Below, piece by piece: positions 1-42,323 of a stretch of DNA of 42,323 nucleotides (its first letter is position 1; each line of letters begins with the position of its first letter). Under the pieces are notes generated by a model. The model searched no databases, had not been told where the DNA came from, and saw only the letters and a list, made by a program, of their open reading frames with translations. The translations under genes were made by a program, and so were the position numbers. This stretch comes from Planctomycetaceae bacterium (GTDB lineage Bacteria > Planctomycetota > Phycisphaerae > Phycisphaerales > SM1A02). Where the stretch lies: assembly GCA_021297815.1 (NCBI GenBank), contig JAJTGK010000005.1:1-42323 (forward strand), in the 5' to 3' direction.

Positions 1-312
1 GAGGAGCCGTATCGGCCCGTCGTCGCGGCGGCCACCTCGATGCTCTTCGACTGCAACAACAACGGCCAGCTCGATACCGTCGAGATCGCCAACGGCGCTC
101 CCGACACCGACTCGGACGCGGTTCTCGACTCCTGCGAGTACGCGATCGGCGACCTCAACCTCAACGGCGTCATCGACCAGCAGGATCTCAGCATCCTCCT
201 GGGCTGGTGGGGCGTCCCGAACCCGCAGTTCGGCGACCTCAACTTCGACGGCGCGGTGAACGCGCTCGACCTCGGCATCATCCTCGGCCGCTTCGGCGTC
301 GTGGTGTACTGA
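1..312 (+). CDS. C-terminal end of a secreted dockerin-like protein (5' truncated)
   Basis: The reading frame is open from base 1 to a TGA at 310-312, so the true start lies outside the window. The visible 103 residues hold an Asn/Asp-rich calcium-type segment (DCNNNGQLD, then DTDSDAVLDSC) followed by two EF-hand-like dockerin loops, DLNLNGVIDQQDLSILLGWWG and DLNFDGAVNALDLGIILGRFG. This arrangement is typical of C-terminal tags on secreted planctomycete proteins. The part that would define the function is missing. The gene is followed 33 bases later by a strong intrinsic terminator. The dockerin-like assignment is by motif; what the tag binds is not known. Confidence 0.8.
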   Translation, partial: EEPYRPVVAAATSMLFDCNNNGQLDTVEIANGAPDTDSDAVLDSCEYAIGDLNLNGVIDQQDLSILLGWWGVPNPQFGDLNFDGAVNALDLGIILGRFGVVVY

Positions 313-345
313 TCCGCCGCGGTAGATCGCTGCAGCAACAACTCT

Positions 346-381
346 CGCGAGGCCGGCATGTCGCCGGCCTCGCGTGTTTTT
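346..381 (+). terminator. Rho-independent terminator after the dockerin-like gene
   Basis: A perfect 12-bp GC-rich stem (346-357 with 363-374) and a 5-base loop ATGTC are followed by TGTTTTT. It ends the transcript of the partial gene at 1-312 and isolates it from the Sel1 gene. Confidence 0.9.
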
Positions 382-441
382 AGGTTGTGTTCAGTCGGGC
401 GGGGCTTTCCGCGGAGGCGCTTCGCGCACACGCGGATCGGC

Positions 442-447
442 TATATC
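442..447 (+). promoter_or_regulatory. Candidate -10 box of a leaderless Sel1 transcript
   Basis: TATATC lies 7 bases before the chosen ATG at 455, and there is no Shine-Dalgarno sequence between them. A start site at the usual distance from this box would fall on or next to the ATG. No convincing -35 box is visible. Confidence 0.4.
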
Positions 448-454
448 TCGTCGC

Positions 455-1414
455 ATGACGCGCGCTTCCCTTCCGAACCTGATGCTCGCCGCGATTCTAG
501 GATCGGGGCTTTCCTCGACCAACTGCGTGGCGCAAAGCGAGGACGCGCCTCCCGTGGCGGAGCGCCCCGCGCAGGCCGACTCGCCCAAGACGCTGCGCGA
601 AAGGGCAGAGTCGGGGGACTTGGACGCGATGTACAGGCTCGCGGTCGCGTGCGCGCAGGGCCGCGCGGGAGAGTCCGCGCGCGCCGAGGCGATCGTGTGG
701 TACCGCCGCGCTGCCGAAGGTGGCCACGCGCCATCGATGGTGGTGGTCGGCTCGCGGCTCGCCCGCGGCGCCGATTGGAAGAAGGACGAGGTCGAGGCCG
801 CCAAGTGGTATCGCAAGGCGGCCGAGGCGGGCGATGCCACGGGCATGTTCATGTTCGCGGGCGCGTGCGCGCGCGGTGCGGGCGTTGCGAAGGACGAGGC
901 CGAGGCCGTGCGCTGGTACGAGCGCGCGGGAAAGCTCGGCGACGCGCGGTCGCTCACCAGCCTGGGAAGCATGCACGCCCTTGGCCGGGGCACGGCGCCC
1001 GATGTCGCGAAGGCGATCGAGTGCTACCGCGCCGCGGCGGACCTCGGCGATGCGCGCGCGATGTCGAACCTCGGAGCGCTCGCGCTTGAAGGCCGCGGGC
1101 TGCCGAAGGACGAGGTCGTGGCGATGGGATGGTTCGTGAAGGCCGCCGAACGCGGCGACGGCGATGCGATGCATCGGCTCGCGGTGATCCATGCATCTCG
1201 CGATGGCGGTGTTTCCGCGCGCGACGCGTGCTTCTGGGCGACTCTCGCCACCGTGCGTTGCAGGGGCAAGATGCTCGAGGAGGCGACGGTGTTGCGAGAC
1301 GCGTCCCGCGCGAAGCTCGACGAGGCGGCACGCCGCGAGGTCGACGACCGTGTGGCTGCTTGGAACGCGGCCCGAGCGCGGGGTGGCGCGACGACGGAAG
1401 CCGAAGCGCCGTGA
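455..1414 (+). CDS. Secreted Sel1-repeat protein (TPR-like)
   Basis: A 319-residue protein with an N-terminal export signal (MTRASLPNLMLAAILGSG...), a short linker, and six consecutive Sel1-type repeats from about residue 45 to 260. The repeats follow the pattern A-x-x-GD-x-x-AM-x-x-LG-x-x-x-A-x-G-x-G and end in W/Y-Y-x-(K/R)-A. Sel1 repeats form alpha-helical solenoids that scaffold protein-protein contacts, often at the envelope. I chose the ATG at 455 over the upstream GTG at 374, which lies inside the preceding terminator. The cysteine in SSTNC resembles a weak lipobox but does not fit the consensus, so lipidation is doubtful. A paralogous Sel1 protein lies at 11324-12472. The binding partner is unknown. 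Confidence 0.85.
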   Translation: MTRASLPNLMLAAILGSGLSSTNCVAQSEDAPPVAERPAQADSPKTLRERAESGDLDAMYRLAVACAQGRAGESARAEAIVWYRRAAEGGHAPSMVVVGSRLARGADWKKDEVEAAKWYRKAAEAGDATGMFMFAGACARGAGVAKDEAEAVRWYERAGKLGDARSLTSLGSMHALGRGTAPDVAKAIECYRAAADLGDARAMSNLGALALEGRGLPKDEVVAMGWFVKAAERGDGDAMHRLAVIHASRDGGVSARDACFWATLATVRCRGKMLEEATVLRDASRAKLDEAARREVDDRVAAWNAARARGGATTEAEAP

Positions 1415-1435
1415 CGGATCAGGCGATCAACGACA

Positions 1436-1459
1436 AGCCGCGCCTATGGAGGCGCGGCT
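1436..1459. terminator. Putative bidirectional terminator between convergent genes
   Basis: A perfect 9-bp stem (1436-1444 with 1451-1459) and a 6-base loop lie between the stops of the plus-strand Sel1 gene and the minus-strand dockerin-like gene. Neither side has a long U-tract, so termination is inferred from the position and the stem. Confidence 0.55.
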
Positions 1460-1490
1460 CGTCGTGATTCGCGAGTTCGTTGGGCGTCGG

Positions 1491-1847
1491 TCAGCCGGCG
1501 CAGGCGCCCCAGGCGCCGAGCAGCACGGCGAGGTCGGAGCCGTCGGTGGTTCCGTTTCCCGTCACATCGGTCTGGCCGCCCAGACCCCAACCGCCAAGCA
1601 TGGTCGAAAGATCGGCTGCGTCGACGACGCCGTCGCAGTTGAAGTCCGTGGGGCAGCACGAAGGCGAGGAACCGCCACCGCCCGCGCGGAAGGTGACCGA
1701 CTGGAAGTCGTCGTTTGCCGGCATGTCGCGCTTGGCAGCGGTGGGGGCCATCTGGCCCGAGGCCTTCGAATCGCCCTTCTCCGCGTACGCGGTGAACGAA
1801 ACGACGGCGGCGAAACCAAGAAGGACGATGGTGCTGAACTTCGACAT
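1491..1847 (-). CDS. Small secreted dockerin-like protein
   Basis: A 118-residue protein consisting of a clear signal peptide (MSKFSTIVLLGFAAVVSFTAYA), a short linker of about 45 residues ending in GGGGSSPSCC, and two dockerin-like calcium loops (DFNCDGVVDAADLSTMLGGWG and DVTGNGTTDGSDLAVLLGAWG). It ends in GACAG. Apart from the tag there is almost no other domain. The ATG at 1847 is chosen because GAGGAG stands just upstream on the coding strand and the signal peptide starts there; the frame is open further upstream but without such features. It could be a small surface adaptor carrying only the calcium module. No enzymatic motif is visible. Confidence 0.8.
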   Translation of the reverse strand: MSKFSTIVLLGFAAVVSFTAYAEKGDSKASGQMAPTAAKRDMPANDDFQSVTFRAGGGGSSPSCCPTDFNCDGVVDAADLSTMLGGWGLGGQTDVTGNGTTDGSDLAVLLGAWGACAG

Positions 1848-1979
1848 CGGGGTCTCCTCGCGGGCTGGACGCGCCCACTCTTTCTGGAAATTAGCCCATG
1901 AGTCGGTCGGACACAACCCAGAAGGCCGAGTTTTTCGAGGATTCGCCGGTCGCACGAGCGGTCGAAGCACCAGCGAGAT

Positions 1980-2011
1980 GACTCGCGGGAGTCGACCGTC
2001 AAGGGTATTCT
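1980..2011 (+). promoter_or_regulatory. Candidate leaderless promoter with upstream hairpin for the alpha-galactosidase
   Basis: TATTCT at 2006-2011 stands 6 bases before the ATG at 2018, without a Shine-Dalgarno sequence. A small inverted repeat (GACTC-GCGG-GAGTC, 1980-1993) sits just upstream, where an operator could lie. This is inferred from pattern only. Confidence 0.4.
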
Positions 2012-2017
2012 CGGACT

Positions 2018-3862
2018 ATGAATCCCTGTGTGACCCTCGATCTCGCATCGTTTCGGTCCCTCGCAGTCGCACTCGCCCTTGCCGTCGTGCAACCCGCACT
2101 CGGCGGAGCTGGCCACCTCGGCGACCTTGTCGCGCGGATTCGCGCTTCGTCGCCTGCCGTCACAGCCTCGGCGCCCGCGGGAGATACCGCGACGATCGAT
2201 GTCGCGACACGCTGGCAGGGGGAAGAGGCGGTGGTCACGGTACGAAACCGCGGCTCGGCGCCGATGGCATTGTCGGAGGTCGTGCTCTTCGACCTCGAGC
2301 ACGGGCTTCCTGCGGAGACGGCGTATTACGGCGAAGGCCTGCAGATGCTCGCGCAGTACGGCGGATCGCTGGTGGCGCCTGTCGACTACGGCGAGTACCC
2401 CGACCGTTCGCACTACCGCTTGCCCGAGCCCGAGGGGTTCCGCCGCGTGTACTCGATGGCGTTGCTCGAGCCGTCGGATGCGCCGCAGGTGCTGCTCGGC
2501 TTCACCTCATGCCGCAGGTTCGTGGGTGCGTTCGACCTTTCGCCCACGCGCCTGCGCTGCACGATCGACCTTGAAGGCACGGTGATTCCCGCAGGTACGG
2601 AGCTTGCGCTCGAAGGTCTGCTCGTGCGCGAGGGCAGCGACCGCGCGCAGCTGCTCGGCGACCTCGCGGCTCGCCTCGCGCGCGCGCACCCGCGCACGGC
2701 ATGGCCCGCGCCGCCGACGGGCTGGTGCTCGTGGTACTGCTTCGGCCCGCGGGTCACGGCGCAGGATGTGCTGTCGAACCTGGCGGCGATCAACCGCGAC
2801 TACCGTGACCTCGAGTTCGTGCAGATCGACGACGGATACCAGCCCACGATGGGCGACTGGCTCGACACAGGCCCTGGGTTCGGCGGTCGGCCGGTGCAGG
2901 AGATCCTGCGCGAGATCCGCGCGCAGGGCCGCGAGCCCGCGATCTGGGTGGCGCCGTTCGTCGCAAGCCCCGATTCGAAGCTCCTGCGCGAGCATCCGTC
3001 GTGGTTCGTGCGTGGCGACGACGGCAAGCCGATGCCCAGCGACCGCGTGATGTTCGGCGGCTGGCGCCTCGGGCCGTGGTTCGTGCTCGACGGCACGAAC
3101 CCCGAGGTGCAGGCGCATTTCGAGCAGCTGTTCGCCACGATGCGCCGCGAGTGGGGCGTGCGCTACTTCAAGCTCGACGCGATCTTCTGGGGCATGATGC
3201 ACGGCGGCCAGCGCTCCGACCGCGCGGCGACGCGCGTCGAGGCCTATCGGCTCGGCATGCAGGCGATCCGCCGCGGCGCGGGCGCCGACGCGTACATCCT
3301 GGGCTGCAACCACCCGATCTGGCCGTCGCTCGGGCTGATCGACGGCTCGCGCAGTTCGCTCGACATCGAGCGGCGCTGGCACAGCGTGTCGCGCACGGGC
3401 CGCGAGAACCTGCTGCGCGCATGGCAGAACGGCACGCTCTGGTGGAACGACCCCGATGCGTTCGTGCAGACGGGGCTGCCCGACAACGAGGCACGGTTCC
3501 ATGCGACGCTGATCCACGCGACGGGTGGCGCGGCGCTGTCGGGCGACGACCTGCCGCAGGTCCCCGCGGCACGGACAGGGGTCATGCGCCTGCTGTCGCG
3601 GCCCACGGGCGTGGCGGCACGCTTCGCCGATCTCTCGCTCTCGGTCGGCACCATGCCGCTTGCGGGCGGCGCGGTACGGCATGCGCTCTTCAACTGGAGC
3701 GATGCACCTGTGGAGCGCACGATCGCGCTTCCAGAGCGCAGCCGCGTGCGCGACCTGCTGACGGGCGAGGACCTCGGCGTGCATGAAGGTCGCTTGACGC
3801 GTGCGCTCGGTGCGCGCGATGCGGCGCTGCTCGAGTCGACGCCCGCGCCGGATGCGCGCTGA
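2018..3862 (+). CDS. GH36-like alpha-galactosidase (clan D), exported
   Basis: A 614-residue protein with an N-terminal hydrophobic signal (LAVALALAVVQPALGGA), a beta-rich N-terminal region to about residue 230, and a TIM-barrel region with clan GH-D motifs. WCSWYCFG and FVQIDDGYQP open the barrel, IWVAPFVA follows, and YFKLDA carries Asp387, the expected nucleophile. LIDGSRSSLD carries Asp442, the expected acid/base. The 55-residue spacing between the two Asp residues is close to that known in GH36 enzymes. A C-terminal beta domain follows (about 520-614). The expected role is hydrolysis of alpha-galactosides or related sugars outside the cytoplasm; the exact substrate cannot be read from sequence. 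It stands as a single gene between the dockerin-like gene and the histidine kinase. Confidence 0.85.
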   Translation: MNPCVTLDLASFRSLAVALALAVVQPALGGAGHLGDLVARIRASSPAVTASAPAGDTATIDVATRWQGEEAVVTVRNRGSAPMALSEVVLFDLEHGLPAETAYYGEGLQMLAQYGGSLVAPVDYGEYPDRSHYRLPEPEGFRRVYSMALLEPSDAPQVLLGFTSCRRFVGAFDLSPTRLRCTIDLEGTVIPAGTELALEGLLVREGSDRAQLLGDLAARLARAHPRTAWPAPPTGWCSWYCFGPRVTAQDVLSNLAAINRDYRDLEFVQIDDGYQPTMGDWLDTGPGFGGRPVQEILREIRAQGREPAIWVAPFVASPDSKLLREHPSWFVRGDDGKPMPSDRVMFGGWRLGPWFVLDGTNPEVQAHFEQLFATMRREWGVRYFKLDAIFWGMMHGGQRSDRAATRVEAYRLGMQAIRRGAGADAYILGCNHPIWPSLGLIDGSRSSLDIERRWHSVSRTGRENLLRAWQNGTLWWNDPDAFVQTGLPDNEARFHATLIHATGGAALSGDDLPQVPAARTGVMRLLSRPTGVAARFADLSLSVGTMPLAGGAVRHALFNWSDAPVERTIALPERSRVRDLLTGEDLGVHEGRLTRALGARDAALLESTPAPDAR

Positions 3863-3998
3863 GCGGGCGGCGCGCGCCTGACGGGCGCATTCCCCATTTC
3901 ACCGACGATCGCGCGTGGAACGCCTTTGCGGCGCCACTTCGGTGCACATCATCCGTAGTCCGCCTCAGCAGCGCGTTCGGCGCGCCGATGGTTGGCGA

Positions 3999-4014
3999 GA
4001 CGGCCGCGGCCGTC
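3999..4014. promoter_or_regulatory. 16-bp perfect palindrome upstream of the kinase gene
   Basis: GACGGCCGCGGCCGTC is a perfect two-fold palindrome 35 bases before the chosen ATG of the histidine kinase. It could be an operator or only a GC-rich chance palindrome. No U-tract follows it, so it is not a terminator. Confidence 0.35.
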
Positions 4015-4048
4015 CATCGCCGGGCGGGGTGCAGCGGATACCGAATCC

Positions 4049-7000
4049 ATGCGTGCGTTCACGAGTCCATCGATCCCACCGACCCGGCGATTCCGCTCGC
4101 TCGAGCGAAGCGTCATGCTGCCATTGCTCGCGGTCTTCGTGACATGCGCGGCGGCGATCACCTATGCGGCGAGCTGCGCCTACGAAGCGCAGCGTCGCGT
4201 GCATCTCGAGACTGAGGCGCGGCTTGCCATGGCGGGAATCGAGGCGCTCGGCAGCGCGCAGCTGTCGGGCGGCGCGCTCCAGTCGGCCGTGACAAGGCTC
4301 GCGACGGAGACGGAGGTCAGCCTGATCGTGGTCGCGGGTGGTGAGCCGATGCGCGTGATTGCGAGTTCGCGCGCCGAGTGGCTTGGCCTCGGCATGGAAG
4401 CGCTTCCGACGGAAACGGTCGCGGCGGATCTTCTTCGTGGCGCCGCCGTGCGACGGCCTGAGATGCGCATGCATGAAAGTGATTCGCAGCTCGACTACAC
4501 CGTGCCGTTCGGATCCGAGGCGGTGGCGATGGTGCACATCGACGCGAGTGGAATCGCCTCGGGCGCGCTCGCGTCGGCGATCTGGTTCGGCGGCGTGGCG
4601 CTTGGCGGGCTCGTGCTTCTCGGTGTGGTGGCGGCCGCCGTGCTTCGGCGCCGCGTGATCGCGCGCATCGAGTCGATCGCGGCGGGTGTGAACGCGGTAG
4701 GCGCGCCTTCCGCCGCGGTCGACGGCAGCGAGGACGAGATCTCGGCGCTCGCCCAGGCGATCCGCGATGCGAAAGGTCGCGTGGAGGGCAGCGTGCGCGA
4801 GCTCGAGCGGCTGGCGCTGGTCGCACGCAGCACGACCAACGCGGTCGTCATCACCGACCTCGACCGACGGATCACCTGGGTGAACGAGGGCTTCACGCGC
4901 ATCACGGGCTGGACGCTCGACGAGGTGGTGGGCCGGGTTCCAGGCGACTTCCTTCAGACCCCGCGCACCGATCCGACGGCGATCGCGGCCATGCGCGACG
5001 CGCTGAACGATGCGCGGTCGTGCAGGGTCGAGATCCTCAACCGCGGCAAGGATGGGCGCGAGTACTGGCTTGATGTCGAGATCCAGCCCGTCCGCAACGA
5101 GGCGGGCGTGGTGACGGGCTTCATGGCGATCGAGAGCGATGTCACGGCGGCCGTCGAGGCGCGGCGCGAGCTCGCTGCCTCGGAGCGAAGGCAGAAGCTG
5201 ATCGTGGCAGGTGCGGAACTCGGCACCTGGGACTGGCACATTCCGTCGGGCGAGGTGCACTTCAACGAACGATGGTGCGAGATGCTCGGCTACGACCCGA
5301 GCGAGATCGAGGCGCATGTGCGCTCGTGGGAGCGCATCGTGCACCCCGAGGATGCGCAGATGGCGTCGGACGCGCTCAAGGAGCACTTCGAGGAGCGCAG
5401 CGACCTCTATCGGTGCGAGCACCGACTGCGTGCCAAGGACGGTTCGGTGATCTGGGTGCTCGACTCGGGCAAGGTCTACGAGCGCGACGCAGAGGGCAGG
5501 CCCGTCCGCATGGCGGGCATCCATCTGGACATCACCGAGCGCCGCCGCGCCGAGGAGCGGTTCGAGCTGGTCGTGAAGGGTTCGGCTGCGGGCATCTGGG
5601 ACTGGGACATCCGCACGGGGGCCGACTACTTCTCGCCGCGCTGGAAGCAGCTGCTTGGGTACGCGGAGGACGAGCTGCCGAATGTCGTGTCGACCTGGGC
5701 GGAGCTGATCCACCCCGATGACCGCGAGGTCGTCACGCGTGCGGTCGAGGCGCATCTATTGCAGAGGGCGCCGTACTCGCTCGACTACAGGCTGCGCACG
5801 AAGTCGGGCGAGTACCGATGGTTCCACGCGGCGGGGCAGGCGGTGTGGGACGACGAGGGGCGGCCGCTCCGCATGGCGGGCTCGCTCGACGACATCCACG
5901 AGCGCCGCGTGGTCGAGTCGGCGCGCGCGCGCCTGGCGGCGATCGTGGCGAACTCCGAGGACGCGATCCTCGGGCTGACGATCGATGGACGAATCCAGTC
6001 GGCGAACGCCGCCGCGGGCAGGCTGTTCGGAGTGTCGCCCGAGGCGCTCGCGGGGCTGTGCGAGCTTGAGCTCGTGCCCCAAGGCGAGCGCGAGCGCGAG
6101 CGGGACGCGCTCGGGCGCATCGCGCGCGGCGAGCGCATGGAGCAGTACGAGACGACGCGGCTCTGCGGCGACCGCGGCGTGGTCGAGGTCTCGGTGGCGC
6201 TTTCGGTCGTGCGCGACGAGTCGGGTGCCGTCGTCGGCGCCGCGAAGATCGTGCGCGACATCAGCGAGCGACGCGAGAAGCAGGAGCTCCTGCGCCTCAA
6301 CGAGCTGCTCGCGCGGCAGAACAGGCGGCTCGAGGAGATGACCGAGCGCGCGCACCGCTTCGTCGACGATGTATCGCACGAGTTCCGCACGCCGCTCACC
6401 GTGATCAAGGAGTACACCTCGATCATCGCCGACGGGCTCGGCGGCCCCGTGTCGGACATGCAGCAGGAGTGGCTGCGGGTCATCGATGTGGCGGCGGTCG
6501 ACCTCAACCAGATGGTCGAGGACTTCCTCGATTCGAGCAAGCTGCGCGCGGGGCGCCTGCGCGTCGACAGGCGCAGCGTCTCGGTGATGTCGGTGGTCGC
6601 GGGCGTGCAGAAGATGATCGCGCGCAAGGCGATGGCGCGGCAGATCAACATCGTGCAGCAGATCGAGCCGGGGCTGCCTCCCGTGTTCGCCGACGAGGAG
6701 AAGCTGCGCCGCGTCGTGATGAACCTCGTGACCAACGCGATCAAGTTCTCGCCCGAGGGCGGCACGGTGTTGATCGGCGCGCGGTCGAGCGCGCTCGGCG
6801 ATGTCGAGTTCAGCGTGGTTGACCACGGACCTGGGCTTGCGCCGTCGGACCTGAAGCTGCTCTTCGAGCGCTTCCGTCAGCTGCCGAACGCGCTCAGCCC
6901 GAGCGTGAAGGGCTTCGGCCTCGGACTCAACATCGCGCGGCAGCTCGTGTGGCTGAATCTCGGCACGATCTCGGTCGAGAGCGAGCCTGGACAGGGCGCG

Positions 7001-7417
7001 ATCTTTTCGTTCACCGTGCCCGCGATGCGCATGGAGACGGTCATCGACCGCTTCTTCGAGCGCCTGTCCGAGCGCGAGGAGGCGCCGCGCATGGTCGCGT
7101 TGCTTTCGGTCGCGCGGGAGTCGGGGAGCGCCGAGGAGCTGCGCAGGCTCGTGGTGGCCGCGACTCGGCCCACCGACATCGCGGTGGAGTCGGCGGACGG
7201 CCAGTCGATCGTCGTGTTCGGTCCGACGGGTTCGCCCGAGACATGGCGCGAGCGCCTCGAGGAGGCGCTACACACCAGCGGGGAGGACGGCGCCGCGCCA
7301 GCGGTGTCACTCGCGGGCCGATGGGAGTATCCGGCGGAGTGCGCCCGCGCGCGTGCCGCCATCCGCAACGCCATCCTCATGGAGCAAGGCTATGCCGTAC
7401 CGCGTGCTGGTCATTGA
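4049..7417 (+). CDS. Membrane-bound multi-PAS sensor histidine kinase
   Basis: A 1122-residue protein. A transmembrane helix at about residues 22-43, an extracytoplasmic sensor region of about 130 residues and a second helix at about 175-199 are followed by four PAS domains. PAS1 (about 255-375) contains WVNEGFTRITGW. PAS2 and PAS3 are PAS_3-type, with GTWDWHI and GIWDWDI openings and HPED/HPDD motifs. PAS4 has EDAILGLTIDG. The HisKA box is VSHEFRTP with phospho-acceptor His777. The ATPase domain has the N box NLVTNAIKF (Asn892/Asn896), DHGPGLA and GFGLGLNIA. A tail of about 130 residues (993-1122) follows and resembles a degenerate GGDEF fold. I chose ATG 4049 over the in-frame TTG at 3992. 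The gene overlaps the next receiver gene by 26 bases, so the two are probably co-translated. The signal sensed is unknown. Confidence 0.9.
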   Translation: MRAFTSPSIPPTRRFRSLERSVMLPLLAVFVTCAAAITYAASCAYEAQRRVHLETEARLAMAGIEALGSAQLSGGALQSAVTRLATETEVSLIVVAGGEPMRVIASSRAEWLGLGMEALPTETVAADLLRGAAVRRPEMRMHESDSQLDYTVPFGSEAVAMVHIDASGIASGALASAIWFGGVALGGLVLLGVVAAAVLRRRVIARIESIAAGVNAVGAPSAAVDGSEDEISALAQAIRDAKGRVEGSVRELERLALVARSTTNAVVITDLDRRITWVNEGFTRITGWTLDEVVGRVPGDFLQTPRTDPTAIAAMRDALNDARSCRVEILNRGKDGREYWLDVEIQPVRNEAGVVTGFMAIESDVTAAVEARRELAASERRQKLIVAGAELGTWDWHIPSGEVHFNERWCEMLGYDPSEIEAHVRSWERIVHPEDAQMASDALKEHFEERSDLYRCEHRLRAKDGSVIWVLDSGKVYERDAEGRPVRMAGIHLDITERRRAEERFELVVKGSAAGIWDWDIRTGADYFSPRWKQLLGYAEDELPNVVSTWAELIHPDDREVVTRAVEAHLLQRAPYSLDYRLRTKSGEYRWFHAAGQAVWDDEGRPLRMAGSLDDIHERRVVESARARLAAIVANSEDAILGLTIDGRIQSANAAAGRLFGVSPEALAGLCELELVPQGERERERDALGRIARGERMEQYETTRLCGDRGVVEVSVALSVVRDESGAVVGAAKIVRDISERREKQELLRLNELLARQNRRLEEMTERAHRFVDDVSHEFRTPLTVIKEYTSIIADGLGGPVSDMQQEWLRVIDVAAVDLNQMVEDFLDSSKLRAGRLRVDRRSVSVMSVVAGVQKMIARKAMARQINIVQQIEPGLPPVFADEEKLRRVVMNLVTNAIKFSPEGGTVLIGARSSALGDVEFSVVDHGPGLAPSDLKLLFERFRQLPNALSPSVKGFGLGLNIARQLVWLNLGTISVESEPGQGAIFSFTVPAMRMETVIDRFFERLSEREEAPRMVALLSVARESGSAEELRRLVVAATRPTDIAVESADGQSIVVFGPTGSPETWRERLEEALHTSGEDGAAPAVSLAGRWEYPAECARARAAIRNAILMEQGYAVPRAGH

Positions 7418-7790
7418 CGACGAGAAGGTTCTGTCGCAGGTGCTTGCGATTCGCCTGCGCGCCGCGGGGTACCTTGCGTCGACGGCGAACAGCGGGCTCG
7501 AGGGCCTGCTGTCGGCCCAGGAGTCGCGCCCCGACGCGATCGTGCTCGATGTGCGCATGCCCGACATGGACGGATTCGAGGTGCATGCGCGTCTCAAGCA
7601 GAATCCGCATCTTTCCGCGATCCCCGTGGTGTTCCTCAGTGCGAATGTACAGGACAGCGCGCGGCACTCCGCCCTTGCGGCGGGCGCCTCGGCCTACCTC
7701 ACGAAGCCATACGACCCGCACGAGGTGATCGCCACGGTGCACGACGCCATCGTGCGGGGAAAGGGAGCAAGGAGCGTGGCACATGCATAG
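7392..7790 (+). CDS. Stand-alone receiver (CheY-like) response regulator 1
   Basis: A 132-residue protein made only of a receiver domain. Acidic residues Asp9/Asp10, phospho-acceptor Asp53 in VLDVRMP, Ser83 in FLSAN and Lys105 in TKPYD are all in place. No output domain is present, so it probably passes phosphate or binds a partner rather than DNA. The start ATG lies inside the end of the kinase gene, with GGAGCAAGG just before it. Its last 8 bases overlap the start of the next receiver gene. The likely phosphodonor is the adjacent kinase, by context. Confidence 0.9.
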   Translation: MPYRVLVIDDEKVLSQVLAIRLRAAGYLASTANSGLEGLLSAQESRPDAIVLDVRMPDMDGFEVHARLKQNPHLSAIPVVFLSANVQDSARHSALAAGASAYLTKPYDPHEVIATVHDAIVRGKGARSVAHA

Positions 7791-8202
7791 GCACAGCGGA
7801 GCGACGATCCTGGTCGTGGAGAACGACCCCGAGCTGCGGCGGGTGATCTCGCTGCGCCTGTCGGGCGCTGGACACCAGTGCGTCGAGGCGGGCACGGGCG
7901 CGCAGGCGCTCAGCGAGTGGCAGCGCCGCAGCTTCGATGTGGTGGTGAGCGACCTCAACATGCCTGGCGGCGACGGCATCGCGCTCGCCGACGCGCTGCA
8001 GCGCGACGAGGCCGTGCCGATCATCTTCATCACGGGCTTCCGCGAGGACTTCAAGCGGCGGCTGCGGCGCGTGGGCGATGTGACGCTGCTCGAGAAGCCG
8101 TTCGACCCGTCGGTGCTGATCGACCTCATCGAGGCGACGCTGATCGGGCGCGACACGGGAGACGACGGAGTGCGCCATCCGCACGGTGCGGACGGCAAGT
8201 GA
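7783..8202 (+). CDS. Stand-alone receiver response regulator 2
   Basis: A 139-residue single receiver domain with phospho-acceptor Asp57 (VVSDLNMP), Thr in FITGF and Lys in EKPF. The acidic pocket reads Glu13-Asn14-Asp15 (VENDPE) instead of the usual Asp pair; this variant occurs in functional receivers. A short tail rich in Asp, Gly and His follows. The gene overlaps receiver 1 by 8 bases, so the pair is translationally coupled. It has no DNA-binding or enzymatic output domain. Confidence 0.9.
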   Translation: MHRHSGATILVVENDPELRRVISLRLSGAGHQCVEAGTGAQALSEWQRRSFDVVVSDLNMPGGDGIALADALQRDEAVPIIFITGFREDFKRRLRRVGDVTLLEKPFDPSVLIDLIEATLIGRDTGDDGVRHPHGADGK

Positions 8203-8246
8203 GGCGGGGACGCGTGCTCGTGCACGCGGGACGAATTGGGGGACAC

Positions 8247-8684
8247 ATGTCGAAGCCAGTGATTCTGATGGCGGACGACGACTGCGCGCTGCTCGAGGCC
8301 GTCTCGACGCGGCTTTCGGCCGCGGGGTTCGAGGTGCATGCGGTGCAGGACGGCTATATGGCGGTGCAGGCGGCCCGTCGCGTGCGGCCCGATGTGGTGC
8401 TGCTCGATGTGGGGATGCCTGCGGGCGATGGGTTCTCGGTGCAGGACCGTCTGCAGAACCTCGAGGCGCGCGACATGCCGCAGTTCGTGTACATGACGGG
8501 TTCGCGGGAAGGCCGCGTGACGCGGGAGGCGCGCGCCAAGAACGCATTCGCCCTCGCGCACAAGCCCTTCGACGGGCGTGAACTTGCGGTGGTGCTGCGC
8601 AGCGCCGTACGCCAGCGGCGCGCGCGGCAGCAGGCGGCGGCCGATCGCGAGCGCGACGAAGACCTCGGCGATTGGGCGACCTGA
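8247..8684 (+). CDS. Stand-alone receiver response regulator 3
   Basis: A 145-residue receiver domain: Asp10-Asp11-Asp12 acidic pocket, phospho-acceptor Asp54 (LLDVGMP), Thr in YMTGS, Lys in HKPFD. It has a basic, Arg/Gln/Ala-rich C-terminal helix (about 120-145). The ATG at 8247 is chosen because a GGGGGA run lies 4 bases upstream and the fold begins there; the reading frame is open much further upstream only because that part shadows receiver 2. It completes a run of three bare receivers behind one kinase. Confidence 0.88.
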   Translation: MSKPVILMADDDCALLEAVSTRLSAAGFEVHAVQDGYMAVQAARRVRPDVVLLDVGMPAGDGFSVQDRLQNLEARDMPQFVYMTGSREGRVTREARAKNAFALAHKPFDGRELAVVLRSAVRQRRARQQAAADRERDEDLGDWAT

Positions 8685-8731
8685 CGCTTGCGCCGCGGGG
8701 CCGCGCGCGAGATGCTCTCGCAGGAGGCTTC

Positions 8732-9634
8732 ATGGACACACGCGAGGTCATCGACGCGGCGCGCAGGCTGGCCGATCGGCACATCGTGCGCGACGGCGCT
8801 GGGTTCCGCCTGTCGGAGCACGACCCCGACGATGTGTGGCCGTTCGGCAAAGATGGGAAGGATACCGCGCGCGATCTTCTTGCCGACGGCGTGCGCGTCC
8901 TGAGCGAGATGCAGGACATGCTGTACGCGCAGGACCGCTGGTCGCTGCTCGCGGTGTTTCAGGCGATGGACGCCGCGGGGAAGGACGGCGCCATCAAGCA
9001 TGTGATGAGCGGCGTGAACCCGCAGGGGTGCGAGGTGCACTCGTTCAAGGCGCCGAGCGCCGAGGAGCGTGACCACGACTTCATGTGGCGGTGCACGCGT
9101 CTGGCGCCGCGGCGCGGCATGATCGGCATCTTCAACCGCTCGTACTACGAGGAGGTGCTCGTGGTGCGCGTCCGCCCCGAGATCCTGCGGGGCCAGCAGC
9201 TGCCGCGCGAGCTGGTGACCGACGCGATCTGGGAGGAGCGCTTCCAGGACATCTGCAAGTACGAGCGCTACCTGTCGCGCAACGGCACGGTGATCCGCAA
9301 GTTCTTCCTGCATGTCTCCAAGGAGGAGCAGCGGCGCAGGTTCCTCGCGCGCATCGACGACCCGTCGAAGAACTGGAAGTTCAGCGAGGGCGATGTCGCG
9401 GAGCGCGCGCACTGGGACGAGTACATGCGCGCCTACGAGGATGCGATCCGCAAGACCTCGAGCGAGCATGCGCCGTGGGTGGTGGTGCCCGCCGACAACA
9501 AGTGGTACACGCGGCTTGTGGTGGCCGCGGTGATGATCGACGCGCTGGCGTCGGTCGACCTGCACTATCCCGAGCTTGACGAGGCCGCGCGGGCGCGGCT
9601 TGCCGAGACGCGGGCGCGGCTCGTGGCCGAGTGA
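8732..9634 (+). CDS. ppk2: Polyphosphate kinase 2 family (PPK2) phosphotransferase
   Basis: A 300-residue cytoplasmic protein with the PPK2 P-loop fold. Walker A is MDAAGKDG (residues 79-86), the Walker B region is GIFNRSYYEEV (about 132-142), and the lid contains an Arg/Lys-rich stretch (RKFFLHVSKEEQRRR). A conserved WKFSEGD and KWYTRL follow. PPK2 enzymes transfer phosphate between polyphosphate and nucleotides; length and motifs fit the PPK2 nucleotide phosphotransferase subgroup. Which nucleotide is used cannot be told. ATG 8732 is chosen for the AGGAGG-type site 6 bases upstream and because the domain starts there. It is 47 bases downstream of receiver 3 and could be co-transcribed with the signalling genes. 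Confidence 0.92.
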   Translation: MDTREVIDAARRLADRHIVRDGAGFRLSEHDPDDVWPFGKDGKDTARDLLADGVRVLSEMQDMLYAQDRWSLLAVFQAMDAAGKDGAIKHVMSGVNPQGCEVHSFKAPSAEERDHDFMWRCTRLAPRRGMIGIFNRSYYEEVLVVRVRPEILRGQQLPRELVTDAIWEERFQDICKYERYLSRNGTVIRKFFLHVSKEEQRRRFLARIDDPSKNWKFSEGDVAERAHWDEYMRAYEDAIRKTSSEHAPWVVVPADNKWYTRLVVAAVMIDALASVDLHYPELDEAARARLAETRARLVAE

Positions 9635-9682
9635 ACCGCCCGAGAACCGCGCGCGTGGGGTGCGAGGCGGCGTCTCTCGGGC

Positions 9683-9708
9683 CGAACGCGCGGGCGATGG
9701 CGCGTTCG
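9683..9708 (+). terminator. Possible terminator after ppk2
   Basis: A 9-bp perfect stem (9683-9691 with 9700-9708) with an 8-base loop lies between ppk2 and the M64 peptidase gene. A second long-range repeat (GCCCGAGA 9638-9645 with TCTCGGGC 9675-9682) precedes it. There is no U-tract, so termination is uncertain. Confidence 0.35.
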
Positions 9709-9733
9709 CCGCCACAAGCACCGATTCCTGCGG

Positions 9734-9739
9734 CAGAAT
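9734..9739 (+). promoter_or_regulatory. Candidate -10 box of a leaderless M64 peptidase transcript
   Basis: CAGAAT lies 6 bases before the ATG at 9746, with GGGGGC between. The G-run could alternatively serve as a very close ribosome site. Confidence 0.3.
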
Positions 9740-9745
9740 GGGGGC

Positions 9746-11188
9746 ATGTCGGCCTTCATCGCCTCGTGCCTTGCGCTTTCGCCGCTGCTCGCGCCGCCGC
9801 TTCGGCCGCAGGGCGGCGCGGCTGACGGAGCTCGACGCGGGGAGAAGGAACTCGTGACCTGCTGCCACCCTGGCGAGCACGGCATGCTCGAGGGCGGGCC
9901 GCTCTTGCTCGATGCACCCGAGGCGGTGGCGGGGTTCAGCACCTGGCCCTCGACGACGATCGAATCGAACGGCCCCGTCGCGAACCGCGTCGACATCGTG
10001 TTCGTGGGCGATGGGTTCCAGGCGGCGCAGCAGGCGTCGTGGGCGACGCTCGTGTCGCAGCGCTGGGCCACCATCGCGTCGCGCGAGCCTGTGGTGAGCT
10101 ACCGCCGCTACTTCAACGCACACCGCGTCGATGTGACGAGCGCCGACGCGGGCGTCGACAACGACCCGACGCAGGGCATCGCACGCAACACGGCGCTCGA
10201 CATGGGCTTCTGGTGCAGCGGCATCGAGCGGCTGCTGTGCGTGAGCACCTCGAAGGCGATCGCGGCCGCGAACTGCGCGCCGCAGTGGAACCAGATCCTC
10301 GCGGTCGCGAATTCGACGAAGTACGGCGGCGCGGGCTACCCGACGGCCGATGTGTGCACCTTCAGCGGCTTCGAGTCGTCGAGCCTCGAGGTGGCGCTGC
10401 ACGAGTTCGGCCATAGTTTCGGCGATCTCGCCGACGAGTACGACTACGCCGACGGCACGACCTACACGGGTCCCGAGCTTGGTGAGGTGAATGTCAGCAT
10501 CCAGACGACCTCGCAGATGCAGGCTTCAGGCTCGAAATGGGCCGCGTGGATCGGCGTGTCGCTGCCCACGGTCGGCGCGCATGGGTCGTTCGAGGGGGCG
10601 CGCTACTACCAGTTCGGCATCAGGCGCCCGACGAGCAACTCTCTCATGCGCTCGCTGGGTGTGCCGTTCAACGGGCCTGGGCTTGAGCAGATGATCGTGA
10701 AGCTGCACCAGCAGACGATGATGCTCGACGCGGCGGTTCCTGCGGTGAACGCATCGGTGGTGCGCGGGTCGAGCGTGACGGCCACGCTGAACCAGCCGTC
10801 GCTCCACGCGCTGTCGACGCAGTGGTACCTCGGCGCCGAGGCGATCGTGGGCGCAACTGGAAGCTCGATCGATACGCGCGAACTGCCGGTAGGCTCGAGC
10901 GGCGCCCAGCTGCGGCTCGTCGTGATCGACCCGACCACGAAAGTGCGCAACGAGGCGCTGCGCACGCAGTGGCTGCGCGAGAACTACAACTGGACGCTCG
11001 TGCGCGACGCGTGTCCGTCGGACCTCAACCGAGACGGCCGCGTCGATGGCGCCGACCTCACGGAGTTGCTGTCGAAGTGGGGCACGGCGGGCGTGGCCGC
11101 GGGGCGGGCCGACATCGACGGGCTCGGTTCGGTCGAGGGCGGCGACCTCGCGGTGCTGCTCGGCGCGTGGGGTCTTTGCAATTCCTGA
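9746..11188 (+). CDS. Secreted M64-type zinc metallopeptidase with dockerin-like tag
   Basis: A 480-residue protein. The N-terminal signal is followed by the M64 (IgA-peptidase family) core: VDIVFVGDGF at about 82-91, and the zinc site HEFGHSFGDLADEY, with His219, Glu220, His223 and the downstream Asp230-Glu231 typical of the family. After the catalytic domain comes an Ig-like region (about 330-410). Two dockerin-like loops follow (DLNRDGRVDGADLTELLSKWG and DIDGLGSVEGGDLAVLLGAWG), ending in LCNS. The expected role is extracellular proteolysis of an unknown substrate. It is a single gene with its own short upstream region. The M64 call rests on the HExxH..DE arrangement and overall length. Confidence 0.85.
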   Translation: MSAFIASCLALSPLLAPPLRPQGGAADGARRGEKELVTCCHPGEHGMLEGGPLLLDAPEAVAGFSTWPSTTIESNGPVANRVDIVFVGDGFQAAQQASWATLVSQRWATIASREPVVSYRRYFNAHRVDVTSADAGVDNDPTQGIARNTALDMGFWCSGIERLLCVSTSKAIAAANCAPQWNQILAVANSTKYGGAGYPTADVCTFSGFESSSLEVALHEFGHSFGDLADEYDYADGTTYTGPELGEVNVSIQTTSQMQASGSKWAAWIGVSLPTVGAHGSFEGARYYQFGIRRPTSNSLMRSLGVPFNGPGLEQMIVKLHQQTMMLDAAVPAVNASVVRGSSVTATLNQPSLHALSTQWYLGAEAIVGATGSSIDTRELPVGSSGAQLRLVVIDPTTKVRNEALRTQWLRENYNWTLVRDACPSDLNRDGRVDGADLTELLSKWGTAGVAAGRADIDGLGSVEGGDLAVLLGAWGLCNS

Positions 11189-11323
11189 ACGCAGGGCGGC
11201 GTGAAGTTCCGTCTGTGCGGGCGGGTCCGATCTTCATAATCGCGGTGTGCCCACGGCGCGTGATGCGCGGTGCGGCTGCGGTCGATCCTCCACTTCGGCG
11301 CGGATTGCGCCAGGGAGACCGTC

Positions 11324-12472
11324 ATGATCCGCCACGCGATCGCTGCAACCGTCCTGTCGTTCTCGTTCACCGCCCTCGGAGCCGCCGAAGGCCCGGCACG
11401 CCGTGCGCAGGACGCGACGGCACTTGAGGCAGCGGCCGCGAAGGGCGATGCCGACGCGATGTTCCGACTCGGCGCGATGGTCTCGCGCAAGGATGCCGCC
11501 GCGGGCGTCGAGTGGTATCGAAAGGCTGCGGATGCGGGTCACACCAAGGCGATGGTCGCGTTGGCCGCGCGGCACATGCAGGGCGGCGGCGTGGCGCGCG
11601 ACGAGGCGAAGGCGATCGAGCTCTACGAGCGCGCCGCCGCGAAGGGCGACACGACCGCGATGTTCCTGCTCGGCGCGGCGTTCGCGCAGGGTCGTGGCGT
11701 GGCGCAGGACGATGTCGAGGCGTTCGCGTGGTACACGCGCGCCGCGGAGGCAGGCCACGCGGGCGCGATGACGAATCTCGGCGCCGCGCATGCGCTCGGC
11801 AAGGGCGTGGCGGTCGACCATGCGAAGGCCGTCGCGTGGTACGCGAAGGCCGCCGAAGCGGGCGACAGGCGCGCGATGTCGAACCTGGCGCTTGCGCACC
11901 TCGACGGCACGGGCACGACGAAGGACCTTTCGAAGGCGATGCACTGGCTGCGTGTCGCGGCGGAGTGTGGCGACGCCGACGCGATGGTGGCGCTCGGCGA
12001 CCACCACGCGCGCGGCGACGAGTCGCTGCGTGACCACGAGGCGGCGTTCCGCTGGTACGCGCGCGCCGCGGAGGCGGGGCACCTGCATGCGGTCGTCAAT
12101 CTCGGCGTGATGCATGCCGAGGGCCGCGGCACCGCGCGCGACGAGGCGCAGGCCGCGGAACTCTTCACGCGCGCCGCCGACGCAGGCGTGCCCGAGGCGA
12201 TGTTCAACCTCGCGGGCCTGTACGAGCAGGGTCGCGGCGTGCCGCAGAGCGACGCGCAGGCCTACTTCTGGGCGATGAACGGCAAGGCCGCGCTGAAGGG
12301 CGAAACGATGCGCGAGGGCGCCGATTCGTTCGCCAGCCGCCTGGCCGGCAAGCTCGACGCCGACACCCGCTCGGCCGCCGAGGCGCGGCATGTGGCGTGG
12401 GTCGGCGAGTCGCGCGCAGGCGCGGGTCGACGCGCGTTTGCCGCCGTGGGTTCTTCGAAGGACGAGCGATAG
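11324..12472 (+). CDS. Secreted Sel1-repeat protein, second copy
   Basis: A 382-residue protein with signal peptide MIRHAIAATVLSFSFTALGA and eight near-continuous 36-residue Sel1 repeats from about residue 28 to 315. The repeats follow A-x-x-GD-x-x-AM-x-x-LG and end in W-Y-x-(K/R)-A. The C-terminal part (about 315-382) is helical and Ala/Arg-rich. ATG 11324 has AGGGAGA 5 bases upstream, the best ribosome site in the neighbourhood; the in-frame start at 11270 lacks one. It is a paralogue of the six-repeat protein at 455-1414. The role is presumably scaffolding in the envelope; the partner is unknown. Confidence 0.88.
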   Translation: MIRHAIAATVLSFSFTALGAAEGPARRAQDATALEAAAAKGDADAMFRLGAMVSRKDAAAGVEWYRKAADAGHTKAMVALAARHMQGGGVARDEAKAIELYERAAAKGDTTAMFLLGAAFAQGRGVAQDDVEAFAWYTRAAEAGHAGAMTNLGAAHALGKGVAVDHAKAVAWYAKAAEAGDRRAMSNLALAHLDGTGTTKDLSKAMHWLRVAAECGDADAMVALGDHHARGDESLRDHEAAFRWYARAAEAGHLHAVVNLGVMHAEGRGTARDEAQAAELFTRAADAGVPEAMFNLAGLYEQGRGVPQSDAQAYFWAMNGKAALKGETMREGADSFASRLAGKLDADTRSAAEARHVAWVGESRAGAGRRAFAAVGSSKDER

Positions 12473-12497
12473 GCGCAACAATTCGCCACGCTCGCCG

Positions 12498-12503
12498 TAT
12501 CCT
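12498..12503 (+). promoter_or_regulatory. Candidate -10 box of a leaderless DUF4139 transcript
   Basis: TATCCT (TAnnnT) lies exactly 6 bases before ATG 12510, in the 37-base gap after the Sel1 gene, with no Shine-Dalgarno sequence. Confidence 0.45.
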
Positions 12504-12509
12504 GCGCGC

Positions 12510-14414
12510 ATGAAGCGAGCAGCAACGGTGTCGGTTGGTTCGGTCGGGCTTGTCGCGTGGGGCGTGTGGTTCGCGCCTGTCGTGCCGATGCTGGCGTGCA
12601 GGCCCGCGTGCGGTGCGCCGCTGGCGCAGGCCGTGCAGGAGGCGAAGTCGCTCGTGGTCGACGCGGGCATCGTGTCGGTGACGCTTTTCCGAGAGCGCGC
12701 GATGGTGACGCGCGAGGCGGCGCTGCCCGCCGAGATGGGGACCTTCGAACTCGTCGTGAAGGGTCTGCCGCCTGCGGTGGACGGCGATTCGCTCGCGGCG
12801 CGCGTCGAGGGTGGGCGCCTGCTCGACATCCGCTACGAGGAGGCGCGTGTTCCGAACGACCCGACGACGAACGCCGAGCTGAAGGCGGCGATCGCGGAGC
12901 GCGACGAGGCGCTGCGCACGGCGGAATCGTTCAAGATGCAGCTGTCGCTGCTCGACAGCCAGTCGGCGCTGCTCGATGCGGTGGCGCAGAAGACGGCGGC
13001 GGAGAGCGGCAAGGAGCTCGGTTCGAAGGCGCTCGACCCCGCGGCGCTCGCGGCGCAGATCGAGTACCTCGCGGGCGCGCGGCTGAAGGTCGCCGAGCAG
13101 AAGCTGAAGCTGACGCGCGATGTGCGCGAGCTCGATGCGGTGCTTGCCGCGCTTGGCGACAAGGTGCGGCGGCTCGGCGGCACGACGAACTTCGAGCGCA
13201 GCGCCGTGATCGCGGTCGGCAAGTCGACGCGCGACGCGGGCACGGTGCGCCTCAGCTACCTCGTCGAGAACGCGGGATGGACGCCCGAGTATTCGGTGCG
13301 CGCGCTCGACACGGGCGACGACGCGACCGACGCGCTGACCGTCGAGTACGCGGCGCGGATCCTGCAGGAGTCGGGCGAGGACTGGAACGATGTGACCCTG
13401 ACGCTCTCGACGGCGGAGCCCACGCGGCAGCCGTCGCCGCGGGGCATTCGGCCGCTCTTCCTCGATGTCTTCGTTCCACCGCCGCCAACCACGGCTGGCG
13501 CGTACGGAAGCGCGATGAAGGACGGCAGCGGCGGCCTGACGGGCAAGCCCGGCGCAGGCACCGCGGGTGACCCGATGTCGACAGGCGGCGGCGGGGGCAG
13601 TGGCGGGTTCGGTGCGGGCCTGATCGGAGACGGCGGCATCATCGGCGAACCTGGCGAAGGGGCCGCGCTCGGCGTCGAGCTCGAGAAGTCGTACGCCGAT
13701 GCAGAGGCGGTCGGCTCGAGCGTGGTCACCTACACGCTGCCGCGCAAGGTGCGCGTGCCGAGCGACGGCGGCCGCTCGACGCTGCAGCGTGTGGCCGCGA
13801 TCGACCTGAAGCCCGAGTTCGCGCATGTCGCGCGCCCCTTGGTCGACGACCGCGTCTACCTGCGCGCCAAGACGCGCAACGACTCGTCGTACACCTTCCT
13901 CGAGGGCACGGCCAAGCTCTTCGTCGGCGACGACTCGGTCGGCGCGGTCGAGTTCCCCGAGGTGCCGCCTGGCGCGTCGCTTTCCTTCTGGTTCGGCGGC
14001 GACCCGCGCTTCACGGCGAAGCAGACGCTGGTGTCGCGCCAGTCGGGCGAGGAAGGCGTGTTCGGCAAGTCGAAGGTCGAGACTGCGAAGTGGCGCATCG
14101 ATCTCTCGTCGAGCGCCGCGGGGGCGACGAGCATCGAGGTCGAGGCCGCCATTCCCGTCTCGCGCAACGAGAAGATCAAGGTCGAGCTGCGCGACCTGTC
14201 GATGCCGCTGTCGACCGCCGAGGCGTACCTGAAGGGTGCGCGCACGCAGGGCGTGCTGCGCTGGGTCGTGCCGATGCCTGGCCGCGGCGCCGACGGCAAG
14301 CCTGTCGAGAAGAGCATCTCGTGGACGGCCCGCACGATCGTGCCCGTCGATGTGCAGGTGACGCAGGAGGTTGGCCCCGAGATCACGGGCGACGGCGCGT
14401 CGGGCGGTGATTGA
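12510..14414 (+). CDS. DUF4140/DUF4139 (MuiA-like) exported protein
   Basis: A 634-residue protein. After a signal sequence (to about residue 37), an N-terminal DUF4140-type beta domain (VSVTLFRERAMVTREAAL) and a long coiled-coil segment (about 120-230) lead into a DUF4139 beta-rich C-terminal part (SYLVENAGWTPEYSVRALD, then VYLRAKTRNDSSYTFLEGTA). This architecture matches proteins annotated as mucoidy inhibitor MuiA; the biochemical role of the family is not known. A Gly-rich low-complexity insert of about 60 residues (329-389) interrupts the DUF4139 region. The gene follows the Sel1 gene by 37 bases but has its own promoter-like box. Confidence 0.82.
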   Translation: MKRAATVSVGSVGLVAWGVWFAPVVPMLACRPACGAPLAQAVQEAKSLVVDAGIVSVTLFRERAMVTREAALPAEMGTFELVVKGLPPAVDGDSLAARVEGGRLLDIRYEEARVPNDPTTNAELKAAIAERDEALRTAESFKMQLSLLDSQSALLDAVAQKTAAESGKELGSKALDPAALAAQIEYLAGARLKVAEQKLKLTRDVRELDAVLAALGDKVRRLGGTTNFERSAVIAVGKSTRDAGTVRLSYLVENAGWTPEYSVRALDTGDDATDALTVEYAARILQESGEDWNDVTLTLSTAEPTRQPSPRGIRPLFLDVFVPPPPTTAGAYGSAMKDGSGGLTGKPGAGTAGDPMSTGGGGGSGGFGAGLIGDGGIIGEPGEGAALGVELEKSYADAEAVGSSVVTYTLPRKVRVPSDGGRSTLQRVAAIDLKPEFAHVARPLVDDRVYLRAKTRNDSSYTFLEGTAKLFVGDDSVGAVEFPEVPPGASLSFWFGGDPRFTAKQTLVSRQSGEEGVFGKSKVETAKWRIDLSSSAAGATSIEVEAAIPVSRNEKIKVELRDLSMPLSTAEAYLKGARTQGVLRWVVPMPGRGADGKPVEKSISWTARTIVPVDVQVTQEVGPEITGDGASGGD

Positions 14415-14534
14415 GCGGTCGAGCGGCGGGGCGGCAAGGCGAGGATCGTGCGCGAGGGTCGCGCGGCGATCTGCGGTCGCGGCGATTTTTCACTGCTTCC
14501 AAAGGAGCCCCTCAACCCCGCCCGTTCTTTGTGG

Positions 14535-14540
14535 TTGAAT
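14535..14540 (+). promoter_or_regulatory. Candidate -10 box of a leaderless oxidoreductase transcript
   Basis: TTGAAT lies 7 bases before ATG 14548. The in-frame ATG at 14539 overlaps this box, which favours the downstream ATG. An AAAGGAG further up (about 14500) is too distant to serve either start. Confidence 0.35.
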
Positions 14541-14547
14541 GGCCCCC

Positions 14548-15993
14548 ATGAGCCTGACCCGCCGCGAATTCGTCCTGACCTCGCTCGCAACTCCGATCGC
14601 CGCGGGACTCGCGGGCCAGATCGCCTCGGCCACGGCGCCCGCGTTCCTGCGCGGCGGCCTGAACCAGAACTCGCGCCTGCGCGTGATCAAGGTCGGCGTG
14701 GGCGGCATGGGCGCCTCGGACCTGAACGAGGTGTCGAGCCACAAGATGGTCGACATCGTGGCGCTCGTCGACATCGACCAGCGCCAGCTCGATGCGTGGC
14801 GCAAGGACCGCAAGAACGACAAGGGCGAGACCGTCGCGGCCCGCTTCCCGAACGCCGCCGAGTTCCGCGACTGGCGCGAGGCGTACACGAAGCTCGACAA
14901 GGGCTTCGACGCCGTCGTCTGCTCGACCGCCGACCACATGCACGCGCCGATCTCGATGGCCGCCATGAACCTCGGCAAGCATGTCTACTGCCAGAAGCCG
15001 CTCGCGCAGGGCGCGTGGGAGAACCGCCGCCTGGCCGAGGTCGCCGCGACGATGTCGTCGGTCGTCACCCAGATGGGCACCCAGCGCATCACCACCAAGT
15101 TCCGCCGCTACGGCGGCAAGCTGATCCGCGACGGCGTGATCGGCCCCGTGAAGGATGTCTACGCGTGGACCAACCGCCCCGCGGGCTGGTGGCCGCAGGG
15201 CAACCCGCGCCCCGCGGGCACCGACCCGATCCCCGAGTTCCTCTCGTGGGACCTCTTCCTCGGCACCGCCGCCGACCGCCCGTACAAGAACGGCTACACG
15301 CCGTTCGCGTGGCGCGGCGTGATCGACTTCGGCACGGGCGCGTTCGGCGACATGGGCTGCCACATGCTCGATGTGCCGTTCTACGAGCTCGAGCTCGGTG
15401 CCCCGATCTCGGCGAAGTGCATTCCCGTGAAGGCGTCGACCGACCAGTTCCCCGAGAGCGAGTCGGTGGTCGTGAAGTACGCCCCGAACCGCATGACCTC
15501 GAAGGACGGCCTGACGCTGCACTGGTTCGACGGCGGCCAGTTCCCCGACTTCAAGGCGATCGGCATGCCTGAAGGCTGGGAAGGCGGCAAGGCGGGCGAG
15601 GATGTCGTGAAGGGCGATGGCGGCGTGATCCTGGTCGGCGAGAAGGGCACCATGTGGTTCCCGATCGAGCACGCATGGGCGCGCGTCTTCATGGACGGCA
15701 AGGCGGTCGACCTGAAGCCCGAGGACCGCATGAGCCCCGAGGAGATGGGCCGCACGAACCACTGGCACGACTGGGTCGACGCCTGCCTTTCGGGCAAGAA
15801 GTCTGCGTGCGTGTCGCGCTTCGAGAAGGCGGGCCGCATGTGCGAGAGCCTGTCGATCGGCGCGATGAGCGCGCTCGAGCCTGGCAAGGTGCTCGAGTAC
15901 GACGCCGCGACCTGCACCTTCCGCAACAGCCCCGCCGCGAGCGCCGCGCTGCGCCGCACGCCGCGCAAGGGTTGGGAAGTCGCGAACCTCTGA
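14548..15993 (+). CDS. Tat-exported Gfo/Idh/MocA family oxidoreductase
   Basis: A 481-residue protein starting with a twin-arginine signal (LTRREFVLTSLATPIAAG, residues 3-20). A Rossmann nucleotide-binding motif (VGVGGMGASDL, about 49-59) follows, then the family helix with Lys in YCQKPLAQ and a C-terminal GFO/IDH/MocA domain. GCHMLD and HWHDW lie in the substrate side. Enzymes of this family are NAD(P)-dependent sugar or cyclitol oxidoreductases or related hydrolases; Tat export with bound cofactor is common in planctomycetes, where the family is expanded. The substrate is unknown. ATG 14539, three codons upstream, is an alternative start. A strong terminator follows. Confidence 0.88.
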   Translation: MSLTRREFVLTSLATPIAAGLAGQIASATAPAFLRGGLNQNSRLRVIKVGVGGMGASDLNEVSSHKMVDIVALVDIDQRQLDAWRKDRKNDKGETVAARFPNAAEFRDWREAYTKLDKGFDAVVCSTADHMHAPISMAAMNLGKHVYCQKPLAQGAWENRRLAEVAATMSSVVTQMGTQRITTKFRRYGGKLIRDGVIGPVKDVYAWTNRPAGWWPQGNPRPAGTDPIPEFLSWDLFLGTAADRPYKNGYTPFAWRGVIDFGTGAFGDMGCHMLDVPFYELELGAPISAKCIPVKASTDQFPESESVVVKYAPNRMTSKDGLTLHWFDGGQFPDFKAIGMPEGWEGGKAGEDVVKGDGGVILVGEKGTMWFPIEHAWARVFMDGKAVDLKPEDRMSPEEMGRTNHWHDWVDACLSGKKSACVSRFEKAGRMCESLSIGAMSALEPGKVLEYDAATCTFRNSPAASAALRRTPRKGWEVANL

Positions 15994-16021
15994 ACGGCGA
16001 AGGCTGCGGTCAGCCAAGCAA

Positions 16022-16060
16022 CGCGCAGGGCGCCTCGGGTGGGGCGCCCTGTGCGTTTTT
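16022..16060 (+). terminator. Rho-independent terminator after the oxidoreductase gene
   Basis: A 13-bp stem (16022-16034 with 16043-16055, including one G-U pair) and an 8-base loop are followed by TTTTT. It ends the plus-strand transcript 29 bases after the stop codon and faces the convergent minus-strand protease gene. Confidence 0.9.
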
Positions 16061-16103
16061 GGCGGCGTCGTTCGGCGGTCTCACGCCGCGCGGCGTGGCG
16101 GGT

Positions 16104-18986
16104 TCAGCACGGTCCCCACGCGCCGAGAAGCGCGGCGAGGTCGGCGGCATCGGTGGTGCCGTTGCCGTCGAGGTCGGCGCCAGCCGTGTTCCACGCGCCG
16201 AGGAGCGCGGCGAGGTCGGCGGCGTCGATCGCGCCGTTGCCGTCGAGGTCGGCAGGGCACGGCGGGGCGCATTCGTCGGGAATGCCGTCGCTGTTCGCGT
16301 CGGGCGAGAGCCCGAGCGCGATGTCGCGTGCGTCGGGCGAGCCGTTCGCGTTGCAGTCCTGCGCGGCGACGAACTCGACGACATAGCTGATCGAGGTGTT
16401 GGCGTCGGGCTGGTCGTCCCAGGTCTGCACGGGTCCGCCGCTCGCGCTCCAGTAGCGCGCGCGCGTGCCGCTGTTGTTCGGTTCGCCTGGCGCCCATTCG
16501 GTGTAGCTCAGCGCCTCGGTGGTGATCCAGCGCCAGACGCCGCTCGACTTGTACAGGCCGATGAAGGGACCTTGTCCGCCCGACCACCCTGAAGGCGTCG
16601 ACGCGACGGCGCGCCACACGAAGGCGGCTTCGGCGGCGGAGTTCAGCGTGACCAGCCGCCCGCCGCGCTGCTGTGCCGCGGTGTACGCCGAGAGCCAGTT
16701 GAGCGGCGCCGCGGGCACGACGAGCTCGTAGGCGTTGCCGTTGCCGCCGCAGGCGGTGGTCCACCAGGCGATGACGAGGTCGGCGCGCGAGGAGCAGCCG
16801 TCGATCAGGCCGTCGCCGTTCGTGTCGGTGGCGACTCCATCGGCCACGGCGCAGTGGTCCGCGCCGGGCTCGCTGCAGCCCCACGACGCGCGCCACGGGA
16901 ACGCGCCGCACGCCGCACACGAGGTCGTCGTGCTGTTTCCGCCGAGCGATTGATACGCGCCCGAGAGGTTCTGCGGGGTCGACCCGCAGAGCGTCGACTG
17001 GCCGACCTGCGCGGCGATGCCGCCCTCGAAGCGCGCGCCGCCGCCGCTCGAGGTCGCGGTGCACTGGTACGCGGTGCTGTCGAGCAGCTTCACGCTGCCC
17101 GAGCCCGTGGCAAGCGCGCCGCCGCCCGAGCCCGCGGTCGCGGTGCAGCGGAAGAAGTCGCAGCGCGTGAAGGTGGCGTTTCCTCCCTGCACGCTGGCGC
17201 CGCCGCCCGTGGGCGCCGTCGTACGGTCGAAGAAGCAGTCGGTCACGCCCGTCGTGGTGCTCTTGAGCGCAAGGGCGCCGCCGCGGGTGGTGGCGGCGGT
17301 GCGGATGAAACGGCAGTTCGAGATCGACGCCGACGCGGTGTCGACGAGAATCGCCGCACCCTCGGCGGCCGACGCGTCGTGGATCGTGAAGCCCGACACG
17401 ACCGCACCGTTCGCGCTCGCGCCCACGATGGTCACGCCGCGCGCGGCGTTCGCATCGATGAAGGTCGCGTCGGGGCCCGCAAGCGCGCGGAGCCGAATGG
17501 GCTTCCCCTTGAAGTCGACCGCGCCGTAGCGGCCGGGCCCCACATCGATGTCGGCACCAAGCACGGGGTCGGCGGTGTCGACGGCCGACTGCAGGCTCTG
17601 GGTCAGCGCCGCGCAGCCGCGGCCGACCTCGATGCGCGTGCTCGTGGTCACGGTCACGCGCACTTCGGCCGAGTCGGTGAGGCCGCCCGCGTCGCCGAGC
17701 GTGTAGGTGAAGGTGTCCTGCCCGAAGAAGCCTGCGGGCGGCGTGTAGCGCAGCCGCGCGGTGGCGCCCGAGCCGTCGAGGGCGATGGTGCCACCGCGCG
17801 AGGAAACCGCAGAGAACGACGCGATCGCGAGCGGCTCGCACGAGTAGTCGGTGTCGTTGGCCAGCACATCGACGAGGGCTCCCGTCGAACCCGCGGGCAC
17901 CGAGGCGAGGTCGAGCTGCGCGTCGGGCGGGATCGGGTTCTCCGCCGCCACATCGACCGCGAGGCAGCCGACGCCGTTGCGGTGGTTCGTCATGATCGTC
18001 TTGTCGTTCGGGCCCATGAGCAGGCACCCGCCGCACATGGTGTCGCACGGCTCGTCGGCGCAGTGGGGCGCGCCGAAGTTGTGGCCGACCTCGTGGCACA
18101 TCACATTCGCATCGGCGAAACGGGTCATGCCCACGCCGTACGAGTTGCACACCACGCCGACCCAGGCCACGCCCGCGATGCCGTCGGAGTAGCCCGTTCC
18201 GCTGAACATGTGCACGAGGTCGCGCTCGTACTGCGTCGTTCCCGTCCATTCGACGCGCGCGCGGTCGAGTACGGCGCCCGCCGCGGTCAGGCCTGCGTAG
18301 GGGTCGGTGGCGGGGTCGGTGCGCACGATGATCGCGCTGGTCGCGAAGCTGACGCCCACATGCTTCTCGTAGACCGCGTCGACGGTGTTCATCGTCTGCA
18401 CGATCGCGGCCGTCGTGTTCGCGGGCGCGGGGCCGTAGGTCGAGAAGAAGAGGAAGTCGCTGTCGACGAGGAACACGCACTCGCGCCTGCAGCCGCCGCC
18501 GAGCGAGGCGACGCCTTCGGGCACAAGTCCGCCGTTCGCCTCTTCCCCTGGGAACGAACCGCCATCACCATCGCCGACGCCGCATCCGAACGGCACGCGG
18601 TCGACCTCGCGTGCGACGAGGACGGGCGCCGCACGCGGGGAGAACAGCGGAGCGGCAGGGGTCTCGGCGATGCGGAACAGCGTGCCGTCGGCATGGCGCA
18701 CGATTTCACCGCGGAGCATGCCGCCACACAGCGTGCCGCAGAAGGTGAGGTCTCCCACCGCGCCGCGCACGGCCTGCACGCCGAGCTTGCGCACGGTGGT
18801 GCGCTCGACGCCGCGCGCCCCGCGGACCTCGACCGCCGCGTCGGCGAAGCCCTGCTCGGGCGCGAGGTCGAAGCGAACCGTCCCGCCGTCGACGGCCACC
18901 ACGATGGCGCCGGGCATCGCCTCGCGCGAAGGTGTCGACGGCGCGATGAGGAACGACGCGATCAGGGCGGCGGAGAGCGCGGACAT
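16104..18986 (-). CDS. Secreted reprolysin-like metalloprotease with beta-helix, C-type lectin and dockerin-like parts
   Basis: A 960-residue mosaic. A signal peptide (MSALSAALIASFLIAPS) and propeptide-like region come first. A metzincin domain follows, with zinc site HEVGHNFGAPH (His298, Glu299, His302, His308) and a likely Met-turn in CLLMGP. Next is a cadherin/Ig-like module (VDVLANDTDYSC, then TFTYTLGD; about 370-455). A right-handed beta-helix region (about 460-690) is rich in alternating Gly/Ala/Thr and Cys. A C-type lectin-like domain (about 745-880, with WLSAYTAAQQRGGRLVTL and EWAPGEPNN) precedes a Cys/Asn calcium segment. Two dockerin-like loops end the protein in LLGAWGPC. It is probably an extracellular protease that binds carbohydrate or a surface. 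The start ATG at 18986 lacks a clear ribosome site; the signal peptide supports it. Confidence 0.85.
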   Translation of the reverse strand: MSALSAALIASFLIAPSTPSREAMPGAIVVAVDGGTVRFDLAPEQGFADAAVEVRGARGVERTTVRKLGVQAVRGAVGDLTFCGTLCGGMLRGEIVRHADGTLFRIAETPAAPLFSPRAAPVLVAREVDRVPFGCGVGDGDGGSFPGEEANGGLVPEGVASLGGGCRRECVFLVDSDFLFFSTYGPAPANTTAAIVQTMNTVDAVYEKHVGVSFATSAIIVRTDPATDPYAGLTAAGAVLDRARVEWTGTTQYERDLVHMFSGTGYSDGIAGVAWVGVVCNSYGVGMTRFADANVMCHEVGHNFGAPHCADEPCDTMCGGCLLMGPNDKTIMTNHRNGVGCLAVDVAAENPIPPDAQLDLASVPAGSTGALVDVLANDTDYSCEPLAIASFSAVSSRGGTIALDGSGATARLRYTPPAGFFGQDTFTYTLGDAGGLTDSAEVRVTVTTSTRIEVGRGCAALTQSLQSAVDTADPVLGADIDVGPGRYGAVDFKGKPIRLRALAGPDATFIDANAARGVTIVGASANGAVVSGFTIHDASAAEGAAILVDTASASISNCRFIRTAATTRGGALALKSTTTGVTDCFFDRTTAPTGGGASVQGGNATFTRCDFFRCTATAGSGGGALATGSGSVKLLDSTAYQCTATSSGGGARFEGGIAAQVGQSTLCGSTPQNLSGAYQSLGGNSTTTSCAACGAFPWRASWGCSEPGADHCAVADGVATDTNGDGLIDGCSSRADLVIAWWTTACGGNGNAYELVVPAAPLNWLSAYTAAQQRGGRLVTLNSAAEAAFVWRAVASTPSGWSGGQGPFIGLYKSSGVWRWITTEALSYTEWAPGEPNNSGTRARYWSASGGPVQTWDDQPDANTSISYVVEFVAAQDCNANGSPDARDIALGLSPDANSDGIPDECAPPCPADLDGNGAIDAADLAALLGAWNTAGADLDGNGTTDAADLAALLGAWGPC

Positions 18987-19081
18987 GACGCTTCATCATG
19001 ACCGTTCTCTCGCGTCCGGGTAGGGGTTCCTTCGGGAACGGCGGCGAATCCATGCGTCCGCATCGCGCTTGGGAGGGCCTC

Positions 19082-19120
19082 GGAAAAGGAAACAGGCCCG
19101 CGGCGTGTGCCGCGGGCCTG
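19082..19120 (-). terminator. Terminator of the cohesin-like repeat protein gene
   Basis: A perfect 12-bp stem (19093-19104 with 19109-19120) has a 4-base loop. Read on the minus strand it is followed by the U-rich stretch TTTCCTTTTCC. It lies 25 bases after the stop of the 839-residue gene. Confidence 0.85.
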
Positions 19121-19144
19121 GAAGAAGCGAACCTGAAACTCCGA

Positions 19145-21664
19145 TCACCAGGCGCGGTTGCCGACCGCGTCGGCGTCATCGGCTTCCTGCATCTCGGGCT
19201 GCTCGCCCGACATCAGGAGCGCGATGTCCTCGCTGTCGACCCAGCGGTCGCCGTTGAGGTCGGCCACGGCGAGGTCGCCCATGCCGAGGCGGCGGAGTTC
19301 CTTCACATGGATGCGGGTGAGCGGAGCGTTGCCGTTGAAGCTCGAGCCGCACACCTCACCCATCTGGAGGAAGTTGATGCCGATGGACGCGTAGTCGAAG
19401 TTGTTCACGAAGCCGTCGCGGTTGTAGTTGCTGCGGCTGGCGGGCGTCTTGCCCGGGCCGCGGTCGGCGACGAACGCACCGAAGTCGAGGATGTCGACCA
19501 GGTCGTCGTCGTTCGAATCACCCGCGATGAGCTCGTACACGCCTGCGGTGGCGTACTTCGTGCCCGACACCGAGACAGCCTGGACATCGGTCAGCGTGTG
19601 CGCCGCGTCCTTGATGCCCATGCAGGTGTAGCCCGCACGGACGGGGACCTGGATGTCGAGGATCGCGCCGTTGTTGCCCGCGAAGGACACCGTGGCGTTG
19701 ACCACATCACCCGTGCTCAGGCTGACGCGCATGACCTGGTTGAACGCGATCGACGGGTTGATGGTCGCGACGAGGTTCACATCCGCCGTAGCCAGCTGGT
19801 GGTTCTGGACGGTGTAGGTGATGGTCGTCGTCGCGATGTTGCCCGCCTCGTCGGTGCTGGTCCAGTTCACCGTGTTCACGCCGACGGGGAAGTGCGACGG
19901 CCAGATGGTGGGCGTCGAGCTGTCCGAGAGCGTGATCGTGCGGATGACAGGGACCGAGCTGCAGGTGTTGGCCGCGGTCACGGTGGGCTCGACGAACGCC
20001 GCGCCAGCCGTGGTGCCCGCGTCGGCGGCGACATTGAAGTCGCTGCCAGGCTCACCCGTGAGCTCGAGGTTGGTGAGCGAACCGATGCGCACGAAGTTCG
20101 TGCCCGTGAAGGCGATCGGCTGCGGGATCGCGTCCGCCGTGGTGAGGCGGTTCGTGAAGCCCGAGGTCGAGAGCCAGACCGCGTTGTCCTCAGGGCAGAA
20201 CGGTGCGATCGCACGGAAGCGCAGGCGTGCCGCGTTGCCCGTCTTCACGCCCACGCCGTCGCCATCGATGTCGACGCCCGTGGCGAAGGTCACCGAGTTC
20301 GAGGTCTGGGTCATGAAGATCTGCGTCGGCATATCCGAGCCGCCGTAGTTCGGCTCGCCGTCGCCATCGGGGTCGGCCACGAAGGCGAGCTTCGACGAGT
20401 CGTAGAAGACGCGGACCTGGGCGCCGACCGCGAACTGCGGCAGGCCGCTCACATCCACATTCACCACGAACACGGTGTTGGTGGGCACCACCGACTCGGT
20501 GCGCAGCACGAGGAGCGAGGTGTTGAGCACCGCGGCCTGCTGCGTGGGCGTCATGCCCGTCGAGTCGATCGTCGGAACCGCGGTCGTCGAGACATTGCCC
20601 ATGATCTGGGCGATCTGTTCAGGGGTCAGGTCGGCCGTGATCGTGAACGAACCGTTGATCTGATCGATCGCGGCGGGCGCGTTGCCGAGGGCCGCGAGCT
20701 GGTCAGGGTTCATGCTCGTCGCGTTCACCATGGCCTCGCCGCTCACCGTGGCGTTGAGCAGGGTCTCGAGCTGCGACGAGTTCTGCGCCGAGGAGAGCGA
20801 GAGGTTGTAGATGTCGAACACCGCGGCCTGGTTGGCCGTGGTTCCCGCGCCCGCGACCGCCGAGGCGAGCGAGGTGAGCTGGGTGTTCGACATGCCCTGC
20901 GCGTCGACGGTCACCGAAGTGCCGCCCACGAACGAGGAGCCGCCCGAGAGGTCGACCCTGCTGAGCAGGTTCGTGATCTGCGTCGAGCTCAGGCCCGCGT
21001 TGATCTGGACAGCGCCCGTGATGCCGTTCGCACGGATCTTGAGGTAGTTGTCCGCAAGCACCGCGAGCTGGTTGCCCGTGGCCGAGCTCATGCCCGTCGC
21101 GTCGGCGGCGGCGCTGGCCACATCCGACTTGCCGAGCAGGTTGGTGAGCTGGCTGGCGTCCTGCGCCGAGGTCAGCGCGTAGTTGAAGGCCGAGTCGACC
21201 TTGGTGATGTTCGCGGCGAGAGCGTCCACGCGCGCCTGGTCCCAACCGGTCGCGTTGACATTGACGATGGCGTCCACACAGGTGCGCGAGAGCAGCTGCC
21301 CGAGGTTGGCAGCGGTCACAGTGGTGCCCGACAGCGTCATGGTCCCGAAGACGCCGTTGGTGTCCACTGCTTCGAAGTTCGCGCCGAGCGTGTTGAGCTG
21401 CGACTGCGACATGCTGGTCGCGTTCGCGGTCACGAGCACGCCGCATGTCGGGCAGCCTGGATCAGGCTCGCTGAGCGCGTTGCCGAACGCCACGAAGAAC
21501 TGCGTCGTCGTGTTGGTGTTCGTGAGGTGGTTCGCTCCCGCCGTGCAGTTCGCATCGGCGAATGCGGGCATCGTGGCCGCATAGGTTGCGAAGGCCGCGA
21601 TCGACATCGTCGAAGCGGCGACAGCGCGGAGCTTCCCCAGGACACTCGTATTTGCAAACGACAT
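19145..21664 (-). CDS. Large secreted protein with tandem repeats, cohesin-like domain, HYR domain and dockerin-like loops
   Basis: An 839-residue protein. A signal peptide (to about 36) is followed by five to six tandem repeats of about 50-60 residues (79-395) with the core N-A-T-(G/S)-M-S-x-x-Q-L-x-x-L. Next is a cohesin-like beta domain (about 395-530: VFVVNVDVSGLP, QVRVFYDSSKLAFVAD, GNAARLRFRAIA). An HYR-type domain follows (about 560-622: ITLSDSSTPTIWP, WTSTDEAGN), then a further beta module and dockerin-like calcium loops (DSNDDDLVDILDFGAF, NYNRDGFVNNFDYASIG, DLNGDRWVDSEDIALL). The start at 21664 is set by GAGGAG 7 bases upstream on the coding strand; the frame is open to 21958 without such support. 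It is likely an envelope or extracellular structural protein. Holding both cohesin-like and dockerin-like parts is notable. Confidence 0.82.
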   Translation of the reverse strand: MSFANTSVLGKLRAVAASTMSIAAFATYAATMPAFADANCTAGANHLTNTNTTTQFFVAFGNALSEPDPGCPTCGVLVTANATSMSQSQLNTLGANFEAVDTNGVFGTMTLSGTTVTAANLGQLLSRTCVDAIVNVNATGWDQARVDALAANITKVDSAFNYALTSAQDASQLTNLLGKSDVASAAADATGMSSATGNQLAVLADNYLKIRANGITGAVQINAGLSSTQITNLLSRVDLSGGSSFVGGTSVTVDAQGMSNTQLTSLASAVAGAGTTANQAAVFDIYNLSLSSAQNSSQLETLLNATVSGEAMVNATSMNPDQLAALGNAPAAIDQINGSFTITADLTPEQIAQIMGNVSTTAVPTIDSTGMTPTQQAAVLNTSLLVLRTESVVPTNTVFVVNVDVSGLPQFAVGAQVRVFYDSSKLAFVADPDGDGEPNYGGSDMPTQIFMTQTSNSVTFATGVDIDGDGVGVKTGNAARLRFRAIAPFCPEDNAVWLSTSGFTNRLTTADAIPQPIAFTGTNFVRIGSLTNLELTGEPGSDFNVAADAGTTAGAAFVEPTVTAANTCSSVPVIRTITLSDSSTPTIWPSHFPVGVNTVNWTSTDEAGNIATTTITYTVQNHQLATADVNLVATINPSIAFNQVMRVSLSTGDVVNATVSFAGNNGAILDIQVPVRAGYTCMGIKDAAHTLTDVQAVSVSGTKYATAGVYELIAGDSNDDDLVDILDFGAFVADRGPGKTPASRSNYNRDGFVNNFDYASIGINFLQMGEVCGSSFNGNAPLTRIHVKELRRLGMGDLAVADLNGDRWVDSEDIALLMSGEQPEMQEADDADAVGNRAW
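20480..21430 (-). repeat. Tandem repeats of about 50-60 residues within the cohesin-like protein
   Basis: Five full units and one partial unit, each starting near an Asn/Asp-Ala-Thr-Gly/Ser-Met box and holding a Q-L-x-x-L helix-like segment and a second L-S-S-x-Q-x-x-x-L-L segment. The units are clearly diverged at the DNA level, so this is an old duplication. Similar units occur in large adhesin-like proteins of other bacteria, from memory of the family. Confidence 0.7.
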
Positions 21665-22208
21665 GACGCTCTCCTCGGAAACAGTCCCGACCGTCACGCT
21701 GCGTGAAAGCAGAGTTTGGGACCCGTGACGGACCGAAAATGAACTCTCGACCGCTCCAGGGACGTCTGGAGCGGCCTCTGAAGGTCGATCAGAAACTGCC
21801 CTCAGGCAAACCGCAGGGCCGATTCGGGGCGAAAACGCGTGACAAAGTTGTGGAGTGATCGGAACCTGCCTGCGCGGTCGATCGGCGAGAGGCGACGATC
21901 GCGCGGGCAGGTGTGTCGAATAATCGTGTCTCCGAAGCGCGCGTGGTATCGGTCGCATCGATGCGTCGCGCGGTTCGATCGACGATGAGTATGAGGTCGG
22001 CCCCGCGAATGATTTGGCGAAACGTGCCGTTCGGAAGGTTTCGTTCTCCGATAACTCGGCGCGCGCAGCAGAGCGAGTCCTGCGATCGATGCGATCTGTG
22101 ACGGCTTCGCGGGTTTCGATGCGTCGCGAATGCGCCGCGCCGGTTTGCGCGGCGCCGAAGACGGGCGCAGAATCCGTTGCTTCGACCGCCTAGACAAAGA
22201 GGAGAACG
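21665..22208. other. Divergent intergenic region with several inverted repeats, no gene seen
   Basis: These 544 bases separate the divergent genes at 21664 (minus) and 22209 (plus). They hold a 9-bp hairpin at 21751-21774, an imperfect longer one at 21864-21912, a 12-bp palindrome CGCATCGATGCG at 21954-21965, and a perfect 9-bp hairpin at 22132-22155. A 13-base direct repeat TCGATGCGTCGCG stands at 21958-21970 and 22116-22128. The only two ACGT tetranucleotides I found in the window lie here (21762 and 22022). Short open frames exist but carry no recognisable protein. It probably contains both promoters and regulator sites. Confidence 0.6.
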
Positions 22209-23321
22209 ATGAGGGGATCGCCTCGACGCTTCATGACGCTGCTTGTGCCCGCGATGGCGGGTGCGTGGTGGGTCGCGTCGCATGCGGCGGCCGCGCCGAG
22301 CGCGGACCTTCGCGTTCCGCCGATCTACCCGCGTGATCTCGCGCTGATCGACCGCGCGCTGTTCCTCGACGACGCGCAGCGGCCGATCATCGAGGCGCTC
22401 GTGCTCGAGCTCGAGGGGGCGCCCATCGGCGACCGCGACGCCTCGGAGCGTTTCGTCGAGGCGCTGCAGGCCGTGCTCGAGCCCGCGCAGGTCGCCAAGA
22501 TTCCCGCGATGTGCGATGCGATCCGTATCGAGCGCCTCGAGGCAGGGGCGTCGGTCGCGGGTGAGAACATCGAGGTCGCACGCGTGCTGGCCATCTCGGT
22601 CGGCGAGGTCGAGGCCCCGAAGGTCGTCGGATTGCTGGCCGAGTACGGCCGTGCGCTCGACCCGCTGCTCGATGCGAGGCCTGCGGGCGACCCGCGGCCC
22701 GCCGAGACCGCGGCGTCGCTGGCGGTGCGGCTCCGTATCCGCGACCTCAACGACGCAACCGTGGCCGAGGTCGCTGCGGCGTTGCCCGCCGACAAGGCGA
22801 AGCGCTTCGTCGACCGCGCGCTGGCGCTTGGTTATCCGACCGCGGTCGGCTCGACCGACGGCGTCGACCTGCTCGAGGCGCTCATGAAGGATGTGTCGGT
22901 GTCCGAGCTCGCCGAGTTGCATGACTCGGCTTTGACGAAGGCCTCGACGGTACGCGCCCGCTGCGTGGCCGCGATTCGCCAGCGCGACGCCGCGCTGTTC
23001 GCAAGCGATGCCGTGCGCTCCGCCGCGCGGGCCGCGATCGAGTCGGCCGAGAAGGAACTCGAGCAGTTCGACCGCTGGCTCTACCCCGCGATCATGGCGG
23101 CTGTGCCCGCGCAGCAGCTGGCGGCGACCGCGGCAGGCCAGTCGATCGTGGCGCGCGCGCAGTTCGACGCGCAGGTTTCGGCCGTGCGCTGGGGCGACCA
23201 GGAGGCCACGCTGCGCGAGTTCGACGCCGACCGCGACGGCGACCTCAACGGCGAAGAGGCCTCGCGGATGATGGCCGCGTTCTCGAAGAGCGTGGGCAAG
23301 CGCCCGCGCTGGCGGCTCTGA
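22209..23321 (+). CDS. Exported helical protein of unknown function with C-terminal EF-hand
   Basis: A 370-residue protein that I do not recognise. The ATG at 22209 has AGAGGAG 5 bases upstream. A signal peptide (about 1-29, ending in HAAAAPSA) leads into an Ala/Glu/Leu/Val-rich, mostly helical body with no catalytic motif. Near the C-terminus stands a single EF-hand loop, DADRDGDLNGEE (about 343-354), followed by a basic end (GKRPRWRL). It may bind calcium and sense or scaffold something in the periplasm. The gene is convergent with the zinc-ribbon gene, with only 9 bases between their stops. A hypothetical family member would be expected in related planctomycetes. Confidence 0.8.
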   Translation: MRGSPRRFMTLLVPAMAGAWWVASHAAAAPSADLRVPPIYPRDLALIDRALFLDDAQRPIIEALVLELEGAPIGDRDASERFVEALQAVLEPAQVAKIPAMCDAIRIERLEAGASVAGENIEVARVLAISVGEVEAPKVVGLLAEYGRALDPLLDARPAGDPRPAETAASLAVRLRIRDLNDATVAEVAAALPADKAKRFVDRALALGYPTAVGSTDGVDLLEALMKDVSVSELAELHDSALTKASTVRARCVAAIRQRDAALFASDAVRSAARAAIESAEKELEQFDRWLYPAIMAAVPAQQLAATAAGQSIVARAQFDAQVSAVRWGDQEATLREFDADRDGDLNGEEASRMMAAFSKSVGKRPRWRL

Positions 23322-23330
23322 CGACCGCGC

Positions 23331-23648
23331 TCAGCGGCCGAACAGCCGGCCGAGCACGCCCGTGCCGTGCTTCTCGTGCTTGATGAGCATTTCGAGCTCA
23401 CCCGCATCGAAGTAGATGCCGCCGCACGAGCCGCACTGGTCGACCATCACATTCTCGAACTGCTTCTCGGCCATCTTGCCGCCGCACTTCGGGCAGCACA
23501 TCCAGTGCGAGGCCTTGGCGGCGCCCGCCTCGGTGGCCTTGCGCTTGGCGTCGAGGTCGGCGCGAAGCCTGGCGAGCTGCTCGAGCTCCTGCTTCTTGAA
23601 AGCGGCCTCTTCGTGGTTGTAGCCGGAGGGTTCGGTCATCGCGCTCAT
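23331..23648 (-). CDS. Small zinc-ribbon (TFIIB-like) protein
   Basis: A 105-residue protein. The N-terminal half is a charged coiled-coil-like helix (EEAAFKKQELEQLARLRADL). The C-terminal half is a TFIIB-type zinc ribbon with CCPKCGGKM and a second knuckle CGSCGG, then IYFDAGELEML, as in the bacterial zf-TFIIB family. Function is unknown; such proteins are small soluble zinc binders. ATG 23648 begins a natural N-terminus; ATG 23639 three codons later is an alternative. Longer upstream frames have no similarity and overlap the neighbouring promoter. Confidence 0.8.
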   Translation of the reverse strand: MSAMTEPSGYNHEEAAFKKQELEQLARLRADLDAKRKATEAGAAKASHWMCCPKCGGKMAEKQFENVMVDQCGSCGGIYFDAGELEMLIKHEKHGTGVLGRLFGR

Positions 23649-23844
23649 GGGGTGCCTTCGTTCTGGTGGCGGGAATGCCCGCGGGGGCAGGAGGATAGCG
23701 TCAGGCGGTACGCGCTGCCGTTGGGCATTTGCCCGAGAACCAACGGCGCTGCGCTTGCCCGAGATCCGTGCGGCAGTACCTTTCGTGTGCGAGGTCGCTC
23801 GGCGCCGCTTGGGTCGCGCCGCAGCCTCGCGTGCGAGGCCGCCC

Positions 23845-25665
23845 ATGAGATGTCATGCCGCGCCCTTGTCCCTCGTCTGCGTCGCCGCAGCCTTGGCTGC
23901 GGTGGCGCGTGGCGCTTTGGCGCAGGCCTTCAGCGAGCAGGCGGCCGCGCGCGGGCTCTCGTACTTCGTGACGCAGGGCGAGTTCGGCGGGCTCGGCCAG
24001 TTCGGCTGCGGCGTCGCGGTGGTCGACCTCGACGGCGACGGCGACGACGACATCGTGTGCACGGGCAATGCGAAGGACCGCCTCGGGTTCTTTCAAAACG
24101 ACGGCGCGGGCACTTTCACCGATGTCAGCGCGAGCGCGTACGGCGCGCTGCCGCAGAAGGCCTCGGGCATCGCCGCAGGCGACTACGACGCCGACGGCGA
24201 CCTCGACATCGCGGTGACGCGCTGGCTGAAGGCGACGCTGCTCCTCCGCAACAACGGCGACTTCACCTTCACCGATGTGGCGTCGGCGTCGGGCATCACG
24301 GGTGTCGGCGCGGGCGCGGGCTGCGCGTGGGCCGACTACGACGGCGACGGCTGGATCGACCTCGCCGTGGCGAACCGCGCGGGAACGAGCGCGAACCAGA
24401 CGCGCAACAAGCTGTGGCGCAACAACGGGAACGGCACCTTCACCGAGGCCGCGACCGCGCTCGGCATCGACAACGGCGGGTTTCCTGCGTTCATGGTGTC
24501 GTGGTGCGACCTCGACCTCGACGGCGACCAGGACCTGTATGTCGGCAACGACAAGGGTTCGTCGTCGCCGCGCTACAACCGCCTGTACCGCAACAACGGC
24601 AACGGCACCTTCTTCGAGGACATCGACTGCCGTGCGGGCGTGGCCTGCGACGCGATGGGCACCTCGTACGGCGACCTCGACGGCGATGGGCAGCCCGAGA
24701 TCTTCATTCCGAACATCCAGCTCGGCAACTTTCTGCTGCGCTCGGGCAACGGTGGAATCTCGTGGACCGATGCCGCCGCGGCCGCGGGCGTGCAGTCGTT
24801 CGGCACCTGCTGGGGCTCGGTGTTCCTCGACGGCGAGAACGACGGAGACCTCGACCTCTTCGTGGGCGCGATGATTCCGTCGCTCAACTTCTACTACCTG
24901 AACTCGGGCACATGGCCGCTGGCCGACGCGACCTTCGCGAGCGGGTTGAGCAATCCGAACGACACCTACTGCGTGGCGCAGGGCGATGTCGACGGCGACG
25001 GCGATCAGGACATCCTGGTGCAGGACCGCATGGCGCCCGTGCGGCTGTACATGAACAACGCGGTGGGGCAGCCGAATCGGCAGTGGATCAAGCTCGATGT
25101 GCAGGGCCGCGGCGCGAACACGCGCGGCATCGGCACGCGCCTGGTGGCGCAGTGGGCGGGCAAGACCGCGTGGCGCGAGGTGGCCGCGGGCACCGACTAC
25201 AAGAGCCAGAGTTCGTACAGGCAGCACATCGGCCTCGGCGCCGCGACCACGCTCGACACGCTGACGGTGACCTTCCCGAAGGCGGGCGCGCGGTCGGCGG
25301 CCACGCGTGTGCTGACGGGGCTGCCCGCGGGTTCGACCTGGCCGATCTGGCCGCCTGAAAGGCTTGGCGATTTCGACGGCGACGGCGTGCGCGACGCGGG
25401 CGACCGCGCGGCGCTGAAGGCGGCGATCGGGGCCGCATTCGTGCCTGCCCTTGCCGTGCTCGACATGGATGGAGACAGCGGCGTTGCGGCCGATGATCTG
25501 GCTGCGTTCGACGAGGCGCAGTGCGACCTCGACGGCGACGGCGCGGTGGGTGCGGCCGATCTTGCGGCGCTGCTCGACGCGTGGGGCACGGCTCGCGCCG
25601 ACTTCGACGACGACGGCACGACGGGGGCGTCGGATCTTGCGCTGCTCCTTGTCCGCTGGGGTTGA
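23845..25665 (+). CDS. Secreted VCBS/FG-GAP and UnbV (CRTAC1-type) protein with dockerin-like tag
   Basis: A 606-residue protein. A signal peptide (about 1-27, ending in ARGALAQA) is followed by seven FG-GAP/VCBS-type calcium loops (for example DLDGDGDDDIV, DYDGDGWIDLAV, DLDLDGDQDLYV, DVDGDGDQDILV) that would form a beta-propeller. Then comes an ASPIC/UnbV domain (about 415-500: WIKLDVQGRGANTRGIGTRL, YKSQSSYRQHIGLG) and dockerin-like loops at the end (DLDGDGAVGAADLAALLDAWG, DFDDDGTTGASDLALLLVRWG). It is probably an extracellular calcium-bound adhesion or recognition protein. ATG 23845 starts the signal peptide; the frame continues upstream without support. It lies 21 bases before the phosphatase/cytochrome gene. 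Confidence 0.85.
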   Translation: MRCHAAPLSLVCVAAALAAVARGALAQAFSEQAAARGLSYFVTQGEFGGLGQFGCGVAVVDLDGDGDDDIVCTGNAKDRLGFFQNDGAGTFTDVSASAYGALPQKASGIAAGDYDADGDLDIAVTRWLKATLLLRNNGDFTFTDVASASGITGVGAGAGCAWADYDGDGWIDLAVANRAGTSANQTRNKLWRNNGNGTFTEAATALGIDNGGFPAFMVSWCDLDLDGDQDLYVGNDKGSSSPRYNRLYRNNGNGTFFEDIDCRAGVACDAMGTSYGDLDGDGQPEIFIPNIQLGNFLLRSGNGGISWTDAAAAAGVQSFGTCWGSVFLDGENDGDLDLFVGAMIPSLNFYYLNSGTWPLADATFASGLSNPNDTYCVAQGDVDGDGDQDILVQDRMAPVRLYMNNAVGQPNRQWIKLDVQGRGANTRGIGTRLVAQWAGKTAWREVAAGTDYKSQSSYRQHIGLGAATTLDTLTVTFPKAGARSAATRVLTGLPAGSTWPIWPPERLGDFDGDGVRDAGDRAALKAAIGAAFVPALAVLDMDGDSGVAADDLAAFDEAQCDLDGDGAVGAADLAALLDAWGTARADFDDDGTTGASDLALLLVRWG

Positions 25666-25686
25666 GCGGGGTACCGTCCCGCCCCC

Positions 25687-26658
25687 ATGATCGTGATGCG
25701 AACCGCGACCGTCCTTGCCCTTGCCGCGTGCGCGTGTGCCGCGGTCTTCATGCTGGCCGCCGCGCGCGCGGCCGACGAGCCGAAGCCGCGCGAATTGCCT
25801 GGCCTGCACAATGTGATCCTGTTCCACGACGGCCTCTATTCAGGCAGCGCGCCCGAGGGCGATGCCGCGTTCGCGGCGCTCAGGGACCTCGGCGTGAAGA
25901 CCGTGATCTCGGTCGACGGCTCGGTGCCCGAGGTCGAGCGCGCGAAGCGCTTCGGCATGCGCTATGTGCACCTGCCGATCGGCTACGACGGCTTCGACGA
26001 CGCGCGCAGGTCGGAGCTCGTGCGCGCGGTGCGCGACCTGCCCAAGCCGATCTACCTGCACTGCCACCACGGCAAGCACCGCAGCGCGGGCGCGGCGTCG
26101 ACGATCGGCGTGTCGCTCGGCTGGTTCGACAACGCGCGCGGCAAGCGGTTGATGGAGATCGCGGGTACGGCCGAGGGCTACAAGGGCCTGTGGTCGTGCA
26201 CGGCGAAGGCGGCGCCACTGGCGGCGGCGGTCATCGACGCGGCGCGCGCGGACTTTCCCGAGGTCACCAAGCCCGATTCGCTGGTCGAGGCGATGGTGGC
26301 GGTGGATGTGGCGTTCGACAACCTGAAGCTTGCCGAGAAGCACAGCTGGAAGGCACCGAAGGACCACCCCGATCTTGCGCCGATCGCCGACGCGGGGCGC
26401 TTGGCCGACCTCTACCGCGACATGCAGGGCGATGCCCATGTCGAGGCGCTCGCCGAGGGCGATCGCGCCGATTTCCGCCGCTGGCTTGCGTCGGGTGCCG
26501 ACGCGGCGGCGCGGCTCGAGCGGCTGATCGAGGCCGCCGACGCGGCGCGCGCGCGCGGCGAGGCCGACCCGCTCGGGGCGTCGAAGGGCGAGATGAAGGC
26601 GCTGTTCGACGGGCTGGCGCGCGACTGCAAGGCGTGCCACACGCGGTTCCGCGACTGA
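25687..26658 (+). CDS. Fusion of tyrosine-phosphatase-like domain and cytochrome c'-like haem domain, exported
   Basis: A 323-residue protein. A signal peptide (to about 29) is followed by a dual-specificity/tyrosine-phosphatase-like domain (about 40-150) with the P-loop HCHHGKHRS: Cys126, five residues, Arg132. The upstream SVDGSVPEVERAKRFG and YVHLPIGYDG fit the fold, although the usual general-acid Asp is not certain. The C-terminal part (about 190-323) is a predicted four-helix bundle ending in CKACHTRFRD, with Cys314, Cys317 and His318 binding haem at the extreme C-terminus as in cytochrome c' (class II). I know each half as a family but not this fusion. A phosphatase or sulfur-handling role tied to redox state outside the cytoplasm is possible. 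A TACCGT box lies 9 bases before the start; co-transcription with the preceding gene is also possible. Confidence 0.82.
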   Translation: MIVMRTATVLALAACACAAVFMLAAARAADEPKPRELPGLHNVILFHDGLYSGSAPEGDAAFAALRDLGVKTVISVDGSVPEVERAKRFGMRYVHLPIGYDGFDDARRSELVRAVRDLPKPIYLHCHHGKHRSAGAASTIGVSLGWFDNARGKRLMEIAGTAEGYKGLWSCTAKAAPLAAAVIDAARADFPEVTKPDSLVEAMVAVDVAFDNLKLAEKHSWKAPKDHPDLAPIADAGRLADLYRDMQGDAHVEALAEGDRADFRRWLASGADAAARLERLIEAADAARARGEADPLGASKGEMKALFDGLARDCKACHTRFRD

Positions 26659-26876
26659 GCGGCGCGAGAATTCACGAGAACGCCTTCGGAAATCGGCGGA
26701 AGCGTGCGTCATGGGACGGCGGGCGGCCGTGTGGCCGTCGATTGTGCAGGTCGGGGGCGCCGCGTGCTTGCGCGGCGGAGCATTGGCGGCGACAAATGCG
26801 GCGCGCGCCGCGGGAAAGGACAGCGGTCACCATGCCTGCACAGGGCGACACGATCTTGGAGAGAGGCTCGAACTTG

Positions 26877-29800
26877 ATGGACGCACAGACGGCGCGCTTC
26901 ACCACCACCGAACTCGACGCCGCGTTGCCGCTGAGCGAGGCGCTGGCGCGCGTGGTGCTCTCGGGCGTGCCGCGCGATGGTTCGGTGCTCGACCTCGAGC
27001 GCACCATGGTGCTGGTGCCCGCGGGGCGGCTTGCGCGCGCGGTCGAACGCAGGCTGCTTGCGGCGGCGCGTGCGCAGGGTGTGCCCCTCATCGCGCCGTC
27101 GCTCGTCACGCCTGCGCTCTTCGTGAAGCGCTTCGTGCGGCCGACGCGGCCTGTGCTTGGCGACCTTGGCGCGCGTCTTTCGTGGCGCGAGGCGGTGTGG
27201 GAGTACGCATCGCGCGGCGCCGCCGAGCGCGCGCAGCTCGGGCAGATCTTCGGCCCCGTGCAGTCGCGCGCCGACATCGACGCGGGCCGTGCGGTGTCGG
27301 AAGCGTCGCTTGCGACGATCGCGCGCAGGCTCCAGGCGCTGGCGCGCGATGCGGCGGGCGCGATGCGTTCGTTTGGCGAGATCTCGCAGGCTGTCTCGCA
27401 GGGTTCGCTCGGCGCCGCGTCGGACGATGCGCAGGGGCGCCTGCGCGCGCGCTGGGAGTGCCTCGCAGCCATCGAGAAGATCCGCGGCTCGCTGCTTGAG
27501 AAGGCGAAGGTCTGCGATCGCGGCGAACTGCAGCGCGACGCGGTGCGCGCGGGTGGCGCCGCCGTGGTGCGCGGCGACCTCGAACGCCTCGTGGTGCTGT
27601 TCGCAGACCCAGAACCCGTGCAGCGCGAGCTGTTGCGCGCGCTGGAGCGGGAGGGGGTTTCGGTCGAGGTGTGCGTGCATGCGCGCCGCGATGTCGATGG
27701 CGAGGGCTTCCCGATCGCCGAGGCCTGGAGCGCGCGCCGCTTCAGCGAGGTTGAGGTGCCGTCGTCAGCGATCCTGGTCGCCGATGGGCCCGACGAGGTG
27801 GCCGACGCCGCGGTCGAGGTGGTGGCTTCGCTGCCCGAGCCGCGCACGACCGAGCAGGTGGCGCTCGTCGCGTGCGAAGACGAGATGCGCGCGGCGCTGG
27901 CACGCGCGCTGGCGGCGCGTGGCGTCGCAGTGGCGGCCGATGGACGGCGCCCGATGTCGACGACGCGTCTTGGCATGCTGGTCGAGCGGCTGGCCGCGCT
28001 CTTTGGGCGCGATGGCGGCGCGCCGAAGCCCGAGGCGTTGGCCGAGTTCGTGCGTCACCCCGACGCCGAGGCGCGCTTTGCATCGACGCGCAAGGATGGT
28101 TTGCGTGCGGTGCAGGAGTGCATGGTGGCGAGCTACCGCGCGACCACGCTTGCAGCCGACTGGAGCGACGCGGCGCCTGAAGCGGTGCACGAGGCGAGGG
28201 CCTACGACGCGCTGCGCGCGCGCGTGCTGCGGGTGGTCGAGCCGCTCGAGGCGCCGCGTGCGGCGCACTCATGGGCCGAGCCGCTGCGCACCGCGCTTGC
28301 GGCCATCGTGCGCAACGATCGCAGCGGCCCCGAGGGCGAGCGCGTCGAAACCGTGCGTCTGCTCGACCGCGTGCTGGGCGAGCTGTCCGAGGTTCCTGCG
28401 GAGTTCGCGCATGCGCTTGGGCCGAACGAGGCGCTGGCGCTCGTCGCGGGCGAACTCGCGAAGCTCGAGGTTTCGGGCGACCGCGTGCATGGCGTCGACC
28501 CGATCGGCTGGCTCGACGCGGGAGTGGCCGACGAGCCGAACCTCGTGTTCTGCGGCTTCAACGACGGGTTGATTCCCGAGGGCGCGGTGGTCGATCCGCT
28601 GCTGCCCGACGCGTGGCGCGCGGAGCTCGGCATGCCGTCGTCGCGGCGCCGCGCGGCGCGCGATGCGTGGATTCTCGACTCGATCCTGTCGCGGCGGCCG
28701 AACGCGCGCGGCGTGCGCTTCATCGTGTCGCGGCGCAGCGCCGAGGGCGACCCGATGAAGCCGTCTCGCTTCCTGCTGCAGGCGACGGGCGATGCGCTTG
28801 CGGAGCGCGTGAAGCTGTTGTTCGGCGAACTGCCGCCGCGCGCGCCCGAGGCCGATGCGGGCGATGCGCTTGGCGCGCTCGGCGCCGCGCCGCGCGGACA
28901 GGCGTTCATCAAGACGCCGCCGCCTGCGGTCGAACTGCCGCCGTTCACGGCGATCTCGGTGACGAAGTTCAAGGACTACCTGAAGTGCCCGTATCTCTTC
29001 CTGCTGCGCCACCATCCGAGCCTGTCGCTCGAGGTGCGCGACGAGGAGGTCGCCGAGCTCGACGCGGCGGGATTCGGCTCGCTGCTACATACGGTGCTCG
29101 AGGACTGGGGCCGCCGCGAGGCGGAGCGCCCCGATCCGACGGCCGATGAGGATGTGATTCGCGCGGAGCTCGACGCAATCCTCGACCTGGTGGCGCGCGA
29201 CAACTTCCCGCGCTCGAGGCGCGCCGCGGTGCGCGTGCAGATCGAGCTCGCGCGCCAGCGACTTTCGCGCTTCGCGACGATCCAGGCCAAGGAGGCGGCG
29301 GACGGCTGGCATGTGCGCTTCGTCGAGCTTGAGTTCGATGAGCGTTCGAGTGGTGATGCTGCGCGCAACGACGGCGTGGTCCGCCTCGGCGCGGTCAAGC
29401 TCGCCGCCGAACCGCTGGGCACGCTGCCCGCAGGCACATCGATCCTGCTGCGTGGGCGCATCGACCGTATCGACTTCAACAAGAAGCTCGGCCGCTGGCG
29501 CGCGCTCGACTACAAGTCGTCGTCGAAGGGCGCGTCGCCCGCGTCGGAGCACTTCTCGCCAAGGTCGAAGAGCTGGAAGGACCTGCAGCTGCCGCTGTAC
29601 CGCCATCTGCTCTCGCAGATCAGCGCGGAAGACCGCGCGGCGCATGGCATCGACGAGCCGATCCTGCTCGACGACACGGGCATCGGCTATGTCGTGCTCG
29701 GTTCAAGCGTGGCGGCCACGCGCTTCTCGTTCCTCAGCGAGACGAAGCAGCCGCTTGACCTCGACGACGCGGTGCGCGAGGCGAAGCGCATCGTGGCCGC

Positions 29801-29954
29801 GATCTGCGAGCGCAAGTTCGAGCCGACGACACGCTCGGCGGTGAAGGCTGGCGACCCGTATGCGCCGATCTGGGGCCTTGGCCTGCGCGGCATCGACGAC
29901 GACGAGTCGGCGGGTGGTGAAGACGGTGGCGAAGAGAGCGGGGGTGGGGAATGA
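26877..29954 (+). CDS. AddB-like PD-(D/E)XK nuclease with degenerate helicase region
   Basis: A 1025-residue cytoplasmic protein. The first about 700 residues look like an inactivated superfamily I helicase: there is no GxGKT Walker A, only VLVPAGRLARAV where it would be. SVTKFKDYLKCPYLFLLRHH opens the C-terminal nuclease domain, whose active site is RGRIDRID followed by ALDYKSS (Asp878, Lys880). QLPLYRHLL is the usual following helix. The four-Cys iron-sulfur set of classical AddB is not evident. ATG 26877 has GGAGAGAGG about 10 bases upstream; ATG 26832 is an alternative. The stop overlaps the next gene's start (ATGA). Together they should process DNA double-strand ends for recombination. 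Confidence 0.87.
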   Translation: MDAQTARFTTTELDAALPLSEALARVVLSGVPRDGSVLDLERTMVLVPAGRLARAVERRLLAAARAQGVPLIAPSLVTPALFVKRFVRPTRPVLGDLGARLSWREAVWEYASRGAAERAQLGQIFGPVQSRADIDAGRAVSEASLATIARRLQALARDAAGAMRSFGEISQAVSQGSLGAASDDAQGRLRARWECLAAIEKIRGSLLEKAKVCDRGELQRDAVRAGGAAVVRGDLERLVVLFADPEPVQRELLRALEREGVSVEVCVHARRDVDGEGFPIAEAWSARRFSEVEVPSSAILVADGPDEVADAAVEVVASLPEPRTTEQVALVACEDEMRAALARALAARGVAVAADGRRPMSTTRLGMLVERLAALFGRDGGAPKPEALAEFVRHPDAEARFASTRKDGLRAVQECMVASYRATTLAADWSDAAPEAVHEARAYDALRARVLRVVEPLEAPRAAHSWAEPLRTALAAIVRNDRSGPEGERVETVRLLDRVLGELSEVPAEFAHALGPNEALALVAGELAKLEVSGDRVHGVDPIGWLDAGVADEPNLVFCGFNDGLIPEGAVVDPLLPDAWRAELGMPSSRRRAARDAWILDSILSRRPNARGVRFIVSRRSAEGDPMKPSRFLLQATGDALAERVKLLFGELPPRAPEADAGDALGALGAAPRGQAFIKTPPPAVELPPFTAISVTKFKDYLKCPYLFLLRHHPSLSLEVRDEEVAELDAAGFGSLLHTVLEDWGRREAERPDPTADEDVIRAELDAILDLVARDNFPRSRRAAVRVQIELARQRLSRFATIQAKEAADGWHVRFVELEFDERSSGDAARNDGVVRLGAVKLAAEPLGTLPAGTSILLRGRIDRIDFNKKLGRWRALDYKSSSKGASPASEHFSPRSKSWKDLQLPLYRHLLSQISAEDRAAHGIDEPILLDDTGIGYVVLGSSVAATRFSFLSETKQPLDLDDAVREAKRIVAAICERKFEPTTRSAVKAGDPYAPIWGLGLRGIDDDESAGGEDGGEESGGGE

Positions 29955-32900
29955 CGCAGGGAGACGATGTGAACTCGCGGGCTGTGCCTGCGCCCTACAT
30001 GCGGTCGATCGCGATCGCGAACGCGGGCTCGGGCAAGACCTTCACGCTCGCGAACCGCGTCATCGCGTGGTCGGTGGCCGAACTGCGCGCGGGCCGCGCG
30101 CCCGAGCCTGAGCGGCTGCTGGCGGTGACCTTCACGCGCAAGGCGGCGGCCGAGATCCTGGCGCGCGTGCTGCTGCACGCGGCGCGCGGGGCGCTCGACG
30201 CGTCGGCGCGGCAGGAGTTTGGCGCGCTGCTTGGCGCGGGCGAGCCTGTGCCGACGGCCGAGGAGTACCGCAAGGTGCTCGAGGCGCTGTGCGCGTCGCT
30301 CCATCGCCTGTCGATCGGCACGATCGACGGCTACTTCCACCGCGTGGCGTCGGCGATGCCCGCCGAACTCGGCCTTCCGCCCGAATGGACGGTGGGCGAC
30401 CCCGCCGAACTCGCCGAATTGCGCGCGGAAGTGGCGGCCGATCTGCTTGGCCACGAGCGCGCGGCGGAGTTCATCGCGCAGCTCGAGCTCGGTGCGCCCA
30501 AGGCTTCGGCCATGGCGGCGCTGCTCGAGGTGCTCGGCACCGAGCGCGGCGGGCGCACCTCGACGCAGAGCCTGCTCGACATCTATCGCGCGACCGTGAT
30601 GGGCGCGCGCGACGGTCGTGAACGCGACGAGCGTGTCGAGCGCGCATGGCACTGGGCCGCGCCGCTCGCCGAGGAGTACCCGCGGCTGTCGCGCGATGCG
30701 TGGGCCACGCTTGCCGAGCGACTCGAACGCGCGGATCTGCCGAGGAAGGACGACGGGACGCCGCGCGTCGTCTGGGAGAACGCGCGCACCAAGATCGCGG
30801 GCCTGCTGCGGCAGGGCGACTGCCTGCAGCTTGCCAAGGAGACCCTCATCGCGAACATCTCGCGGGGCGCGACCTTCGACAGGGTCGATGCTCCCGACGA
30901 GGTGAAGGTGCTCGTCGGTGAGATCGTCGCTGCGATGCGCGCCGAGTTCCTGCATCTGATCGCGCAGCGCATGGAGGCTGCGGCCGAAGTGCTTCCTGCC
31001 GCCGATGCGTCGCTGCGCGAGGCGCAGGCGGCGGGCGGCATGTACGGGTTCGGCGACCTGACCTCGCGCATCGCGTCGGCGTCGGCCGATGGTGCGCCGC
31101 TTTCCGACCCTGCGGCGGTTTCCGCGGCGCTCGGAGTGTCGGTGCGCGACCTCGCGATCGACGAGGCGCAGGACACGAGCGTCGACCAGTACCGTTCGCT
31201 GCTGCCGCTCGTGCGCGCGGTGCTCGCGGGCGGTGGCGAAGGCCGCTTCCTGCTGGTGGGCGACACGAAGCAGTCGATCTACGGCTGGCGCGGCGGAACA
31301 CCTGGCCTGGTCGAGGCGATCCGCGACGAGTTCGAGCATGCGCTCGGAGCCGACGAGAGGCTTGCGGTGAGCTACCGCTCGTCGCCGCTCGTGCTTGGGT
31401 TCGTGAACACGGTGTTCGGCGATCTCGCGAAGACGCTCGTGCCGCTGGCGCGGCCCGACGATGCGGAGGAGCTGGTCGAGCTCGCGTCGTTCGTCGACAA
31501 GCGCGGCCTGCAGCCGAGCTTCACCGCGAATCCGCTCGCGCGCGCCGTGGCGCAATGGAAGTTCGAGCGCCACGAGGCGGCGAAGGACCTGCCGGGCCGC
31601 GTCTACGCGTACCTCGTCGGAACCGAGAAGCCTGAGAAGCCCGCCGCGAAGAGCCGCAAGAAGAAGGGTGCCGATGACGCGGCGGCCGCCGACGCTCCAG
31701 GCGACGCCGCAACCCCCGCGGCACCTGCGCGCGAACCTGTCGAATTGCCGCCCGAGGAGTGCGCGGCGAGCATCGCCGAGCGCATTTCGCGCGAGTTTCC
31801 CGCGCGCACGGTGGCGATCCTGACCCGCACGAACAAGGAGGTCGCCGATGTGGTGGCGAAGCTCCGCGCGCGCGGCATCGACGCAAGCGACGAGGGCCGC
31901 TCGACGCTGCTCGATTCGCCTGCCGCGGTCGGCATCGTGATGCTGCTGCGGCTTGTCGACGACCCAGGCGACCGTGTCGCGCACTTCATGGTGTCGCGCG
32001 GTGCGATGGCCGCGGTGTCGGGGCTCAGGCCGGTCGAGTCGCACGCGTCGACCGCCGAGGCGCTCGATGCGGCGGCGGCGCTCGCGCGCACGCTGCGTGC
32101 CGAAGCCGTCGACCGCGGCCTGCCCGCGCTTGTCGGACGGCTTTCGGCCGCGCTTCTCGAGCAGGGTGTGTCGGCGCGCGACGCGCTGCGCCTCGGGCGC
32201 CTGCGCGCGATCGCCGAGCAGTTTGCGCTGCGCACGCCCGCACGCATGCGCGAGTATCTGCGCGCCGTCGAGCAGGACACCGCCGACGCAAGCTCGACCT
32301 GCAAGGTGCGCGTGATGACCGTGCACAAGTCGAAGGGCCTCGAGTTCGACGAGGTCGTGCTGCTTGCGCTCGACCAGGGATGGGGCCAGAAGCTCCCGAA
32401 CTGGGGCGTGCTCGCGAACGGGCCGAAGCACCCGCCCGCGCTCGTCGCGCCGCTCTGGAACGAAGAAGTGCGCCAGCGCGTGCCCGAACTCGAGCTGTTC
32501 GCGCGCGAAGAACGCCGTCGCCGCATGCTCGACGAACTGTCGGCGTTCTATGTGGCGCTGACCCGCGCGAAACACGGCATTCACCTCTTGTTCGACATCG
32601 CGTCGGTCGCCTCGGGTCCGTCGAGCGCGGAGCTGCTGAAGAGGGCGTTGGCGGCCTGCTCCGCGGCCAACGGCGATGCGGCAGAGGGGGCCGACACGCG
32701 CTTCGGCGGCTTCACCTCGGCCATCGCCGCGGTGTCGGTGCCTTCCGACGAGCCGTTCTGGAAGGTCGAGCACGCGGACACGGCGGCTGTCAGGGCGCCA
32801 GGTCATCGCGCGGCCGCGCCACGCAGCACGCTTTCAGGAGACGCATTGCTGGCGCCCGGCCGCCGCGCGCAGGTTGCCGCGGCACCATCGTCTGCCGCAG

Positions 32901-33553
32901 GCGGCGGCGGCACCGAGCCGCAGGAAGGCGGCGATGGCGACGAGGCCGCGTCGGAGCCGACCGAACTGCCACTCTGGGCCCTGAGCCCCTTCGATGACGG
33001 CGACATCGCGCTGCGCGGCGTGCTCGTGCACGAGTGCTTCCGCGACATGCGCGCCATCGACGAGTTCGCCAGTGCCGCCGCGCGCACCGCGGCGGTGGCT
33101 GCGGCCACGGCCCGCGCCGAGGTCGACAAGTGCGAGCCCGTGGCTGCGGGCCTGGCAAGCGAAGTCGAGGAACTGCTCGCGCAGCTCGCGTCACCCGCGA
33201 GCGCCGTCGGCCGCACGCTGCGCCCTTCCGACCGCGAGACGGTGCGCGCCGAAGTGCCGTTCGTCTCGGAACGCGCCGACGGGTCGCTCATCCGCGGCCG
33301 CATCGACCGCCTCGTGCTGCGCGTCGAGCAGGGCCGCGTGGTGGGCGCCCACATCATCGACTTCAAGACAGGCGCGAAGAAGCACTCGCGCGCGCGCATG
33401 CAGGCGCTCGTCGAGCACTACGGCGAGCAACTCGCCGCCTACCAAGCGGCGGTGGCGGCGCTGTGGAGCCTCGATCCGAGCACCGTCACCGCCGCGCTTC
33501 TCTTCGTCGACCGCGACGAGGTGGTCGAACTCGGCGCGCTCGCCACCGCGTGA
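29951..33553 (+). CDS. AddA-like UvrD-family helicase-nuclease
   Basis: A 1200-residue protein with a full set of superfamily I helicase motifs: Walker A ANAGSGKT (23-30), VTFTRKAAAE, DEAQDTS (from Asp404), LLVGDTKQSIYGWRGG, VRVMTVHKSKGLEFDEVVL and YVALTRAKHGIHLL. At the C-terminus is a RecB-type nuclease site, RGRIDRL then IIDFKTG (Asp1137), with a QLAAYQAAV helix. A Lys/Ala/Pro-rich low-complexity linker lies at about 555-600 and a Gly/Ala-rich one near 970-1000. It begins inside the stop of the AddB-like gene (ATGA), so the two are translationally coupled and surely work as one complex in end resection. Two adjacent nuclease sites, one per subunit, match the AddAB plan rather than RecBCD. 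Confidence 0.92.
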   Translation: MTQGDDVNSRAVPAPYMRSIAIANAGSGKTFTLANRVIAWSVAELRAGRAPEPERLLAVTFTRKAAAEILARVLLHAARGALDASARQEFGALLGAGEPVPTAEEYRKVLEALCASLHRLSIGTIDGYFHRVASAMPAELGLPPEWTVGDPAELAELRAEVAADLLGHERAAEFIAQLELGAPKASAMAALLEVLGTERGGRTSTQSLLDIYRATVMGARDGRERDERVERAWHWAAPLAEEYPRLSRDAWATLAERLERADLPRKDDGTPRVVWENARTKIAGLLRQGDCLQLAKETLIANISRGATFDRVDAPDEVKVLVGEIVAAMRAEFLHLIAQRMEAAAEVLPAADASLREAQAAGGMYGFGDLTSRIASASADGAPLSDPAAVSAALGVSVRDLAIDEAQDTSVDQYRSLLPLVRAVLAGGGEGRFLLVGDTKQSIYGWRGGTPGLVEAIRDEFEHALGADERLAVSYRSSPLVLGFVNTVFGDLAKTLVPLARPDDAEELVELASFVDKRGLQPSFTANPLARAVAQWKFERHEAAKDLPGRVYAYLVGTEKPEKPAAKSRKKKGADDAAAADAPGDAATPAAPAREPVELPPEECAASIAERISREFPARTVAILTRTNKEVADVVAKLRARGIDASDEGRSTLLDSPAAVGIVMLLRLVDDPGDRVAHFMVSRGAMAAVSGLRPVESHASTAEALDAAAALARTLRAEAVDRGLPALVGRLSAALLEQGVSARDALRLGRLRAIAEQFALRTPARMREYLRAVEQDTADASSTCKVRVMTVHKSKGLEFDEVVLLALDQGWGQKLPNWGVLANGPKHPPALVAPLWNEEVRQRVPELELFAREERRRRMLDELSAFYVALTRAKHGIHLLFDIASVASGPSSAELLKRALAACSAANGDAAEGADTRFGGFTSAIAAVSVPSDEPFWKVEHADTAAVRAPGHRAAAPRSTLSGDALLAPGRRAQVAAAPSSAAGGGGTEPQEGGDGDEAASEPTELPLWALSPFDDGDIALRGVLVHECFRDMRAIDEFASAAARTAAVAAATARAEVDKCEPVAAGLASEVEELLAQLASPASAVGRTLRPSDRETVRAEVPFVSERADGSLIRGRIDRLVLRVEQGRVVGAHIIDFKTGAKKHSRARMQALVEHYGEQLAAYQAAVAALWSLDPSTVTAALLFVDRDEVVELGALATA

Positions 33554-33554
33554 C

Positions 33555-33595
33555 CCAAAAAAACAGCTGCCTCGGCGTCAACCGAGGCAGCTGTT
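33555..33595 (-). terminator. Strong terminator shared by the helicase gene and the minus-strand PEP-CTERM genes
   Basis: A perfect 14-bp stem (33562-33575 with 33582-33595) has a 6-base loop. On the minus strand it is followed by TTTTTTT, an ideal terminator for the PEP-CTERM transcript. On the plus strand it lies just after the helicase stop and may act weakly there. Confidence 0.85.
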
Positions 33596-33689
33596 CGATG
33601 GCCTGTCGCGAGTGAGTGGGAATGCGACAGGGTGTGTGTGTTCAGGCAGGTGCAGGCTCGGGGCTTTCGCGCGTTTCACCGCGGAAAGT

Positions 33690-33739
33690 GGGGGGAAGGG
33701 AGCCCGCCAAGTGGGGGAGATAAAAGGGGGTAGTGGGGG
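33690..33739 (+). promoter_or_regulatory. G-run cluster with G-quadruplex potential
   Basis: G-runs of 6, 3, 5, 5 and 5 lie within 50 bases on the plus strand between two gene ends. Four runs of five or more satisfy a quadruplex pattern with one long loop. No gene lies here. Any role is inferred. Confidence 0.4.
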
Positions 33740-33801
33740 TCTCTCTACCTGAACACCATCTTGGATCTGAAGTCATGACGCGTGGCATCGCTTGCGCGCC
33801 A

Positions 33802-34473
33802 TCACGCGCGCCGACGCCTTGGAAAGAGTCCTGCGAAGCCGAGGATCGCGATCGCCCCGGGGGTTGGGATGTTGAGCGTGAATGTCGCGTCGTTCACGAA
33901 CTGGACGCCGCCGCCCTGGCCGTTGCTGTAGCCGAGCTTGAGGCTGATGACCGTCGGGCCCTCGTTGGAGGCGACGACGAACTGGCCGAGCTTCACGAAG
34001 CCGTCGGCATTGACGCGGCCCTGGAGGTTCGGCGGATTTCCGTTGTACCAGCCCGGTCCGCTCGTGAAGTTTCCGAACGGGATCTGGGCCTGGTTGAACG
34101 CGGCGGCACCCCAGTCGGGGTCTGCGGCCGTCGTGTTGCCTGAAGCGAAGCCGATGCCGCCACCGATCATGACATACGAGTCGAACGGGTTGGCCTCGAA
34201 CGAGAACTGCGGGTTCCACGAGCCGACGGAGGTCGAGTGGACGCCGTTCGTCAGCGCATCGCGGTGGAAGAAGGTCGCGTTGCCCGAGACCTTCGTGATC
34301 TGGAACGCGTTCAGCACCGTGTCGGTGGCGCCGTTGAAGCGGGCGAACAGTGCATGGCGCGCCAAGCCGCCATCGACGGTGCGCGCGACGACGAATTCGA
34401 CGAACGCTCCGTGGGCAGAGAGGGAGACCGCAGCTGCGGCGAGGGCCGCAGCGCTGGCGCGATGCATGCTCAT
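33802..34473 (-). CDS. PEP-CTERM-type exported protein, copy 1
   Basis: A 223-residue protein. The signal peptide (about 1-23, AAALAAAAVSLSAHG) is followed by a beta-rich body without known catalytic motif. The end is a PEP-CTERM-like sorting segment, PTPGAIAILGFAGLFPRRRRA: a Pro-x-Pro motif, a hydrophobic helix and an arginine tail. Such signals are processed by exosortase and direct proteins to the envelope; no exosortase is encoded in this window. ATG 34473 has AAGGA about 7 bases upstream. It is paralogous to the next gene upstream (34727-35407), with shared blocks FNGATDTVLNAF, DPDWGAA and NGNPPNLQGRV. The function of the body is unknown. Confidence 0.85.
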   Translation of the reverse strand: MSMHRASAAALAAAAVSLSAHGAFVEFVVARTVDGGLARHALFARFNGATDTVLNAFQITKVSGNATFFHRDALTNGVHSTSVGSWNPQFSFEANPFDSYVMIGGGIGFASGNTTAADPDWGAAAFNQAQIPFGNFTSGPGWYNGNPPNLQGRVNADGFVKLGQFVVASNEGPTVISLKLGYSNGQGGGVQFVNDATFTLNIPTPGAIAILGFAGLFPRRRRA

Positions 34474-34598
34474 GACTGGTTCCTTCACTCGCGGGGCTGG
34501 CGCGCGCGGTGCGCTGCTGGCCGGCCCTGGTCGAGGATCACGGGAGATCCGACGACCGCTGTGATGGCTGGGGATGCTTGGGACTTCTTCGGGGGACA

Positions 34599-34614
34599 GA
34601 AACCGCTTCGTTTC
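34599..34614. repeat. 16-base inverted repeat, copy 1
   Basis: GAAACCGCTTCGTTTC, with GAAAC/GTTTC arms, lies upstream of PEP-CTERM copy 1. The identical sequence occurs at 41607-41622. It may be a regulator site. Confidence 0.5.
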
Positions 34615-34652
34615 GCATCCTGCGGGAGGGGATCCGCAGGAGCCGAAGTGTG

Positions 34653-34690
34653 AAGGGAGCCTCGGCCGTGTTGGCGACCGAGGCTCCCTT
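34653..34690 (-). terminator. Terminator-like hairpin between the PEP-CTERM genes
   Basis: A perfect 13-bp stem (34653-34665 with 34678-34690) has a 12-base loop, 37 bases after the stop of copy 2. The U-tract on the minus strand is weak, so read-through into copy 1 is possible. Confidence 0.65.
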
Positions 34691-34726
34691 TCGTTCACAT
34701 CTTCGGCAGGGAGCCGTCAGTCGCGA

Positions 34727-35407
34727 TCAGCGGCGACGACGACCGGCGAGGCCCGCGAGGCCGAGGAGCGCAATGGCGCTCGGAGCGGGGACGCCGAGGG
34801 TGAAGGTGCCCTGGCCGAACTCAACCGCGCCGCCCTGACCGTTGTTGAAACCGATCTTGAGGAAGAGCGTGGCAGCCGCGTCGCTCGAGCCGAGCACGAA
34901 CTGGCCGAGCTTGACCTTGCCGTTCGCGTCAACGCGACCCTGGAGGTTCGGGGGATTGCCGTTGAACCAGCCAGCACCCGAGGTCTGGTTGCCAGCGGCA
35001 AGGAACGGAACCTGCGCCTGGTTGAAGCCAGCCGCGCCCCAGTCCGGGTCGGCGTTCGTCGAGTTGCCCGAGGCGAAGCCTTCGCCGCCACCGATGCAGA
35101 CATACGAGTCCATCGCGCCGGGGGCGAGGACGAACTGCGGGTTCCAGGTACCAGCGACGGTCGAATCGACGCCACCGTTGAGCGCGTCAGCGTGGTGGAA
35201 CACGGGGGTGCCGCCGCCGACGGTCAGGTTGAAGTGGAAGGCGTTGAGGACCGTGTCCGTCGCGCCGTTGAAGTTCGCGTAGACGGTCCACTTGGTCAGG
35301 CTGCCCACGGTGCTCGAGGCCACCGAGTAACCGGTGAAGGCGGCCGAAGCCGAGCCAGCAACAGCGAGGGCGGCGAGGGACATCACGCTAGCGTTGATAC
35401 GGTTCAT
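34727..35407 (-). CDS. PEP-CTERM-type exported protein, copy 2
   Basis: A 226-residue protein with signal peptide MNRINASVMSLAALAVAGSASA, a beta-rich body, and the sorting end VPAPSAIALLGLAGLAGRRRR. It is clearly paralogous to copy 1 along the whole length (ATDTVLNAF, HADAL, STVAGTWNPQF, GFASGN, GRV-x-A-x-G-x-VKLGQFV), which suggests tandem duplication. ATG 35407 is chosen because AGGAG stands 9 bases upstream; a GTG at 35413 would leave only 3 bases. The product is expected in the envelope or extracellular matrix; its function is not known. Confidence 0.87.
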   Translation of the reverse strand: MNRINASVMSLAALAVAGSASAAFTGYSVASSTVGSLTKWTVYANFNGATDTVLNAFHFNLTVGGGTPVFHHADALNGGVDSTVAGTWNPQFVLAPGAMDSYVCIGGGEGFASGNSTNADPDWGAAGFNQAQVPFLAAGNQTSGAGWFNGNPPNLQGRVDANGKVKLGQFVLGSSDAAATLFLKIGFNNGQGGAVEFGQGTFTLGVPAPSAIALLGLAGLAGRRRR

Positions 35408-36228
35408 TTTCACTCACTCCTACAGGTTGGGAAAGGAACGAAACAGGGACACACACAAACACACCATCGAAGTCGTGCGGCGACGAGCCGAACGACATTT
35501 GGTCGGGGGGTCGTGTGTTTTCGAGTCGTTGTTCCGAGCCTTGGCTCGAGCGGGGCCAGACGCCGGCGAGCAACGCTCAGCCAGGCATCCGTCTCTCGCG
35601 AGGCCTGCTTGCGCAGGCACGCCGGGTTTCCGGCGCAGTTGGCGGGGAGCCAAGCTGCTCGTCACGACCTGGGGGCAGGGCATGACTCGGGAAGGGGGAA
35701 CGGGACTCGTCCTCTGGTGCTGCATACGACTTGCAGTCAGCCTTCGGACACACGACGGAATGTGCTGTGAAGCAAGGCTTCGAACTCAGGAGCCACGCGA
35801 CGGTGGGCTGGCGCAAGCGCGGGGGCGCGATTTGCAAGGTTCGCTCGCACCGAGGGGGCGCGAGCAACAGCCCGAGGGTTCCGCTTTCCATGCGGTCGTC
35901 GATTGTTTCCTGTGGCCACGGCGTCTCCAACGCCTGACCCATCCTTTTCTCACTCGACCTCGAGAGCTTTCCTTCTCTACCTCTGAACCTTTTCTCTCGC
36001 TCTCTCGGCCTTTTCCATCACTCCAGCCTTTTCTTCACACACACCTTCCAGCGACTTGCTTCAGACCACCGAAGCTTGGGCTTCGACGCCATCCACTCGC
36101 CGCTGACGAAACAATGCTGCGGGTTGGAGGGGTTGGAAGGGACACTTCCCGAGATTTTCAAAGAATCTTCCGAAGTCCGTGTTTCCCAAAGGGTTTGGGC
36201 CTATGGAAAACCCCGTTAGACTCGCGGC
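35408..36228. other. Gene-free region with hairpins and a pyrimidine-rich tract
   Basis: These 821 bases have no credible protein; open frames here lack family features. Visible structure: a long imperfect hairpin between 35457-35464 (AAACACAC) and 35513-35520 (GTGTGTTT); CGAGCC-TT-GGCTCG near 35536; tandem 6-bp hairpins at about 35602-35636 (GCCTGC-TTGC-GCAGGC and CGCCGG-GTTT-CCGGCG); GCTCGC/GCGAGC arms near 35842-35865. A C/T-rich tract at 35940-36056 holds four CCTTTTC motifs (35943, 35988, 36009, 36027), and G-runs follow at 36121-36140. It carries the promoters of both flanking genes and may encode a structured RNA that I cannot name. Confidence 0.5.
36194..36222 (+). promoter_or_regulatory. 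Candidate leaderless promoter of the PSCyt1/DUF1553 gene
   Basis: TTGGGC at 36195-36200, a 16-base spacer and TAGACT at 36217-36222 stand 6 bases before ATG 36229. No Shine-Dalgarno sequence is present. The inverted repeat CCCAAA-GGG-TTTGGG (about 36185-36199) overlaps the -35 region and could be an operator. Confidence 0.5.
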
Positions 36229-39200
36229 ATGGCGTCTTCCAGAGTCGGATTCCTGCTCCTGACGGCCTCGATGGTGGGCCTCGGAGCCTTCGCCCTTGCG
36301 GGTCGCACACCCGTTGGAAGTTCGGCGTCGCCGCGCGGAAACGCTGCGGAATCGCCACTCGCCTCGACGCGGGAGCCCGTGCGATATGGCCGCGACATTC
36401 GGCCGATCCTCTCCGACCGCTGTTTCCTCTGTCATGGGCCTGACCGTGCGACGCAGCAGGCGGGGCTGCGCCTCGACAGCTTCGAGGCCGCGACTGCGGC
36501 GCGTGAGGATGGCGCGGCGATCGTGCCTGGAAAGCCCGACGAAAGCCTCATCTGGCATCGCATCAACTCGCACGACCCAGACGAGGTGATGCCGACGCCC
36601 GAAAGCAACAAGAAGCCGCTCTCCGTCGAGGAGCGCGAGCTCGTGCGCCGCTGGATCGAGCAGGGCGCGGCGTATGAAGACCACTGGTCGTTCGTCGCGC
36701 CCGCCGCGCACTCCGCGCCCGCGGTGCGCGATGCGGGCATGGTGCGCGGCGACATCGACCGCTTCGTGCAGGCGAAGCTCGAGTCGCTTGGAACCTCGAT
36801 GAGCGCCGAAGCCGATGCCGCCACGCTGGTGCGCCGGCTCTACCTCGATCTCACGGGCCTGCCGCCCACGCCCGAGGAGACGGACGCGTATCTCGCCGAC
36901 ACGCGCGAAGATCGCTACGAGCGCCTCGTCGACCGCCTGCTGACCGAGGAGCCGTACGCCACGCGCACCGCCGAGCGGCTGAGCGTGCCGTGGCTCGACC
37001 TTGCGCGCTACGCGGACACGAACGGCATCCACATGGACGCAGGCCGCCAGATGTGGCTCTGGCGCGACTGGGTCATCGAGGCGTTCCGCGCGAACAAGCC
37101 GTACGACCGCTTCATCGTGGAGCAGCTCGCGGGCGACCTGCTGCCTGGCGCCACGGTCGACAACCAGATCGCAAGCGGCTTCAACCGCGCGCATGTCATC
37201 ACCGACGAGGGCGGCGCGATCAACGAGGAGTACCTGCTCGAGTACGCGGTCGACCGCGTGAACACGACGGGCACCGCGTTCCTCGGCCTTTCGGTGGGCT
37301 GCGCGCGCTGCCACGACCACAAGTTCGATCCGATCACCGCCGAGGACTACTACTCGCTCATCGCGTTCTTCAACTCGAACGAGGAGCCTGGGCTCTATTC
37401 GCAGGCGCCCGATCCGTATCGCGCGTTCGAGCCCGCGATCGAGGTGCCGCGCGGCGCCGACAAGGAGCGGCTGTCGCTGCTCGCCGAGGCCGAGCAGCGC
37501 GCGCGCGCCGAGCAGGCGAGCGCGGGCGAGGCCGACCGCGCCGAGCTCGACGCGTTCGTCGGCTCGCTGCGCGAGGGCTTCTCGTTCGCGAAGTCGAGCG
37601 TGGTGCGCGCGTCGAGCGCGGCGGGCGCGACCATGACGGTGCAGCCCGACGGCTCGGTGCTCGCCGCGGGCGAGAACCCCGACGACGACGACCACGAGCT
37701 CGTGCTGCGCACCGACGCCACGGGGCTGCGCGCGCTCATGCTCGAGGCGATGACCGACCCCTCGCACGCGGCGAACCGCGTGGGCCGCGCGCCCAACGGC
37801 AATGCGGTGCTCGACTTCATCGAGGTCGAGGCGGTGTCGGTCGCCGATCCCTCGCGGCGCGAGAAGGTCGACCTCGTGTGGGCGTGGGCCGACTACGAGC
37901 AGGAGAACGGCGACTATCGCGCGGTGAACGCGCTGACCAAGGACGAAGGCCGCCAGTGGGCCGTGCGTTCGCACGAGGTCGACGGCCCGCGCGCGGCGAT
38001 CTTCGCGGCGGCGAAGCCCTTCGGCTTCGAGGGTGGCACCGAACTCGTGGTGCGCCTTCACTACAAGTCGCCGTATGCGAAGCACATCTTCGGCCGCGTG
38101 CGCCTGACGCCCGCGGCGGCAAGCGACGCGGCCATCGCGCGTCTTCCCGAGGCGACGAGCAGCTGGTACATCGCGGGCCCCGTGGTGGGCGCGCCAGGTG
38201 CCGCGTACGACGCCGAGTACGGGCCCGAGAAGGAAGCGACCTTCGTGCGCGGCAAGCGCTTCACGACCGCGGACGGCGCGAAGATCGAGTGGCGTCATGC
38301 TCCTGGCGTGGTCGACGGCCAGGCCGTGGGCCTTGCCGCGAGCGTGGGCGCCGAGTTCGTGGCGCGGCAGATCTACTCGCCCGATGCGCGCACGATCGAG
38401 CTTTCGCTTGGTTCGGACGACGGCATCGCGGTGTATCTGAACGGCCGCAAGGTGCATGAGAACCGCACCGCGCGCGCGGTTGCGCCCGACCAGGAGCGCG
38501 TGTCGCTGGCGCTCGAGCCTGGACAGAACTTCCTCGTGTGCAAGGTGGTGAACACGGGCGGACAGGCGGGTTTCTACGCGCGGCACCTGCCGCGCGAGGG
38601 CGCGCTCGACCGCGCGTCGGTGGCGCTGGTGGCGCCCGAGGGCTCGATGCGCGCCGCCGCCATCGAGGACGCGCGCAACGCATGGCGCATCCGCTTCTCG
38701 CCGAGCTACATCCGTGCGTCGCAGGAGATCGCGCGCGTCGAGCAGGAGCGCCAGCGCATCATCTCGTCGACGCCGAAGACGATGGTGATGAAGGAGCTCG
38801 CCATGCCGCGCGAGACCTTCGTGCACGAGCGCGGCGCGTACGACCACCCGAACCGCAGCCGCCCCGTGAAGCGCGCGGTGCCCGCGGTGCTCGGCCAGCT
38901 GCCCGAAGGCGCGGCGCAGAACCGCCTCGGCCTTGCCGAATGGCTTGTTTCGAAGGAAAATCCGCTCACCGCGCGTGTCGTGGTGAACCGTTTCTGGGAG
39001 ATGTTCTTCGGCAACGGCATCGTGCGCACGAGCGACGACTTCGGCCTGCAGGGCGAGTGGCCCGCGAACCCCGAGCTGCTCGACACGCTGGCCGTGCGCT
39101 TCCGCGACGGCGGCTGGAACATGCACGCGCTGATCACGGAGATCGTGACAAGCTCGGCCTACCGCCAGGCGTCGCGCGTGCGGCCCGAGCTCGCGGTGGC

Positions 39201-39867
39201 CGATCCGATGAACCGCCACCTGTCGCACTTCCCGCGCCAGAGGCTGACCGCGGAGCAGATCCGCGACCAGGCGCTGTATGTCGCGGGCATCCTGCGCGAG
39301 CAGCCGGGCGGCCCGAGCGTGAAGCCGTACCAGCCCGAGGGCCTCTGGCAGGAGGTCGCGATGCTGCAGTCGAACACGCGCATCTACGAGCAGGGGATGG
39401 GCGACGACCTCTGGCGCCGCAGCATGTACACCTATTGGAAGCGCGCTGCGCCGCCGCCGTCGCTCCTGACCTTCGATGCGCCGACGCGCGAGTTCTGCAC
39501 GCCGCGCCGCCTGACCACGAACACGCCGCTGCAGGCGCTCGTGCTGTGGAACGACCCGCAGTTCGTCGAGGCCGCGCGCGTGGCCGCCGAGCGCGTGCTG
39601 CGCGCCGAAGGCAACGACGCGACCCGCATGCGCGAGCTGTTCCGCCGCGCGACGGGCGAGGATCCGAGCGAGTCTGCGCGCACTGCCATGCAGGCGGCGC
39701 TCGACAAGAGCCGCGCGCGCTACAAGGCCGCGCCCGAGGACGCGATGAAGCTCGTCGAGATCGGCGAGGCGCCGCGCGCCGAAGGCGTCGACCCTGCGGA
39801 GCTCGCGGCGTGGACCATGCTTGCCAACGCGGTGCTCTCGAGCGACGCGACCATCGTGAAGGACTGA
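36229..39867 (+). CDS. Planctomycete PSCyt1/DUF1549/DUF1553 (PSD1) cytochrome protein
   Basis: A 1212-residue exported protein. The signal peptide leads to a cytochrome c-like PSCyt1 domain with haem motif CFLCH (Cys65, Cys68, His69). A DUF1549 domain (about 175-390) follows, with a second CxxCH in GCARCHDHKFDP (Cys358, Cys361, His362). A middle region of several hundred residues includes a PA14-like beta module (SLGSDDGIAVYLNGRKVHEN). The C-terminal DUF1553 domain (about 860-1190) contains RPVKRAVPAVL, NRFWEMFFGNGIV and RRLTTNTPLQALVLWNDPQF. This family is hugely expanded in planctomycetes; its reaction is not established. It is almost always followed by a DUF1501 gene, as here, 9 bases downstream, so the two proteins very likely act together outside the cytoplasm. 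Confidence 0.93.
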   Translation: MASSRVGFLLLTASMVGLGAFALAGRTPVGSSASPRGNAAESPLASTREPVRYGRDIRPILSDRCFLCHGPDRATQQAGLRLDSFEAATAAREDGAAIVPGKPDESLIWHRINSHDPDEVMPTPESNKKPLSVEERELVRRWIEQGAAYEDHWSFVAPAAHSAPAVRDAGMVRGDIDRFVQAKLESLGTSMSAEADAATLVRRLYLDLTGLPPTPEETDAYLADTREDRYERLVDRLLTEEPYATRTAERLSVPWLDLARYADTNGIHMDAGRQMWLWRDWVIEAFRANKPYDRFIVEQLAGDLLPGATVDNQIASGFNRAHVITDEGGAINEEYLLEYAVDRVNTTGTAFLGLSVGCARCHDHKFDPITAEDYYSLIAFFNSNEEPGLYSQAPDPYRAFEPAIEVPRGADKERLSLLAEAEQRARAEQASAGEADRAELDAFVGSLREGFSFAKSSVVRASSAAGATMTVQPDGSVLAAGENPDDDDHELVLRTDATGLRALMLEAMTDPSHAANRVGRAPNGNAVLDFIEVEAVSVADPSRREKVDLVWAWADYEQENGDYRAVNALTKDEGRQWAVRSHEVDGPRAAIFAAAKPFGFEGGTELVVRLHYKSPYAKHIFGRVRLTPAAASDAAIARLPEATSSWYIAGPVVGAPGAAYDAEYGPEKEATFVRGKRFTTADGAKIEWRHAPGVVDGQAVGLAASVGAEFVARQIYSPDARTIELSLGSDDGIAVYLNGRKVHENRTARAVAPDQERVSLALEPGQNFLVCKVVNTGGQAGFYARHLPREGALDRASVALVAPEGSMRAAAIEDARNAWRIRFSPSYIRASQEIARVEQERQRIISSTPKTMVMKELAMPRETFVHERGAYDHPNRSRPVKRAVPAVLGQLPEGAAQNRLGLAEWLVSKENPLTARVVVNRFWEMFFGNGIVRTSDDFGLQGEWPANPELLDTLAVRFRDGGWNMHALITEIVTSSAYRQASRVRPELAVADPMNRHLSHFPRQRLTAEQIRDQALYVAGILREQPGGPSVKPYQPEGLWQEVAMLQSNTRIYEQGMGDDLWRRSMYTYWKRAAPPPSLLTFDAPTREFCTPRRLTTNTPLQALVLWNDPQFVEAARVAAERVLRAEGNDATRMRELFRRATGEDPSESARTAMQAALDKSRARYKAAPEDAMKLVEIGEAPRAEGVDPAELAAWTMLANAVLSSDATIVKD

Positions 39868-39876
39868 GGAGGACCG

Positions 39877-41394
39877 ATGTCGAAGCACAAGATCACCGCA
39901 ACGCCCGCCGACGGACTCGAGGAGTACCTCCTCAACATGACGCGGCGCAGGTTCTTCGGAAATGTGGCGTCGACGATCGGCGCAGGCCTCGGCGGCGTGG
40001 CGCTCTCGAGCCTGCTCGGCCGCACCGCGTCGGCGTCGCCCGTCCTCGGCGCGAACGGCCTGCCTGCGGGCGATGTCGGCTTCCGCCCTGGGCCGCACTT
40101 CGCGCCCAAGGCGAAGCGCGTCATCTACATGCACATGGAGGGCGCGCCCAGCCAGCTCGACCTCTACGACTACAAGCCCGAGCTCGTGAAGCGCTTCGAC
40201 GAGGACCTGCCCGACAGCGTGCGCAACGGCCAGCGCATCACGGGCATGACGAGCGGCCAGTCGCGGTTCCCCGTCGCGCCGACCAAGTTCCGCTTCGACC
40301 GCTTCGACAACAACCAGGACGGCCTGTGGCTCTCCGAGCTGCTGCCGCACACGGGCAAGATCGCGAAGGACATGTGCCTCATCAACTCGATGCACACGCA
40401 GGCGATCAACCATGAGCCTGGCATCACCTTCTTCCAGACGGGCACCGAGCAGCCCGGCCGCCCGAGCTTCGGCTCGTGGATGAGCTACGGGCTCGGCAGC
40501 ATGAACGCGAACCTGCCGAGCTTCGTGGTGATGATCACGCAGGGCGTCGGCAACATGCAGGCGCTGAGCGCGCGCTTCTGGGGCAGCGGCTTCCTGCCGA
40601 GCGAGCACCAGGGCTGCCGCCTGCGCTCGGGCCGCGACGCGGTGCTCTTCCTGCGCGACCCCGACGGCGTGAGCCGCGAGGACCGCCGCGAGATGCTCGA
40701 CCTCGTGGGCAGGCTGAACGAGGAGGAGTTCGCCGAGAGCCTCGACCCCGAGGTGCGCGCGCGCATCGCGCAGCACGAGATGGCGTACCGCATGCAGATG
40801 TCGGTGCCCGAACTCACCGATTTCAGCGACGAAGACCCAGCCACGCTCGAGATGTACGGGCCCGATGTGCACAAGCCAGGGTCGTTCGCGGCGAACTGCC
40901 TGCTGGCGCGGCGACTGGCCGAACGGGATGTGCGATTCATCCAGCTCTACATGCGCGGCTGGGACCAGCACGGCAACCTGCCCGGCGAGCTCGGCGCGCA
41001 GGCGAAGGCGGTCGATCAGGCGCAGTCGGCGCTCGTGCAGGACCTCAAGCGCCGCGGCCTGCTCGACGAGACGCTCGTCCTCTGGGCGGGCGAGTTCGGC
41101 CGCACGGTGTACTCGCAGGGCCAGCTCTCGCGCGACAACTACGGCCGCGACCACCATCCGCGCTGCTTCTCGGTGTGGGTCGCGGGCGGCGGCTTCAAGG
41201 GCGGCATCACCTACGGCAAGACCGACGAGTACTCGTACAACATCGTCGAGAACCCAGTCGAGGTGCACGACCTGCACGCGACGATGCTGCATCTCCTTGG
41301 CCTGAACCACGAGCAGCTCGTCTACCGCGCGCAGGGCCGCGACTACCGCCTGACCGATGTGAAGGGCAAGGTCGTGCGCGACATCCTGGCGTGA
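39877..41394 (+). CDS. DUF1501 protein with Tat signal
   Basis: A 505-residue protein with a twin-arginine signal (MTRRRFFGNVASTIGAG) after an N-terminal extension of about 20 residues. The DUF1501 fold is related to sulfatases and alkaline phosphatases: VIYMHMEGAPSQLDLYDYKP near the start, MTSGQSRF, WDQHGNL, WAGEFGRTVYSQG and DHHPRCFSVWVAGGG later. These place the Asp/His metal-type residues expected for the superfamily, but the reaction is unproven. The start has AGGAGGA 4 bases upstream. It forms an operon with the PSCyt1/DUF1553 gene, the standard planctomycete pair. Confidence 0.93.
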   Translation: MSKHKITATPADGLEEYLLNMTRRRFFGNVASTIGAGLGGVALSSLLGRTASASPVLGANGLPAGDVGFRPGPHFAPKAKRVIYMHMEGAPSQLDLYDYKPELVKRFDEDLPDSVRNGQRITGMTSGQSRFPVAPTKFRFDRFDNNQDGLWLSELLPHTGKIAKDMCLINSMHTQAINHEPGITFFQTGTEQPGRPSFGSWMSYGLGSMNANLPSFVVMITQGVGNMQALSARFWGSGFLPSEHQGCRLRSGRDAVLFLRDPDGVSREDRREMLDLVGRLNEEEFAESLDPEVRARIAQHEMAYRMQMSVPELTDFSDEDPATLEMYGPDVHKPGSFAANCLLARRLAERDVRFIQLYMRGWDQHGNLPGELGAQAKAVDQAQSALVQDLKRRGLLDETLVLWAGEFGRTVYSQGQLSRDNYGRDHHPRCFSVWVAGGGFKGGITYGKTDEYSYNIVENPVEVHDLHATMLHLLGLNHEQLVYRAQGRDYRLTDVKGKVVRDILA

Positions 41395-41407
41395 GCACGC
41401 GCGACGC

Positions 41408-41572
41408 ATGCTCTCGATGATCCTCGACCTCTTCGCCACGCTCGTCGAAGCGGTCGTGGGCGCTTCGCAAGGGCCTCGTTCGCCGCGCTGGGCACGCGTG
41501 CTGTGGGTCGGGTGCTGCGTGCTGCTCGCGCTGGCCGCGGTCGCGGCCGTCGCCTACCCCATGTTCGCCTGA
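41408..41572 (+). CDS. Small single-span membrane protein (54 residues)
   Basis: A short frame 13 bases after the DUF1501 stop: a hydrophobic N-terminal helix (MLSMILDLFATLVEAVVG), a basic linker (SQGPRSPRWAR) and a transmembrane helix (about 31-51, VLWVGCCVLLALAAVAAVAY). Its tight spacing behind DUF1501 suggests membership of the operon. No clear ribosome site is seen and no family is recognised, so it could also be a chance frame. Confidence 0.5.
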   Translation: MLSMILDLFATLVEAVVGASQGPRSPRWARVLWVGCCVLLALAAVAAVAYPMFA

Positions 41573-41606
41573 CGGGTGACTGGGCTCGCGCCCAGCCGAT
41601 TCGCGG

Positions 41607-41622
41607 GAAACCGCTTCGTTTC
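41607..41622. repeat. 16-base inverted repeat, copy 2
   Basis: Identical to 34599-34614. It lies 54 bases before the ATG of the PreT/GltD-like gene, a plausible operator position. Confidence 0.5.
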
Positions 41623-41676
41623 ATTGTGGGCCTTTGCTAGGCTTTGGTTCGATAACGGGAGTTACCTCCCGACGCC

Positions 41677-42323
41677 ATGCCGCCCGTCCAACCCAGCCAG
41701 CGCTCCGAGAGCGCCTTCACCGACTTCAAGTTGCCGCTTCTGCGGGACGCGGCTGTGGCCGAGGCGAACCGCTGCCTCTTCTGCCACGACGCGCCGTGCA
41801 TCAAGGCGTGCCCCACCGCGATCGATATCCCGCAGTTCATCCGCAAGATCGCGTCCGACAATGTGCGTGGCTCGGCGAAGACGATCTTCGAGTCGAACAT
41901 CCTCGGGATGAGCTGCGCGCGCGTGTGCCCCGTCGAGGTGCTCTGCGTCGGCGCGTGCGTCTACAACGACCTCGAGCAGCCGCCGATCGAGATCGGCAAG
42001 CTGCAGCGCTACGCGACCGACGCCGCCTACGAGGCAGGCTGGCGCTTCTTCGAGGCGGGCAAGCCGACGGGGAAGCGCGTGGCCCTGATCGGCGCGGGCC
42101 CCGCGAGCCTGGCCGCGGCGCACGAGCTTCGGCGGTTCGGACACGCCTGCACGATCTTCGAGAAGCGCGCGGTCGTGGGCGGACTGAACGCGACGGGCGT
42201 CGCGCCCTACAAGATGCGCGCGGACCGCGCCATGACCGAGGTCGAGTGGGTGCTCTCGATCGGCGGCATCGAGGTGAAGACGGGCGTGGCGATCGGAACC
42301 GACATCGCGCTCGAGGCGCTCGA
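41677..42323 (+). CDS. PreT/GltD-like FeS-flavoprotein oxidoreductase (3' truncated)
   Basis: The frame is open to the window end; 215 codons are visible. The N-terminal ferredoxin-like domain has cysteines for two 4Fe-4S clusters: CLFCHDAPCIKACP (about 33-46) and CARVCPVEVLCVGAC (about 80-94). EIGKLQRYATD then leads to the FAD/NAD-binding motif VALIGAGPASLAAAHELRR and the following VVGGLNATGVAPYKM. This matches the small subunit type of glutamate synthase and the PreT subunit of NAD-dependent dihydropyrimidine dehydrogenase; the NILGMSCARVCPVEVLC wording fits the latter better. It would pass electrons from NAD(P)H through FAD and FeS clusters to a partner. A preA-like gene beyond 42323 would settle which. 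The ATG at 41677 has no strong ribosome site. Confidence 0.85.
   Translation, partial: MPPVQPSQRSESAFTDFKLPLLRDAAVAEANRCLFCHDAPCIKACPTAIDIPQFIRKIASDNVRGSAKTIFESNILGMSCARVCPVEVLCVGACVYNDLEQPPIEIGKLQRYATDAAYEAGWRFFEAGKPTGKRVALIGAGPASLAAAHELRRFGHACTIFEKRAVVGGLNATGVAPYKMRADRAMTEVEWVLSIGGIEVKTGVAIGTDIALEAL

Follow-up and report, generated by a model that had tools for sequence, protein, structure and literature searches.

The DNA analysed here, referred to as the window, is the entire contig C86 (42,323 nucleotides) of a Planctomycetaceae bacterium. The genome, G000, is a draft of 3,032,785 bases in 180 contigs and is 88% complete; its relatives are designated G001 and onwards, and the RpoB proteins closest to its own, at 72–73% identity, come from drafts titled Phycisphaerales or Phycisphaera, which places it among the planctomycetes of this order. 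Across the window and its 22 predicted genes, one tetranucleotide is nearly missing. By exact count ACGT occurs only at the two positions that a sequence-only reading of the window had named (Table 1), compared with 126.4 copies expected under a maximal-order Markov model, 118 expected from base composition and 158.9 (sd 12.3) in 100 dinucleotide-preserving shuffles. Within the predicted genes, a single copy is found where 200 synonymous-codon shuffles give 105.3 on average and 90 at minimum. The first of the two residual copies lies inside a predicted minus-strand open reading frame, near its 5′ end. The self-complementary words TCGA (562 observed, 475 expected) and GCGC (1199 observed, 1132 expected) are as abundant as the reading had stated and show no avoidance, and CGCG, GATC and CATG are present at normal levels. 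CTAG occurs 4 times (17 expected). CCGG is also depleted, with 43 copies where 303 are expected, which had escaped the earlier reading.

Table 1. Features of the window with their coordinates
Feature	Position	Strand	Remark
Contig C86, ACGT near-absent and CCGG depleted	1..42323	.	Word counts
Residual ACGT 1	21762..21765	.	Loop of an inverted repeat with 9-base arms (by eye)
Residual ACGT 2	22022..22025	.	Between predicted genes
Asp-Val as GAT-GTG, enforced codon choice	31847..31852	+	In frame, ORF 29951-33553

The avoidance is a property of the genome. In 20 further contig stretches of G000 (261 kb), ACGT was found 14 times with 737.8 copies expected, and CCGG 409 times with 1948.5 expected; the 348 kb sampled in all hold 34 copies of ACGT (994 expected). 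In the entire genome, GACGTC occurs 24 times and the reversed word CTGCAG 1591 times. The bases flanking the word have no effect for either ACGT or CCGG. In non-coding DNA, 7 copies of ACGT (three of them in tmRNA) compare with 177 expected, and non-coding DNA is thus as depleted as the genes. Avoidance of ACGT in G000 is genome-wide, word-specific and independent of the flanks. Contamination or an artefact of the window is ruled out by the 20 other stretches, an artefact of the Markov model by the synonymous shuffles within predicted genes, and a longer recognition word by the indifference to flanking bases.

In genes, the loss of ACGT runs through synonymous codons, as counted in 21 pieces of G000 (303 kb, 196 predicted genes, window included). 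Before GT, codons of the type NAC are almost abandoned: GAC accounts for 3 of 243 Asp codons, AAC for 2 of 107 Asn, CAC for 1 of 95 His and TAC for 1 of 75 Tyr codons, whereas elsewhere NAC makes up 84%, 93%, 77% and 89%, respectively. Threonine is encoded before T by ACC 377, ACA 29, ACT 22 and ACG 1 times (ACG in 1 of 429), but before other bases by ACC 1487, ACA 101, ACT 96 and ACG 2163 times (ACG in 2163 of 3847). By comparison, the non-avoider G003 uses ACG in 86 of 249 Thr codons before T and GAC in 130 of 164 Asp codons before GT. The sequence-only reading had described these habits correctly, namely GAT-GTN for Asp-Val with GAC prevailing otherwise, CAT, AAT and TAT before Val, and ACC for Thr before T with ACG common elsewhere. 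One of its three examples of GAT-GTN is exact and in frame (Table 1); those placed at 7546 and 8390 begin at 7548 and 8391, and the latter falls outside the genes called by the gene finder used here.

Within the genus, avoidance differs widely among close relatives. In the 16 genomes, GACGTC occurs 8 (G000), 17, 20, 24, 36, 45 and 76 times per Mb, and then 167–627 times; the observed/expected ratio of ACGT in samples of 19 to 348 kb extends from 0.03 to 1.10. Seven genomes with ratios of up to 0.37 are termed avoiders (G000, G013, G006, G009, G010, G007, and G004), leaving nine others. CCGG is likewise purged in G000, G004, G009 and G013 (0.21 to 0.38). AddA, which gave no match in a first contig scan, was tried as a syntenic anchor, but the protein obtained is mostly 44–50% identical; rpoB and other loci were used instead. 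In an rpoB tree which omits G006 and G008, includes four further partial sequences and has some weakly supported inner nodes, the avoiders occupy four places: G000 with G004, G013 with G007, G009, and G010, the last being sister to the non-avoiders G005, G011 and G002. Eight ACGT sites in rpoB are common to the majority of 16 genomes taken from the family as outgroup. Of these, the non-avoider G012 has kept 8 of 8, G003, G001 and G011 7 of 8, G005 6 of 7, and G014 4 of 4; the one site readable in G002 is kept. G015 and G004 each retain 5 of 8, and the avoiders G000 1 of 8, G013 2, G007 1, G009 1 and G010 none. The clearest non-avoiders thus retain the ancestral ACGT and seem never to have been avoiding, which suggests, for this one gene, that avoidance had four or more separate origins in the genus. 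The sequence-only reading had proposed long-lasting selection in the lineage; its long duration is at odds with this result, while selection itself is upheld by the codon proportions, the loss at orthologous sites described below and the depletion of non-coding DNA. G004 looks intermediate. In two stretches of this genome, 28 of 33 ACGT copies lie in the rpoB region, nearly all of them in the NAC-GT frame (the hyphen marking the codon boundary), whereas ACG is used in none of 55 Thr codons before T. This pattern suggests that, where expression is high, the preference for certain codons works against the removal of ACGT.

The same contrast recurs across the order. Among 301 genomes, GACGTC falls below 20 per Mb in 20 and below 50 in 39, compared with 1 and 2 genomes for the control CTGCAG; these densities are based on rounded genome sizes, and some genomes may avoid the control word too. 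When strong avoiders are defined by fewer than 30 GACGTC per Mb and less than 0.15 of the CTGCAG count, 25 genomes in 12 genera qualify (5 of 117 in family f1, 20 of 117 in f2, none of 51 in f6, and none of 16 in the rest), and five genera contain both avoiders and non-avoiders. Observed and expected ACGT counts in stretches of strong avoiders are 0/74 (G178), 0/70 (G161), 0/44 (G144), 0/27 (G218), 0/24 (G253), 1/24 (G106), 1/96 (G266), 3/39 (G288) and 7/47 (G220). Non-avoiders gave 62/81 (G214), 105/147 (G255), 63/77 (G038) and 82/82 (G024), and the first two share a genus with the avoiders G161, G144 and G288. Beyond the order, 80 rpoB loci from titled records of many phyla show an ACGT ratio below 0.2 in 4 of 79 testable cases, a share of palindrome avoidance exceeded only by that of CTAG (8 of 29), and the ACGT values fall into two groups, at or below 0.21 and at or above 0.59.

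A search for the agent was carried out with five methyltransferase families (PF00145, PF01555, PF02086, PF07669, and PF02384). In the 88% complete draft of G000, these families yielded no type II system that would fit: profile searches with PF00145 and PF02086 gave no match, and the best listed match to PF01555 (1.5e-10) covers positions 159–215 of 221. None of the first three families tracks avoidance in the 16 genus genomes. PF00145 occurs in six (3 of 7 avoiders, 3 of 9 others), a strong PF01555 match (E <1e-30) beside an upp-like gene also in six (2 of 7 and 4 of 9), and PF02086 in two (1 of 7, a partial match, and 1 of 9). The non-avoider G002 has another whole-profile PF01555 match (E 2e-16), and weaker ones occur in other genomes, among the matches listed for the 41 genomes searched. 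Extra strong matches to PF02384 or PF07669 are found in 4 of 7 avoiders (G000, G004, G006, and G010) but in 1 of the 9 remaining genomes (G011), and this skew may have arisen by chance; where inspected (G000, G006, and G010), they are of the type I or DISARM type, and in G000 the profiles show a fragment of a type I subunit. Both profiles pick up a core adenine methyltransferase in all 16 genomes, avoiding or not. This protein is related to M.BseCI and more weakly to M.TaqI and to an enzyme that we take to be CamA. In the neighbourhoods read it adjoins a gene, presumably rplT; the methyltransferase was called there in 6 of 12 and placed there by its match coordinates in most of the others, while the G006 contig that carries the methyltransferase shows no rplT. 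An order-wide test with alignment A1 covered 75 genomes, 32 avoiders with fewer than 50 GACGTC per Mb and 43 others in which the word reached 128 per Mb or more. Of the avoiders, 7 have a clear orthologue (E <1e-70), as do 11 of the others, and the four most extreme avoiders (G161, G178, G144, and G196) have no A1 match below 1e-70, whereas the fifth, G288, has one. The core enzyme is therefore not the cause of the difference. G013, at 96% completeness and in about 30 contigs, avoids both ACGT (0.07) and CCGG (0.21), and its listed methyltransferase matches are the two inherited ones and weaker ones.

How ACGT disappeared can be read from the codons that replaced it. If the word carried 5-methylcytosine, deamination would turn it into ATGT or ACAT. 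Such decay has been proposed for Helicobacter pylori, where changes lean heavily towards these words in the available part of the report (PMC10423294). The word is the same here, ACAT is raised in G000 (1.53, compared with 1.26 in the non-avoider G003), and codon usage shows a mild excess of ACA before T in G009, G007, G178 and G288. However, ATGT is the sole synonymous exit from NAC-GT, so that a rise of ACAT is expected and does not discriminate. For ACG-T, decay of 5-methylcytosine predicts ACA; G000 shows ACC, which indicates selection and not deamination. The proportions ACA:ACC:ACT in this genome are 29:377:22 before T and 101:1487:96 elsewhere (p 0.77), and a Fisher test on ACA gives p 0.57. 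Selection has log-odds of about 6.3 at Thr before T and 6.1 at NAC before GT. Contrary to the genomes with a mild ACA excess, G013 has ACA in 1 of 68 Thr codons before T. Orthologous codons were compared at sites with ACG-T in at least one of nine genomes that avoid the word weakly or not at all, and since targets were pooled over up to nine genomes, one query site may count repeatedly and the following counts are not independent. At such sites G000 has ACC 36, ACA 1, ACT 1 and ACG 2 times, G013 ACC 52, ACT 9, ACA 0 and ACG 6 times, and G007 ACC 47, ACT 22 and neither ACA nor ACG. G009 is mixed (ACC 15, ACT 20, ACA 17, ACG 3), and the controls G003 (ACG 28, ACC 20, ACT 1) and G012 (ACG 25, ACC 23, ACT 4) often keep the codon. 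In the same pooled manner, NAC is kept in G000 at 16 of 182 NAC-GT sites of relatives but at 2456 of 2745 sites elsewhere, and ACG at 2 of 40 ACG-T sites but at 337 of 470 elsewhere; the loss at ACGT sites of relatives is thus far above background synonymous change. As to CCGG, Pro codons before G shift to CCC and CCT; CCA, which deamination would give, makes up 113 of 1869 replacements, less than its share at other positions. NCC before GG moves mostly to NCG; the share of NCT, the deamination product, is raised before GG (0.099 compared with 0.062; 0.082 and 0.058 in G003). PF00145 is absent from G000, G013, G010 and G006, which also speaks against 5-methylcytosine decay. The loss looks selective, and the mutational route, already largely refuted for G000, is very improbable.

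When selection purges a four-base palindrome, a type II restriction system is the natural suspect. It is probable, if by no means assured, that an ACGT-cutting endonuclease of such a system, paired with a methyltransferase that does not produce 5-methylcytosine, drove the loss. Natural selection would act on double-stranded DNA, removing ACGT from coding and non-coding sequence alike. The cognate methyltransferase would form N6-methyladenine or N4-methylcytosine and protect the host imperfectly, so that each ACGT would be slightly harmful and substitutions removing it would be favoured. Phycisphaerales would have gained the system on repeated occasions, and its genes may lie in the missing part of the G000 draft or have been lost. 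Restriction-modification, which the sequence-only reading had named as a possible cause, thus stays the best guess, although the draft yielded no candidate type II methyltransferase among the five families. One may ask instead whether the genome preserves the trace of a system that selected against the word in the past and has since gone, the word having yet to return. This overlaps with the preferred explanation, which itself allows for loss of the genes, and the likelihoods given to the two are not exclusive. The two palindromes avoided by G013 without a visible cognate gene would fit, as would a recovery after loss reportedly even more gradual than avoidance itself (accessible part of PMC4687349). 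Yet the loss would be needed separately in many lineages, and the two stretches of G004, with Thr codons before T free of ACG but NAC-GT sites occupied, do not look like general relaxation and fit better with codon preference acting against the loss. A vanished system as the whole explanation is accordingly rather improbable.

A restriction enzyme with its methyltransferase need not be the only agent directed against ACGT. A solitary nuclease, or an unrecognised defence or modified-base system outside the type II pairs, would accord with the failure to find the cognate methyltransferase among the five families, with the lack of association between genus avoidance and PF00145, PF01555, PF02086 or the core enzyme, with the possibly fortuitous skew of the extra PF02384/PF07669 matches, and with the recurrence of avoidance across 12 genera. 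No such agent has been identified, however, and drafts often miss the methyltransferase of a methylated motif, according to the available part of PMC9426551; we regard this explanation as unlikely, albeit one to be kept in mind. Likewise unlikely is the conjecture that an unrecognised ACGT-directed system, other than a conventional pair based on 5-methylcytosine, circulates in the Phycisphaerales and perhaps in less closely related bacteria, stripping ACGT from each genome it enters. If so, the density of ACGT would record the history of that system and mark recently acquired DNA. Selection at the RNA level, for example by a ribonuclease cutting ACGU, faces the equal depletion of non-coding DNA, even though this is partly transcribed or may hold missed genes, and is very improbable.

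Avoidance of restriction sites in host genomes was reportedly described by Gelfand and Koonin in 1997. It is by now well known (Rusinov et al. 2015, PMC4687349, in its accessible part), and the present case resembles it in that a short palindrome is depleted in the chromosome to an extent varying among relatives. It differs in the 30- to 60-fold depletion, in the repetition of one word across an order and in the cognate system, which was not found among five families in a draft. In whole genomes of H. pylori, ACGT, the HpyCH4IV site, has an observed/expected ratio of 0.05 by composition (PMC3849833, available part), and its recent evolution is ascribed largely to 5-methylcytosine deamination in work on M.Hpy99XI (PMC10423294, available part). 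There, too, the density of the word varies, by population and without tracking the methyltransferase, as far as the accessible parts of both papers go. The changes in H. pylori are put down mostly to deamination, however, whereas in the present case ACC takes the place of the Thr codon ACG before T, and the Phycisphaerales apparently share the word of H. pylori but not its deamination route. In Halobacteria, the underrepresented CTAG is accompanied by an orphan CTAG methyltransferase (PMC6471742, in part). This is likewise a four-base palindrome kept rare for an unknown reason, but in the accessible account the cognate methyltransferase is widespread and all genomes avoid the word, whereas here avoidance switches within a genus. 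Among the matches listed from the open-licence literature, no earlier report of palindrome or ACGT avoidance in planctomycetes was found, and ACGT and CCGG are absent from the accessible main text of two lake papers, one of them PMC9426551.

We conclude that the avoidance is real, strong, driven by selection and recurrent: ACGT has been lost repeatedly, by selection, within one bacterial order. As a kind, restriction-site avoidance was already known; what is new is the instance and the natural experiment offered by genus and order, in which close relatives that avoid the word can be set against others that do not. Several apparently independent origins, together with a codon test able to tell selection from deamination, open the way to studying the speed at which a host genome is purged of a restriction site and the agent behind it. 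Should closed genomes of strong avoiders show no restriction system, a new kind of agent would have to be sought.

The content of ACGT may also mark recently acquired DNA in Phycisphaerales genomes. Much of the residual ACGT in G000 occurs in clusters. Contig C165 of this genome, which bears a cut-off type I methyltransferase gene, has 9 copies (24 expected). Stretches with methyltransferase genes retain the word in G004 (C14, 32 copies, 29 expected) and G007 (C23, 14 and 21), as does C480 of G010 with its type I system (22 and 57); C2 of G010 is ACGT-bearing as well (14 and 23). Such stretches may be recently acquired DNA. G004 is in any case only a partial avoider. ACGT is thus tolerated in the cell, and DNA bearing it is not kept out. 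Further residual copies in G000 comprise four within palindromic repeats of contig C130 and four on the rpoB contig, and structural RNAs retain the word as well, with three copies in tmRNA and one in tRNA-Arg.

Besides ACGT, the genome under study (G000) has purged a second palindrome, CCGG, of which the window (1-42323) holds 43 copies against 303 expected, and whole-genome samples give an observed/expected (o/e) ratio of about 0.2. Among the genus samples, CCGG falls below an o/e of 0.4 in only three further genomes (G004, G009, and G013). A member of another family of the order (G038) avoids a different palindrome, CTGCAG, with merely 50 copies in its 3.0 Mb by whole-genome count. At five rpoB loci (L096, L110, L116, L126, and L159), whose records are titled Phycisphaera, Singulisphaera, Planctomycetota, Spartobacteria, and Deltaproteobacteria, ACGT o/e ranges from 0.00 to 0.21.

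Coordinates of methyltransferase genes, the window ORF and sites of residual ACGT
Feature	Location	Remarks
N6-adenine methyltransferase	L277 1405-3039; L279-L290	core, orphan-looking; adjoins rplT
PF01555 methyltransferase	L218 5394-6452; orthologues L219-L223	adjoins 215-aa upp-like gene
DrmMI, DISARM-type methyltransferase	L292 6083-9970	G006; PADLOC
AddA-like ORF	window 29951-33553	UvrD-type helicase and PD-(D/E)XK nuclease domains
Palindromic repeat, two copies	L279 7811-8010	core GTGCCTGGCAC; CACGTG kept
tmRNA gene	L014 16223-16575	three ACGT retained

Across the genus, copies of the core N6-adenine methyltransferase are just 46-58% identical to that of G000, RpoB identity in the same comparison being 89-93% over full-length matches. 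The PF01555 methyltransferase and its neighbor are syntenic in six of the 16 genomes. The matches of the AddA-like ORF in G012 and G007, two genomes of the genus, carry one in-frame TGA apiece.

Since CACGTG is kept in both copies of the palindromic repeat, four ACGT are retained there, the rest of the genome being purged; those in the tmRNA gene perhaps survive because its structure forbids change.
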